A DNA stretch of 64,000 bases. It comes from Holothuria scabra. Its lineage: Eukaryota; Echinodermata; Holothuroidea; Aspidochirotida; Holothuriidae. This document shows, piece after piece, positions 1-64,000 of this stretch; position 1 is the stretch's first letter; each line of letters begins with the position of its first letter. The notes beneath the pieces are model-generated. The model was not told the origin of the DNA and ran no database searches. It saw only the letters and a program-made list of their open reading frames with translations. The stretch spans positions 24,551,648 to 24,615,647 of the forward strand of contig CM074189.1 of assembly GCA_037179385.1 (NCBI GenBank), read 5' to 3'. A program made the position numbers and the translations under genes.

Positions 1-1500
1 CACGAGAGGTCAATAGGTAAATTCCTTAGAAGTTGCTTGTAAACATGGTATCTCAAGAAGGGTAAGAGTGACTTATCTCATTTTTGGTGTGTGCATTGGC
101 CATATTGAGTAGATGATCCCTATTGATTTTCGTGGAGATTAAAGGTCATTTGGGGTCATGAGAGGTCAAAAGGTCAAAACTTCGTAAACACGATATCTCA
201 AGAACGGTACATGTGTTTATGCTCATATTTGGTGTGTGGGTTGGTCATATTGAGTAGATGATCCCTATGGATTTTCGTGGAGGTCAAAGGTCATTTGGGG
301 TTACGAGAGGTCAATAGGTAAATTCCCGAGAAATTGCTTGTAAACACAGTATCTCAAGAACGGTAAATGTGACTAATCTCATATTTGGTGTGTGCATTGG
401 CCATATTGAGTAGATGATCCCTATCGATTTTCGTGGAGATCAAAGGTCATTTAGGGTCACCAGAAGTCAAAAGGTCAAAACTTCTTAAACACGATATCTC
501 AAGAACGGTACATGTGACTATGCTCATATTTGGTGTGTGGGTTGGTCATATTGAGTAGATGATCCCTATTGTTTTTGGTTGAGATCAAAGGTCATTTGGG
601 GTCACCAGAGGTCAAAAGGTCAAAACTTCGTAAACACGATAACTCGAGAACGGTACGTGTGACTATGCTCATATTTAGTGTGTAGGTTGGTCATATTGAG
701 TAGATGATCCCTATCGATTTTCGTGGAGGTCAAAGGTCATTTGGGGTCACGAGAGGTCAATAGGTGAATTCCCTAGAAATTGCTTGTAAACACGGTATCT
801 CAAGAACGGTAAGTGTGACTAATCTCCTATTTGGTGTGTGCATTGGCCATATTGAGTAGATGATCCCTATCGATTTTTGTGGAGATCAAAGGTCATGTGG
901 GGTCACCAGAAGTCAAAAGGTCAAAACTTCGTAAACACAATATCTCGAGAACGGTACATGTGACTATGTTCATTTTTAATGTGTGGGTTGGTCATATTGA
1001 GTAGATGATCCCTATCGATTTTCGTGGAGGTCAAAGTTCCTTTGGGATCACGAGAGGTCAATAGGTAAATTCCTTAGAAATTGCTTGTAAACACGGATTC
1101 TCAAGAAGAGTAAGTGTGACTAATGTCATATTTGGTGTGTGCATTGGCCATATTGAGAAGATGATGCCTATTGTTTCTGGTGGAGGTCAAAGGTCATTTG
1201 GGGTCATGAGAGGTCAAAAGGTCAAAACTTCGTAAACACGATATCTCAAGAACGGTACATGTGTTTATGCTCATATTTGGCGAGTGTGTTGGCCATATTG
1301 AGTAGATGTTCCCTATTGTTTTTTGTGGAGGCCAAAGGTCATTTGGGGTCATGAGAGGTCAAAAGGTCAGAACTTCGTAAACACGGTATCTCAAGAACGG
1401 TACACGTGACTGTGCTCATATTTAGTGTGTGGATTGGTCATATTTAGTAGATGATCCCTATTGATTTTCCCAAAGGTCAAAGTTCATTTGGAGTCAGCAT
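1..1500. repeat. Tandem satellite-like array, ~145/156-bp units rich in AGGTCA half-sites
   Basis: A landmark word (GAGTAGATGATCCCTAT) recurs at about 107, 252, 408, 553, 698, 854, 999, 1155, 1300 and 1445, giving spacings of 145 or 156 bases. Two monomer types (with and without an 11-base difference) therefore alternate irregularly. Each unit carries several AGGTCA or GGTCA words, including perfect direct repeats with 1-base spacing (281-293, 727-739, 1184-1196) and 2-base spacing (163-176). No coding potential is seen. The array runs off the left edge of the window, and degenerate half-units continue to about 1720. Confidence 0.9.
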
Positions 1501-2724
1501 GTTCAAAGCCTGACAAGCTTTCCTGCACACTCTTTCAAGAAAGGTCACTTGTAGGGTCCTGTAACTTGTCATGTAGATGGCACATAGTGAATACATGGTC
1601 CCAGAAGTTTTTGGTGGAGGTCAAATGTCATTTGGGTTCACGACGGGCAAGGGGGATCTCAAGATTGGATGCCTTGCATGTGTACTTTGTGGGCACATTA
1701 TGGAGCCCTGCTAATTGAAAAACATTGCAAAGCAATGTCAATGTGAAAAAAGGCCTTACATTTCAGCAGCAAGGAATCACTAAGCCTTTTGGCTTTCTGG
1801 TTATTGTCTGGGTTGCTCACTTTTCAAGTCTGGCTATTCCCAGACAATAAGGATTAAATAGGGCAATACTTTCATCCCAATCCAAAATTGCCAATACTTT
1901 AATTGTTTCTTTTGCTAAAATCAAAACACCCTTCCTTACACATTCAAAACATGAGTCTTGACTGATTGGCTTTCCTTGCACAGGATAGTATGCATGTAAA
2001 CTCCAGAGGCAAATTCCTATTCTTGATAAAGCAGGCTGAAACCTAGACCTTGAAAAATGCACAGTTAATTAGTTAATGGTAGTTAATTAGTTAATGGTAG
2101 TTAGAGGTTTGCCTGAGGAGGGTGGTGGACCCTTTTCCAAACAACAAATCCCTGCTTTAAGTATCCCATAGTTTGTCCACTTATGCTCTTAAAGGTATGG
2201 AGACTAGGGACATGCAACCAAAAGGAGCTGTTCTCATACCATTAGTGGTAAAAATTTGCCCCATTTACCTCTCAGTTAATGCTGCCAATAATGTATTCAC
2301 TGCTAGTCATTTTATGGAGTAGATTTTCTCAGGATTCCTGTTATAAAACAGAGTTTATTTGTTTGATAGAAATGTAGAAAAAAATAGACCTTAACATGTT
2401 TCCAGTGTGCATTCATGTTTTGAGAACATTGTGCCGCAGGTTCTGGACTTGTGATCTAAGTATTGCTGGTTTGGCTCTTGCCTGGGTCATGACATTGTAT
2501 TCTTTGGCAAGTTGTTTCATCTCAATTTTATTTCTCTGCGCAGGTGTGAGATGGGTACCGGTTAGGTTAGTTGTCACTGGACTCAGCATAAGAACTGCTG
2601 CTGCACTTGAGAGATTCTCTCAGTGACCTTTTGTTCATTCAGTGGGAGTCATGATGTGCTGTCCCTTTGATTATGCTTGCCTATGTATTGGTAAATTTCA
2701 AATGAAAATGTTATATGGTTGTTA

Positions 2725-3090
2725 CTCCAAATAATGATAATAATAATAATAAATAATAGTGCTATTTATAAAGCGCTTTTCTCAAAAACGCTTAAAGAGC
2801 TGTACAAGAAAAGATTTAAAACGAAATACGAAGCACCAAAATTACACAGATAAAATCAAAACTTAAAACGTAGAAAATAACAAAAAAGCTTAAAATACAA
2901 GAACAGTGATCAGTTTAAACTATTAAAAAAAAAAGATTTTCAAATTCCTTTTAAAATTATGAAAATTAGTTTAAGAACCCACATTAGCAGACAGGCTGTT
3001 CCAAACCTCAGGGGCAGCAACAGTAAAAGATCTGGCCCCATAACACTTAGTTTTAGAAATTGGAGGATGGGAAAGAAAAAATTCAAATGA
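2725..3090. repeat. Interspersed repeat with GCGCTTT core and AAT microsatellite head
   Basis: The segment begins with an (AAT)n run. A GCGCTTTTC box and the segment AGAGCTGTACAAG follow, and it ends in a block containing CAGGGGCAGCAACAG and GATCTGGCCCC. This layout is typical of a dispersed repeat in marine invertebrate genomes. That assignment is from memory of pattern, not a search. Boundaries are approximate. Confidence 0.45.
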
Positions 3091-4317
3091 ATGAGAAAAC
3101 ACAGGAAGTATTTTTCAAAGGAAATATATTTTGAAGTCAGTGTTCATTGACACAGAATGATAGATTATACAAAAGAAACCATTTCATGTACATTCACTTC
3201 TTTTCAAGAAGTACGTTTCTCACAAATAAGAAATTAATAAAGTTATTTGTTTCTCAAGGGTACATTGCTCCAAAATTTGAAGGGGCTTATTCAGTTGGTA
3301 TTGATAATTTGATGAGTGTTATAGGGTCACTACCATATATATATATAGTTATCAAAATGAGTCAAGTTTAATATAAAGCAATTACAGAAAAGGTTAAATT
3401 TCGAATTTTTATGGTGTACTGACTTGCAACAGTGTTGTGGATAATATGAAAACCAAAGTTTCAGGCCACAAATTTTTGAAAACAGACTAAAATCTTTCAG
3501 TACTCACTCATATAACAGTTATTTGTATGTAGGATACTGGGATTGTCTAAGTTTGACCATTTGTCTCTGATATGTGTAGAAAACATAAAGGTTTGGAAAA
3601 ATTTGTTGAATTCATGAACCAACTCAGTTAGCCACTAAAAAAGATCCCGTTAAACAGTTACTTCTCTAACTGTTATTGTGTATGATAACATTTTGAGGAA
3701 ATAAAACTATTTCTGTTCCTTACTTGTGAAACCGAATGCCGTTTTGTCTTTATACCATTTTGATGCATTTAAAATGCATTATTTCTCGCTAAGATACCCC
3801 CTGAGTACCTGGACTGATGAGAACTGTTTGAAAGGGAGTGATTTCCACACTGACTTACACTAATGGTAATGGTAAATTACAATTACAATTACAACTAACC
3901 TAATCCATTACCCTTTCAAAACATACAGTCTTATATAATAGATGGAAAAGGTGGTTCAAGAAGCTCATAGTTTAACAGTGCACTTCAGCTGGATTATGTG
4001 TAGGTTGGAATTTCATTAGATTTCTTAAAGAGAAATAAAATACTTTAACTTATAGCACAACGTGAGTTTTCTCAGATAATTTATTGCCTCTACAAAAAAA
4101 ATTACATGGAGTAAATGTTATTCATTATTTCTACAATTATGTTATTTGCTAGGAACTTGCCAACCATTGTATAGTTAGTAACTGAAGTTGAATGTAGTTT
4201 CACGGCCCAGTTTTGTATCTAGTGGTTTAAGTCGTGCCGCCAGTGTTAAGTACATGTTTGATGCAGAAGCGTCAATCTCCATTCGAATGTGCGGGAGAAA
4301 ATTTACTAAGTAAAAAT

Positions 4318-4580
4318 CTTAAAGGGCAGGAGCAGTCATCCCAACTTGAAGCAGTGTAGTAGACTGTCCAGTTTCATGATTGGCTGTTGAGAGTCATGTG
4401 ACAACATTTTTACTCCTCAAATCTGAAATTTACTAGAAGTAACTGCTTGGTTTACCTTACATATGTTGCATTGAAGTCATAAAATATTATGAAAGATTCT
4501 TTGAAGAGAAATAAGACAAGAATTGTTGTATTTAGCTGTTGCTTCAAAATAGGTTTAGAGGGACTGCTCTTGACCTTTAA
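4318..4580 (+). mobile_element. MITE family B copy 1 (AGCAGTC termini)
   Basis: The element is bounded by CTTAAAGGGCAGGAGCAGTC on the left and GACTGCTCTTGACCTTTAAG on the right, an imperfect terminal inverted repeat. Its interior has the block ATGATTGGCTGTTGAGAGTC. Related copies occur at 9210-9470, 37144-37442 and 63186-63498, with a partial one near 27020-27210. No ORF is present, so it is non-autonomous. Confidence 0.8.
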
Positions 4581-4663
4581 GTCAACTGGTGTTTTCCACA
4601 ATATGTGTGTTGCCCACAGTTCCCTCGCCCTTTGTCGTTCCTTCCCTTGGCTATATCCATGTG

Positions 4664-4932
4664 CATGGGCGTCCGCAGAAAAAAGTCAGGGGGGGGGGGG
4701 AACCTCCGAGTCACCATGAATTGACACAAAGCGTGCGAAAATTTCAGCCCAAAATGCAGCCCAGATCCCCTGAAATGGCATTTCTAAAGCGTACTTTTCG
4801 CATAGAAACTTGGAAAACTTGTTTTGTGCCGGTTTTTGCTTTGATTTTTATACCCTTTTTTCAAATTTTTGATTTTCCAGGGGGTGGGGCAAGTGCCCCC
4901 CCCCCCCTTGCCCATAGCTGCGGACGCCCATG
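4664..4932 (-). mobile_element. MITE family I copy 1 (CATGGGCGTCCGCAG termini)
   Basis: It has perfect 15-base terminal inverted repeats CATGGGCGTCCGCAG and CTGCGGACGCCCATG. The interior has G- and C-runs next to each end and a conserved block of about 180 bases. A second copy lies at 55281-55563 in the opposite orientation. The open frames on both strands inside this element are by-products of its composition. Confidence 0.85.
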
Positions 4933-7300
4933 TCCGTGTGTACAGAAGAGCAACTGTCCAGTGCAGATGAACAGGGTATACAATTATATTCATTGTTTGT
5001 TGTATCCTCAACTTCTATTGGTTCATTCGAGTCAAGTCACTGTGCATCGGCCCAGGATAAACTCATAATGATGGATATATACTCTTATCAAATGTTGTAT
5101 TTTCATGGGAAATTTTACGTTTTTCGTCTTTTAAAGCAAAATATCATTTTGTATGGATGAATAAGCTTAAACAACTGGGATTCATGTCCATTAGAGCAGA
5201 ATAACGCTATAAGTCTTGGGGTTAATTTTGTTGCTGTGGACCACCTGCATTAACACTATGGGTGTGTATTTTCCTGAGCGCTCAATGCACGCACCCATGT
5301 CAGGCACGGATCCAGGTGGGTGGGGGGAGGGGGCGGGCTTTTATGGCCTCAGCCCTCCCTTCTTCGCCACATCAACAATAAAACATATCGGAAATTAGCA
5401 GTGCAACTCCCTCACACAAAAGTTTCTTTTAACTTCACCCCCCTCCCCCTTTTTTTTTTTTGGAATATCTGGATCCGCGCCTGCATGTTTATCTTTAAAC
5501 GTCTCTACATTCTTACGCTGGTGATCAAAAGGTGCTTGACATATGTCACTCTGTTATCATTGAGACAAAGTCTGTTCCACCTTCTTTCAATACTTCATTT
5601 TTTACACCTTTCCTTATTATTTATATTGAATTGCTCGAAGATACGTCCATGAACCAAATCATTTGTCACCTTGAAATGGCATCACCTTGGAAACTGTTAA
5701 TTGAAATTTTTAGCATAATGTACAAATTGTATCGGATAGGAATGCTATTTGTAATAGTTTGCGTAAGAATATACCTTTTCTAATACTGTATTGTAATCTA
5801 CGCTGCCATCTCTTCAGTTGTATTGTTTGCAAATGTTTCAGCGTCATAAGGTCTAAATAATTTGACCGAAAATAGGGACAGGATGGGGGACGCTGTTTTC
5901 AAGTGTGATAGAGAGTTGTATTCACGATGCGGGGGATTTCAGAAACTCCAGTCTCTAACCACATTATTGGGGCTATTCCATGCCTGACACACCCACACAT
6001 CCAGTCTTTAACCACTTCATTTGGGGCTCTTCCCATACCTGAGACACCCTCACACCCTAGTTAGCACAAACTAAGTAACTCTGCCCCAAACAGTTTTCAG
6101 GTACAATTTCAGTTGTTCGATTTCCCCCAGAACAGGTTAATTTTAGCCTGTCTAACACTAGGGGTGTATCAGAAAGTTTCTTTTGATGGGGGTGCAAACT
6201 CATTTATCACAATAATTGGAAGGTGAAGCACATTCAAACATGCTTGACGGCCTAACGGCCTAAAGAACGGGTTCGCGCTCTTGTTGTACGCGTTCCCGGA
6301 CCCGCCGACGGTGTAGGGACTGGTGTGACGTGTGTGTGTGAAAATAATCTAGACCATGTACCTCCGTACGACCTACTTTTATACAATTGTTGTTGAATAG
6401 CTTCATTGAGACACATTGTGAAGCTAACCTGCTGCAATGAGTTCAAGACGGATACACTACAATTAATCTTGGTACACTGACTGGACTGAGAAAGTTTGGA
6501 GCCTACCAAAGACTTCAAAATATCGTAAACGTAAAAATGTTGAATTATCATAGAGCTATCCGTGAAAACTGGTTTTATCGACGACGGAGAGCTTTTCGTC
6601 TCAGTCTCCTATTAGCCCACGAAATTGTTCCATAACACCATTTGTAGGGACATTCAGTATGAGAGGTGCACCGGTGATATATTTACATAAAACTCTATAC
6701 AAACGTCGCTCATTGACACAGGTGAAAGTTGATTTCCGTTTTTATGGGAACATCTCTACCTCTGTTCCCCAGGCATGAATAACCAACCGGGGAAATTGGC
6801 AAAGGTAGGCGGGCAAAAATTTCACCTGAAGTGATAGCTTTTACGGTTGCAATATATAGAGAGCCATTCTGGAGCCTCTAGCTAGGTCCAAAGCAAAAAC
6901 CTGACGGGGTCTTGGTTTTGGCATTTCGCAAGTAAAACTAAGTTTTAGGACAGGTGTATTTTTCTTTAGTTGATAAGTGGAAACTGGTTTTATTTACGTG
7001 ACATGCATGAATAATCTGAAAAAATGCACAGACAGTTTTATAACTCTTATTAGGTCAGGGGAAATAACATATTTCTTCTTTAAGACGAGACAGAATGAAA
7101 TACATAGGCTTGACTTCTAAATTTTGCCATTAGATATTGGTAACCAAATGAACCTCAACTTTATTCCGATTGGCCAACCGGTTGTACGTGTTACAAGGGC
7201 TCATTGCATTAACGTGTAGGCCTATTTGTATATCAAAACCAAAATGGGCATATATGCTTATGTATTTTATTGTACTATTTACTCCTTGAAAACCTAATAC

Positions 7301-7547
7301 TCTCACCCAAAACAGTTCCAATCCTCCTAACCTACTTGATTAAACCCCTCTTACAATTGTCTTAAATTCATCCTCATCCGAACTTAAACTCAGTCTATTG
7401 CTCCAGCTTTATTATGTAAAAACCTTAATGTAATGTGAAATAAAAACACTCTCAGTAAAGTACATATAATGTGTAATATGACCTTCGGTACTCTGTATTT
7501 TTTAACTTCTTGTCAATCACAAAGCTGTGCCAATTGAGAGTTTTTGT
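7301..7547 (+). mobile_element. MITE family A copy (diverged, end-truncated)
   Basis: This stretch matches the family whose full copies sit at 34579-34866, 46064-46360, 50010-50310 and 57494-57800. It starts with CTCTCACCCAAAACAGTTCC and ends near GCCAATTGAGAGTTTTTGTG. The outer TTAAAGG ends are not recognisable. Confidence 0.65.
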
Positions 7548-7962
7548 GGACTACTGCAAAATTGTAGAAGCGCGAGGACCGTTACAAAACTTCATTATAA
7601 ACGAGAAAACTCAACAACAGAAAAGCAGTTATAGATCTACCCTCATATCCATAAAAACGTTATTAAAATTTTATACGTTTCGGGAACATGTGCTATCCTT
7701 GATCAATAAATGACAAATAAAAAAAATAAAAAAAAAAACAGAGAAAGCAGAGGGAAAAAGGCACTGACGGAAAAAAACTCTATCAAATGCGGCCTAAGTG
7801 TAAATTTTAAAATGATTGGTATCAATCTTTTTCTTACACACAATGTTATGTACAAAACGGACACCTGTAACTGAGCATGCTTGATCCAAGAAGCTGGAAG
7901 AGTACGCATGTCTGAGAGACTTGAGCGAGCAATCTCCTCCTCTTCCAGCTGAGATCGTGTCA

Positions 7963-8043
7963 TCACTGAGTAGGTGAGTGTGGCACGTAATTATTAAATT
8001 CTCCCTTCGAGTCAGTTTCATCTTTGACTTTGTCATCCTGTGT
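7963..8043 (-). CDS. Gene B exon 16: C-terminal tail and stop
   Basis: Phase 0, 81 nt, from acceptor CTTTCTTTCAG to TGA at 7963-7965. The acidic/basic tail contains NNYVPHSP, a possible tyrosine docking motif (inference). An alternative acceptor six bases further in would only drop two residues. Confidence 0.75.
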   Translation of the reverse strand, partial: TQDDKVKDETDSKGEFNNYVPHSPTQ

Positions 8044-11000
8044 CTGAAAGAAAAGGAAACGCATCAGTGAGTTGATTATTTTATTCGAGAACAAGATGGA
8101 GGGAGACTAGGTAAGGAATAAACTGCATTTGTCGGACTATTGTTAGTTAATAAACTGCTGATACTCCAAATTTGGAGTAAGTAACGTACGAGGTGAAATC
8201 TAGCCCGTCATTTCTTTCAAATATGGAGTCGAGACGGGCCATTCACCAATAACAATCCGACAAATGTGGTTTATTTATTTGCTACCACCCCAAAAAATGT
8301 TCTTTTGGGAGTTTACTTTCTGGTGGCTTTCTAGTGTCTTCTGCAAGTCGTTATAACGGCCGATGTGTTGGAGAATAACCTGACAGTGCTTAACCAATCA
8401 GAATGCAGGATTCTAAAAAACCAGTCAGTAGAGGGTAAAACTTTTAGTGTTTTCCTAACCATTCGAATAATGTTGCATTCCAACACAAAAGTGTATATAA
8501 TTACATGAAAGCAGGCAGGTCTAGATGAAACGAAATTCAGACAAATTGCAATATCAACAGATTGTTATTTTTGGATAAGTCCGCTTTATAAAATAAAACT
8601 CCATCTGCAAGACTACCATGATAATTTAAAGGTAGTCTGACACGTCAGCAAATTGACCTGACTTCACTTGGCAGTTATGGAGTGAACTTTTCTAAGGAAA
8701 ACTCCGCCGGAATTATTTCAATATCTTTTACGGTACGTTCTGTAGATTTACCTCTTGAAAGTTTGAATGTTTCTCAAGAAACTTGCTGCTTATGCAAAAA
8801 TAATGATGTGCAGTGTTGCATATATAGTGTTGACATTTCTTTTGTTAACCCTATATAAGTTATCTCTTATCACATAATTTGTGGTTTGGTAATTGATGCT
8901 GATGATTTTCAAGGACACAAATTAAACTTCCAAAATAAAACCCTCAGGACAAACAAATGTTACAACTGTCCTTGAAAAGAAGATTGTAAAAACAAAGGAT
9001 AACATTAGCCATACATGGTGTGTCCCTCCCATGACACTACAAGATTTGCATATTGAGCTCATATTTATTAATGATTAAGTGAAAATCAGAAATTTTCTTG
9101 TAAAGTGGCCAATTTGTGATGGATTTTAATGAAAATTGTGACTATTTTCATGGTTTTTAATGCTTTTTACAGCCAATACCCAATTTTGTCATTTTCATGT
9201 CACACTACTTAAGGTAAGGAGCAGTCCCCCCAAACTTATTTTGAAGAAAAAGCTGAATAACACAATTTTCACCTTATTTCTCTTCAAAGTGTGTTTCATT
9301 ACATTTTATGACTTTACCTTTGCATATTCAAGGTAAACCAACAGTTATTTCTGGTAAATTTCACATTTGAAGAGAAAAAAACATTGTCACATGACTCTCA
9401 ACAGCCAATCATGAAACTGGACAGTCTACTACACTTCTTCAATTTGGGATGACTGCTCCGGCCCTTTAAGCAAGATTGTTAATTCAGTTCAACAGATGTA
9501 CCTTGAATGAATAAACTTAAAAAGTGAAACATGAAGAGTGAAATGAAATATGTTCATTAATGATAAATACTCACATCGAATTGAATACAGTGATACTCAT
9601 TTTGCAAGTTTAAAAGAGCTTCCTCCAGTTCCTCTAAGGATGGTCTAGTCTTTGGATCTAGAGACCAGCAGGGTTTTATAACTTGGAAGCTGTAACAGCG
9701 TAGCAAAAAGTAAGTTAATTTCAAATACGCCTATTTTTAATTTAAATGATTTTTTTTTAAATTTATCTAGTTCGCTTCAACCAAAAAGTTGCAAGTGAGA
9801 CTATCAACCCAGATGCACAACCAAAGTTTGGTTCGTTTGGTATACTTTCACTTTTTCATTGTTCAGATGTATTTGTTTATGACAACGAAGTTTTACTTAA
9901 CCAAGCAACACAAAGTCATGTTTTTGTGTTTCGTGTCGACGGATACCACTCTCTTGGCCTGTGCTTGGCTTTCGCCTGCATTCAGTCATCATTCACAAAA
10001 TTTATATTATTAAGAAACGAAGCTAAACTGCTTAATGATCGTCAATAGAAAATTAGGTAATCAGGTTAGTTCCTTTCATAGGAACACTCCATCTGAATAT
10101 AAGTCTCTCACTCACACTGGAAATGGACAAGAACCCAATTGGTCAAGCTTCTGATAGATTTTCAAGTGTTCTGTCTTGTGTGCGTCCAATGGTATATTTT
10201 TCCCTGTTGAATATATGATGTTAACTGCGTTGATGAATACATATTGGTAAACGCATGTAAATACTGTATGTTCTAAAGCCAAAACGATTTCTTGAATATG
10301 ATACTGGTCAGATGAGTATGTAGGCCTAATGGCTCTTTCGAGCCGCAACGTATTAAAAGCCATTTTTGTATATATTAAAGAGAAACAAATTCTTAGCATT
10401 CTGGTGAGTTTTTTTTTTATTAATTTCCTTTGTTTGGTTCTTGATATTAGCTATTGGAATGTGACGATTTTTAACATAAAATGAACTTCAAGCAAGCAAG
10501 GGTGATGTCATGAATTCACATTTTAAGACAATCTTTATATCCATTCATAATTTACCACCAATTTTATGAAATTAAACTGTTATTTTTTGATACCATGGGT
10601 GCATTATGAGCAACGGAAGTTTAAGAGCTTTATATGCCTTAGGCGGGGCAAGATATCATTCATAGCCATTTTAAGGTCAAATTAATAGGATGACAAATAA
10701 AGAAAACATAAAACACTGTCCAGCAATGTGAATCCATTACAGCTGCTTCCTTCAAGTGCACTATTACAGAAAATGTGTCAACTTAGGTTGCTAATATCTC
10801 GAGAAACAAACATGGGAAATAAATGAAACTTTTATCAGAATGCTCACAATGTTCCTCTTTGACATATCAAACATAAATTTGGTTCTGGACTTTTCTTTTA
10901 GGCCGGTATTACATATGACGTATTCTTATGATAATCTGCACTGGTAGAAAGTATCACGCACATTAAAGAAAAACTTGTATACATGTTGAATTTCCTGCCT

Positions 11001-14000
11001 ATAAAAACTCTGTCTACGCCTTTTTGCTTCAGTGAACGAAAGCCAACAAAAACCAGATAATAATTTACGCTACTGCTTGACTTTCACACCTCGCAAACAG
11101 TGACAAATCTGGAAGGTATCACTCCACCTTTGTTTAAATCTTCCGCTAGCTTTCTCTTACCAAGCTTGTGGTTTCTTGAAGCGTGCTTGAATGAGTTAAG
11201 CAGGAATTCGGGAGAAATTTGATTACCCCACCAAACCTCCTTTTTGGTGGGGACTAGGGTGAAATACCTAATAGGGTACTAAGTTCCTCATATAGTTACG
11301 GTATTCGAAAAATGACTTTGCGTGAGAGTTGAGAAATGTTCAACAGTGAAAAATGATGAAAAGGAAGAAGCTTAATAAGCAAGTTCGTTTATTCGTTTTG
11401 GAGGCTATGCATATGCGCACATCCTTCAAATCGTCGGGATAAGTAAAATAATCACTCATCTGCAACATATGTTCCAACATTTGAGTTTACATGAAGTTGT
11501 GCTGAAATACTTGTCTCTTAATCCATTCAGAGCATAAGTAGGAATTTTTAGTGTGGTTTTGTTCAAGGGATAGTTTTTAAATTGCGTTTTGGTTTAACAA
11601 TTCGCACTTTAATCTTATTATTAGACACTTAAATTAATGCTTAGGGTTTTATGTATTGACGTATACATGCGAGTACTGCACTAAGACAATGAAAAACCTA
11701 AATTATGTGCTGAGCTCGGTTTGTGTATCCCATGTTGTGCCCAACAATTTCTGTGCGCCAACGAATTATCGAACTCGCTAATGAGTGATGTTCCAGATGA
11801 CAGCTAAGACAAGTTTGATTGCAGCTTACAAATACAACCGACAAACGTTTTAGGCACTTGCTTATTCCAATAACAGCTTCAAAAGGAACAACATCATGGG
11901 GGATAATGTAAGATATCTCCAACAAATTTGGATAAACGGAGGGTAAGTACAATGTATGCTTACCGGAAGAAAATATTTCCCAAAATGTGATGCCAATAGC
12001 CCACAATTCGCTCTTGAAAGTGTACTCATTCTTCAAGATTACTTCCGGAGCCAGAAATAGCACATTGTCTGCTTTCGCCTATTGAAAAAAAACATTGCAC
12101 CATTGTAATGTATGTATTTAAACTGCAAAAATTACGTACCGTCTAGATCTACCACCTCGTTGTGTTAAGCGGTCGCATTGCAGGTATTTTTCCTGATCGA
12201 TTGCACATGATGAAACTATCCTTCTTACTTTTTGAAACATTCCTCTTCCCTGCCTGATTATATCTTACATCATATCGCCTAGGAGACGAAATGAAGCAGA
12301 CTACAAGCACCCTTGATACAATTAGCTTTCATAACTGACTTATTGATTGACAATACCAGATAAACCAAGATCCAGAAAATACGCAACATTGGGAATATAG
12401 TTAGCAGGTCGGCAAGTAGCAAGAGTGCAAGTGCATTTTTGGGTGAACACAATGGAAGCAAAGATCAGTTGAGAGCATACATAATGAATCAGTCTGATAT
12501 CAACTATACTCCACACCCTTTTTGATTTGATGCGGCGCCTTAAGTTTGTAGAATTATGAAGAGACAAAATTGCAAAATGTCTTTATACTGAATGAACAGA
12601 TTTGAAAGTTGCACAATCATGCCATTTATACCTACCTTGTATGTACCCAGTGCCTTCACTGCAATCGACATTCTACAGAAATCGTAGAGTTTCAGATATT
12701 GACCGTCCTTCGCCAGTAGTAATTTGTCCATACATAGACCAGGATGTAACCACTTTGAAAAGAAAGATATACCGTTACAAGGGAAATAATGTAATATTTA
12801 GCTAAATTTTGACAGTTGGTCTATTTTTTATATTTGAGTGATCAATAGTTACCACGTCCAAGAATGTTGGCAACAAGACCAGTACATCTTAGTGTCCTAC
12901 ATTCATAGCCATCGATATAATAGTCTTACCTATGGAAACTAATGCATTTACTGGTGCACCATTGCTCCTTAAAGAATTTGTGGTTCCATATGGTTTCTAG
13001 GAATGTCCTGTGTAACACTTAAGTACTTCTGGTCAAATCATAAAATTTTTATCGTCTGTGATTTGCATTATGAACGAACCTACAAGGCTAGAATATTAGA
13101 TTTTACAACGGCATTTGGTTTTCTTTGGATGCTACTTGCCATTTCAATTTGTGGTAAGTCACACGGGTACAAGCTTAATTAAGCCAATATCAAAAGGTTC
13201 TTCTTTGTTATCCAGAATGTTAGCTTCTTACCTTATTTGAATTTAAAAACTTTACCCCTCGAATTATATCCATAGCAAATGAAATAAAGAGATTTGGTAA
13301 ATCAAAAATGGAATATGTGTCACAACTCAGTTGTTTGGAATTCCGTTTAATGTATGACCGTACACTTTCGTTGGACGTGGCGTCTTGTATACAATAGGCA
13401 GTAGCTTTAAAGAGATTCAGAATTAAATTGCTTCGTAAATATTATAACAAAATTAGTAGTAGTATTAGTGTTTGCTGAGTTAAAAATAATAACAATATGC
13501 GGGTGGGATATGCTTTCCTTAATTTACTCTAGAACTGTCTGTCAACACTCTTAAAAAAAGTGGGCAAATTTTGCCCAACTTTTTGACCAACACTGGGCAT
13601 CTATTCAACAACCTAAACAGTTGGGCAAAACTTTAACCAGCCAAATTTGGTAAAGTTTGAACCCAACTGCTGGGCAGGAGATTACCCAACTGTTTTGTAA
13701 ATTAGCATTTAAAAGCATACCCACTTGTTGGGCACTTCTTTTATTAAGCTGTTGGGCAAATGCATTAACCAAATGTTGGTTATATGTTAATCATGATCTT
13801 TTCCTTAACCGTTGGTGCTTTCTTCACATGTTAGGTTGTAGGTTATGGCAGGGAGCTGCCACTGCAGCTCCCTGGTTATGGCAACCTATCGGTCCCAGTT
13901 TAAAAACCCTGGCTTAATAACCTATTTGGTTTGTCACTGAGTTCCGTATAAGTACGTTCAAAACTATCATTTTTAAAAGGCACTGTATTTTTAAAAGGCA

Positions 14001-17000
14001 CTGTAAAATGATGTGTGTAAATGATGTGATGAACTCTTGTAGTTTCATCAATGCATAAATATGAACACAAGGGCAGCATGAGAATTAACTGGTCCGTAGC
14101 TCTCATACACTGTTATCATGGTTATGAGACAGGTTTCTTGTTATGCCAAAAGCTTTCGAATAATAATATATAAATGCTCATTCGGACTTGAAAGAGAATA
14201 TACAGATCCTAACCTCTCATTGGATAGCAGTTTTGCGCCAAATACGAATCATGGAATCTCATACAAATGTGTTCTAGTTCGTAGTACTATTTAAAGAATT
14301 TTATGGAAATAGAGATCGATTTCATGGTCTAAAATAATGTACGAGTTTAGCTGTTTGGCCATTATAAAAGATGCCAAAGAGAATTTTCAGGTTATGGTAC
14401 CATGTCTGATTATGAGAAGAATTGTGAAACAAATCGGGTCAAGTGTACTGTTGTTTGGTGAAAACACTGCAACCAATAATATACCCAACAAATTGGCAAA
14501 AAATTACCCAACAAGTGGGTAAAGGGAAAATATGCTCAACTGTAGAATAAAATTTTATCGTCATTTTGACCAGTCAGTTGGGTATTACAGTATACGCGTG
14601 CATGGAAGGGGAAATTTAGGCATTTTGTGAGCAAAGATTGACCAACACTTAGGCAATTACTATTACTCAACAAAAACTTTGTCCAGCGTTTAAACAGTGC
14701 ACCAATTAGCCCCAAAGTTGGGCAAAGTTTTACCAACACATTTCATAAACTTCTTTAACCAACGGATATTTTACCCAACGTTTTAAGAGTGAATATGGAA
14801 ACAGAAGTCCGATTCCCCCATCAGACTGTTTTGAACTGCCACTGGCCAAAGGCTAAGGGATATTTAGAACAAGCAGGTGTGATGTAACGCAGGGATAACT
14901 TAAGAAATTCTTCAGAAAGTATACTCACATGCAACAACAGAAAATCCAATCGTAGAAATGATGTTTCTATGTTCTTCCAACCTGAGCAGACCACCAATGT
15001 GGCAATTCCATTCTGCAAACGCATCCGCATCTGCGACTAATCATTTTTTGAGAACATTGTTACATGAAGAATGCTCAATGACATCAATTTCCTAAATATT
15101 TACGCATTTAAAAATAGTTCTTACCATTATATTATTTCATTATATATAACTCATGAAAAGTTACCTGTGGGCTGCAAAATCTGCACGCATTTTTCACTGC
15201 CATCATCCTTTTGCAATTTGCCAACCCAACGCTTACATATTGTTCCTGTATCTAACGCGCGAATAAAGACCAGGTCTTGTGCCAATACTTCTTTGCCAGT
15301 GTCTTCGGAGAGCGGTTTGATGCTTGAAGATGACGGGCAATCTGTGACATCTGAATCACCAAAGATTAATGAGAAATTGTTTTAAACTACTGAACCAGCA
15401 GAATCTTCCCAAATATGCATTATGCAAGCAAAATAGATGTTAACTGTTGCCTGTTTTTAAATGATCTCGAAACCCACATTAATCTCGCACAACAAATAAC
15501 CCTCTGCACTCTTAAAATGTTGGGCAAATTTTTTGACCAACTTTTTGACCAGCACTGGGGAAATATATATCCGACCAACTGTTGGTCAAATATTAACCAT
15601 TCTCGGTTGGTTAATTGCTTTACCTATTGTTGGGCAATTTGTTTTACCAAGTATGTAGTAATATGAAAATTACCCAACTAGCCAGTTGGGCAAAATATTA
15701 CCAATTATTGTTAAAACGCTCAATTTCTCCTTATCCAGATGTTGGGTGTTTTTTCATTGTTTTACCTGTTACTGTGAAACGCACACTGGAATATTTCAGA
15801 GAAGGTACCTCTTCTACAAGTCTTAAAAGTTTCGGTCTTTTTCTAAAGTCCTCCCGCGGGCATTGATAATGCTACTGTAAAGAGTAGCAGGATTTCAATT
15901 GAGAAGTCATGTTCGACTGTTATACATATTCAGGGACATGTTTGTTATTATGAAAGATTAAACATGCAAGTTTCTTCATAACATTTCATGATCTCCTTCT
16001 TTATGTTGTATTGCAAAATTGAGAAGCATGATTTTCTACAAGAAATCACCATCGGCAGCTTCAATTCATTTCAATTAGACCTGCATTAGGTGATAAACAC
16101 AAATTTCATTTGAGAAATTTAGAATGCTCCATTCGGATGGAAGGTATATTAACCTGGTGTTCCGATAAATTACATAGCATTTATACATCGACTTTCCTCT
16201 TATTGTCTTAGAAGAATTGCCACAGTGTATGTGAACGTTCTGCAAAATAATAACTGTTAATGTGAATTATTAGAAATAGCTGTTATAAAAAAGAACCATT
16301 AATTGGCGGTACGTTTAAACAACGTTGGGTAACAAAATTCACATCATTTAACCAACGTTGGTTAAAAAGTTTCTCGGTTATTTTGCCCAAAATTGGGCAA
16401 ACTATAACCAACATCTACGTTGCCCAGAAAATGTTGCCCAACTTTTTACGAGTGTGTAATGGAAATAATTCTAGGACCAGCCATTACTCCGTTTGGGCTT
16501 TCTAAGTTTTGTATCCAACAATGAGGGTTATAAAGGCATGTCAATTACAGTGAAACTAGTGGCGGCGCTGGGAGGCATGGTGGAGCATTTTCCCCCTCAT
16601 ATTTTTTACCTTGCACCCAGTTGAACCTTAGGTTAAATCAGTTAAGGGTTAGGTCAACGGAAGAAATAAAAGATGTACCTCTTCTTAATTTTTCACCCAA
16701 ACGTATGCAAAGTTTACCTTAAAGCTCAGATCGTCAAGGGGGTCAGTCTTTGCGCTCCATTTTGAGAGCGCGCCTTGCGCTCGTTTATTTTGCGCACGAA
16801 CGTTTCCCCCCTTAATATTTCCCTTTCCCCAGAGATTGCCCCCCCCCCCCTCCACAGTTTTGACATTCTGGTACCGCCATTGAGTGTAACAAACTCGATA
16901 TTTTCAATTTAGTAATTACTCGACCCAAAATAAGAAAAACAAATTATATGAATCTGATTTTGTAAACAGGAATGGTTGGCAAGAACGGTGTGAACTTGAC

Positions 17001-20000
17001 AATATCTGCAAACACCATTCTCATTGTAAACAAGAGAAATGAAAATGGGAATTTTATGACTTACCAGGCAAGTTTATGAACTCAGGAGTGCAAGTTTCCA
17101 AGCTGTGTTATTCAAAAGCAAACAAGCATAAGAATGCATTCGCAACAATACATGTAATGTACATAGACAAGTTCACACAATGAAAATATTAGTTTTGATG
17201 GTAAATTTATTTAAAGGTAGTGTGACATGTCAGAAAAATGACCTGACTTCGCTTAGCAGTCTTGGAGTGAAGTTTTCTAAGGAAAACCCGTTGGAATTAT
17301 TTCAATATCTTGGTTCTTCAGGTATCCCTTTTCAGGTATCCCCCTTCTAATGACTATGTTTGTGCAAATCAGAAATCCCTTTGTAAAATGGTCAATTTTT
17401 GACGGATTTGTACGGAAATTGTGCTTTTTTTTCTTGATTTTTAATGCTTTTACATCAAATACCCCATTTTGTCATTTTCATGTCACACGGCCTTTAACAA
17501 CATTTGCAGGAAAATGAATATTGGCAAAACAACCTATCACTGTACTAGAACGATAAATTACCTCCCGCGCTCTTGAAATGAGGCACGTCTTCGAGTCCTG
17601 CCTGTTAAGATGAGAACAAAACACTGCCTTTAAAGTGAATACTACAATCAAATTGAACTTAATAATTATTATCATTCGCAGTAAGGAACCACCATTGCAA
17701 AGCCTCTTCATGGTTTACTGCTTTTGAAAATCGTAGAAAACATACCTTTCCACAATTGGATTGTGTAACATGTTAGTATATATGATGCGGGAGGCAAAGC
17801 AATTCCAAAAATACAGGCGAAGACCACGACCTTCACATACGTTTTGAGAAATTGATGGTCTAAAATGAACAGAATAGAAACATAATACGCAACCTTTTTA
17901 TTCTTGCTGGTGAGGTCACGTCCAAATAAACTTGTATTATGTTGATTGATAAGTTGTTTAGTATTTACTGAGATTATTATAACCATTTTCTAGTTTTAAT
18001 CAATACAATAAAAACGAAATGAAAGTGTCAACAATACCATGTGACCTGTTGAGTTTATTTGTAAGGATTTGCACTTCTTGGGGTTGGCTAACCACGAGAC
18101 GACCGTATTCTGCTGTAGCAAAGCATCGGTAGCTGCCCTGGATATCAGGGGTAACATTTTGAAATATGAATGTCCAAGTTGTGTTTGTTCCTTTTGATCC
18201 GTCCGATGTAGCTTTTGATTCCAGTGTTAACCACTGTTTCTTGTTGAAAAGCTTCTGTAGTTTCACATCTGGTGTTAGCATGTCAGAAATCACGCACGAC
18301 ATATTGATGTCGTGACCATTTGCAACTTTCATGGACGTATGTGCTAGCACAGCCAACGGATCTGGTCAGAAACAAATGTACAAATTTCAAGTAGCTCATC
18401 CTGCAAATGGTATTAAGGCCGTTTTGCGCAAATGGACTTGACGTAAAGTTAAATACCGTAACATAATATATAGTGCACATGTTTCGTCACTCTTTGCCAC
18501 AAGCGTGTTTGCCTGTTTCTCATATTAGTAAATCAAACAAGAACTGTAAGGGTTGGGGCGAACCCAGTTATATTATGTCAGTCTTTAATTCTAAGGAATA
18601 CTGGAGGGGACTTCTCTGATGAGCATAAGTTCAAATAAAAACACCGCTTGTTACAAGAGATTGAACGCATGCTTCACTCGTTAGTGTAATAATACATGTC
18701 AAAACACAAAAAGATATGAAGGTAAACTTGGAATGAAAATTTAAAAGACGTATAATGCATGTGACGTCACAGAACAACTTGAGGTCAACGCTCCATCGTT
18801 TGGAGGCCTGGAAAACATTTTTCATCGCAAGTTAAACGAACAAACGGAGACGGCTGATATCCCGGTTACGAGCGTAGTCTCCACCCTGCGCGCCGTGAAA
18901 TCTCAGGCGTTCTTGTCGCGTACTTCATTGTTTTGCTCCAGACTGACGTCACTTAAATGTCAGTTTAAGTGACGTCAAAAAATCACAATTCATACGTGAT
19001 TTTTTATTCAGGGACACTCCTTCAATTTTTTGTGGGAAATAAACGACTTGCCTTTTAATAATGTACCTAATAGTCAAATAGTCTTATTTTGATCCACATG
19101 AATTACTTGAAAACGCACTGAAGTATATCAACTTCCTACAATTTTCACACGGTTTTCACAGCTTTCCAATCAACCAAATTGTAAATCCGATTAAGTTTAT
19201 GATTTAATTTATAAGACAGTCGGAAAAGTTACTTTTCAAGCAAAATTATAGTAGCTTAACTTAAACGTTTATCTCATTTACTTACAGAGAAGTTCCACCT
19301 TTAATTCTTCACTAATAGAAGTCCTTTTGAAAGAGTTTTCTGCTGAACATCTGTACTTTTCACTTGGCTGTTTATTTGTGGCTCTAATGTGGAAGTTCCA
19401 TGATATGGTATTAAAACTGTTGTTAGAACTGGACCTCGTTATATTTGTTATTGTTTTCCATTCATCCTTTTCGTAGTATTCTAGGTAAACTAATGCTTCT
19501 TCTGTACCATCAAATATGCATGTGACGTTAATATCTTGATCAGCATAAATAAGTAGTTCACTGTTTGCACTTGAACATGGACTGACCTCTATTTTTATAA
19601 CCGGAACATCTGATGAGAAGTAAATTTTAGGATATAGAGAACTTAATTATATTGACGCAGGGCCAACTGACAATATAGCTGCTTCAAATGTATCCGCTTA
19701 TAAACAGAGCGGCGTCCGAAGGAAAGAGGCCACCACTTCCTAATATATGCGAAAAATGTAAAAAGAGACAAAACGAAGGGAAAAAGAGGAAAACTAACAC
19801 TCAACTCATGCTCACTTCTATTTTGATAGAAATGAAATCCATATATCTCTTTTACCTACACAACAGTTGTACCTTGCTCTGCCTGGTTTTCAAATTGAAA
19901 AAAGATAAACTTTTATCTTTGAAGGGGTTGTCGCCACTGTAAACATTGATTAAACAAAGAAAAGTTTGTTACTTACATGTGACTTGCAAGATTTCGCTCG

Positions 20001-22083
20001 AGTTCTTGCTGCGGTATCCGTCCAAAAAACATAGCAACTGTCTATTGTTATACCGACGTAAACTTTGAAACCATATGGTACTGCAAACAGTGGTAATATG
20101 TGCGTGGGTACTTTGATTCATATTGCCTGTCTGTGATTTATTTCTTGGGAAACGAACACTGTCCCCTATCATCCAAACGAATTGTACATTCCATTGAGGT
20201 AATGACACATTTGTACAGCAAGAAGCTGTCAGAAGATCGTATTCATTAGATGTATTATTCTCTAAGGACAAACGTGGCTCACCTAGCAAGAAACAACAAA
20301 AAGTTTATGCATGCATATATTTCCAATTCAGTAAGTACGTCTCAAACTATCAATTACAAATTAAAAACGATCTAAAGGCATCACAAACATAAAAGTCGTC
20401 TGAGACTAAATATGTGTCAAAAGGTATCAATATGTATCAAATGGTTTCAACTGCAGTCAAATGGTCAATACCTTGAATCAAGAGCGCCCACTCATATTCC
20501 TCATTTATCCCTTTGAAATGTTTATACATAGTGCAAGAGTATTCCCCAGCATCTTCGTATGCTACATCTGGTATTTCAAGCCAAGCTCTCATTAGGATTT
20601 TGTCTAGATGTGAAGAATATTTTCCCCATTTTACTTCGTTAGATTTGAAGTCATGACTTAAAAGACGTTCGTTTTCTTTTTGCCATGTTAACCAAGTTGA
20701 TGAAACCGATGATCCCAAGGAAAACGTCAGGTTGACAGTGTCACCTGGAAAGGCTACATGTTGCTTAGCTTAAAAGATGAAAATATGAAACTGGTGAAAA
20801 TATAATATTATGTGCCAAAAACTATGCCATTGAGAAAATTAACCCTTTTGTCAGAATTTGAAGCGTGAAATACATCACTCAAGAGATATCGTTTAAAATA
20901 CAAACTAGTCTTACCAAAATTGTTAAAAAGTATTGACAATTTGACACATTTCGATTTTGGTAAAATGACTCCTCGGGTTAGTACATCCCCATGGTAACTA
21001 TAAAAGTAAGGGGCGTACAAGGGGTGGGGAAGTTGGCATATAGTTTTAACTAATTCTACTTCATTAAAAACAACATGTCGTTAAAGGAAGTAACGACCCA
21101 AGACTTGTTTTCTTATTTTCTTTTGAGGTACTACCATGTTTCACACCAATTAAAATTACCCTAATCATGGAAAATCTCGTATCACTTCTTAGCAGTTGCA
21201 AAATTGCGACCAACGAGATGCAGTTACCAGGTGAAAAGTTGTGTCAACTAAATCTCCCAATTGTCTCCGCACCCATATTACTGCATTGTATGACATCCCT
21301 TTGTTCAATGTGTGGGAATAGTACATTGATAAAGTCAACTCAGGCGGGTCCGCGTTTTAAGACCACAGTACCGCTGTAAGGGTAAGTTTACGTCAATAGC
21401 TTCCAATGTTTCTCTCTTGCCATTTCACCACATACAACGGATTAAAGTATTCCAGGAACTAAGATGTAAGTATGGAACCCAACACAAGTTTTGAAATTTT
21501 GAGTACGATAGTTTCAATGATGAGGTTGTTTATTTTTCAGTCAACTGAAAAGCTATTAGAATGTATGTTTTGTCGAAAAATCAATTATACCGTTGTACAT
21601 ATTCTAAATTTCATCGTTTATCATACTTAAACCCTGAAAATAAATAATGTGGCGAATAATTACATAGAATACCTTCTTAAAAGGTGAACTTATTCACTCT
21701 CTAATAGAGTGAAAATTGTCAATTCACTTTAATAGCGTTAATTTACTTCAAGTTAGTTAAATTCACTTCAAGAAGAGTGAAAACTCACTCTTTAATCAGT
21801 GCCTGCAGGGATCCCACCATTTAAAGAGTGGTTCCCGTATGCACCCGCTCAAGAGTGACTCTTGGCTATTTGGAGTGAATTTCCTTTCTTTTGAAAAGAA
21901 ATATTTGCATCATGCACTCTTTTAACGAGTGAAATTTTACTTTTTTATTCTTAGAGTGTATAAGGAATTCTTATTTGCAGGTATCCGGTGTTAAGTACTA
22001 CCAATTGAGTTAATCATGATCTTACCTGATATCTGAAGTATCACGACAGTAAGCGATGTAAAAATGTGTACCAATGAAACCAT
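7963..22083 (-). CDS. Gene B: four-Ig receptor pseudokinase (FGFR/VEGFR/PDGFR-like), 827 aa, 16 coding exons
   Basis: Coding exons, 5' to 3': 22026-22083, 20472-20768, 19977-20282, 19286-19609, 18038-18361, 17746-17859, 17562-17601, 17065-17102, 15165-15350, 14929-15036, 13232-13404, 12636-12752, 11964-12078, 10116-10203, 9575-9689, 7963-8043. They total 2484 nt with every phase closing. Order: signal peptide 1-19, Ig1 20-119, Ig2 to 221, Ig3 to 329, Ig4 to 437, transmembrane about 447-468, kinase-like domain about 520-795, and a short tail with a Tyr at 820. Catalytic residues are absent: Gln557 for beta3 Lys, His575 for alphaC Glu, HPG (659-661), Lys666, and DFC (680-682). APE (705-707) and CW (770-771) are kept. 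Ig1 lacks its first Cys. Inference: a cell-surface ligand-binding receptor that signals without phosphotransfer. Introns hold MITEs but no exon is disrupted. Confidence 0.85.
8625..9213 (+). mobile_element. MITE family C copy 1 (588 bp)
   Basis: The left end is TTTAAAGGTAGTCTGACACG and the right end TTTCATGTCACACTACTTAA, an imperfect inverted repeat. It lies in the gene B intron between exons 15 and 16 and abuts a family B MITE. It is homologous to 17211-17496, which is an internally deleted version. Confidence 0.75.
9210..9470 (-). mobile_element. MITE family B copy 2
   Basis: It runs from CTTAAGGTAAGGAGCAGTCC to GACTGCTCCGGCCCTTTAAG and is the reverse complement of the copy at 4318-4580. 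It sits in a gene B intron, directly next to the family C element. Confidence 0.8.
9575..9689 (-). CDS. Gene B exon 15: helix H with CW..DP..RP
   Basis: Phase 2 in, phase 0 out, 115 nt. Motif PCWSLDPKTRPSLEELEEAL is the conserved end of tyrosine kinase domains. A consensus donor GTGAGT follows codon GAT. Gene A has no intron at the matching place. Confidence 0.9.
10116..10203 (-). CDS. Gene B exon 14: helix F-G linker
   Basis: Phase 1 in, phase 2 out, 88 nt, equal to gene A exon 14. It ends in GSCPFPV. Low conservation is normal here, and phase plus length make the call. Confidence 0.75.
10380..10900. repeat. Dispersed repeat, also at 36640-37140
   Basis: Shared blocks include TTCTTAGCATTCTGGTGA near 10390 and the ATATCTCGAGAAACAAACAT region near 10795. 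The homologous stretch around 36650-37110 carries the same blocks. Each copy has the blocks at its ends in inverted order, so it may be a palindromic element. Related words occur around 43740-43830 and 44380-44480. Confidence 0.5.
11964..12078 (-). CDS. Gene B exon 13: APE motif and helix F
   Basis: Phase 0 in, phase 1 out, 115 nt, equal to gene A exon 13. Motifs are FLAPEVIL and SELWAIGITFWEIFSS, so the C-lobe fold signatures are kept. Confidence 0.9.
12636..12752 (-). CDS. Gene B exon 12: dead catalytic loop and DFC motif
   Basis: Phase 0-0, 117 nt. The catalytic loop reads HPGLCMDK (HRDLAARN in active receptors) and the metal-binding motif reads DFC, followed by RM. The catalytic Asp and Asn are both missing. 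Confidence 0.9.
13232..13404 (-). CDS. Gene B exon 11: hinge, short kinase insert, helix E
   Basis: Phase 1 in, phase 0 out, 173 nt, exactly the length of gene A exon 11. It begins TAYCIQDA, like gene A IAYCVQQY. It ends in an FAMDIIRGVKFL helix equivalent to the QVARGMEYL region of FGFR/VEGFR. Confidence 0.85.
13546..14791. mobile_element. MITE family D copy 1 (CACTCTTAAAA ends, iterated GTTGGGCAA words)
   Basis: Left end CACTCTTAAAA and right end TTTTAAGAGTG form an inverted repeat. Near both ends the words TTGGGCAAA, ACCCAAC and TTGACCAAC recur dozens of times. It lies in the gene B intron between exons 10 and 11. The middle (about 13800-14450) looks unrelated and could be a nested insertion. 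Confidence 0.75.
14929..15036 (-). CDS. Gene B exon 10: alphaC helix to beta4
   Basis: Phase 1-1, 108 nt. The HRNII anchor, equivalent to H-x-N-I-V, is clear. Ten residues before it, where the alphaC Glu sits in active kinases, is His (in CHIGGLL). Confidence 0.8.
15165..15350 (-). CDS. Gene B exon 9: kinase N-lobe, degenerate glycine loop
   Basis: Phase 1-1, 186 nt. The nucleotide loop reads LDTGTICKRWVG instead of G-x-G-x-x-G-x-V. The beta3 strand reads EKCVQIL, with Gln where Lys is needed. The RW-x-G element is shared with gene A. Confidence 0.8.
15507..16456. mobile_element. MITE family D copy 2
   Basis: Left end CACTCTTAAAATGTTGGGCA and right end TTGCCCAACTTTTTACGAGTG. It has the same iterated TTGGGCAA/TTGGTTAA words as copy 1. 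It lies in the gene B intron between exons 8 and 9. Confidence 0.75.
16556..16884. mobile_element. Probable MITE with CAGTGGCGG-like ends
   Basis: It starts at AGTGGCGGCGCTGGGAG and ends at TGGTACCGCCATTGAG, an imperfect inverted repeat. A C-run stands near the right end. It resembles the GTGGCGTCACC-ended elements at 47232 and 59264. Confidence 0.45.
17065..17102 (-). CDS. Gene B exon 8: juxtamembrane, part 2
   Basis: Phase 2 in, phase 1 out, 38 nt. It encodes LETCTPEFINLP. It is short but has a good acceptor (ATAACACAG) and a consensus donor (GTAAGT). Gene A has 77 nt at this place. Confidence 0.65.
17211..17496 (+). mobile_element. MITE family C copy 2 (286 bp)
   Basis: Left end TTAAAGGTAGTGTGACATGT and right end TTCATGTCACACGGCCTTTAA. 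Compared with the copy at 8625-9213, about 300 internal bases are missing. It lies in the gene B intron between exons 7 and 8. Confidence 0.8.
17562..17601 (-). CDS. Gene B exon 7: basic juxtamembrane, part 1
   Basis: Phase 1 in, phase 2 out, 40 nt, the same length and phases as gene A exon 7. It encodes GRTRRRASFQERG, an Arg-rich stop-transfer segment. Confidence 0.7.
17746..17859 (-). CDS. Gene B exon 6: transmembrane segment
   Basis: Phase 1-1, 114 nt. It encodes a hydrophobic stretch from VVVFACIFGIA to LTCY, flanked by Lys on both sides. It contains a PP pair inside the membrane span. Confidence 0.8.
18038..18361 (-). CDS. Gene B exon 5: Ig domain 4 (membrane-proximal)
   Basis: Phase 1-1, 324 nt. 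The Ig cysteines are in INMSCV and GSYRCFA, with the W-strand motif TWTFIF. The donor CATG|GTATTG was preferred over an upstream GTCACA because it keeps the phase-1 pattern of the gene. Confidence 0.85.
19286..19609 (-). CDS. Gene B exon 4: Ig domain 3
   Basis: Phase 1-1, 324 nt, open throughout but with no in-frame ATG. Key pieces are INVTCIFDG and EKYRCSAEN. There are several N-x-S/T sites. The acceptor is CTTCTCATCAG and the donor GTAAGTAA. Confidence 0.85.
19977..20282 (-). CDS. Gene B exon 3: Ig domain 2
   Basis: Phase 1-1, 306 nt. A Cys pair occurs at TASCC and QLLCF. The usual D-x-G-x-Y-x-C is replaced by RRYNNRQLLC, the pattern seen in CD80-like C2-set domains and shared with gene A Ig2. 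Confidence 0.85.
20472..20768 (-). CDS. Gene B exon 2: Ig domain 1
   Basis: Phase 1-1, 297 nt. The F-strand motif DAGEYSC is present. The B-strand position that should hold Cys reads VNLTF, so the canonical disulphide cannot form. The acceptor at 20769 (TTTTAAG) was chosen because it preserves phase 1 as in gene A. Confidence 0.8.
21694..21958. mobile_element. MITE family E (iterated AGAGTGAA words)
   Basis: It begins CACTCTCTAATAGAGTGAAA and ends TATTCTTAGAGTG. Inside, TTCACT, AGAGTGA and CACTTCAAG repeat at short intervals in both orientations. It lies in the gene B first intron. Confidence 0.65.
22026..22083 (-). CDS. Gene B exon 1: signal peptide
   Basis: The ATG at 22083 opens 19 codons of a hydrophobic leader (MVSLVHIFTSLTVVILQIS), then a phase-1 donor GTAAGA. 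Its length of 58 nt equals that of gene A exon 1. Confidence 0.8.
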
Positions 22084-24307
22084 GATTTGCTCTAGTGAAG
22101 TCTCGGCGAAGTTTAAAATAAAACAAAATTACTTATGTTGCAACTGTTGTAAGATTAACCGAAAATGATATTAAGTTAACCAGAATAGAGATCACATTAT
22201 TTGTCAGATCCAGGACGTAAAATAGTTTAACAGCCTATAACATATTTTCATAAAAAATATGACATTCCAAAATAAACTCCATCAAAACCAATTACTTTTA
22301 ATGATCGTCAGAAATGAACAATCCTTTCACTTGAATGAAACTCGATCGAAACTGGAGCGGGAAAATAACCACCAATACCTGAATAGTATATTTTTAACTC
22401 AAGGGAGTGTTTTGGTGAGAAACTTAGTAAACGTATCTAGATAAAAGTCAACTTTATTTTTGATATATTGAACAACGTTCTGGTACATAATGAATAACTA
22501 AGGTTTTATTTTTGCTAAATGTTGTAGGGGTTAAAAGCACTTGTAAAGGATTAGAAGCACACTCTTAAATGAAGTAATTTTAAGATCAGGGTCTTAAAAT
22601 ATATATAATACATAACTTCTTCAGCTGTTCTTCGACGACGAGGTAATAGACGAGTTCAGTGACGTAGTAAGCAACATGAAAGTGGGGGTGGGGCGGGACA
22701 ATATTTGGACTATGCACCTCACTCTACCCAACTGACCAAAGGGTACATTTTGATGCTAAATTTCTTGCTTTTTCTATCAGGAAGAACGGCTTTTTAAATA
22801 CAGAATTGTATGCCATAACTAATGTTTTTCAAATGAAAATGCGCACTGAAAAAGTGGAGTACTTGTTTGTTGCCAGCCATGCTACACTAGACAACAATTC
22901 CGGTTTATATATGCCCTCTGCAAAAAGTAATAACATTTTGGCATTTCAATAACTAAAGATCCATCTACACACTGACTACTCAACTGTGATCAAGATTACA
23001 CTAACTGTAGATTTCAGGGGAGGAAATGTGATGCAGAGAAGGAAAACTTGCCATGTTACCCTTCAACATGAGAGTTTCAGATATCTTAATTTTACAGTGA
23101 AAACTTCATGTGCTCCTTCAAAACTGTTGCGGAGCCAGCATGTCAAAATTGGGGAAAGGGGCAACTGAAAGGCAGAAGATCATGTTGGGAGGGGCAAAAA
23201 TTTCGGGCGCAGGGCGAAACAGATCACAAAGCTACCGTTCCAAGGGAGAAAGCCCTAGAATTTGTGAGGTTTAGGCATATCTCTGGTTAAAAAATTATTC
23301 TCTAGAGAGGTACGTTTTTTATTTTTATTTTGATTCACCCATTTCCTAACTGACCTCACTTGGGGTGGGGCAAGTGGGAGATGAGGACAAAATATCGTTG
23401 GGCAAATGCCCCATCACCCCAGGGGGAAGGGACATTTTCCCCCTCACATTTTTTCTTGCTCCCACAGTCGGTAACTCCTGCATATCCCACAAAGCACCAT
23501 CACTGCTTTAAATCATAAAATAAATCATGTTTCGTTGTCTCCTTTGACATTTAAACCTAGCTGTACTATCCTTCATCTTTATGTGCTATTATTTCTTGAG
23601 TGCTATTTTTGTTCCGTTCTTTTTATTAATTTTAAACTTGTTTTTTGCTTCATTACTCTTTCAGTTTTATTGTTTTGTGTGCGTTTCGTGTTTTCCTGAA
23701 GGGGCAACATTATCATTGTTTCGAGGCATTTATGTTTCGATAGTGAAGCTTGCATTTTAGAGCAAATATTCTATGGATTTTTCCTTTTTTTTTCAAAGTG
23801 GGATCGCAACTAGGCAACGCCACATTTTATTGTTTCGAAGTTTAGCAGCTTTATTAATCTGACCCCTTAGTCATTACAGTAATGGCACATACTCTCTTTA
23901 AATTTATTGAAATTTGGCAGTATTCGTAGTAGCAGCTACTGTAAAACTGTTGTAAATTCTATGAGTGCTAATATCTACTGGATATCTAAGGATTGCATAC
24001 TCGTATTTGCTGTGCGTGCTGGTTGAAGATCGGGTTGCTCTTGAGTGTGATTTTGTAGAATTGTAACACTTTTGAATTTAAACAACCAATGTTCTTAAAC
24101 ACGTCAGTTCGTACTTATTTAGATTCAATGTGTAAATTAATGCAAATTAACTGAATAAACTAAAGATAAACTGTGGTTCCGTAAAAATGCAATAAAGTGT
24201 GCAGGATTCGGAATGGCGTCACAGCACACCCTTGTCTTTCCTACCATAGCGCACTGATTCGTTTCACTGTCGAAAATACGGACTTTCCCATACGCTGTCG
24301 CTGATGT

Positions 24308-24470
24308 ACACTGTAAAAAATAGTCTTTTAAAATTATAAACTTGTTTTAAAATTACAGAAGAAAAATTAAAGAAATACAAAAAGACTACACAAAAAGTGG
24401 TCTCAATGAGCAGACAGCACTTTTTATTCATTCTTATGTTTTTCTTTATTTTATTTTTTATAAATGACAA
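24308..24470. mobile_element. MITE family G copy 1 (ACACTGTAAAAA)
   Basis: It shares the blocks AAAATTACAGAAGAAAA, AAAAAGTG and a TTTTTCT-TTATTTTATTTT segment with 52015-52172. The left end is ACACTGTAAAAAATAG. Terminal symmetry is weak. Confidence 0.6.
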
Positions 24471-24472
24471 GA

Positions 24473-24473
<1 letters not shown>

Positions 24474-24503
<30 letters not shown>
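24474..24503. repeat. (TG)n microsatellite
   Basis: About 15 uninterrupted TG units stand just outside the family G MITE. Confidence 0.95.
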
Positions 24504-24505
<2 letters not shown>

Positions 24506-24945
24506 CCTTATAGATATTATATCGAATTTGTTCACAATAGGAGTCAAGACATATGTATGTTGTGGCGTAATGAAAAATTCAGCAAAATTGTATTCAGAGA
24601 CGACAGATCAACTCTACTCTACTCGTCTTTCATAAATGTTAACGATATGAAGAAATCAACACGTAAGCAAACTTACTTTTCATTCCACAAATCACTGTAT
24701 CTTACGCAGATAGCAGCTAAACGGTGATTTCAAGCAGTACATGTTTAGAAAAGAACGTAAAAATTTAAATAATGACTAGCACTCTCTGGAAAAAAAATTT
24801 CACTCAGCTCGACTGGTGTTTCCAATACTTTCATTAGGAACAATGCTCTGATTTATGTGATAGTTATACTGTAGTTAAAACTGATAATTGTTTCCAGGTA
24901 AATGAAACGAAATTTATCTCAACTAGACCTCGTTGACCAGCAACT

Positions 24946-25129
24946 TTAGGAAACATGAATTTCCGTGGCATACATTTCTTGATCTGTTTCTGCCGGAAAC
25001 CTTTGTGCCTCTTCGCTGATAATAGTCATTTGATAAGTTTCAGCCGTACTTTTCAGCCGTTCTTCCAAGTCAATGAAAGTTGGTCGAGACATTGGATCAA
25101 ATACCCAACATTGCGTCATAATGTCATAC
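24946..25129 (-). CDS. Gene A exon 15: helix H, tail and stop
   Basis: Phase 2 in, 184 nt to the stop. QCWVFDPMSRPTFIDLEERL closes the kinase fold. The tail has Tyr residues in AETYQMT and EMYATE. The single exon equals gene B exons 15 and 16 combined. Confidence 0.9.
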
Positions 25130-28100
25130 CTGCGTGAAATGTGAGAGGGGGGAGGGTAGATCAACTTCATTAAGTTCTCCTCCCACTGGAATGTAACGTT
25201 TAGAAATGTGATAGTTGAATAGTTTTCTTTTTCATATACATGAGAAGTTAAAAAAATGTCTTACAGTTGCCGTGGACAGTTTGAGGGCTTCGGTAGTTTG
25301 TTTTGAATGTCTGCGTGGCATCTTCTTCCGCCTTCATTCGGAACTATTGCCCCTGAACAAACGATAATTTATTTATACTCTCATATTATTACATAAAAGA
25401 ATGTATCACAAAGCAAAATTTGTTTAACGACATAAATATCTGTTGTTTCATTGTTCAGTTCCCAAGTTTTGATTTACAAGTTCAAAAGCAAAAAAATAAA
25501 TAAATAAATAAATAAGTGAGAAAAGAAAAAAACTTCAGTATTACAGAAATAAGGTATTTTTTTACTTTACCTACCGTAAGAGAATATTTCCCACATCAGA
25601 ACTCCTACCGCCCAAACATCACTTCGATATGAATATTCATCACGTTGAATAACTTCCGGTGCAACATGGAGAAATCCATTTTGAGTTTTCTGGTAAGCAA
25701 CATAGAATAACTAACTCGTTGTTCCATTAAGAAAAATCCTCTCCATAACAAAAATTTTAAAATATGACATACTCACATTTTCAAGAATAAAATTGACCTT
25801 GTCGGTTCTATTGCACATATGACAGAAGTCATGTAATTTGCAACGTTTTGTTCCGTTGTCAAGCATTACTTTTAAAGCACAAAGACCAGGATGAATCCAC
25901 TGTAAAATAGAAAAAAGGTCAACAAACATAAGTTTCCCTCACTAGGTAGTCATATCCTTTAACCGAAGTTTTCAAACTTATTTATTTATTTAGCCCCTTA
26001 GCCACAATCCACACAGTAGCCCATCTAATCGATTAATTTTCACCATTACGGACGAGGATGATGGTTTGTTCCAGCTATCAGAACGATTACGTATAGCAAT
26101 TACGATTGATTATTTTTGAGTGACCTCGAGCTGCAATTGTTAATTGATCCTAATTAAAGGTCCTCGTCAAAGTGTCAGATTTGTCGGGTTTGTGGTTTAC
26201 ATAGCTTTAAAAGTACTGCCGTCCTCATAGTGTTTCTGGAGATATTTGGGGGAAACAACTTAAAGTAAAGAAAATTAACCGACGTTTCAAATTCGGGTCA
26301 ACTTTGGTTATGAGGTAATGAGGAAACACACGGAAATGTGAATTTCTATTGAAAATTTTAAAAAATTCAAATCATTCTTTAAAAAAATCTTTCTGCCTAC
26401 TATGATACTGGGAACCAAATAACAAAACAATGATATTACCCCATGGTATCCTAAGAATTCCATTCCACAAACAACATCTAATGCAAAGGTGACGAACTCT
26501 TGCGGTATAGGTTCCACCGTATTGCCGTAAATGTAACTTTGTCCGTACTCTGTCTCCAGAAACGTCCTCAGATTTCCGTAAGGAAGATATTGTTGTACGC
26601 AATACGCAATTCCTGCAACAACAAAATTGATTTTGGTCTCATCTGCATTCGGTACCAAAATACAACATAAGAGAAGTGTCAAGCACTACTAACAGCAAAC
26701 AAGGAGAAAAGAATAGACTCACCGTTATCTTCAAACGTTCCAATTGTTGTTACAACATTTTCGTGTCGTGGAAGCTTAACGACAAAATGAAGGTGCCGAC
26801 TCCATAATGACGACATGGTGGATTTCACATTATCTGGTGAAAAGAAATGAGTTACATATCGTGTAAGCTTTAGTAAGCTAGAAGTGTGTTCCCAATCAAT
26901 ACGTCAGATTCCAAACTAAAGGAGGGATACTCAAAGCTTGTCTTCCATTTAAGGGGAAGTAATTCAGTCTCCCCCGGGCCAACTTGAATTATTTTTTAGT
27001 GTCACCAGTTTCTTGATAAATTGAACCATGGGAGTCATGTGTCATCCTCAATATTTTCCTCCTTAAAAGAGAATATTCCTAGGAGTAACTTCTTGGTTTA
27101 CCTTAGATGTACAGCATTCTAGTCCTAAAATATTATGTGAGATATTTTGACGACAAATACCACGATAAAATTGTGAAACTCAGCATGTTGCTCCGAAATA
27201 AGTTTGGGTCCAATAGGCCTACTCTTGCTCTTTACATACCATCCATATGGTCACTATATTTGCGAAAAGAGAATTTATTAACATCAAACACTGACAAATA
27301 AATTTATAACATCCTTCATCTTGTAACAGTTTGAATGGCCAAAGTGCATAAGGATTTGTGTGGTATTAGAGGATCGACAAAATATCACAGAAAAATGCTT
27401 AAATAAGTAGTGAGGTTGCACCCACCTGACAAAAATGAGACACACACATTTTTCTCATTATCGAATGACGTGGTCTTTTTTATCATTCCCAACCATCTCT
27501 CGATATGTCTGCCCCTCTTTAACTTTGATATAAACTTAATATTTTCCTTTGAAATTATCTCGATGTGCTTGGCAATGCAACCCTTGTTATCGTCACTAAT
27601 TGTATTATATAATTCTGAAAAAGAAGAATTAAAACTCTTGAGACACGTTATTTGTTTGCCGGTAACATTGTTATCTTATTTACAGATTAGGTTTGGTTAT
27701 ATTTATTTTACCGACCATTTTCTACCCAATTGGTTTAAATACAGCCGGCCACGGCCTTTTTTCCAGGTGTGGCTCCCTGGCTTGTTTTCCCTATTGCATT
27801 ACTTATTTACAACGTCCAGTGTACCTGCTATTACAAACCTAGATTTTCTTCATATTCCTGTATTATTGGAACTTCTTTCGGCGTTGCAGGTAGATGTCGT
27901 ATTCCTCTTCTGAAACTGTAAAGGAAACAAAAATAATTAAAATATTATGATTCTATCTTTTTATCTATCAATTCACTAAATAACTGAACATTTATAAGCC
28001 TATAATTATGCTACAGAAAATAAATCTCCCTACGATGCAAATTTTCATAATTATTGTAGTTCACAAAACGGTCATTTTAAGTTTTACGAGAGCAGTCTGT

Positions 28101-31100
28101 GAAATATTTGCATAATTACCTTTCAACCTACATCGACAGGGGAAGAAGGTAATTTGAATAATTTATTAACTTAAAGTGATGGTAAGCGATTATTTACGCA
28201 CCTCTTGGACTCGTTGTGACACTTTCCGGACAATAAACCTCCTGTTGATGTATTGGAGAGAAACTGAAAGTGACTGCTATGTGTTATGAGTATGTATTGT
28301 TACATTAAGTTGCATGAAGTGTGATATTTTTTTATATCGTCAACAACAGTTAGAGAACAAAGGGTACATAGACATAGTAAAAGTGCTATGCGTTTACACG
28401 ATGCTTTGCATATCGTTAACAACAGTTAGAGGACAAAGGGCACACATAGTCATAATAAAAGTGCTATGCGTTTGTATGATGCTTTGTGTTTGGAGTCAAA
28501 ATGGTAATAAGTAGAGAAAAAGACAAAGCTTGCTGTTAAATTCCATACTTAACACAACCGCCCCTACAATTAACGTCGCAGTTAATACTGTGGAGACAAC
28601 TGCTATCACAGCTGCGGGAAATGTACTTGCTGTATCGTCTTGTATGACTGTAACATTACCTGCAATCAAAACAGGAGAGAGTTGCTGGCTCAAGCAGGAA
28701 AGGCACCCCATGCACAAATCCGTATACAAATAATACCTTCATTACGTCCAACTTCATACAGGACAAACATGCCTCGATGTTTCTTGCAGCAAGTGGCAAA
28801 CTTGAAGCTTGCAGTACGTTAGCTAGAAATTATTGGTAACATCCATTTTAACAATTGTTAAGAAATAACTTTTACCAACGCGTGCAGCATAGGCGACATG
28901 CAGCTATATAGATGAACGCATGAAAATTTTGAGTAGATGCGCACTGTTTAACAAGGTGTTTCTTGATTGGTTGTTGCCATTGTATTGTATCGGCTTTATT
29001 CTATGTAAGGGTTAGGGACTATAGGTTATGGATTAGGCTATCGTTAGCCGGTAAGGATTTATTTGTTAAACAGTGCGCATCGCCCCAAAATTTTCCCAAT
29101 ATTCGTAATAAATGTGTATGGTTATTACTGTATATATATATGTGTGTGTGTGTATGTTTATATCTGATGGTGTGTGTGTGGGTGTGTATGTGTGTGTTTA
29201 TCACTTCAATGCCTCTCACATCAAACAGTTCCAATTCTTCTAATCTTCTTCTAAGCCCCGCTCACAATTTTTTAAAATTCATCCTCACCTAGACACAATC
29301 TCACTCTATTGCTTCAGGGTGAGTATAGAAGAGCCCAGTGTGTAAGTGTAATCAAAGCACTCTCAGTGAAGTTCATGATGTGAGGTATGAACTTCAATCG
29401 GTACTCCGCACTATCTGAACTAGCTGTCAATCAAATAGCTGGGCCGATTGAGAATATCTGTGATCGGACAAAGCCCTTAAACAGAGGCGTTTACCATTGT
29501 TTTGGTGGAACATATAATAGACGTTATCGTGGCTTCATTTGTCGGAAGTATATTTCCTTGCCTCAGGAGACTAATCTTGAGTTGCTTATAACAGAAAAAC
29601 GTTTTTTTATTTCTGCTGTTGCATATGCTAAATTATTTTTCATCCTGAGATATGCTAAAACTGCAAATTTTTCAGAGCTTTGCTCCCTAAACCCCTCCAC
29701 TAGAAATGATTATAACATCATAACTTCAAGTGGAAATGCCGATACTTATTTAAACCGAACTTCTTCCTTGGTAACACCATTAATTTTGACACGTAACCAT
29801 TGAGTTCATTATTTTTTCGTTATTTAGCCTGCAGTCGTACGGCTCAGTGTTTAACCAATTGGCTCAAGACACGACCGCCCTCCGGAAATCTGTTTTCCAG
29901 TTGTGGCTCACTGGACCGTTTGTTTTAGTCCCTACTCCATTGCTTACATTGAGCACCAAGCACAATGACAGTAGGTTAGTTGTTCAAGTCACTGGTATGT
30001 AATCATTAAGATATCCAGTTACTTAATGTAAAATGAGCAGAATTAAAATTTATTTTTAGACTCACGTGTGGCCTCAACAATTACTTCTTGACTAATTGCA
30101 TAATCACCCACACCATTAAAGCCAACACATCTATAAGACCCTGTCAAGTCTGTCTTCTGGTCCTCAAGACGGAACATCCACGTCGACACCATATCCTGCT
30201 TGAAGATTGGAATTGGTTTCGCAGAAAAAGAATTCCAGTTATTTTTTCCAATATTTCGTTGCAACTGCACATTTGGTTCTGGGTTTCCTTCAGTTTGACA
30301 TGAAATGACAAGTTCGTCTCCATCTTCAATCTTTATGCTGGGAGGCATTAAAATCTGAATTGTTGTAGGAACTAGAAAAAGTAACAATACACTCCATATT
30401 TAAAATGGTATTTTACCCGCTTTCTGGACAGTTTGTTTTGCGCTACTTCAGTGGAATAGCCAGGAATTTTCCAGGGGCAAAAAAGTAAAAGTTCTTTGAA
30501 AGTTATTCTTATGATGCAGTTTGAAACAAAATCTAATGAAGACCGCTGTAAATGAGGGAATTTTCGTTCCTGGCTCGGAACGTATGGATATTATTCATGT
30601 ATGCAATCAACTATTCAATATTACATTGATGACTGGGACTCAGATCGCGTTTCCAAGTGTGAGGATAGTCTAAGTCATATGATAACGTAGGTTTTCCTGA
30701 CCAAAAGGCTACCAATCAGAGCGCCACCATCAGTTTACTCGAATCTTATGGAATATTTTGAATGAGACAGTCGCAAGTGACATTTCTCAGCCTTGTGAGA
30801 CTTGAAGGATCTGTGTAGTCATTATTTTTCACTTTCTTTTGCAATAAAATTTTCAATTCAATAAAAAGTGAACAAATTGTAAAATGATCACGACAGAAAA
30901 TTACCAGAAGAAACGCGAATGCAAAGGCATTTTAGAGTGTACGTGAAGGGGTACTCCTAATTGAAGGATCTCTGCGCTATGTCAACTTAAAGCAGTTATT
31001 GTGTGAAAATATTGTGGTTATTGAATAAATTAGGTAAATTCGTAAACAATTATGATCCTTCCTTGCTCAGTACTCAAGGTCAGCTCAGTACTCAAGATGC

Positions 31101-33941
31101 ATTTGTTCGCAACCATTTTGAAGGTATGTTCAAGGCAAATGAGAGATTTACCCGAGGCTACACTCCATGGTTTTATATAGCAATTAAGGGAAGAATCCAC
31201 GAATTGAACGCTTTTCACTGGTCTTAACGACCGCTTTTACCGACTTTATTGCATGAGCTATTGCCAGGACCATGAGTGATCTGTAAAATCTACAAATGGG
31301 GAATATTAATAAACAATATTTCTCCTAGTAACTGTGTACATCAAAGATTCCATATACATGAAATCACTCTCTGATAAGTGTTTTGGCAATTTCCTTTTTT
31401 TCTAATTCTTGGAGAAATTAACATCACTTTAAGTAAAAACACCTTACTTGTTATATCTACATAAAAATTGACAAAGCTGGTATCCATCGATTTCAAACTA
31501 TCAGCAAAGCATCTGTAGTGGCCTTTGTCATCCGTGTCTACTTCTGCAAGTAAGAACGATACTTTAATGGTTTCATCATCCATTTGATTTTGTTTTGAAG
31601 CCATGTTTGTTGTTTCCCAGTTATTTAAATCATATTCCCGTTGCAAGGTTACGACAGGGAGAGGATTTCCATCCGCTACACATGTTATGTTGAGAAGAGT
31701 ATTAATCTCTACTGAAAGTGTAGAATCTTTAAATGTGCCTAAAATATTGACGGTCGGTGGATCTGTTGAAAAAATGAAAAAAGTATATTTACAATATTTC
31801 CTATCATTTGCTCCATGCCGTGGAATCCTAAGATCCTTTAAGAGCAAAAGATTGCAAGAAAATATCAGGCACTATCTTGGGTATTACGAGAACATCGCAA
31901 TACAACAAATACACAATGAAAACTCACAAAGAACATCTAAAATAACTGCAGTCGAAGTATCAGCCCGACTTTTAACATAACATTGAAGTTGTTTATTGTT
32001 GTAGGCCCTTAAAGTTTGAATTCTTAATATCGCACAGATTGTTCCGTCCTGTGATGAGGTAGGTGCTACACTCGAGGTATCCATATGAGGGAGGTCAGGA
32101 AATCCCTCCAAAGTCCAGAATATTTCTTCCTCTAAAGATGGCGGTGCAAACTGAATACAGCAGTTTGCCTCTAGAAAATTTCCTTCGATGGTTGTGTTGG
32201 AATGAAGAGACAGAAGAGGGTACCCTAGGGTAAATAATATACAGTTTTCACAGTTTTCAAGTCTTAGAGAATGTTTCCAGCTTGAATATGGGAAGGCAGT
32301 TACCTTTTTACCATACCGAAGCTTAACTAATAGGAAGATTCCAAAGAAACAGTTAAAAAATTTGTGTAGCTTTGTTAATTTCAAACTGCATAATCACAAT
32401 ATTTTCGTTTTACATCAGATTTGAATCGATTTTCATTACCAACAAAAAATTGTATAGGGTCTGTTTTAAATGAGAGAGAGTACGTAAAATATACTTTTGT
32501 TACACGCTGAATATTTATGCAAAATATTTACACAGAGCATATAAGACGATTTTGGATTACTTTGGACGGTTTTGGTCAGGACAATTTTTCAATCTCAATT
32601 TCTTCCCTTCCCGTTACAGTTTCGGTGGAAAATATCAATTTCCTCTTTAAATATTTGTTAATCTTCAAGACGCGTAAAGCGTCAATTGTTCCTACCAAAT
32701 CGTCCAAAAGGATTAGGACGAAATTTTAAAATGAAGACACATGTTTCATATTCTTTCAAAATTACACAGAATCAGCAAACTTTTCACTAAATAGACAACT
32801 GAGAAGAAAGAGTTTGAGCATATTGTTTTCAGAACCAGTTTACTGATTTTTTTGTGCGCAATACACTTAAAATACAATACCTTGAACTCTAAGGGTCATG
32901 TCCTTTTTCTTTGGAACTCCTGATCTCAGGTAAAAAATACAGCTATAATTCCCAGCATCCCTGAACGATATATTTGAAATCTGCAGTTCCACGGTTGAGG
33001 CATCTTCTTTAACTCTTGACGTAAATCTATCCCTTGAGATATGGTCACTTTCTGGGTTGTGATTCAAAATGCTGGCACCATTGTGCTCCCAAATTATAAC
33101 GATTGACGTCTGTGTCAGGTTAGAGGCACACTGAAGTAAAGCAGATCCTCCGACTGATACAAGTTGTTCATATTGTAGAGAATACGCTGTGAGATAGATC
33201 AGCAAAAGGGTCAATTTAACGCTGTGTTCGAATAAGTTTGTCTGTTCGTCAATCTAATGATAAATTTGTGATGAATTAAGTAAAAGCACGTATCTCCCAG
33301 CCTCTCCACAGAAGCGCTTATGCACTGGCTCTGATAGTTATTTTCTACATTTCCTAACCCCTAGCAGCAGGGGCGTCGAACGTCGTCGATCCTGGGGAAG
33401 GGGAAAATCGCCTCACTAATTAAATTAATGGGGGACAAACGTATCGTTTGACCCTACAACAATTCAGGCAGGTTTAAAAAAAAGAAGAAAAAAGCAGGTA
33501 GGATAAAACAAAATGTAATATTGTGCTATACAGATGACTACTGTAGTAGGAAATAGAGGAAATGTCTGTTTGGGTCTATTTTAAAGCAATGGTAATGCAT
33601 TTATAATGCGCCATCTAATTTTTTGTGTATATGCTTGTCCATGTGAGTGCGTGTGTTTGCTTGTGTGTATAGGTGTGTCCTCGCATTCCTTTGGGTGGAT
33701 TGCTCACAGACGAATCCAGTGACGAACACGATCCGAGGTTCCGGCTGTTGGAAAATTTTTACCACTCAATCCACAAACCACCAAGTAACCCGATTACACT
33801 TTTTCGGGGAATATAAAGTACAAATTCGACGAACGTTTAACTTAGTATATACAAATAGGCCTATCAGTACATAAAACACTTACCTATTAGAAACTCGAAT
33901 GAAAAGAAAACCTCGAAGAGACAAACCAACAGTGACTTCAT
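24946..33941 (-). CDS. Gene A: four-Ig receptor pseudokinase (FGFR/VEGFR/PDGFR-like), 830 aa, 15 coding exons
   Basis: Coding exons, 5' to 3': 33884-33941, 32881-33186, 31928-32224, 31448-31762, 30066-30371, 28549-28659, 28202-28241, 27839-27915, 27426-27614, 26723-26833, 26440-26612, 25777-25899, 25575-25689, 25265-25352, 24946-25129. They total 2493 nt and all phases close. Order: signal peptide 1-19, four Ig domains (20-121, 122-220, 221-325, 326-427), transmembrane about 442-464, basic juxtamembrane, and kinase-like domain about 528-800. GMEFL at 653-657 is a VEGFR/PDGFR-type helix E word, and the kinase insert is short as in FGFR. Catalytic residues are lost: Ser563 (beta3 Lys), His580 (alphaC Glu), HPG 664-666, Lys671 (Asn), DFC 685-687. 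The activation segment has no Tyr. APE 712-714 and SDVWAVG 725-731 remain. Role as a non-catalytic receptor is inference. Confidence 0.88.
25265..25352 (-). CDS. Gene A exon 14: helix F-G linker
   Basis: Phase 1 in, phase 2 out, 88 nt. It starts AIVPNEGGRRC and ends PSNCPRQL, equivalent to the RP-x-x-CP region of receptor kinases. Confidence 0.85.
25498..25514. repeat. (AAAT)n short tandem repeat in gene A intron
   Basis: Four AAAT/TAAA units stand between exons 13 and 14. Confidence 0.8.
25575..25689 (-). CDS. Gene A exon 13: APE motif and helix F
   Basis: Phase 0 in, phase 1 out, 115 nt. HVAPEVIQ and SYRSDVWAVGVLMWEIFS are textbook C-lobe signatures. The Trp of the usual KWMAPE is absent. 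Confidence 0.92.
25777..25899 (-). CDS. Gene A exon 12: dead catalytic loop and DFC motif
   Basis: Phase 0-0, 123 nt. IHPGLCALKVML stands where IHRDLAARNVLL is expected, and LHDFCHM where xxDFGLx is expected. Confidence 0.92.
26440..26612 (-). CDS. Gene A exon 11: hinge, short insert, helix E
   Basis: Phase 1 in, phase 0 out, 173 nt. YLPYGNLRTFL is the hinge and helix D signature of split-kinase receptors, and VVCGMEFL is helix E. The insert between them is about 15 residues, as in FGFR. Confidence 0.9.
26723..26833 (-). CDS. Gene A exon 10: alphaC helix to beta4
   Basis: Phase 1-1, 111 nt. HENVVTTIG is the beta4 anchor. The alphaC Glu position, ten residues before HEN, is His580. Confidence 0.82.
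26990..27215 (+). mobile_element. MITE family B, degenerate copy in gene A intron
   Basis: The segment GTAACTTCTTGGTTTACCTTA followed by a block ending in TAAAATATTATG matches the interior of 4318-4580. The ends are eroded. Confidence 0.5.
27426..27614 (-). CDS. Gene A exon 9: kinase N-lobe, degenerate glycine loop
   Basis: Phase 1-1, 189 nt, with a strong acceptor (TTCTTCTTTTTCAG). The loop reads LKRGRHIERWLG and beta3 reads NVCVSFL, with Ser in place of the ATP-anchoring Lys. Confidence 0.8.
27685..27815 (+). repeat. Dispersed repeat family K copy 1
   Basis: The core CCAATTGGTTTAAA, GGCCACGGCC, TTCCAGGTGTGGCTCCCTGG recurs at 29815-29985, 43470-43570 and 48893-49045. It ends just before gene A exon 8, so an insertion lies within about 25 bases of a donor site. 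Confidence 0.6.
27839..27915 (-). CDS. Gene A exon 8: juxtamembrane, part 2
   Basis: Phase 2 in, phase 1 out, 77 nt, starting SFRRGIRHLPATPKEVP. It is open in the required frame with acceptor TTTCCTTTACAG. Confidence 0.75.
28202..28241 (-). CDS. Gene A exon 7: juxtamembrane, part 1
   Basis: Phase 1 in, phase 2 out, 40 nt, reading RGLLSGKCHNESK. Another frame of the same bases looks more basic, but only this frame connects both neighbours. Confidence 0.65.
28338..28490 (+). repeat. Tandem duplication, ~76-bp unit, in gene A intron
   Basis: Two copies start CGTCAACAACAGTTAGA and CGTTAACAACAGTTAGA, each followed by AAAGTGCTATGCGTTT and a GATGCTTTG end. They differ at few positions, so the duplication is recent. 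Confidence 0.8.
28549..28659 (-). CDS. Gene A exon 6: transmembrane segment
   Basis: Phase 1-1, 111 nt. The membrane span runs from PAAVIAVV to GAVVL (about 22 residues). The donor is GTATGG. Confidence 0.85.
28945..29090. mobile_element. MITE family H copy 1 (GCGCACTGTTTAACAA ends)
   Basis: Left end GCGCACTGTTTAACAA and right end TTGTTAAACAGTGCGC are perfect inverted repeats. The second copy is at 38828-38970. The element is in the gene A intron between exons 5 and 6. Confidence 0.85.
29213..29465 (+). mobile_element. MITE family A, partial copy in gene A intron
   Basis: It matches the interior of the family (AGTTCCAATTCTTCTAAT through AGCTGGGCCGATTGAGAAT) without the right terminus. GT-rich microsatellite sequence precedes it (29130-29200). 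Confidence 0.65.
29815..29985 (+). repeat. Dispersed repeat family K copy 2
   Basis: It has TTTAACCAATTGGCTCAAG, TTCCAGTTGTGGCTCACTGG and CACAATGACAGTAGGTTAG, as in the copy at 48893. Confidence 0.6.
30066..30371 (-). CDS. Gene A exon 5: Ig domain 4
   Basis: Phase 1-1, 306 nt. Motifs LVISCQTEGNPEP and LTGSYRCVGFNGVG are clear. The acceptor is TTTTTCTAG and the donor GTGAGT. Confidence 0.9.
31448..31762 (-). CDS. Gene A exon 4: Ig domain 3
   Basis: Phase 1-1, 315 nt. Motifs NITCVADGNPLP and DDKGHYRCFA mark an I-set-like domain. The donor is GTAAGG. Confidence 0.9.
31928..32224 (-). CDS. Gene A exon 3: Ig domain 2, C2-set type
   Basis: Phase 1-1, 297 nt. Cysteines are in EANCCIQ and QLQCYVK. 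The YNNKQLQC word replaces the usual D-x-G-x-Y-x-C, as in CD80-like C2-set domains. Confidence 0.88.
32881..33186 (-). CDS. Gene A exon 2: Ig domain 1
   Basis: Phase 1-1, 306 nt. The Ig Cys pair is present (LLQCASN, GNYSCIF). The acceptor is TATCTCACAG and the donor GTATTG. Confidence 0.9.
33884..33941 (-). CDS. Gene A exon 1: signal peptide
   Basis: The ATG at 33941 gives the leader MKSLLVCLFEVFFSFEFLI, then a phase-1 donor GTAAGT. An earlier ATG 31 bases upstream is in another frame and yields no leader. The downstream start is chosen because it is hydrophobic and matches gene B exon 1 in length (58 nt) and phase. Confidence 0.8.
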
Positions 33942-34321
33942 TTCCAATATTAAGGTTCTGAGAACGTTTCATTGCTGATACGTAGAATAAGCTTGCGTAT
34001 TTACCTTCTGTTCTTCTTGGGCTCTTAAATGCTCATTCAACTTTTGCATGCATACGGCCAGTATATAAGAACATCAAGCTATTGAAATGTCTGTTAACAT
34101 CAGAAAAACCAAAATGGAGGAAGTAGATGCGGAATTTGTGAGGTATTCATAAGTGATAAGGATGGAATGTCAACTAATAGTTTGATCGAAAGTGGAAACC
34201 AAGTTAATTAGTACATTTTGGTTTATTAAATTGTAATTACATTCCTGCATCACAAAACTGTGATAGTCAGAAGTGACTTAAAAGGTCAATCACGTTTTGA
34301 TTTAACAAGTTATGCACTACT
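33942..34321 (-). promoter_or_regulatory. Gene A upstream region with possible TATA element
   Basis: On the minus strand a TATATA word sits at 34062-34067, about 120 bases before the start codon. An out-of-frame ATG follows at about 33972. The promoter assignment is inference from position only. Confidence 0.25.
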
Positions 34322-34580
34322 TTAACCCTTTACCGTTGTGCTCCGATCGGGGCATATTTGCGTGCCTCGGGAGTGGGCGGAAAAATGGACGTAGCCCGCC
34401 CCGCATTGGCTTCCGTAGGCCATTGACCCCGTGACCTTAAACTATTGTCTCTCTCGCTGTTGTGGCCGAATTTTCGGGTAGCTACTCGCAGTTTCGAGCT
34501 CCGCGTGAAACAGTAAAGATGTGGGACAGCCGAGCTCTCCGCATGGGTCCAAAAAGACCCAAACAACGGTAAAGGGTTAA
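34322..34580 (+). mobile_element. piggyBac-like MITE copy 1 (TTAA-CCCTTTACCGTTG)
   Basis: This is a 259-bp element flanked by TTAA on both sides, with perfect inverted ends CCCTTTACCGTTG and CAACGGTAAAGGG. TTAA targets plus CCCTTT ends are characteristic of piggyBac-type elements. No transposase is encoded. Copy 2 at 52434-52692 has the same length in opposite orientation. Confidence 0.85.
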
Positions 34581-34866
34581 AGGGCCAATCGTCTCACCCA
34601 AACTACAGTTTTGGTAGGGGTTTACCGAAATTCTCAGTTGGTTCAGCTCTTTGATTGACAGCTAATTCAAACAATGCAAAGTACCAGTTTATGTTACACA
34701 GCATGAACTGTACTGAGAGTGTTTTGATTATACACATTGAACTTTTCTATACTCACCCTGAAGCAATAAAATGAGATTGTTTCTGGAAGAGGATCAGATG
34801 AATTTCAGAAAGTAAGAAAGTTAGGAGAATTGGTACTGTTTGCGGGGAGAGCATCATGCCTTTAAC
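34579..34866 (-). mobile_element. MITE family A copy at 34.6 kb
   Basis: The left end AAAGGGCCAATCGTCTCACC directly abuts the piggyBac-like MITE, sharing TTAA. The right end is GAGAGCATCATGCCTTTAA. It is roughly palindromic. Confidence 0.8.
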
Positions 34867-35039
34867 TCTTCAACACAATCATGCTTTGGGTTAAACTGAA
34901 GCAAAACGAGTTGCAATCATGGTCTGACGTTGCGACTGGTCCCGTTTGGAAGACTGCTTAGTCTAGTCTGTACATGCCCCCCCCCCCCTCCTTAAAAACC
35001 AAAATAATCCTCATTCAACAGCATAGTACACTTGAGTAA

Positions 35040-35160
35040 CATTTCTTTTTCTTATGTCCTCCCGACCCTCTGGCAAAAGTCCGTTCGGCGAAACCAAAAA
35101 CTTTCACTGCTTCCCGAAGAAGCTATTACGTCCACTGAAGTACAATATGTGACCAACCTC
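35040..35160. repeat. Repeat with CGTTCGGCGAAACC core
   Basis: CTCTGGCAAAAGTCCGTTCGG is followed by a GCGAAACC core and, about 40 bases on, GAAGAAGCTATTACGTCC. Related words occur at 42290-42335, 53050-53110 and 54210-54270, so this is a dispersed family with unknown ends. Confidence 0.5.
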
Positions 35161-36262
35161 GCGGCCTTCAGACCATTTACGGTACTTTATTGGTCTATCA
35201 TGTAACGTTTATCCTCACAGTAAGGCAGCCGATTTCCTCCTTAATTGCCGCACTGTACTGTGCAGAGAATATAAAATTAGCGTTGCACTCAAAACACTGC
35301 ATTGCTTAAAATGTTTTGCGTAAAAAAAGAGCAGGCCATGTAAGGTAAAAATGGCTTTGCTCTGACTTTTTGTGCAGAAAAGCTACTGAGTTTTCAAACC
35401 ATTGTTTTTGCTAAAGGATACACAACAATATTAAAGTATGTGTGACTCATTCAAAGAGAGAAAATAATTTTCTAATCAATATGCACGAAAGAAAAACTTA
35501 TTTTGCTAGGCAGGTGTAGTGTAGTCCGCATGTACGGGATTGCTAGAAAGAGAAAGGAGTGTATAGTAGTCCGTATATGTAAGATCTGAAGCTTTACACA
35601 AGCTAGTGCTAGAGTGTGTAACTTTAATCCCTGCTAAACACATGATTGTCAGCTGGTGCTGAAGCACCTATTTTTTTCAGTAATAGTACATTTCAACACA
35701 ATTTTACCGTCGTAAACAAGATGAAATAAATAGTGTATAAATAACATTAGTGTTTAGAAAATATAGGTAATAAATCGTTAATATAGTTTTCTCATCCTTG
35801 AAGAACTGTGCATTTACAAACCTAAAAAAACGTCAATGAAGAATAAGAATAATGTCAAGAAGATTAGAATAACAATGACCGGTTATACCGGATACACGAA
35901 CATCAACAAAATAGCTCAGGGCACGCGCACCCACTGAATGAGGCTATGAAGATCCTTATAGTAATTTTTTCCGGGCATAACCTTAAATTGTTGTATCGCT
36001 TAATGCTTAGGGCCAACTTAAAGATGAAATCCTCTTTTTGGGGGCTTCGACCAAGTCTCTTGCACTCAAAAATAAAAAAAAACTTCGCATGAAAAATAAA
36101 AAAATGTACGGGTGGGACTAGTGTTTCCCATAAGCAAAGAAGATATCTTGTTTTGAAAAAGAACTGTTGTCATAAGATTCGGTTTTCCACATCTAAAATA
36201 AAACTAGCAACAAAACTACATTCCCAGAACGTATGCTCAATACTCTTAATGTCAGTCTCACA

Positions 36263-36263
<1 letters not shown>

Positions 36264-36298
<35 letters not shown>
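36264..36298. repeat. (CA)n microsatellite
   Basis: About 17 CA units. Confidence 0.95.
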
Positions 36299-36299
<1 letters not shown>

Positions 36300-36639
36300 G
36301 TCTATAGCATTCAACAATTTATATGAAAGGATAAATCTAGGGAGGAATTAAAACTGTATAAACGGAACCCTAGCTTGGGACACTGTGTATCTCGGAATAC
36401 TAAAAAAATCTGACCCAGTCTCTTTCAGTTGTAGCCCGAAGTGATTTTCCCATTTCTGTTTTGAGGTTGGAATTAATGAATGGATTTTTAACTGCTAACT
36501 ATATATATAGTGCGAAACCTTTAGCTATTTAAACTCAATGGCTTAATTAAATACACATGATGCAAAACGAAACATATCATAGATCATCGATCTCATTTAC
36601 TTAAAAGAATAGTCCAAAGCCGATTTTATGTTTGACGTA

Positions 36640-37140
36640 TAAAAGAGGAACATATTCTTAGCATTCTGGTGAAAGTTTCATTCATTTCCCATGTTCCATT
36701 CTCGAGATATTAACCATTGCAGTTGACACATTTTCTGTAAAAAGTGAACTTGAAGCAAACAGGTTGATGTCATGGCTTCACATTGTTGGTCAATGTTTTG
36801 TTTTCTCTGTTTTTCATCCTATTACTTTGACCATGAAATGATTACGGATGCTGTCTTACTCCTAAGGCGACTTAAGTTCTCAGGATGCAACTATGGTATC
36901 AATATAATCAAGTTTTGTTGCATAAAATTGGTGATTAACTATAAACAAAAACCAAAACATTGGCCAACAATGCGAATCATGCATGATATCACGCCTGCTT
37001 GCTTCAATTTCATCATATGGAGAAAATTCGCCACATTCAATCGGTAGTATCTCAAGAGCCGAACATGAGAAATGAATGAAAGTTTCATCAGAATGCTTAG
37101 AACACAATCCTCCCTAACATATCAAAATAAATTAGACTAT
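36640..37140. repeat. Dispersed repeat, homologous to 10380-10900
   Basis: It contains GAACATATTCTTAGCATTC near the left and ATCAGAATGCTTAGAACAC near the right, forming a loose inverted arrangement. Confidence 0.5.
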
Positions 37141-37143
37141 CTC

Positions 37144-37442
37144 TTTAAAGTTCAAGAGCAGTCCCCCAAAACTTATTTTTAAGCAACAGCTAAACATCAC
37201 AATTTTCCTCTCATTTCTCTTCAAAAGTATCTTTCATCATGTTTTAAAACCGCACCTTTGAAGTTGGCACTATACCTGTCTATGTATGACATATTCAATG
37301 AAACACAAGCACTTACCTTTTGTAAATTTCATATTTGAGGAGAAAATTTGTTGTCACATGACTCTCAACAACCAATCATGAAACAGCCTAGCACTGTCCA
37401 ATACATTACTTCAAATTAGGGTGACTGCCGTTTTGCCCTTTA
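37144..37442 (-). mobile_element. MITE family B copy 3
   Basis: It starts TTTAAAGTTCAAGAGCAGTC and ends GACTGCCGTTTTGCCCTTTAA. It directly follows the repeat at 36640-37140. Confidence 0.75.
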
Positions 37443-38801
37443 ACCAGTAATGGGTGAATTATAATTCCATGTAATTGTCATTAAAGCATTGACTCAGGGA
37501 CGTCGATCGCCCAACCAATGGAAATATTGGTGCAAACATATTGTTTTGCCCTATAATTCAGATATATTAAAAAATATACAATTTTTTTTTTTTTTTAATG
37601 ATTCCCCTCTTTTCCTTGTTTGTCTGCTTGCTTGCTCGCGTGCTTGCTTGTCCTTTCAACTGTTTATTTGTCTGTCTGTGGGTCTGTCTTGTCTGCTCGT
37701 GTTCTTTTTTTTTTTTTTGGTGGCAGGCCTATGTCTCTCAAAATCTAGAGATAGAAATCACAGACTGAAGAATGCATTCACAGATTCAGTTCTACTAGTC
37801 TGGAGGATTTGTCTGAACTTGGTGTGGCTCGGCAGTGTTACAGAAAGTAGACCGACAACACTTGGGGCTGGCTAATTACAATATTGCAATCATAGTTACT
37901 TTTATATGAACAGTATTTCAGTAGGTCGAGGATTTTTAACCGACGAAGATTACAGGAAGATGCATTTCGTAACAATTCTTATTTCTCACACTCTAAAAAC
38001 TTTTGAAAGTGAAACAAATTCTCGTTTTGAACTCACCGCAATGTGACAAAATGTTTCAGGTATACCGTGATACAAAAATGATACTTCACATATAGTCTAC
38101 GGAATCTTCCGTACTGCAATCGAAAAGTAAACAAAATACTATTTGGTTTCCTTGCCGCGCAGGCCTTACATTGTCTATGGTATCAAAACCACGCAATTTA
38201 GGATATTGTAAGTTTGTAACAACCCAGCTAGTTCTCAAACAGGACCGGTGATTACCGCTTATTTGAAGTTAATTGGAGTTTGGACTGACTGTTCGTAAAG
38301 GTTTTAACTAAGTTGCTAAGTAGAACATGCCATCAGTGTGTCAATCCTCCGTGTGAGTTTCCAAAGGCTTGCACTACATTAAATCTTTAACTTAGTCAGC
38401 AATAGGAATAAGACTACACGATAAGCCATACTATCTTCCGAGTTTAAGGTATCTACATTCCCTGAGGTATGTTTTTTCTTCTATTTCATGTCTTTAAGCC
38501 TCTGGGGACTGTAGGGAGTGTAGAATATTACCAGGCAATCCCCACCTGTCGTAAGAAACGGCTGCAAGGGGCCTAAGGACTTGAAACGGATTTGACTTGA
38601 ACCATATTTGAACTCAAACAGTGAACCAAATTTTAACTTAACTTTTTTCTAGCTGTCACTCTATTAAACATTCTTGTTGAATGTGTCGTTGATTCCCATC
38701 TATCTAAATTACAACCTTCATGTCTCTGCAACATTGCTATCTAAGAAGGGATGGTATTTTCGTGTCCACTGTCTTGAACATGCTTTTAATTAAGAGAATC
38801 T

Positions 38802-38821
38802 GGGGGGGGGGGGGGGGGGGG
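38802..38821. repeat. Uninterrupted G20 tract
   Basis: Twenty consecutive G stand directly before family H MITE copy 2. Other long G or C runs occur at 39063-39073, 41847-41857, 42798-42815 and 50729-50748. Confidence 0.9.
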
Positions 38822-38827
38822 TTAAAG

Positions 38828-38970
38828 TGCACTGTTTAACAAAGTGTTTCTTGATTGGCCGTTGCCATTGTATTGTATCGGTTGTATTCTTTGTTCTGGT
38901 TAGGGATTACGTAAGGGATTAGGGTTATCGTTAGCCAATTAGGAAATTTCTTGTTAAACAGTGCCCATCG
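38828..38970. mobile_element. MITE family H copy 2
   Basis: Left end GCACTGTTTAACAAAGTGTT and right end TTCTTGTTAAACAGTGCCC. It is about 85 percent like copy 1 by eye. Confidence 0.85.
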
Positions 38971-40199
38971 CCCCATCTGGGGAGTTGACCAGTATTCTAA
39001 AGACTTAGTTAAACACCCAGCCAAGAATTGTTCATGAGGACTCTAAAAACATCTAGTCAAGTGGGGGGGGGGGGAGAACCGGAATCTTTTCAAATATTGG
39101 AAAAGGTTTGTTTCGAAATTCACTGGAAGTGGCTCAAAATGAAACTGAGCCGAAGCTAGTCAGTTTATGATAACTAAGATTCCGGTTCGTACCCCAATTG
39201 AAAATCGATAGATTCCACTCGATTTTGACTAGTGGGGCATAACTCCTTCCACTCACCTACCTGTGGTCCACGGTATCGGATCTTCGGGACTTCAAGTGGG
39301 CCTGCTAAAGGACTTAAAGTTGACAATAGGTCAGTTGAGGTAATCTCGAAATTTTCTTGGCGTATATCCTATTCATTTCCATAAGGATGTCGGTGCGTTT
39401 AAGCTGATCGTAGGATCAATTACCTCTTTTGATTTCAACTTTTGTTGGAATTAAACATAGAAACGTCCGAACGACGTATGCGAGCTCGTGTAGAGGAAGG
39501 GCAAAATTATTAAGCCTTTGTTCAAAACTACTCATCAAAGCACTGAAAGTATCAAACATATCTTTGATGAACGGGGTGTGTTTGTGTGTTTGTCTGTTGG
39601 GGGGGGGGAGGTCGTTTGGTCCACCCTTCAGAAATCACTCCCACTATATACTTCATGGTCGGAAGTAAAGTTATTGATACAGCGAGGATGTTCAGAGAAC
39701 CAGTCAAAGAGTGATCCAGTGTTGGTCCCGGGCTCCACCATGAACACCGGTCAATTCGGCAACAGAAGAAGCAATTAAACATCTCAATGCACCAAAAACC
39801 GGGTCGTAAATAAAACACTACATATCTATCCTCCGACTTGTTCAACCTAGAGAAGTATTGTATGTGACGTAACGTCATTTTTTGTCCCACGGCAATGTTG
39901 GTATTCCCAATGGACGGCAAGTTGTTCAATGCGTTCCTCTATATTGCACAGAGAATGGTTTCCACATTTCAGTAGGCCTATTCTTGGGGAAGAAGCGTTC
40001 ATGTATGCTGCCAGTACAATCCTTCACTTAAAAAAATCTGCTGGTGGGAAGCTTTGAGCGGATTTTGAGATAGAAGGAGTGATTGGGAATAAACAGAAGA
40101 GCCGTTGGCCTTTTACCGACAATAGTTTGCCATCCAACGTATTCGCTAAGTCTGATACGGATGTCAAATGATTTTTTAGAAGTCTATGGCAAGCGAAAT

Positions 40200-40680
40200 G
40201 TCCAATAATTAGAAAAACCAAGTTTTTCGATCGAAAAACCAAGTTTATCGGTCGAAAAACCAAGATTATCGGTCGAAAAACCAAGATTATCTCCATATCT
40301 TGGTCTTTCGGTCGAAAAACTTGGATTTCCAAAATAACTTGGCTTATCGGTCGAAAAACTTGGATTTTCAGTCGAAAATCCAAGTTTTTCGATTTATCTG
40401 GTATATCGAAAGATAAACTTGGTTTTTCGAAGCCGAATGTCCAATAATTAGAGAAACCAAGTTTATCGGTAGAAAAACCAAGTTTATCGGTCGAAAAACC
40501 AAGTTTGTCGGTGGAAAAACCAAGATTATCGGTCGAAAAACCAAGTTTATCGGTCGAAAAACCAAGTTTGTCAATGTAAAACGTCCAATAATTAGGAAAA
40601 CCAAGTTCTTCGGTAGAAAAACCAAGTTTTTCGATCGAAAAACCAAGTTTTTCGGTTGTTTCGAAAAACCCGGTTTTTCG
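40200..40680 (-). repeat. 21-bp tandem array, left foldback arm
   Basis: About 20 units vary between CCGATAAAC, CGATCGAAAAAC and GTCGGTGGAAAAA forms. CCAATAATTAG spacers interrupt the array at about 40200, 40440 and 40590. The 21-base period keeps frames open and gives a spurious ORF repeating LGFSTDK. Confidence 0.9.
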
Positions 40681-41026
40681 ATTCCCATGGTGATTTGCAG
40701 GTTCTACTTTCTGTGACCACGACATGCGACTCCTTCAAATTGGTGGGCTATGTAACAACATGCATGCAGCTCAGTACGTACGTATACAGTACATATCATA
40801 TTGCATAGCTAACGTTGGTAACTTCTAAAGAGGACATCGTCAAGAAACAAAAATTGAATTTAGGTTGGCCAAAATAATTTTCTTGTTTGTGATTATCAAC
40901 TGTTTCAGCACCATTACCTAACAGACAAGAAAGATCGTCAGAACCTAAAGTTGCTTCATTCCTTAGTCGACTGCCAAATCTTCGCTCATTTCAACGGTGA
41001 GTAGCGTGCCCCCACCCCGACACAAA

Positions 41027-41185
41027 AAAACGGAAATGGAAGGAATGGAAGAAGAGAAAAGGAAAAAGAGGAAAAGGAGGGGAAGGAAAGGAAAGAAAGG
41101 CAGAAGAAAAAAGGAAAACGGAAAAAGAAGGGGAAGGAAAGAAATGGGAAAGGAAAAAAGAGAAAATTGAGAAAAGAAAGAAAGT
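41027..41185 (+). repeat. Polypurine tract inside the foldback element
   Basis: About 155 bases are almost purely A and G (GGAAAGGAAAGAAAGG and similar), which could form triplex DNA. It reads as a spurious Ser/Phe/Pro-rich ORF on the minus strand. Confidence 0.85.
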
Positions 41186-43009
41186 GGACCAACTATAACA
41201 TCAAAAGCAAGGATGATCTGCATCCGTGGAACACTGTTTTGGTCAATATATGAACATTCATTTAGAAAAATATATGAACATTCATTTAGTCGCCTTAAGT
41301 TAATATAATAATAATAATATCTGAGGTCCACTTTATCGGAGGAAAGACTTTCCTATCGTGCTCTCCTCATTATACAGAAAGCGACATTTCTGCGAGTATT
41401 GACTTTGATCCAGTCATCAATACATTCAGTATATGACCATCTGACGAATGGAACTTAACTATATGACAATACAGCCCACATTTAAAGAACGTTCATGCAA
41501 GAAGACCAAGAACATAAAGCTTTTTTTCCTTTAACGTTTAAAAAATGTTTATTTGGATGTAATATATCAGATATATTTTCGTGTTGACGTATGAATTGTT
41601 AAACTTGAGTTCGTGTATATTTTTCGTTTTACCTGAAGACACCAAGTCATGTAAGTGTTGACCATATTGCATAAAATTTGCTCGCATTTGGGATGTGAAA
41701 AGTAATCTTTTTTTAAAGTCATCCCGACTCTCTGTCAAAGGGCCTTGAGGTGAAAAGTAATCAAAATTATATTCAGATGGTGGTGTTTGAGGAGGGGAGC
41801 AGTCCACAACCCCACCATAGGCGTAGAAAGCGGGGACTGGGGGCGGTGACAACCCCCCCCCCCGTGAAAAATGAAGCAGCGGAACCATGCTTCCGCCCCT
41901 CCCGGGTAATAAATCCCCTTTTTTCATTGTTCCAAATCTCAAAAGGAGCTGCAACTAAACTGCAATGTGAGGTGCATTTGTTGTCGCACATAAATCGGTT
42001 TGGCAAACTTTTCCGAGCTCTTGAAATGACAAAATCGGATATTTAGCATATGTGACACTACATTATCAAGAGACACCGCAGCTATATTGCCATTTTTGTA
42101 CACTGTCTTTCATAGAATTCCAAATTTTCTTCACTGAAAGCTCTTGATTTTGAAATATTTTGTCTAAATAGTTCGAGAAACTTTTGAAATGTAATCGTAA
42201 AGTGCCAGTTCGTATGCCTTAGATAACATTAGGTAGCATCAACGACTGAGTAATAGTGCAATCTAGCTTCTTCTGGAAGCAGTTTATACTTTGGTTTCGC
42301 CGAACGGCTTTTTGCCAGACAGTCGGGAGTACTTTAGAATGCAATCATTCTCAGATTTGCCACCAATATTTGAAGGAGGTACAGATTCGTCAGTAATCCC
42401 CCAATTCTTTAAACTTCCTCATGGGAAACCCAGAAAGCTTTCTGCAATATAAGCTCCATATTTACAAATGTGTTTAAGGACCCAAATTTTCGGTATGTAC
42501 CTCTAATATAGTAGTGTTCACACCAAAGAAAAAAATCAGAATTACTTAAAAAAATTTGTTCTTGCTCGTAGGAAAGGCAAAAAATTTAGTATAAAAATGT
42601 ACCTTTTGATCAATGGGGTATAGTGAGTTGCATGGTCCAAAATTGTACTCTCCTCCCCCCTCCCCCACTTCAATATTGCCTCCGACGCCACTTAACACAA
42701 CACTTCCCTTGAGGCCCTATAAGACACCCACAAACTAAAACAGTGTACATCATCTCAACAGCTCAACTAGTACAAAATCGGGAAACCTCTATGCTATTGC
42801 CCCCCCCCCCCCCCACCCGGACAGTCAGGTCTGGTTACGCCACTGATTTTGGCCAACCTTAATTCCATTTTTGTTTCTTGATGATGTTCTTTTTAGAAGT
42901 TACGGACCTAAGCTATGCAATATAATATGTATCAATCATTTTGAAGGAGCCGCCATCTAGCATGTCGCGGTCGCAGAAAGTAGTACCGGCAAATCACCAT
43001 GGTAATCGA

Positions 43010-43265
43010 AAAACCAAGTTTTTCGAAATAATCGATAAACTTGGTTTTTCGACCGATAATCTTGGTTTTTCGACCGATAAACTTGGTCTTTCGACCGATA
43101 ATCTTGGTTTCTCGACCGATAATCTTCGTTTTTCGACCGATAATCTTGGTTTTTCGATCGATAAACTTGGTTTTTCGATCGATAAACTTGGTTTTTCGAC
43201 CGATAAACTTGGTTTTTCGACCGATAAACTTGGTTTTTCGACCGATAAACTTGGTTTTTCTAATT
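43010..43265 (+). repeat. 21-bp tandem array, right foldback arm
   Basis: About 12 units of TTGGTTTTTCGACCGATAAAC run in opposite orientation to the left arm. They end at TTCTAATTATTGGACATTTCG, the complement of the left terminus. Confidence 0.9.
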
Positions 43266-43394
43266 ATTGGACATTTCGCTTGCCATAGGCGTCAGTGTAC
43301 CGTTTCCAATCTTGTATGAACGTGTTTATACTAGTTTTAAAAGAACTGTTTTCACTTAATCCATTTTAACTTGTTTTATATTCTTTTATCGCAG

Positions 43395-43416
43395 GATCAA
43401 CATGTCTGGAATGAAG
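43395..43416 (+). CDS. Candidate start exon (MSGMK)
   Basis: After TTTTATCGCAG the sequence GATCAACATGTCTGGAATGAAG could be a start exon encoding MSGMK, with a weak GTTGGT donor. It is in phase with the candidate exon at 45587. The call rests on splice signals and frame only. Confidence 0.2.
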
Positions 43417-43469
43417 GTTGGTTACAAACATTTTCTATTGTAAATACGATTAGACTCCTTTTAATTTAG

Positions 43470-43575
43470 GTTCAGGTTAGGTTGGGTTGAATGGAGTTTT
43501 ACGAGCCAGTTTCCAACCAATTGGTTTAGTCGAGCCAGGCACGGGCCTTTTCCCAGTTGTGGCTTTTAATTTAGG
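43470..43575 (+). repeat. Dispersed repeat family K copy 3
   Basis: It contains TTTCCAACCAATTGGTTTAG and GCACGGGCCTTTTCCCAGTTG. Confidence 0.55.
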
Positions 43576-45224
43576 GATTGTTAACATTTTATGACATTAA
43601 TATAAATGACACGACGAAACACACGTAGGTTACACATAACTGAAAGAAAATCACATGTTATTTGTTCGAAAAGGACCGACTATTTTTCCCTAATAAGAAC
43701 TCATAATATCATGAGGGGAAGTTTAAGCAAAAATTTAATTTCCAAATGTAAAAGAGGAACAAAATCTACACAGTGTGCTGAAAGTTCCATTCAAATCGGA
43801 CATATATTTCTTGAGATATCAGTAAATGAAATCAGTAGGTTTGGGTTCAAAAGTAAGTTTGAGGGCAGCAGAGCTTATATCACTTCCTCACATTGACAAG
43901 GAATACTTTGTTTCTCTTTGTTTTATCAGACTGTTGTGTTGAGCTTGAAGTTAATAGGAGTATGACCTCCCTGTGCTGGATGCAAAGTTTGTAAAATTCT
44001 CATGCCACTTATGCAATCACATATTTTAATAACATGTGATTGTTAGGGAGAAAGTCCAGTATAAAATTTAAAGAAAAACATAAGACTGCCCATTAATGTG
44101 GGGATGTGATGTCATATGTGCTTGCTTAAAGAAAAGTTTTTGTTGAAAATGTAAAAAACTTTACCTCTTCATATCTTAAAAACAACATATCAGATTTCAA
44201 TGCAAATTTCACGAAAATGCTTTGAATAAGCACCTCTCTAACACTACCAAATCCTGTTGTGACCTTAAACCCTTCTTTTAATGTTGCTTCCCCACAGTGT
44301 CGCAGCCAGGATTTTTGTTGGAAGTGTCCCTTTAACTGTTTAAAGAAATTGGAATACTTGAAGGGAAATTTAAAGCTAAATTTCGATTTTCATATTTGTA
44401 GAGTAACGAAATCAGCACAACGTGGTGAACTTTCCATTCAAATCGGACATGTGTATTTCTGGTAGTATCCGAGAAATCATGTCACTAGTGTTCCAACTAG
44501 GCCTATCAACGTGATCTTTAGGGCAAAAGAGGTTAAATCCCTTTCTCACATCGATAAGAAATGTTTTGTTTCCCAGTTTGTTACTTTGACCTTGAAATCA
44601 ATTGGGATGGTACGGTACTCCCTCTCAGGAATGAAAAGTGTAAGGTTTAAGTTCTATAAAATAATAATATTCTGAAAATTTGGGATTGTTGAGGAGAAAA
44701 TTGGCCGTTAAGTTTAAAGAACAACAAAATAATGTCCATTAATGTGAGCCTGAAGATAGGATACCTTAGGAACCTCAGTGGACGCAGGTCTATTGACCTC
44801 TATGTCCGCATCTTCTTAATCTTCATGATCTGGAACTGTAGTAACGATCAAGAGATTCGATGTCATATGTGATTGCTTCAAAATTCAAATGTTATTGAAA
44901 ACAGACAACTTTACTTGCACATACATTGACAACAACACTAAGAATTCCAATGCAAGTTTCACCAAAATGGTCAGAATATGTACCCCTCTAATATTATCAA
45001 AACTTGGCGTGGTCTTAAATCCTTTTTTACAGTGAACCTTGCATGTGGAACCCTCAGATGAAGTCTTGTGCAACGTTTTACATCATTTGAAGTCAATTTT
45101 TTGTTCCATTAAAAAACCGTTTTTTCAGTTTGCGGTTACTAGGGTTGTTCTCCTTTGGATACGCAGATCGGCGCGCCCGTCTTAAATATATTCCTCTGCC
45201 TACTACTTCTCATAAATGTTCACC

Positions 45225-45362
45225 GTAAATTACAGTGTTGTGAAAATTCTACACATGTTGTGTAAATATTTTACACAACCATGTGTACTTTCTACACATT
45301 CGTTGATTTTTGGACTAGTCACACAATGTTGGGTAAATTCTACACATTTTTCAGAGTGTATA
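45225..45362. mobile_element. MITE family F (iterated CTACACAA words)
   Basis: The words TTCTACACAT, TTTACACAACC, TGTGTAAAT and CACAATGTTG recur in both orientations over 140 bases. It ends near TTTTTCAGAGTGTATATA. Confidence 0.5.
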
Positions 45363-45586
45363 TATACTGTGTAAATATGATGATGGTAGGCACAGTCTTG
45401 TACAATTAACTCATGCAAAGTGGCGATAAAGTTTTAGCCATTGATTTGGTATCCATGGCGAACTTGAAGGCTATGCAGTTTGTAAAACTTGGTAAATGAG
45501 AGAGAACTGGCTTATAGTTATGATTTTTCGAAGAAAAATGTTTTTCAGTTTCCTTTTTCTTTTTCATTCTACTGTCTATATTTCAG

Positions 45587-45619
45587 GTCAGAAGAAAACG
45601 AACCTGGGATCAAGCTGCG
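45587..45619 (+). CDS. Candidate exon VRRKRTWDQAA
   Basis: A strong acceptor (CTGTCTATATTTCAG) and a consensus donor (GTAAGAAA) bracket 33 nt. In the frame of the MSGMK exon it reads VRRKRTWDQAA. A basic stretch followed by W at the N-terminus is seen in CENP-B/pogo/psq-type DNA-binding proteins. No following exon was found, so this may be a gene fragment or chance. Confidence 0.25.
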
Positions 45620-46063
45620 GTAAGAAACCTCTGTAAACTAATATTTTATTATATGGTTCGATATTATGTGTTTTGTTTTCCTTGTTTGCCAATGGAAAGT
45701 CGCGCAGAGAGATTTTTTCACTTGGGGGTAGAGCAGGAACAAAGCGTTCAGTGCTGGAACACGCAAAAGCAACATACGCAGAGCGCCATTAGTTGGCACG
45801 CAGAGAAAGCTTTTGCTACAATGACTCTAAGATTGCCGGAAAATGGCACTTACGGTGACTCGTTTTTACATATAAGTCTATCATGTCTATACTTTGAAAA
45901 AGTGTTTGTGAAATTTTTGTTTGTAAAACGATTTTCCAATTTTTAAACTTCAATTTCATTTGGTTGTCGTAAGCGGGGAGCAAGGCATTTGACCAGGGGT
46001 CCTCCTCCTACTCTGGTTACGCCACTGCAGGCTATGCTAGGCCCATTTCATAGACTCTTCCAT

Positions 46064-46360
46064 GTTAAAGGCCCAATTCTCTCACACAAAACAGTACCAA
46101 TTCTCCTTACTTATAAGTCCCTCCCACAATTGTCTGAAATTCATCTTAACCCACACGAAATCTCAGTTTGTTGCTTCAAGGTGTGTATAGGAAAGCTCAA
46201 TGTATATAATGAAACCACTCTCACAGTCCATGCTGTATAATAAGAGCCTTGGTACTCTGCATTGTTGAACTATCTGTCAATCAAAGAGCTGAGCCAATTG
46301 AGAATTTCTGTAAACCCTTACAAAAAATTGTAGTTTCGGGTGAGAGGATTGGTCCTTTAA
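46064..46360 (+). mobile_element. MITE family A copy at 46.1 kb
   Basis: It begins TTAAAGGCCCAATTCTCTCA and ends GAGAGGATTGGTCCTTTAA. It is palindromic at the ends and flanked by TTAA-like targets. Confidence 0.85.
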
Positions 46361-47231
46361 TACAAGATCAAAATTATGTTCTACATGTTGCTACATCCTG
46401 TCAACCCTTAGCACATATGTTTATTCTGAATATCTTTTCTCTATGAAATGTTAGAATATAATAGCATTCGGAACATTGTCATTCCATGTAAAGGGCCAGT
46501 CACACTTTAAAGACGCATGTCCAATCCGAAATCAGATCAGGTTTTTCTTGTTGTTTTTTTTTTCAATATAGCACCAACAGTCTTGTATTTGCACATTGTT
46601 CAAAGGGCGGTCATGCTTAATCGACTCTAATTTCCTTCACGACAAATGTCACTCCAGTCATTGATTGTTAAAAGAAGAAAGTCAAATCAAGTTTGGATAT
46701 GGTAGAAGGGTACTTATTGTAAGCAGGTCATTTGCATTGAATCCAATGAGTGGGTCTTCAGGTATGAAGGGGTAAAATTGTCACATTTTTAACCAAAGAT
46801 GAAGTTGATGCAGGCACAAATGACATCACAATCATCCTTACATTAAACAGTCTTTTGTTTTTCTTTTGACTTTACAACCAAATTGCTCCTCAACATCCAT
46901 ATAGAATCAGAAACTAAATGCATATGTTGCATGAAAACGTAACCTCAAGGTTAAGACCACGGACTTCCTATACATGGACAAAGCATACTGTACAGTATAT
47001 TGTCGCTACCTTGCGTGTGAGAAAAAGCGCACCAAGATGACCGTCTGTTACGGTTTTGTGCGAAAGTTTAGACTTGCTCAAGTATATCACCACATTTTGC
47101 AAGAAAGTTGAAATATTTTTGAAATATGGCTAGGTAAGGTCTAAATTACTACACTTATTGCAGGAAATGATATTGTTTCCCATTTAAGTTAAACGTTTGT
47201 TTAAAATACTACAAAGTCGTCGTCCTATGAG

Positions 47232-48278
47232 CAGTGGCGTCACCAAGGGGGGGGCAGGGGGCACGTGCCCCCCTGAAAAATCGTGTGCCCCCCGTGTGCC
47301 CCCCCCCCCAACTGAGATTTGAGATTTTCCAAAAAAAATATGTCTTCTGTAGTCAGAGTGTGACTATGAATTTTTTAGGATTCGATTCCTCTGTTGAAAA
47401 GATAAGGCAGTAGATTTTCATGTTTTCCAAATGAAAATATCCCCCCAAAAAACCTTGGCAATGTCATTTCCGGCTGTCTGAGGGGTTACATTTTTTCAAA
47501 ATTTTCTTCACACTTCCGACTACGTCAATTGGAGGTGGCGCACAGCTCAGGTAACCCTTCAAGCAGGATTAAGCCTACATTTTTCCTTCAGAGGATCACA
47601 TCTAATTGACCATCAACTGCCTTTCTTTCTCTTTATAGTCACGGTGCAGCTCACCTTCCTCAAATTGTCAGCCTGATACGCTCTTGAGAGTAGTTTCACT
47701 AACGTTTGTGTTGTTACCAAAAATAAAATTTTACTCGAAATTGCCCTGTAATTTTTTAGGCCAGTGTTAAAACAACCCTTTTAAAAAACAACTTTAAAAC
47801 CTTACAAACACGCTAAAGACCCAGGAGCTTCCAGGGGCTTCGCCCCCTGGACCCCCACTAAGACTAACATTGAATTGCCCATCAACTTTCTTTCTATAGA
47901 TCATCTACCCCTTTTTTAAAGTGTCAGCCGGATCTGCTCTTGGTAGTTGAATCAGTGGTTTTTTACCGAAAGTCTTAGGCTACTTGAAAGTTACCCTGGA
48001 GGTAACTTTTAGACCAGTGTTAAGTCAATAAAATTACCCTTAAATAACGTCTTTAATACCTCACAAACACGCTAAAACCCAGGAGCTTCCGGGGGCTTTG
48101 CCCCTGGACCCCACCAGGGGCCCTAAGGCGGGCCCCTGGACCCCACCCGTTGAGCCTCGCGCTTCGCGCTCGGTGGCGCCTCCGACGCCATGAGTGGAGT
48201 CTAGCAATGCCCCCCCATAAAATCGTTGTGCCCCCTCAGTGCCCCCCCCCCAGAATGAAATGTCTGGTGACGCCACTG
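47232..48278. mobile_element. Family J element copy 1 (CAGTGGCGTCACCA ends, 1.05 kb)
   Basis: The left end is CAGTGGCGTCACCA and the right end TGGTGACGCCACTG, a perfect inverted repeat. The interior has two copies of a block ACCCAGGAGCTTCCGGGGGC continuing into GGACCCC, each preceded by a TAAAACC/CACAAACACGCTAAA segment. C-runs stand near both ends. The second copy is at 59264-60198. No transposase is seen. Confidence 0.8.
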
Positions 48279-48892
48279 CCTATGAGACGATTGATAGCTT
48301 CAAGGCGGCCATTTTGATGCGCCTTTTTGGTCCTAGTCGGTGACGACCAGGGCCGTCATTAGCTTTTTTTAAAGGGTGTGCGTTTTGAAACTCGAGCATG
48401 TGAGTGAGGAAATTGTTGTGGACGGGGCCACGAAGTAGCAGAAGGGGGCCCCTCCCATATGGTTGGGAGCTTTGCAATTTTTCAACTTAAAATGGCACAA
48501 TCTGGTGCATACCCAGAGAGGAAATTCAGGCGTAGGATCAACTGTTTCTGGGAGGGTGATTGATAATTGTAATCATTATACTCTCCTTGAAAACACATAT
48601 GAATGATTAACTCACAAATAAATTTGACCCCTAACACAATTGCAACTGTATTAAGTATGAAACACTCGCAGTTCAAAATTTAGTCTGTCCTAATTTGGTT
48701 CACTCCTCCAGTAATGAGTCCGTCCACGATTATGAACCAATTTCCTGACGGGGACTATAAACTGTTTTGCACTAACACACAACTTGGATGAAATGACTGA
48801 TTCCTGTTAAAAGAAATACTGGTACTTGGGCTAGACTATAACTAGGCCACAGTGTTGTACTGCTAAATTTGGGAAGGATTCAGTAGCTTGAT

Positions 48893-49045
48893 AGTTAGTT
48901 AGATAGAGTTTAACGGCCAAGTTCCAACCTATTAGTTCAAGTCGAGCCGACCACGGCCTGTTTCCAGTTGTGGCCCCCTGGATTGTTTCCCCTACTCCAT
49001 TGTTTATGCTGAGCATCACGTACAACGGCAGTAGGTTCCTTTTTT
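48893..49045 (+). repeat. Dispersed repeat family K copy 4
   Basis: It has GTTCCAACCTATTAGTTCAAG, GACCACGGCCTGTTTCCAG and ACAACGGCAGTAGGTT. Ends are uncertain. Confidence 0.6.
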
Positions 49046-50009
49046 AGAGTCCTTGGTATGACTCGCAGTGGCGTAGCCCAGGATGGAATTTCCGGGGGCT
49101 AGGTAATAAGTGGGGGGCTGTAACCTCCAAAGGTCAGCGTGCAAGAAAATTTTGGGTTTTACAAACCCTCCAGATGGCTGGAAACGGCACTTCTTACGTG
49201 TTTTAAGCCGGTTGCGCCCAGCCTTGAAATACGAATCTCATGTCTGCCACTTCTCGAATAGTGTGAATGAAAAATCAATCTATGAAAACTGGTAATACAT
49301 ACACCTTTTGGGGACCAAAATCTGGGCATTTCTGATCTGTGTCATGGCCTGGAGCATGAGAATGAAGGGAACTGGTATCTCCCTTTCTCTTGAGAAAAAT
49401 TTTGAAATTCAGGAGAACGTAGATCGCAAATGCGGCAATATTTGAACAGATTTCAGCTTCAAACGGGAAACCAAAATTAGTTGTGTCTCTCTCTGAGAAA
49501 CTTTTTTGCGTTATATTTGCTCCATGCAAAATGGTGCTATGTTTCGAAAAACTTTGAACTGATTGGCCTACGTTTTTGAATTTCCTATTTGGGGAACATG
49601 AAAATTTTCAAAATCCTCATTTTTGTTCTTTGTAGAGATTTTACACGTGACATACATACTACCAAAGAAACAATGTTTTCCGGTTTTCAGTGGCGTTAAA
49701 ATTGAAAATGGTGCAGTATTTGTTCAGTCATCGGTACATTACCTAGTCATAATTAAAATATCTCAAAATAAAAATCTCTCAAAAAAATTTAAACCGCAAA
49801 TCCGAAGTATGGATCATGCGGGGAACACATGAAATGCGGACCTTGTGGACATTTTACGAATCCGCCCGGGCGCCAGTGCCAACTAGTAAAAAGAGGACTT
49901 CTTGAAGAAATCGTTCTACAGTGGCACTTGTCATGGGAAGGAGTGAGGCACGACATAGGCCTACTTGCTAGGGATGGATGGGAAGAATTATTCGAAGGCA
50001 CCCTTACCC

Positions 50010-50310
50010 TTAAAGGGCCAATCCTCTCACCTCAAACCATAATTTTGGTAGGGTGTAGTGAAATTCTCCATTGGTTCAGCTCCTTGATTGACAGCTAATT
50101 CAAACAATGCAGAGTACCAAAGCTTTTATTACACAGCATGAACTGTGCTGAGAGTGCTTTGTTTATAAACATTGAGCTTTTCTATACTCGACTCGAAGCA
50201 ATCAACTGTTATTGTCTCTGGATGAGGATGAATTTCAGACAATTGTGGGAGGAGCTTAAGTAAGAAGGTTCGGAGAATTGGTGCTGTTTGGGGTGAGAGA
50301 ACAGGGCCTT
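50010..50310 (-). mobile_element. MITE family A copy at 50.0 kb
   Basis: Left end TTAAAGGGCCAATCCTCTCA and right end GGGGTGAGAGAACAGGGCC. It is in opposite orientation to the 46-kb copy. Confidence 0.85.
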
Positions 50311-50748
50311 GAAGACATATTTTGTGTAGGATAAAGTATAGGAATGGTAATGTAAGAATAGTCTCCAGTGTATGATTGCCTTGTTTTCAGTAAATCAACC
50401 AGCCATAGAAAGGCAGAAAGGGTCTTAACTTAACAAAGTCAAATTAGAGTTTGCCGCCGAAACGTTCGTGTAATGCAACAAACGACAGTGCAGATTATAT
50501 ACGGTATCTAATTTAGTGAAAGTAATCATTTTGAAGTTATTACTTGATTTCATACGTGCACACATAATGTGTTTTACACACATTCATGCATGTTTTATTA
50601 ATTGTTACACATTTTATTTATTTACTTTTTTTGAAGGAAATACTTCAAAGTGTCTTCCGTTCAAACACATTATTTTTTCTCAATTACTTTATCAGGAGGC
50701 AAACAAATCTTGGGTACCTAAAGAAAATCGGGGGGGGGGGGGGGGGGG

Positions 50749-50820
50749 CTCGACCTAGGAAGCGAACCCGGGCTTTCCGCGTGAGAGGCGGATGCTCTTA
50801 CCGTTAGACCAAGCACGTGG
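50749..50820 (-). pseudogene. tRNA-Glu(CTC)-like sequence, probably SINE head or pseudo-tRNA
   Basis: On the minus strand an A-box-like TGGTCTAACGGTAAGAGCA, a perfect 5-bp anticodon stem (TCCGC/GCGGA) with loop CTCTCAC (anticodon CTC), and a B-box GGGTTCGCTTCC are spaced as in a tRNA of 72 nt. The ends do not pair as an acceptor stem, and the T stem has a mismatch. A C-run follows immediately. It is therefore not a functional tRNA; a tRNA-derived SINE is likely. Confidence 0.6.
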
Positions 50821-52014
50821 TCAGAAGGATTCCGTAGCGTAAAACGCCAACCCGTACTGCTACGAACCGACTACAACTGAGGCGAACTAAAACTGTGCTA
50901 TGACCTGCGATACTTCGAACTCGAAGCCTAGGATGGGAGGAAGGTTGAGCGGAAATGACTGATGGAAATGCAGCCCTGGATTTGCAGACGCGAATAGTGA
51001 TAGATCTCTCGAAGATACTTGTGAGATCGACGACGAGCTGAAACTTCGCCACGTGATAGTCTAGAAGTATTGAAAACGTATAGGGAAGATTGCCGTTTGG
51101 TTTCATGCACAATTCCGACCGCATAAAAAAAAAAAAATCCCCACATCCGGCGGCGACGCCCCTCCCCCAATTTTTGGGCCCATTTTTTTTGGGCGGGCAG
51201 GTCTGAAGGGGGGTGCGTTCTCACCCTCCGCACCCCCTGGTGACGGCCCTGGTGAAGACCATCTACGGATAGGACGTATATACACGTTTCATGCTTTGAC
51301 CATGTGTATAAGTCCGTGGTTAAGACACAACAGTCTGAAAGAAAAACAAAGGGAAACAATTGAAAACGATTCTTGTCAATGTGAGAAAGTCATATAACCT
51401 CTGTTGCCTCAGACTCACTTGGCACAAATCTAGTGACTTCATTTACTGGTATCTCGATAATTTACTCTGGAGATTTGGCTCCTCTTACACATGTTAAAAT
51501 TATTATTTTTGGGCTAAGCGTCCGCTTTAACTTCTATCGGCCAACAGAGCGGAGCTATTTCGGGAACTATTACGATTTTAAAATGAGGGTGTCCGAAATA
51601 CATGGTCTGTCGATGTGACTTCGAGAAAAAAAAATAGTTAAGAATTAATCTGGTAGTCCTCTCAGATTATTTTCCAAGGATGAAAAATTTGTTGGCCTTC
51701 TACGACCAGTGGTGGAAAAAACTTTTAGCTAAAATTCGACCGTAATCTCATGCACCCGATATTGCTGTAGTGTGACCCGCCATAATGCTCCAAATCGGTG
51801 ACTGGCCTTACATTATAGCCAGCCGTCAAGATACTCCTTCAAGTTGTATTATTGAGAATGGACGCATATCGAATTGCCAAATTATGTTGGGGGAGGGGTT
51901 AATCTCACACTTCAAACTCGGGCATTTAACGTTTGATTACCAAAATGTAATACATAAACTTTAAAGGAATCGTTCTAGCGTTCAAAGCACATTTTGAACG
52001 CATGTGTTAGGATT

Positions 52015-52172
52015 CACTGTGAAAAATGTTTGTAATATTACAAAAAATTTGTAAAATTACAGAAGAAAATTTAAAGAAGTAAAAAAGAATACATAAAAAG
52101 TGCTGCCAATGAGTTGATAGAACTTTTTATGTACTCTTTTGTTTTTCTCTATTTTATTTTCTGCAAATCTAC
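52015..52172. mobile_element. MITE family G copy 2
   Basis: It has TCACTGTGAAAAATGTTTG at left, TGTAAAATTACAGAAGAAAA in the middle and TTTTTCTCTATTTTATTTTC at right. The layout is the same as 24308-24470. Confidence 0.6.
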
Positions 52173-52433
52173 AAGCATTTTTAACGTGTCCTTCAATCTT
52201 TTTCTCTTAATTTTTGAACACCCCGTCGCCGGACCGTGTACACTGCTAACATTCCAGGTTACATGTGTCGACACACGTTTCCGACAAAACTGGAATGCAG
52301 AAATTGTGTCCTTTCCTACCACCGTGACTGAGTATGTCTTTGGAACAGACAAACATAGTGAAATGTTGCCAAAAGTTATTGACCGGGAAAGCTGGATTTT
52401 GGAAGGAACATGGACGATTATGAGAGGATTTAG

Positions 52434-52692
52434 TTAACCCTTTACCGTTGTATGGGTCCTTTTGGACCCATGCGGAGAGTGCGGCTGTCGCCCATCTTTT
52501 CTGTTTCACGCGGAGCTCGAAACTGCGAGTAGCTACCCGAAAATTCGACCACAACAACGAGAGGGACAATAGTTTAAGGTCACGGGGTCAATAACCTACG
52601 GAAGCTGATGCGGGGCGTGCTACGTCCGCTTTTCCACCCACTCCCGAGGCGCGCAAATATGCCCCGATTGGAGCACAACGGTAAAGGGTTAA
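52434..52692 (-). mobile_element. piggyBac-like MITE copy 2
   Basis: It has TTAA-CCCTTTACCGTTG and CAACGGTAAAGGG-TTAA ends and is 259 bp like copy 1. Near one end is a perfect hairpin TGGGTCCTTTTGGACCCA. Confidence 0.85.
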
Positions 52693-52897
52693 AGATGTGT
52701 TTTGCACCAAACTTATCATTAGTTTCTGATAGGTAAAAAAACGACGACTGTTGTGGCTTTATACAGAATGAGGACTTTTATTAAACTGAAATTTCATCGC
52801 CAATATTTCTGGTTTGCAATACATTAGAGCGGCAAGTGGTAGTCCAAGAATTTCATCCACGGTTGTCCAAGTACCATAATCGGGGTCTAGAAGTCTC

Positions 52898-52957
52898 ATG
52901 TCGCTTCTCGGTCTTTTGGCTTAGATCATGACTGTATAGTATCTGTTCTTTTCATCC
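52898..52957 (+). pseudogene. U2 snRNA-derived sequence (5' part)
   Basis: TCGCTTCTCGG, CTTTTGGCT, AGATCA and AGTATCTGTTCTT occur in the order and spacing of the 5' end of U2 snRNA. Differences include GCC to GTC, CTA to CTT, a small insertion before the branch-site recognition region, and TATAGTA for GTAGTA. Similarity fades after about 60 bases and the Sm site and later stems are not seen. It is a retropseudogene or a U2-headed SINE. Confidence 0.7.
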
Positions 52958-53269
52958 AGTCTGGAACGGAGTCGTACATGACAGACCAATGAGGTAAATG
53001 GTCTGAGGGCCGCAAAGTTGGTCATCATGTAGTCTTTCATTGGACGTAATAGCTTCTACGAGAACAGTTTATTGTTTGGTATCGTCGAGCGGCCGTTTGC
53101 CAGAGTCTCTAGAAAAATCAGTCCCATGTCCCTCCTAGTCCCAAAACCACCGACAAAGTGGGATGCGTTTTTAATATTTTCATTTCCCCCCTCTTTATTT
53201 TGTCTTTCAATATTTTCTCCATGACTGGAGGAGGATAAACAAGAAAGGGAGGGGAGTCCTGAAAATGGG

Positions 53270-53304
53270 TTTGTGTGTGTGTGTGTGTGTGTGTGAGTGT
53301 GTGT
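53270..53304. repeat. (GT)n microsatellite
   Basis: About 17 GT units with one interruption. Confidence 0.95.
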
Positions 53305-54267
53305 AGGTAGGTGTGTTTGTGTATGTAAGAGGTTGGAGTGCGACTTTAATTGGATTGGGTGGAGAGGGTGTGAAAATTAGAAATGGGATTAGTCATGAAA
53401 TAATAGCTAAAACTGGGTAACATTTCACAATTCTAATCCCTTCCGGCCCTAATAACTTTTTTACATTAACTTTAATTGACTTAAAAAAATTAAATTAGTT
53501 TCAAAACGACAATCTCAGGTTTTGCAAATAAGTAGGATAAAAGATGTTTTTACAACACCTCAAATTTTGGAAAACCCCTTCAAAATGCACCTATATTTTT
53601 TAAAATGAATCCAGTGGCGTAGCTGTGGGGGAAGGCTCTGAAAAGTAAATAAAATCAGAAAATTTGTTATCTGTGAAACAAGTTAACTACAGCAAGGTTT
53701 TCCCAACTTTTCTTCCATGAAATTTTGCGATCTCTCGGACAAAAGCTTCACTTTTGTAATTATTTGTTTCAAAAGTGCAAAATTTCCCTTTGCGTGCAGC
53801 AATTTTCAATGACTTATGCAGTCGTGTTCCCTAACAAATCAAAATTTTCCGTACTCTGAAATAACAAAATCACCAGATTATCAAGCATTCAAGTTATATC
53901 GGCAACTATAGTGCTATATTTTATGTGTTTTCTTTCATTCAATGCCACTTTTTACAATATGAGCTCTTGACTCTAAAAATGTCATCGGGGAACCTCAGTT
54001 TGTAGGCCTTAGATAACATTGAGTAGCAGCAACAACAACCTTCTGTCGCCGTGAAACCTCAGACTTGTCAATAAAAAATACAGGTTTTTCAGAAATCCCC
54101 TAACATTTCAAATTTTAATACTTACATAGGAGACCTAGAATCCAAATTTTCTCCAATACAAGCTCCATCTTCAAATTTTGCTTAAAAAGGAAAAAATTCG
54201 GCGACCCTGAAAAAGGGGCCCTTCGGCGAAACCGAACAATATACTGCTTTACGAAGAAGTTGTTACG

Positions 54268-54300
54268 TCCATCCATCCATCCGTCCATCCGTCCATCACT
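54268..54300. repeat. (CCAT)n tandem repeat
   Basis: Seven to eight CCAT/CCGT units follow the GAAGAAGTTGTTACGTCC end of the repeat family first noted at 35040. Confidence 0.85.
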
Positions 54301-54924
54301 CTTCTCATTAATTTCACTCAATATTTTTCAGTTGCTTGAAGTAGTGTGCTGCCCCCTTTCCTCTGTTTCATTATTATTCTGAAAGTGTGCCTTTAGACAG
54401 TCTGTCTAATTCCAATTTAGGCAAAAAAGACCGCCCCCCCCCCCCAAAAAAAAAAAGAAAACAAAAGAAAAGGAAAGGAAAGGTTTCACTGTTTTCTTAT
54501 TCTCTGAAGTGCACTTAATGACAGAAGAAATGACCTGGAGGAATTGGGTAAAAAAGATTCAGATCCAAGCTGGTCGTTAATACGTCTGTGTCACCTTGTG
54601 TTTGTTACTTAATGAACTGAATGTTGTACAATGAGTACGGATCAAACGTTTTGTACACAATGATCGACTCAAGGTACTGACCAAATCAAGATACACACAC
54701 TACACTATACAATTACACTGCGAAAGTGACGCAGAATGTTAGACCAGTGGGCTCAGTGAGGCTTGGCGCATGTTATTGCAGTGACGGAGCGTCCATATAG
54801 TGTGCGAACGACCACCACCCCTGACGGACCAATCTTGCCTGTCGGCTTCTTCAAACATACTGCTTTTAACGCGCCCCTGCATGCCATCCCCCTCCCCACC
54901 GGAATCTCTAGCTCCGCCATTGGG

Positions 54925-55195
54925 TTAGGGTTTCCAGTTGAACCGGCCCAGTTAAACTGGATTTAACTTAATCATCTAGTAGGAACATAGTTAGAACCTA
55001 GTTGAAAACCAGTTACACTCAGTTGATATAATATGGAACTTGTCCAAATTCAACTGGGTTGGAGTAGTTTTCCCAGTTGAAAGGTGAAGAATTCAGTTTA
55101 ACCCAGTAAGTTTAATATGGAATTTGGCCAAAACCAACTGGAACCAACCACGGTTCAACCCAGTTGAATTGATCAACTGAAATTTGAACCAGGGA
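54925..55195. mobile_element. Element of iterated CCAGTTGAA words
   Basis: CCAGTTGAAC, AACTGG, CCCAGTT and GTTCAACC recur about 15 times in both orientations over 270 bases. The flanks TTCCAGTTGAACC and GAACCAGGGAA suggest terminal symmetry. It has the same design as families D, E and F but a different word. Confidence 0.5.
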
Positions 55196-55280
55196 ATAAG
55201 TTTTAGGGTTGCGGATTATTCAGGGGAGATAGAGTCACGGATAAGGATTACTAGGATAAGGGGTAGGGGTAGTTTGTGTG

Positions 55281-55563
55281 CATGGGCGTCCGCAGGTAAG
55301 GGCAAGGGGGGGGGGGCACTTGCCCCCCTGGAAAATCAAAAATTTGAAAAAACGTATAAAAATCAAAGCAAAAACCCGAACAAAACGTGTTTTCCGAGTT
55401 TCTATGCCAAAATTAGGCTTTAGAAATGCCATTTCCGGCGATCTGGGAGGCATTTTGGGCTGAAATTTTCGCACTTTTCATGTCAAGTCATGGTGACTCA
55501 GAGGTTTTGCCCCCATCTAGAAATTTTGCCCCCCCCCCCGACTTTTTTTCTGCGGACGCCCCT
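55281..55563 (+). mobile_element. MITE family I copy 2
   Basis: Left end CATGGGCGTCCGCAG and right end CTGCGGACGCCCCTG. It is the inverse of the copy at 4664. Confidence 0.85.
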
Positions 55564-56056
55564 GTTTGTGTGTTTCGTACAAGGGCGTAGTAAGCGGGGA
55601 AGGGGTAGGGGAAACTGTCGTCCCCAGTGAAAAAAATGGGAACAGATGTATATGTATCGTGATTTTACCACTCAGCGCCGGCATCAGATCAGAAAATTGT
55701 GTCGACAGGGTTAATGCTGTTTCGATTGCGGTAAAAAAGTTGACTTTCTAACCTCAGTAATCTCTTGTTTAAGTGAGGTATATCAAGTTTCCAAACCCAC
55801 TGCTGGAGGTCTATTATTTTCACTTCACCAAGCTTCTAGTCCACTTAGGTTGCAAAAAATTACACGGTACTTTGGGCAGGATTGTAATCAAAACCCCTTT
55901 TGCGTGCTCTGCATACTGTGGCTAGGGTTTCTTGACTTGGATTAAATGTCTTTGCATTGAGTTTTACTGTCTGTCAATCATCAAATTGTGTAATTGGGCA
56001 CGGAAGGATATCAAGTGTATATTTTTACCGTGACCAATTCGTCATGCGGCGGGAGT

Positions 56057-56318
56057 GGCTCAAGTTAACGCCTCACCACACCACTCGTGATTCCAAACAT
56101 TGTTTTACTGCCTGGGTTTTACCTCTCTCATTCTCCCCTCCATTTCATGACTCCCAGGATGCTCCCATATCCCTAATTGAAGTTGTCGATGGGGTGTTGG
56201 CTCAAGTTTAACGCCTCACCACACCCCTCGTGATTCTAAACCTTGTTTTTCTGCCTGGGCCTTACCTCTCTCATTCTCCCCTCCATTTCATGACTCCCAG
56301 GATGCTTCCATTACCCTA
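56057..56318 (+). repeat. Tandem duplication, ~142-bp unit
   Basis: Two units start GGCTCAAGTT-AACGCCTCACC (56057 and 56199) and end near TCCCAGGATGCT-CCAT. They are about 90 percent alike by eye. Confidence 0.85.
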
Positions 56319-57329
56319 ATATCTAACTGCAACACGTACAAACACCTCAGTCAAAAACTCCCCGAATTTTTAGATACCATAATGTGGCAAAAGGTAGTTC
56401 ACAACAACCCCGATTGTTGAAATTGAATTGACAATGAGTAAAAAGCACGTGCCTTATCAAAGCAACATTCAAACATTTTTTCGAAGAAAGTCATGATTGC
56501 AGACAGGTTTGTATATCCTTTTGTTTGCCGTATTCGGTTCGGTTAACTTTGCCTAACCGATAGCCAATTGAGTCTTACAAATCTGGCACGATTTTAATTA
56601 CACAGAAAACTCCAAAGCGTGACTGCATTCTGTCAAAATTTTGCCCAATAAAACTTTCCTGACATAGGACTATCAAAAATGATTGTTGAATACGCATGGT
56701 TAGCTAACTTTGTATTCGCGGTACGGCATAGTGATTCTTCTTCTTTCGGCAATTTTACAATGTACTAATTTCTACTGTACTACTGAAGTGAAAATTTTAG
56801 TGCAAACGAAAATCAAAAATAACGACTGCTTAGCTGCTACTTACAAGCCTGGAAAATACTATTTTCGGATTTCTGAGAGGTCGTGATTTATCATTCTTTT
56901 TTTTTCTATTTTTTTATTGTTTTTTATTGGTTCATTATTTTAAAATGTTTTATTGTTTTTTGTTCGCCAACTAAAGGTGACGCTCCGCTGGCACTTAGAT
57001 AGATTTTCGGACAAGACTACTGTACATATTTCAGGCAGAGAATCAGTTTCCTTTCATACTTGAATGCTCTCATAAACCTATATTGGATACCTTGCAACGT
57101 CGTTGAGGGGTCCGGGTCTGTGGAGATGGATTCTTTTATTGCAGTTTCAAATCGTTATCAACATTCCTTCCCAGAGGGCATAGATGTACAGTTGTCAGCT
57201 AGTGTAACACAACTGGCAAAAAAACGAAGACTTCTGTCTTAATCAGTGTGCAGTTACATTTGAAAAAATGAGTTGTGGTATACAAACTTTCATTTCTTAA
57301 ACCGCTCTTCCTAGAATAAAAATGCCAGC

Positions 57330-57352
57330 AAAAAAAAAAAAAAAAAAAAAAA
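57330..57352. repeat. A23 homopolymer
   Basis: A run of A in intergenic DNA with no recognisable retrogene upstream. Confidence 0.85.
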
Positions 57353-57493
57353 GCGTAAAATGCACCTTTTGGTAAAGGAGGGTCGGGTAAGGTGTATAGT
57401 ACAAAAATTGTTCCGCCCCATTTTCATATTGTTTCCTACGCCACTGCTTTCAAAGCATTGTGCGGCGACAATAAACGTCACTCCAATTACAAA

Positions 57494-57800
57494 TTAAAGG
57501 CCCAATTCTTTCACCCCAAACAGTGCCAATTCCCCTTTCCTTCTTACTAAGTCCCTCCCACAATTGTCTGTAATTCATCCTCATCCAGACACAATCTCAG
57601 TTTATTGCTTCAGGGTGAGAGGGTGAGTATAGAACAGCTCAATATGTATAAACAAAACGCTCTAAGTGCAGTTCGTGCTGCGTAACATAGCTTTGGTACT
57701 CTGTATTGTTTGAATGAGCTACCAATCAAAGAGCTAAGCTGATTGAGAATTCCGGTAAACCCCTACAAGAATTGTATTTTCGGTGAGAGGATTGAACCTA
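57494..57800 (+). mobile_element. MITE family A copy at 57.5 kb
   Basis: Left end TTAAAGGCCCAATTCTTTCA and right end GGTGAGAGGATTGAACC. Interior blocks match the 46-kb copy. Confidence 0.8.
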
Positions 57801-58464
57801 GCTTGGAGGGCTTTGAGTACATCGGTTCGGTAGATAGGGTAATGGTTGCTTGAAGTCTACAAAAAGTACTATATATGGAATATTTAACTGCTACATAGTG
57901 GTGGTGCTACGGGGAAAACTCTGGGTTATTCTCCCCAGATAATGTCCATACTGTTCCCACTTCCTGCCCCCGTTAGTTCGATTTAACTCTCCATACGAAG
58001 AGACTAAGTCTTTCATCCAGATGTATCCTTCCAGCGACTTTGCTCCCTGGCCCAGGAACGGACGCTTTGGACCCGTTTTTGCGCTTTGCCCCAATTTGTT
58101 TCCCTAGCTCATTATCATTTGCCCATAGTTACCCGATCCCCCAGCTTTGACAGTCCGAGGCAACCACAGCCGCTAACCTGTCGAATTGTGGTAAGTTTAC
58201 TTACCAGCTCGTTCCATTGTTGAGATATCAAATGTTGACATTTATTCACTAGTTAGCAAACTTAGTCTCTTGTGCATCCATTTGTGATTGTTTTGTTGTA
58301 CAAATCTCATTACCTGCTTTGTTTCCCTTTGAACTTAAACTACTAGGCTTGCCATTTTTATGCTTCCTAGTTGTTTACTTGCATATCATGTTGTACAGAG
58401 AGGGCTTGATTAGTTACCAACTTACCGTAAATAACCCCATAAGAGTAAGAAAACTATCACATGA

Positions 58465-59232
58465 TCATCGGTACAAGGCGCAGTAACTTTCAGAAAAACA
58501 CAGAATACAGTCTAATGGATCTATTCCGAAATTCAGTGAGCCCAATTTGCAGAATACCCTGCAACTGCGTGGATCTATGTCATAAGAACCTGGTAGCCCG
58601 GATTGAATATTATCATCGGCCAGCATGAAGACGATTTTTCCCCAGGTCGCCAGTGGGGGAGGGGGGGGTTGCAGGGGAACTGGGAGATCCAGTGAGGGGG
58701 GGGGGCTTGGGAAGCTGGACACTGAATTTACCTTGCGGCATTTCTTAGCCACCTGCTCAAGGCCGTCCTTTTGAAACTGGGCCCTTCGTTTTCTGCTAGG
58801 CATATTGCTCATTGCATGTATCTCGTTCGCAAGAAGTACGCGCACCCTCATAACGTTAATGACCCGCCGCTCGTGAATCCCTTTTGAAAGCTCACTCATA
58901 CTACAGGCGGTTCCAAGAAGAAAGTTATTAGAATGCCTGACTGCCAGGCAAACAGTAAGACAAGTTCTGTGGTCGCACTTCTGTAAAAATGATTGCGCTG
59001 TTGGTAATTCGGGGATAGGGAGAAATAACCTTAGCCACATATATTGCCGAAAGTGTCTGCGATACATGGCTAGAGTTTTGCTTAGGGCGGATTGGTCGAC
59101 GTTGGATGGTGGTGGCAACCAATATCTCGGGATTTGACAACTGTCACTAACTGTTGAATTGTTAATTTTTTGATAAGAAAAAAACAAAACCAAATTTGAA
59201 AAAGGGCAAAGTGGGAAAGTTGAGAGTGTCAC
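58465..59232 (-). CDS. Uncharacterised 255-aa open frame, possible exon
   Basis: This is the longest single open frame in the window. It has a Cys-containing middle part, a basic nuclear-localisation-like patch (PSRKRRAQF, KKCRK), then a Pro-rich run (FPSPPPSLDLP, LQPPPPPL). An intron-like pyrimidine stretch and AACAATTCAACAG near 59150 could be an acceptor, which would shorten the coding part. The Pro-rich part comes from G-runs of the kind seen in local repeats, so chance or a decayed element remains possible. I recognise no family. Confidence 0.3.
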   Translation of the reverse strand: MTLSTFPLCPFSNLVLFFSYQKINNSTVSDSCQIPRYWLPPPSNVDQSALSKTLAMYRRHFRQYMWLRLFLPIPELPTAQSFLQKCDHRTCLTVCLAVRHSNNFLLGTACSMSELSKGIHERRVINVMRVRVLLANEIHAMSNMPSRKRRAQFQKDGLEQVAKKCRKVNSVSSFPSPPPSLDLPVPLQPPPPPLATWGKIVFMLADDNIQSGLPGSYDIDPRSCRVFCKLGSLNFGIDPLDCILCFSESYCALYR

Positions 59233-59263
59233 GGTCCGGACATCGACGACCCACTCTGGATCC

Positions 59264-60198
59264 CAGGCGCGTCACCAGGGGGCAGGGGAACGTGCTCTAC
59301 TGAAAAATCATGTGCACCCAACTGAGATTTGATATTTTCTAAAACCGGTATGTCTTCTTTCCCTACCTTCCAACTGAAAATATTGCAAAATTACCTGGGA
59401 AATGCCATTTCCGGCTGGCTTATGGGGTTGCGTTTTTTAAAAATTTTCAGCACACTTCCGACTTCGCCAGTTGAAGGTGGCGCACAGCTTAGGTAACCGT
59501 TGAGGCAGGATCAGGCCTTCATTTTTTCTTAAGTGATCACATCTAACTTCACATCAACTGCTTTTTTCTTGGTAGTAGTTTCACTGATTTTGTAACCAAG
59601 AAAATCTTAGTTGAAGTTGCACTGCAAGTAATTTTTAGACTTGTGTAAAGACAAAACAGTTACCCTTAAATCACTAACTTAATACCTTTCAAGCCCGGCC
59701 CCTTAAAACCCAGGACCTTCCGGGGGCCTTGCCCTTGGACCCCTACCGAGACTAATATTAAACTGTCAATTAGCTTTTCCCTATGTAGTTCACCACTCCC
59801 CCTTTTTAATATTAGTCGGATCCGCTCTTGGTAGTTGAATCACTGTCTTTTTTTTACCAAAAGTCTTACTGGAAGTTACCCTTGTCAATCGACTAGGTAC
59901 TTTTAGGCCAGTGTTAAGTCAGAGGCATCCTCTTTTAACCACATAATTAACCTCACAAACACGCAGTAAAACCCAGGTGGTTCAGGGGCTTCGCCCTCTG
60001 GACCCCACCGGGGCTTTGTACCTGGACCCTGCCAGGGGCCCTAAGACTGGCCCCTGGACCCAGCTCTGCGGCTCTCGGTGGAGCCTGCAGAGCAATGAGT
60101 GAAGTCTACCACTGCCCACCCCCTTCAACCCTTCCTCCTTTCTCCCTTTCCCCCTCCCCACCTCCCCACCCCCCTGCAAAATTGTTGACGCTACTGCT
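59264..60198. mobile_element. Family J element copy 2
   Basis: It starts CAGGCGCGTCACCAGGGGGC and ends TTGACGCTACTG, eroded forms of the copy 1 ends. Interior blocks with ACTTCGCCAGTTGAAGGTGG and GGGCCTTGCCCTTGGACCCC match 47232-48278 in the same orientation. Confidence 0.75.
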
Positions 60199-61602
60199 GG
60201 AAACGCCACCGACTGCCATGTTGTGTATAATTAGTAAGGTGCCTAATTAACTCAGCACTGGATAACCTGTGAACTATGTGATCTTTGGCAAGTGTATACG
60301 TGTTACAGGTGTACGTGTTAAGTGTCCTCTATTGCCTTTGAGGAGGTTCCTTTTACTGACTGCATGTTCACCATATATACATACGTACGTGCGTGCGTGT
60401 GTTGCGTATGTGCTAATAACATATCAGTACGTACATATCCACTGCACTAGATTTAGACTGTGCGTAGGGCTAGGTACGGTGCATGTTGTATCAAATCAAA
60501 GTTACATTGAAGTACACTTGAACCTAACCTGGGCAGCTGCAGGCGAGTCGCATTTGTGTAGTGCGCTGAGTACTGAATTCATTTCCACATTTTCGCTCGA
60601 TTTGGCTCCTTCAAGAAGGACCTGGCCAGTTTCTGTGGACACTGATTCGACTTGCATAGTTGTAGTTGAACAGCGCCTAGCTAGTGTGCCGGAACTAACG
60701 TAAACCTAGGCCTAAGTTAGTAGCCACAGTGTATGTAACCTCCAGCTAGTAACGTTAGTACCCTTTTCACGATGAACGAGGCGACAATCAACGTGACTTG
60801 ATCAGACGGATTTCAGCTTTCGAGCTATAGTAGGCTAGTACATTTGTAGTAAACTATCAGTATTGTTGGACTTTTTAATGATAACGCTTTCACTGTAGGC
60901 TGCAACCTAACGATCTACGGACCTAGGCTAGTCTTTACTGAGTTTGTGTTTACTAATGCAGTAGCTAGCCCTAATTAGTTCCGAACTTCTGGATTGCTGC
61001 AGTGCAGTGGAGTGTGTTACTGACTTGCATTCAGTGTTGAGTGTGCCCTGCTGATATTGATACTGACTATACAGTAGCAGTGACACATTGGATATCCACA
61101 TTGTTTGCAAAAAGGAAAGTCTGCATGGTCTGCATAAACTACAGCCTAAAACCTAACAACATTTCTGCAGGTACTAGCTAATTATTAACTAAATTAGTCT
61201 TCGAACTAGCCCATTCAATTCATGCATTTCTATTCCTAGGTGAGATCAATTGGTTTGCTGAAGGAACTTTCAGGGAAACTGTAGGCCAGCTAACATTTGT
61301 AAGTTTAACCATGGTGTTCAACAAAGCATGCAAAGAATGATTTGCTTCCCCCATCATACAATATTTCATGAAAATGTGCATTGAGGAATGACTGTATTAT
61401 CTCACTGTGCCTGTTTGTTGCGAGACCTGTGCTGCTGCCTAGCTAAAGGATGAAACATTATTCAAGACAGGGAGAGAACAGACCCTACAGTAGCTAATAG
61501 TTGGTCCTGTGAACTGTTTACAAAGCACCCAACCGCAGAAATAAAAACGAGTTCAACTCATGTTCCTTGTGCCTTGATGAACTTACTCACAATACAGCCG
61601 TC
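60199..61602 (+). promoter_or_regulatory. Upstream region of the beta-galactosidase-like gene
   Basis: This is 1.4 kb before the start codon without recognised repeats. It must contain the promoter and any 5' non-coding exon. I see an alternating purine-pyrimidine stretch (TACGTACGTGCGTGCGTGTG) near 60380 but no clear TATA box. In-frame stops precede 61603. Confidence 0.3.
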
Positions 61603-61940
61603 ATGAAAAAACCAAGTGGTTCTTCATCCATCCGTACACCAGCTCTCTTCAACATGAAAGCGTATTCCATCAGACCTGTTCATTTATTTCGGTGGCTTCT
61701 CATATTAGCATCAATCTGTGCTTTCATTCTTTGGTATTTACATCGCTTGAACCTTGCAAAATCCCAAATTCCTTTAATACAGACAAAACCCAGTATGGAA
61801 ACAAAAGGGACAGACTTTTACCTTGATGGCAAGAAGCTAAGGATTTTATCCGGGAGTCTTCACTATTTTCGAGTCGTACCAGAGTACTGGGAGGACAGGT
61901 TATTAAAGATGAAAGCAGCTGGTCTGAACACAGTTACCAC
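61603..61940 (+). CDS. GH35 gene exon 1
   Basis: 338 nt ending in phase 2 at ACCAC|GTATGT. It encodes the anchor and the first barrel strand ([10 protein letters not shown]). A second ATG at codon 18 could also start translation without losing the anchor. Confidence 0.88.
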
Positions 61941-63145
61941 GTATGTACAGTATTACAAACAGTTCTGTATGATATACATGGTATACTTATCTGTAGGCCT
62001 ACTGTACCGTAACAAACTTTTCTCCCCAAATAACACATGCATTACAGTACCTCTGGCATACCATACTGTACCTTTTTGCCAAAAGCAAAGATTTAATATG
62101 CATGAATTTTAAGTGAAAATAATTGTTTATAAATAATGGCATGTATTACAAGTTAGCATGTTGCATTTTTGTCTTTAATGCGCATACTAAAACTTACAGT
62201 GAACACTCTGCAAATTTTGTAAAATGTTTTGAGTGTCAAATGTTGTGAAAATCCCAATGGCCAATGAAGCTACTGTACTATGTAAAGTATGGTACTGTGC
62301 TGCCAAAAATGAACTGATCAATTAGTTGAACCTTTCTAATTTTAAATTTCATCTGGATCCAACTTAGTTTGCCAATCTGTTGGGACTTAATTTTGAAGTC
62401 AAGTGTACAGTATTGTCAGAAATCAATCTAATATCTTCCAAGCAGCCCATACTGTATTTTTAAAACAAGATTATACCTACAGGTAAGTACATGTTAAAGG
62501 GAGGTACTGCATTCATGAAATACTGTAATTACTACTGACAGGAGTAATTACAGTATTTCATGAATTCAGTCTGTAGATCATTAATGGTGTACAAATGAAA
62601 TTTTTATGAATGACCCAAAGAGAATTAGGAACCTACTATACTGTAATTAATATTTCAATTTGGTCAAATACAGTAGTTGAAATTAAGGACCATCCAAGAT
62701 TAGCATGGCTGACTTGTTACCATGGGTTACAATGAAAAAAACTAGTTCATCAACAGCTGTGGGTCAACTACAGTAATGTCAACATTACAATTGTGGAGTT
62801 GAAAATACAGTATGCTGATCTTTTTGACATTATTGTATAAGTCATCACTGACCAACCAAATTATTGTTACACTGATTTCATTTTCTACTGTATTTAAAAT
62901 CACAAGACCATCACCTTACTAACAGCATATCTAATCACTGTTTAAGGCTCATTCTAATTTTGGAAATTTTAGGAGCAGAAGTCAAAAGCTCTGTTTTTTA
63001 TGGTATCAGCCCCACAGTACTAGTACAGAATTACTGTACCAGCTTCAAACTTTTCTAATTGAAATTTTCTTTTTAGATATGTTCCATGGAATGCACATGA
63101 GCCAAGTAGAGGGATGTTCCACTTCAAAGCCCACCTTGACATTGT
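61603..63145 (+). CDS. Beta-galactosidase-like protein, GH35, membrane-anchored (5' part; continues past window)
   Basis: Two exons are visible (61603-61940, 63077-63145). They encode about 135 residues of a glycoside hydrolase family 35 protein, which removes terminal beta-galactose. Residues 31-46 ([16 protein letters not shown]) form a signal anchor after a basic N-terminus, suggesting a type II membrane protein. The catalytic barrel starts at [24 protein letters not shown] rather than HYSR points to the GLB1L2/GLB1L3 branch. [16 protein letters not shown] and [11 protein letters not shown] follow. The catalytic glutamates would lie in later exons outside the window. The start at 61603 is chosen because the upstream in-frame TTG at 61567 is not a usual start. 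Confidence 0.88.
63077..63145 (+). CDS. GH35 gene exon 2
   Basis: 69 nt, phase 2 to phase 2, between TTTCTTTTTAG and GTGAGT. It encodes [16 protein letters not shown] and AHLDI, a hallmark of the family. Confidence 0.92.
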
Positions 63146-63185
63146 GTGAGTATATTGTGAGCCTGCAGTTCTGTACTTTAAATGG

Positions 63186-63498
63186 TAAAAAGGGCAAGAG
63201 CAGGCACCCCAACTTGAAGTTGTATACATAATACTGTAGTAGACTGTCCTGTTACTGTACTGTACTGTACCGTACTGTACATGATTTGGCTGTTGAGAGT
63301 CATGTGACATTTGTCTCCTCAAGGTCAAAGGTGAAGTTGACCAGAAGTACAGTACAGTACTGTAACTGCTTGGTGAACTTGTGTTTGCAATATTGAATTC
63401 ATGAAATGAAAGATACTTTGAAGAGAAATAAAAAAAAACATAATATTTAGCTGTTGCTTCAAAATAAGTTTTTTGGGGGGGATGATCTTGACCTTTAA
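63186..63498 (+). mobile_element. MITE family B copy 4
   Basis: Starts TAAAAAGGGCAAGAGCAGGC and ends GATGATCTTGACCTTTAAAC. It lies in the GH35 gene intron. It carries several short TACTGTA expansions not present in other copies. Confidence 0.75.
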
Positions 63499-64000
63499 AC
63501 TAGTTCTTGCAGGCTACTATTGAACACAGCACTGTACTAGCGCTGTTGCTGAACGGACAATGCAGCAAATGGTATCTGAAGCAAACGTGCTTAGGCATTT
63601 CTGGTGGTACAGTGCTTACCAGGCACATAGCCAGGATTGTGCCATGGGAAGGGTTTTGGTGTCATGCCGGGGGGGGATGTCATGGGGGGGGAAATAAGCC
63701 GAAAGTCTAAGGATAGAGAGAAAAAAAAACCCTGTTTTAGGTGTTTCTTGCATTGCAAGGCTGGGCCGGGAGGGGGGGAGCTTCTTATTCTTCAAGTTTC
63801 AAGAACTGGACAGCATATCCTTGATCACCCTACAAACTGAAAGGTTACATTACAGGAGGAGAAATAGGGATTGGTCAAATGCGCGATGCTGTTTTTGGGA
63901 TGCAATTGCGTCTTTTGGATTAAATTGGGTTTTTTCATAAATTTACAAAAAGCCCTATGTAATCACCCCATTCCCTCTCAAAATAAAAATATTTTAGCTC

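Follow-up and report, generated by a model that had tools for sequence, protein, structure and literature searches.

Eight receptor tyrosine pseudokinases are described in humans (PMC13259870). As given there, ErbB3/HER3 has a His in place of the αC Glu and keeps the β3 Lys (VCIK), HRN...N and DFG (Table 2), and PTK7/CCK4 joins seven Ig domains to a kinase domain that reads VLVK, HKD...N and ALG. In sea cucumbers, an expansion of 38 'Fgfr' genes, mostly in a separate clade, is reported for Apostichopus japonicus (Li et al. 2018, PMC6018497), the genome paper of this species names 'tyrosine-protein kinase receptor' among its clustered, expanded families (PMC5638244), and AjFGFR2 is described as three Ig domains plus STYKc (PMC9890533). 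PMC13428168 and PMC12784826, considered as sources on sea-cucumber FGFRs, proved irrelevant.

We analysed two neighbouring genes, A and B, in a 64,000-nt stretch of sea-cucumber DNA (the window), whose predicted products resemble these receptors in part. ErbB3/HER3, which has no Ig ectodomain, shares with them the αC His; A and B differ from it in their β3, catalytic-loop and DFG motifs. PTK7/CCK4 and the insect otk proteins are, like the putative products of A and B, pseudokinase receptors with Ig repeats, and in a search with A the Holothuria leucospilota protein P0001 was followed by five otk or otk-like insect rows and one starfish PTK7 (best E=2.7e-25). Two of the substitutions recur in ant otk, His in the αC column and Cys in the DFG-Gly column; however, the HRD motif is HGD in starfish PTK7 and HKD in ant otk, with the Asn present in each, and instead of the seven Ig domains of PTK7 we found four Ig-length exons in A and B and four β-rich stretches in the AlphaFold model of P0015, a relative of B. 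In the kinase-domain tree, PTK7 and otk, with one row each, formed a separate clade (100/98); the program warns of long branches there. The preliminary description had held that known analogues differ in motif, in agreement with Table 2 of PMC13259870, where all eight human receptor tyrosine pseudokinases have motifs unlike those of A and B.

In the PDB, the best sequence match of the A kinase domain was FGFR2 (E=3.9e-29), with which it aligns across αD-αE without a long gap, and a four-sequence profile led to FGFR1. FGFR1-4 share with A and B an Ig ectodomain and the absence of a long kinase insert, and P0001 is annotated 'FGFR2'; however, A and B have four Ig-length exons, lack the HRD Asp, catalytic Asn, DFG Gly, β3 Lys and αC Glu, and read HPG...K and DFC where an active FGFR kinase reads HRD...N and DFG, and the FGFR matches of the structure search (among 50 matches listed) were at 20-24% identity. 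For the B kinase domain, a tandem EGFR kinase entry came first and FGFR4 next, with KIT close. KIT, PDGFR and VEGFR are approached through the P0015 model, whose kinase part pairs with PDGFRA, KIT and CSF1R among the 50 matches listed; its ectodomain matches KIT (rank 2) and VEGFR-1 (rank 13) at a low target TM of 0.25-0.28, and also titin, PTP-delta, pIgR and DSCAM, again among 50 listed. Unlike that group, A and B lack a long kinase insert, their exon 11 measuring 173 nt, and have four Ig-length exons and a predicted dead active site. By sequence, the best PDB matches of the ectodomain were DSCAM and contactins, not growth-factor receptors.

Two collinear receptor genes

The spliced models bear out the proposal that the locus holds two intact minus-strand genes of about 830 aa (Table 1). 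Gene B lies head-to-tail with gene A, 2.9 kb downstream. The layout of A is a signal peptide, four Ig-length exons, a transmembrane (TM) segment, a juxtamembrane region, a kinase domain and a tail; Pfam PK_Tyr_Ser-Thr matched both kinase domains (E=5.4e-42 in A, 1.7e-27 in B) and Pfam Ig also matched A. Pfam alone recognises three Ig stretches in A and one passing by itself in B, the count of four resting on the exons and on the P0015 structure model.

Table 1. Positions of genes A and B and of their main exons in the window.
Feature	Position	Strand	Basis
Gene A, receptor pseudokinase (putative), 830 aa, 15 exons; start Met at 33941, stop ends at 24946	24946..33941	-	spliced model
A exon 1, signal peptide	33884..33941	-	spliced model
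A exons 2-5, four Ig-length, all phase 1-1	33186-32881, 32224-31928, 31762-31448, 30371-30066	-	spliced model, Pfam
A exon 6, transmembrane segment	28549..28659	-	spliced model; hydrophobic residues 445-464
A exon 7, 40-nt juxtamembrane mini-exon	28202..28241	-	length and phase equal to B exon 7
A exon 8, juxtamembrane	27839..27915	-	spliced model
A exon 9, degenerate glycine loop and β3 (Lys to Ser563)	27426..27614	-	spliced model, residue alignment
A exon 10, αC (Glu to His580)	26723..26833	-	spliced model, residue alignment
A exon 12, catalytic loop WIHPGLCALK and KLHDFC	25777..25899	-	spliced model, residue alignment
A exon 13, intact APE and αF	25575..25689	-	spliced model, residue alignment
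Gene B, receptor pseudokinase (putative), 840 aa, 16 exons; start Met at 22083, stop ends at 7963	7963..22083	-	spliced model
B exon 1, signal peptide	22026..22083	-	spliced model
B exons 2-5, four Ig-length	20768-20472, 20282-19977, 19609-19286, 18361-18038	-	spliced model, Pfam
B exon 6, transmembrane segment	17746..17859	-	spliced model, hydrophobicity
B exon 7, 40-nt juxtamembrane mini-exon	17562..17601	-	restores frame; length and phase equal to A exon 7
B exon 9, degenerate glycine loop and β3 (Lys to Leu572, exon anchor)	15165..15350	-	spliced model, residue alignment
B exon 10, αC (Glu to His588)	14929..15036	-	spliced model, residue alignment
B exon 12, catalytic loop WLHPGLCMDK and KLYDFC	12636..12752	-	spliced model, residue alignment
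B exon 13, intact APE and αF	11964..12078	-	spliced model, residue alignment

The two genes are collinear exon by exon and their phases agree throughout. In nt, for A/B, exon 1 measures 58/58, the TM exon 111/114, exon 7 40/40, exon 8 77/77, exon 9 189/186, exon 10 111/108, exon 11 173/173, exon 12 123/117, exon 13 115/115 and exon 14 88/88; the Ig exons measure 297-324 nt, all of phase 1-1, and the last coding part is 184 nt in A versus 115+81 nt in B. Aligned over their whole length, the two proteins show 26% identity (E=2e-97). At the local base composition the chance of open frames this long is about 1e-25 per gene, an optimistic figure in that exon choice can dodge stops. Between A and B, pS is 0.76, dS infinite and dN 0.88, so that dN/dS is not measurable because synonymous sites are saturated; identities at the three codon positions are 0.40, 0.55 and 0.34, a pattern partly forced by aligning via protein.

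By a rough matrix some splice sites of B score poorly: the acceptor of exon 8 at -3.8, that of exon 10 at -6.6 and the exon 5 donor at -1.8. Exon 10 is backed by P0015, and exon 8, a poorly conserved juxtamembrane exon (39% to P0015), rests mainly on collinearity with A. The earlier model of B evidently lacked the 40-nt exon 7 (13 residues), and its 'Gln557', once given as the β3 Lys equivalent, is therefore Gln570 here; counting back from the shared exon boundary, the equivalent in B is Leu572, not Gln, and Ser563 of A was placed by the same count.

Catalytic residues

In both genes the αC Glu is His, HRD reads HPG, the catalytic Asn is Lys (K671 in A, K679 in B), DFG reads DFC (C687, C695) and APE is preserved; of the three loop glycines just one is left, G538 in A and G549 in B. 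The view that every residue needed for phosphotransfer had been lost thus holds for the β3 Lys, αC Glu, HRD Asp, Asn and DFG Gly and fails for the HRD His and DFG Asp, which are kept. Exons that could restore the lost motifs were not seen either, as regexes for canonical HRD, DFG, APE, VAVK and the glycine loop had zero matches in six frames of the whole window. In a control, a regex for HRD found the motif in L001, L002, L003, L014 and L016 (three distinct places) and in none of the kinase matches L004-L008, and is thus incomplete as a test.

With β3 Lys and HRD Asp lost and DFG Asp kept, A and B carry the substitutions that define a receptor tyrosine pseudokinase, and they unite a signal peptide, one TM helix, an ectodomain and a kinase fold (the fold from the P0015 model) in one protein; that both are catalytically dead is supported on motif grounds. 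Across the family, HRD Asp to Gly, catalytic Asn to Lys and DFG Gly to Cys recur in all 11 proteins examined, and none of the ten with a residue at the αC Glu column keeps the Glu. The DFG Asp is kept in 9/11, which makes residual metal or nucleotide binding possible.

Relatives and phylogeny

Gene A is 67% identical to its orthologue P0001 and gene B 63% to its orthologue P0015, each over the full query. P0015 is an 829-aa ORF on a 4,094-nt contig and looks like a transcript, because a single 829-codon frame fits on 4,094 nt though gene B spans 14 kb; from this lack of introns the contig is probably cDNA, and a retrocopy would look alike. Protein searches also returned seven A. japonicus proteins with HPGL and FC (six of 697-960 aa, one of 354 aa), 'uncharacterized' in databases, which places the family in Holothuriidae and Stichopodidae. 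These searches were not exhaustive: the profile search missed P0015 though it was in its query, candidates were limited in length, and the search with B scored just the 7,988 candidates sharing most words. Among the matches listed in the literature searches, no publication terms these relatives pseudokinases.

Counting A and B, a dead catalytic loop is present at no fewer than 10 loci of the window's own genome, with the many loci spread over four contigs; some of the loci other than A and B may be decayed. We take the firm further loci as at least 8, not 11, because the catalytic-exon matches of three more (L019-L021) are weak (E 0.04-0.05). The 'two-gene set' first proposed therefore gives way to a larger family, with members in other sea cucumbers and further copies in the same genome. 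Receptors with an active HRDLAARN loop and matching intron placement lie on the contig of A and B and are possible partners; by tblastn, L031-L034 read HRDLAARN or HRDLSARN, and L030 showed no catalytic exon.

The kinase-domain tree (11 members, beside 3 active and 2 PTK7/otk rows) joined the family in one clade (100/100), as did a two-exon tree (100/99; 15 members, 7 active rows, 1 PTK7). The latter has 80 columns, 9 of its 20 forks open and L020 and L017 on long branches, and took 8 of 11 dead loci (without L018, L019 and L021, which are near-copies) and 3 of 7 A. japonicus proteins. In both trees the neighbours of the family are FGFR and VEGFR, and no sister group is firm. Since the sampled members all fall in a single clade, there was probably one loss of catalysis; the earlier suggestion that the loss preceded the A/B duplication and was followed by retention is supported, with the sequence conserved.

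Possible roles and their meaning

In both orthologue pairs the hinge-αE, catalytic-loop and APE exons are best conserved, at 88-90% (A/P0001) and 82-89% (B/P0015), versus 62-76% and 51-69% for the Ig exons; the N-lobe (71% and 66%) and the αG exon of B/P0015 (66%) do no better than the Ig exons. This pattern favours docking or allostery over decay or a simple decoy role, and could stem from folding stability of the C-lobe alone. Tyrosines of YEENLELYNTI and EMYA.EIH are common to A and P0001, N.Y.P is common to the tails of B and P0015, and the A-type juxtamembrane tyrosines are absent from B. Besides the β-rich stretches, the P0015 model (pTM 0.40; pLDDT 50-70 across much of the N-lobe) has a TM helix and a kinase fold, and Foldseek paired it with receptor tyrosine kinase domains at a target TM of about 0.7-0.8 among the 50 matches listed.

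Our preferred explanation, to which as a whole we give an even chance, is that A and B belong to an expanded sea-cucumber family of dead Ig receptors whose kinase fold serves as a protein-interaction module; we infer the partner, ligand, phosphorylation and signal direction. The ancestor would have been an active FGFR/VEGFR-type receptor kinase, with a single loss of catalysis preceding the expansion of the family. The ectodomain would bind a ligand or another receptor, and the inert kinase domain would keep its fold and pair with, hold or allosterically tune a tyrosine kinase that is still active. The likeliest candidates for this active kinase are Ig receptor kinases and cytoplasmic tyrosine kinases, and it would phosphorylate the juxtamembrane and tail tyrosines.

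The complete ectodomain, the lost catalytic motifs and the presence in this genome of exons for active Ig-type receptor kinases would also suit a decoy, in which the Ig part soaks up FGF/VEGF-type ligands or blocks receptors that are active, leaving the dead kinase as just a folded anchor; however, in both pairs conservation is higher in the hinge-to-APE exons than in the ectodomain, and FGFRL1, a pure decoy, has dropped its kinase domain, and we consider this role rather unlikely. A similarly small chance goes to a diversifying recognition or immune repertoire, where duplicated Ig receptors would detect microbes or adjacent cells, with the pseudokinase and tail tyrosines providing the coupling: the many loci over four contigs, the varied sizes of the A. 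japonicus members, the faster divergence of Ig than of hinge-to-APE exons and the clustered, expanded 'tyrosine-protein kinase receptor' family of that species (PMC5638244) are consistent with it, but expansion alone fits many functions and the divergence of the Ig exons, which are 51-76% identical between orthologues, is nothing extreme.

An unorthodox catalyst, whose altered pocket does another transfer reaction or binds nucleotide as a switch, is very improbable. The kept DFG Asp speaks for it, and the altered catalytic loop is itself conserved, since its His, Gly and Lys are identical in 11/11 proteins; against this, two or three loop glycines, the β3 Lys and the αC Glu are lost with replacements that vary among members, and L022 retains Asn at the Lys position. 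Least credible of all are decaying receptor-kinase pseudogenes, a reading to which the lost catalytic residues, the saturated dS without a measurable dN/dS and possible decay at some other loci lend something. For A and B we rejected it because both 2.5-kb coding frames are open and the exon phases are conserved, because other sea cucumbers have orthologues and the dead motifs are conserved, and because the B orthologue has an apparent transcript, in line with the initial judgement that the genes are not decaying.

The relatives of these dead receptors are already in databases, as 'FGFR2' or 'uncharacterized'. The 'Fgfr' expansion of A. japonicus resembles the family as a sea-cucumber receptor kinase expansion in a separate clade, such as a dead family would form, but PMC6018497 takes its members as working FGF receptors; it and the 'tyrosine-protein kinase receptor' expansion may partly be the dead-receptor family, a candidate overlap that can be checked from the published gene list. 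Somewhat short of even confidence, we suggest that sea cucumbers have dozens of Ig receptors in a clade-specific array, all dead through one loss of catalysis, and that such pseudokinases make up much of the gut-regeneration-linked 'Fgfr expansion'. If the suggestion is true, regeneration-responsive receptors of sea cucumbers would act by docking or tuning, not by phosphorylating. Caution is called for where FGFR expansions are named from domain matches and invoked as an explanation of regeneration, since they may include non-phosphorylating receptors. A lineage that multiplied a dead receptor over several contigs, its dead C-lobe core better kept than the ectodomain, offers a natural test of the kinase fold without catalysis.

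Gene models and active site of genes A and B

Models of the two neighboring Ig-receptor pseudokinase genes, A and B, were assembled manually from open frames between stops and from splice sites and place them head to tail, 2.9 kb apart, in the window (C11:24551648-24615647). Together with an alignment against active relatives, they bear out the preliminary description of two intact head-to-tail genes with HPG and DFC in common. The exons have equal order and phases and nearly equal lengths (58, 40, 77, 173, 115 and 88 nt occur in both), and the two proteins are 26% identical end to end. Pfam recognizes Ig domains, fewer than four, and a tyrosine-type kinase domain in each. The proposed length of about 830 aa holds for A, while B reaches 840 aa once a missed 40-nt exon is included; this exon was evidently absent from the earlier model, since the B residue number given there is 13 too low.

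Positions of the features described in the text
Feature	Position	Strand	Remarks
Gene A	33941-24946	minus	830 aa
Gene B	22083-7963	minus	840 aa
Gene B, 40-nt exon	17601-17562	minus	evidently absent from the earlier model
Gene B introns, motif copies	13540-16440		around TTGGGCAAAATTTGCCCAAC
Tandem array	39-1496		145-nt unit, ~10 copies
21-nt unit array	40449-40656		opposite orientation to the next
21-nt unit array	43033-43260		opposite orientation to the previous
Glycosyl hydrolase family 35 gene, 5' part	61513-62109	plus	Pfam E=6.1e-16
Loci L019-L021 (weak catalytic-loop match)	C11:43.5-43.9 Mb		three similar copies
Active-looking locus L032	C11:31306500-31311000
Active-looking locus L033	C11:23191500-23195000

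Relative to active kinases, A and B share the replacement of the alphaC Glu by His, of HRD by HPG, of the catalytic Asn by Lys and of DFG by DFC, and two of the three glycines of the glycine loop are gone; an Arg-Trp just past this loop is invariant in all ten family rows compared. The beta3 Lys position holds Ser563 in A. For B, the MAFFT column gives Gln570, but the same column gives Cys561 for A, two residues off, and counting back from the exon boundary common with A gives Leu572; the Gln557 reported earlier is that same Gln, numbered without the 40-nt exon, and needs correcting. The same exon offset yields Leu in P0001 and P0015, the sea-cucumber orthologues of A and B, Arg in the Apostichopus japonicus proteins P0017-P0021 and Ser in P0022-P0023, and under every reading, by column or by offset, the Lys is absent from all of these proteins. 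The loss of every phosphotransfer residue, as first claimed, stands for the beta3 Lys, alphaC Glu, HRD Asp, Asn and DFG Gly, and fails for the HRD His and the DFG Asp, which are still present; APE is likewise retained, as are Trp in alphaF and Arg in alphaI. On motif grounds the kinase domain of A and B is dead. The initial observation is confirmed with two corrections, and its interpretation is partly supported.

Searches of the window with canonical motif expressions gave no matches elsewhere in it. One of the ten window ORFs scanned had a Pfam match, the 5' part of a beta-galactosidase-like gene. Periods of 301 and 446 were also detected in the 145-nt array, and the two 21-nt arrays, of similar unit with several frames open, have the consensus TAGAAAAACCAAGTTTATCGG and CGATAAACTTGGTTTTTCGAC. 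By eye, a short palindrome-like motif recurs several times in the introns of B, in the manner of a dispersed mobile element.

Relatives and conservation in other sea cucumbers

By far the closest proteins come from Holothuria leucospilota (Holothuriidae) and A. japonicus (Stichopodidae), which places the window almost certainly in a holothuroid genome. A protein search with A returned 14 proteins, headed by P0001 (H. leucospilota, 763 aa, annotated 'Fibroblast growth factor receptor 2'; 67% identity over the entire query) and followed, at E=2.7e-25 and weaker, by receptor kinases that include insect otk and starfish PTK7. P0001 has neither the TM nor the alphaG exon of gene A, so its annotation is probably incomplete. 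The search with B returned two proteins, a weak VEGFR3 and the complete P0015 (829 aa, 63% identity). The contig that encodes P0015 is 4,094 nt long and comes from the source 'lgn', which we take to be read assemblies; its 829-codon frame is free of introns, whereas gene B spans 14 kb, which suggests a transcript. Seven further proteins, all from A. japonicus (P0017-P0023), were recovered with a profile; six are named 'uncharacterized' and one CSK-like, and they probably lie on one chromosome, since the contig given for each has 34,621,101 bases. All 11 proteins (A, B, P0001, P0015 and P0017-P0023) carry HPG, Lys for Asn, and FC, and nine retain the DFG Asp.

In the kinase-domain tree these 11 form one clade (support 100/100) whose stem is long, at 1.55 changes per site, in an analysis with only five rows outside the family and a program warning of long branches meeting. 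As the dead motif is common to H. leucospilota and A. japonicus, catalytic loss goes back at least to the split between Holothuriidae and Stichopodidae. Like A and B, the ant otk (P0002) aligns a His with the alphaC Glu and a Cys with the DFG Gly, a likeness that probably reflects convergence, since otk and PTK7 are set apart from the family in this tree.

Between A and P0001, identity is 90% in the hinge-alphaE, 88% in the catalytic-loop and 89% in the APE exon, 89% in alphaH-I, 71% in the N-lobe and 62-76% in the Ig exons; the corresponding values for B and P0015 are 83%, 82%, 89%, 78%, 66% and 51-69%, with 66% in alphaG, which P0001 lacks. A domain kept merely as ballast should not exceed the ectodomain in conservation. 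The structure that AlphaFold predicts for P0015 (mean pLDDT 72, pTM 0.40, 25 sequences) combines a signal helix with four Ig-like stretches, a TM helix and a kinase fold. Foldseek matched this model to tyrosine kinase domains at a target TM of ~0.7-0.8 and, at low TM, to many Ig-repeat proteins, headed by titin and then KIT; when only sequence is compared, DSCAM and contactins come closest to the ectodomain. Among tyrosines outside the fold, YEENLELYNTI and EMYA.EIH are retained in A and P0001, and N.Y.P in B and P0015; a comparable motif, Y.[ST]I, occurs in the juxtamembrane part of some A. japonicus members and is absent from B.

Dead and active copies in the same genome

Searching the genome (1.19 Gb, 31 contigs) with the kinase part of A gave 35 matches, eight within the window and 27 elsewhere. 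Thirteen of the latter, a non-random sample selected for APE-exon matches on C11, the window's own contig, and on C10, C5 and C22, were examined as 10-kb stretches (L017-L029). The catalytic-loop exon was recognized in 11 of the 13 (L025 and L028 gave none within their stretch), and the HRD Asp is absent from all 11, a count of motifs rather than of intact genes. The loop reads HPGL in L017, L018, L022, L026, L027 and L029, HPAL in L023 and L024, and HVAI in the weak matches L019-L021 (E 0.04-0.05); Lys occupies the catalytic Asn position in all except L022, which has Asn, and the motif that follows is CKLYDF in nine, CKLFDF in L023 and CKLYDI in L027. L019-L021, whose loop reads HVAIRVEKVLYY (weakly matched) and where LGPD replaces APE, are possibly a further branch.

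Four other loci (L031-L034, on C13 and C11) carry HRDLAARN or HRDLSARN together with DFG. Two of them, L032 and L033, lie on C11 and have introns placed as in the dead genes, just 5' of the catalytic loop and within the Gly codon that ends the WEI..G exon. Their active-looking exons read CVHRDLAARNILL, DFGLARD and APESLL, and the type is possibly multi-copy, with additional matches around 22.98-23.2 Mb and 31.3-31.75 Mb. In a two-exon tree of 80 columns, weak inside, 15 dead members are united in a single clade (100/99) next to the active receptors L031-L034, FGFR2 and VEGFR.

Possible role and relation to described families

Since no phosphorylation is possible, yet the C-lobe core is the best-kept part, the simplest reading is that a receptor of the A/B type would be a docking or allosteric partner of an active kinase, by analogy with HER3, which acts as an allosteric activator (PMC13259870); active Ig-type receptor kinases encoded in this genome would be candidate partners. 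The main rivals to such a partner role are that these proteins are decoy receptors or that they form an immune repertoire. Every step beyond a dead and conserved domain is one that we infer.

Table 2 of PMC13259870 lists the motifs of all eight human receptor pseudokinases, and unlike A and B none has HPG or DFC there, in agreement with the earlier statement that the motif differs from known analogues. Two A. japonicus expansions have been described. One (PMC6018497) comprises 38 'Fgfr' genes, mostly in a separate clade, with expression activated during gut regeneration; the other (PMC5638244) is that of 'tyrosine-protein kinase receptor', listed among expanded families whose distribution is clustered. 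Both are mentioned in an H. glaberrima preprint (PMC13228809), and the accessible portions of these three sources make no mention of lost catalysis. Among the matches listed, in a search mostly outside the subscription literature, no paper on sea-cucumber receptor pseudokinases was found by title or abstract. We conjecture that the A. japonicus 'Fgfr' clade is the A/B pseudokinase family. The idea of a two-gene set has to be given up, as the family is also present in H. leucospilota, in A. japonicus and at further loci of the same genome; what has been found thus extends well beyond the A/B pair.
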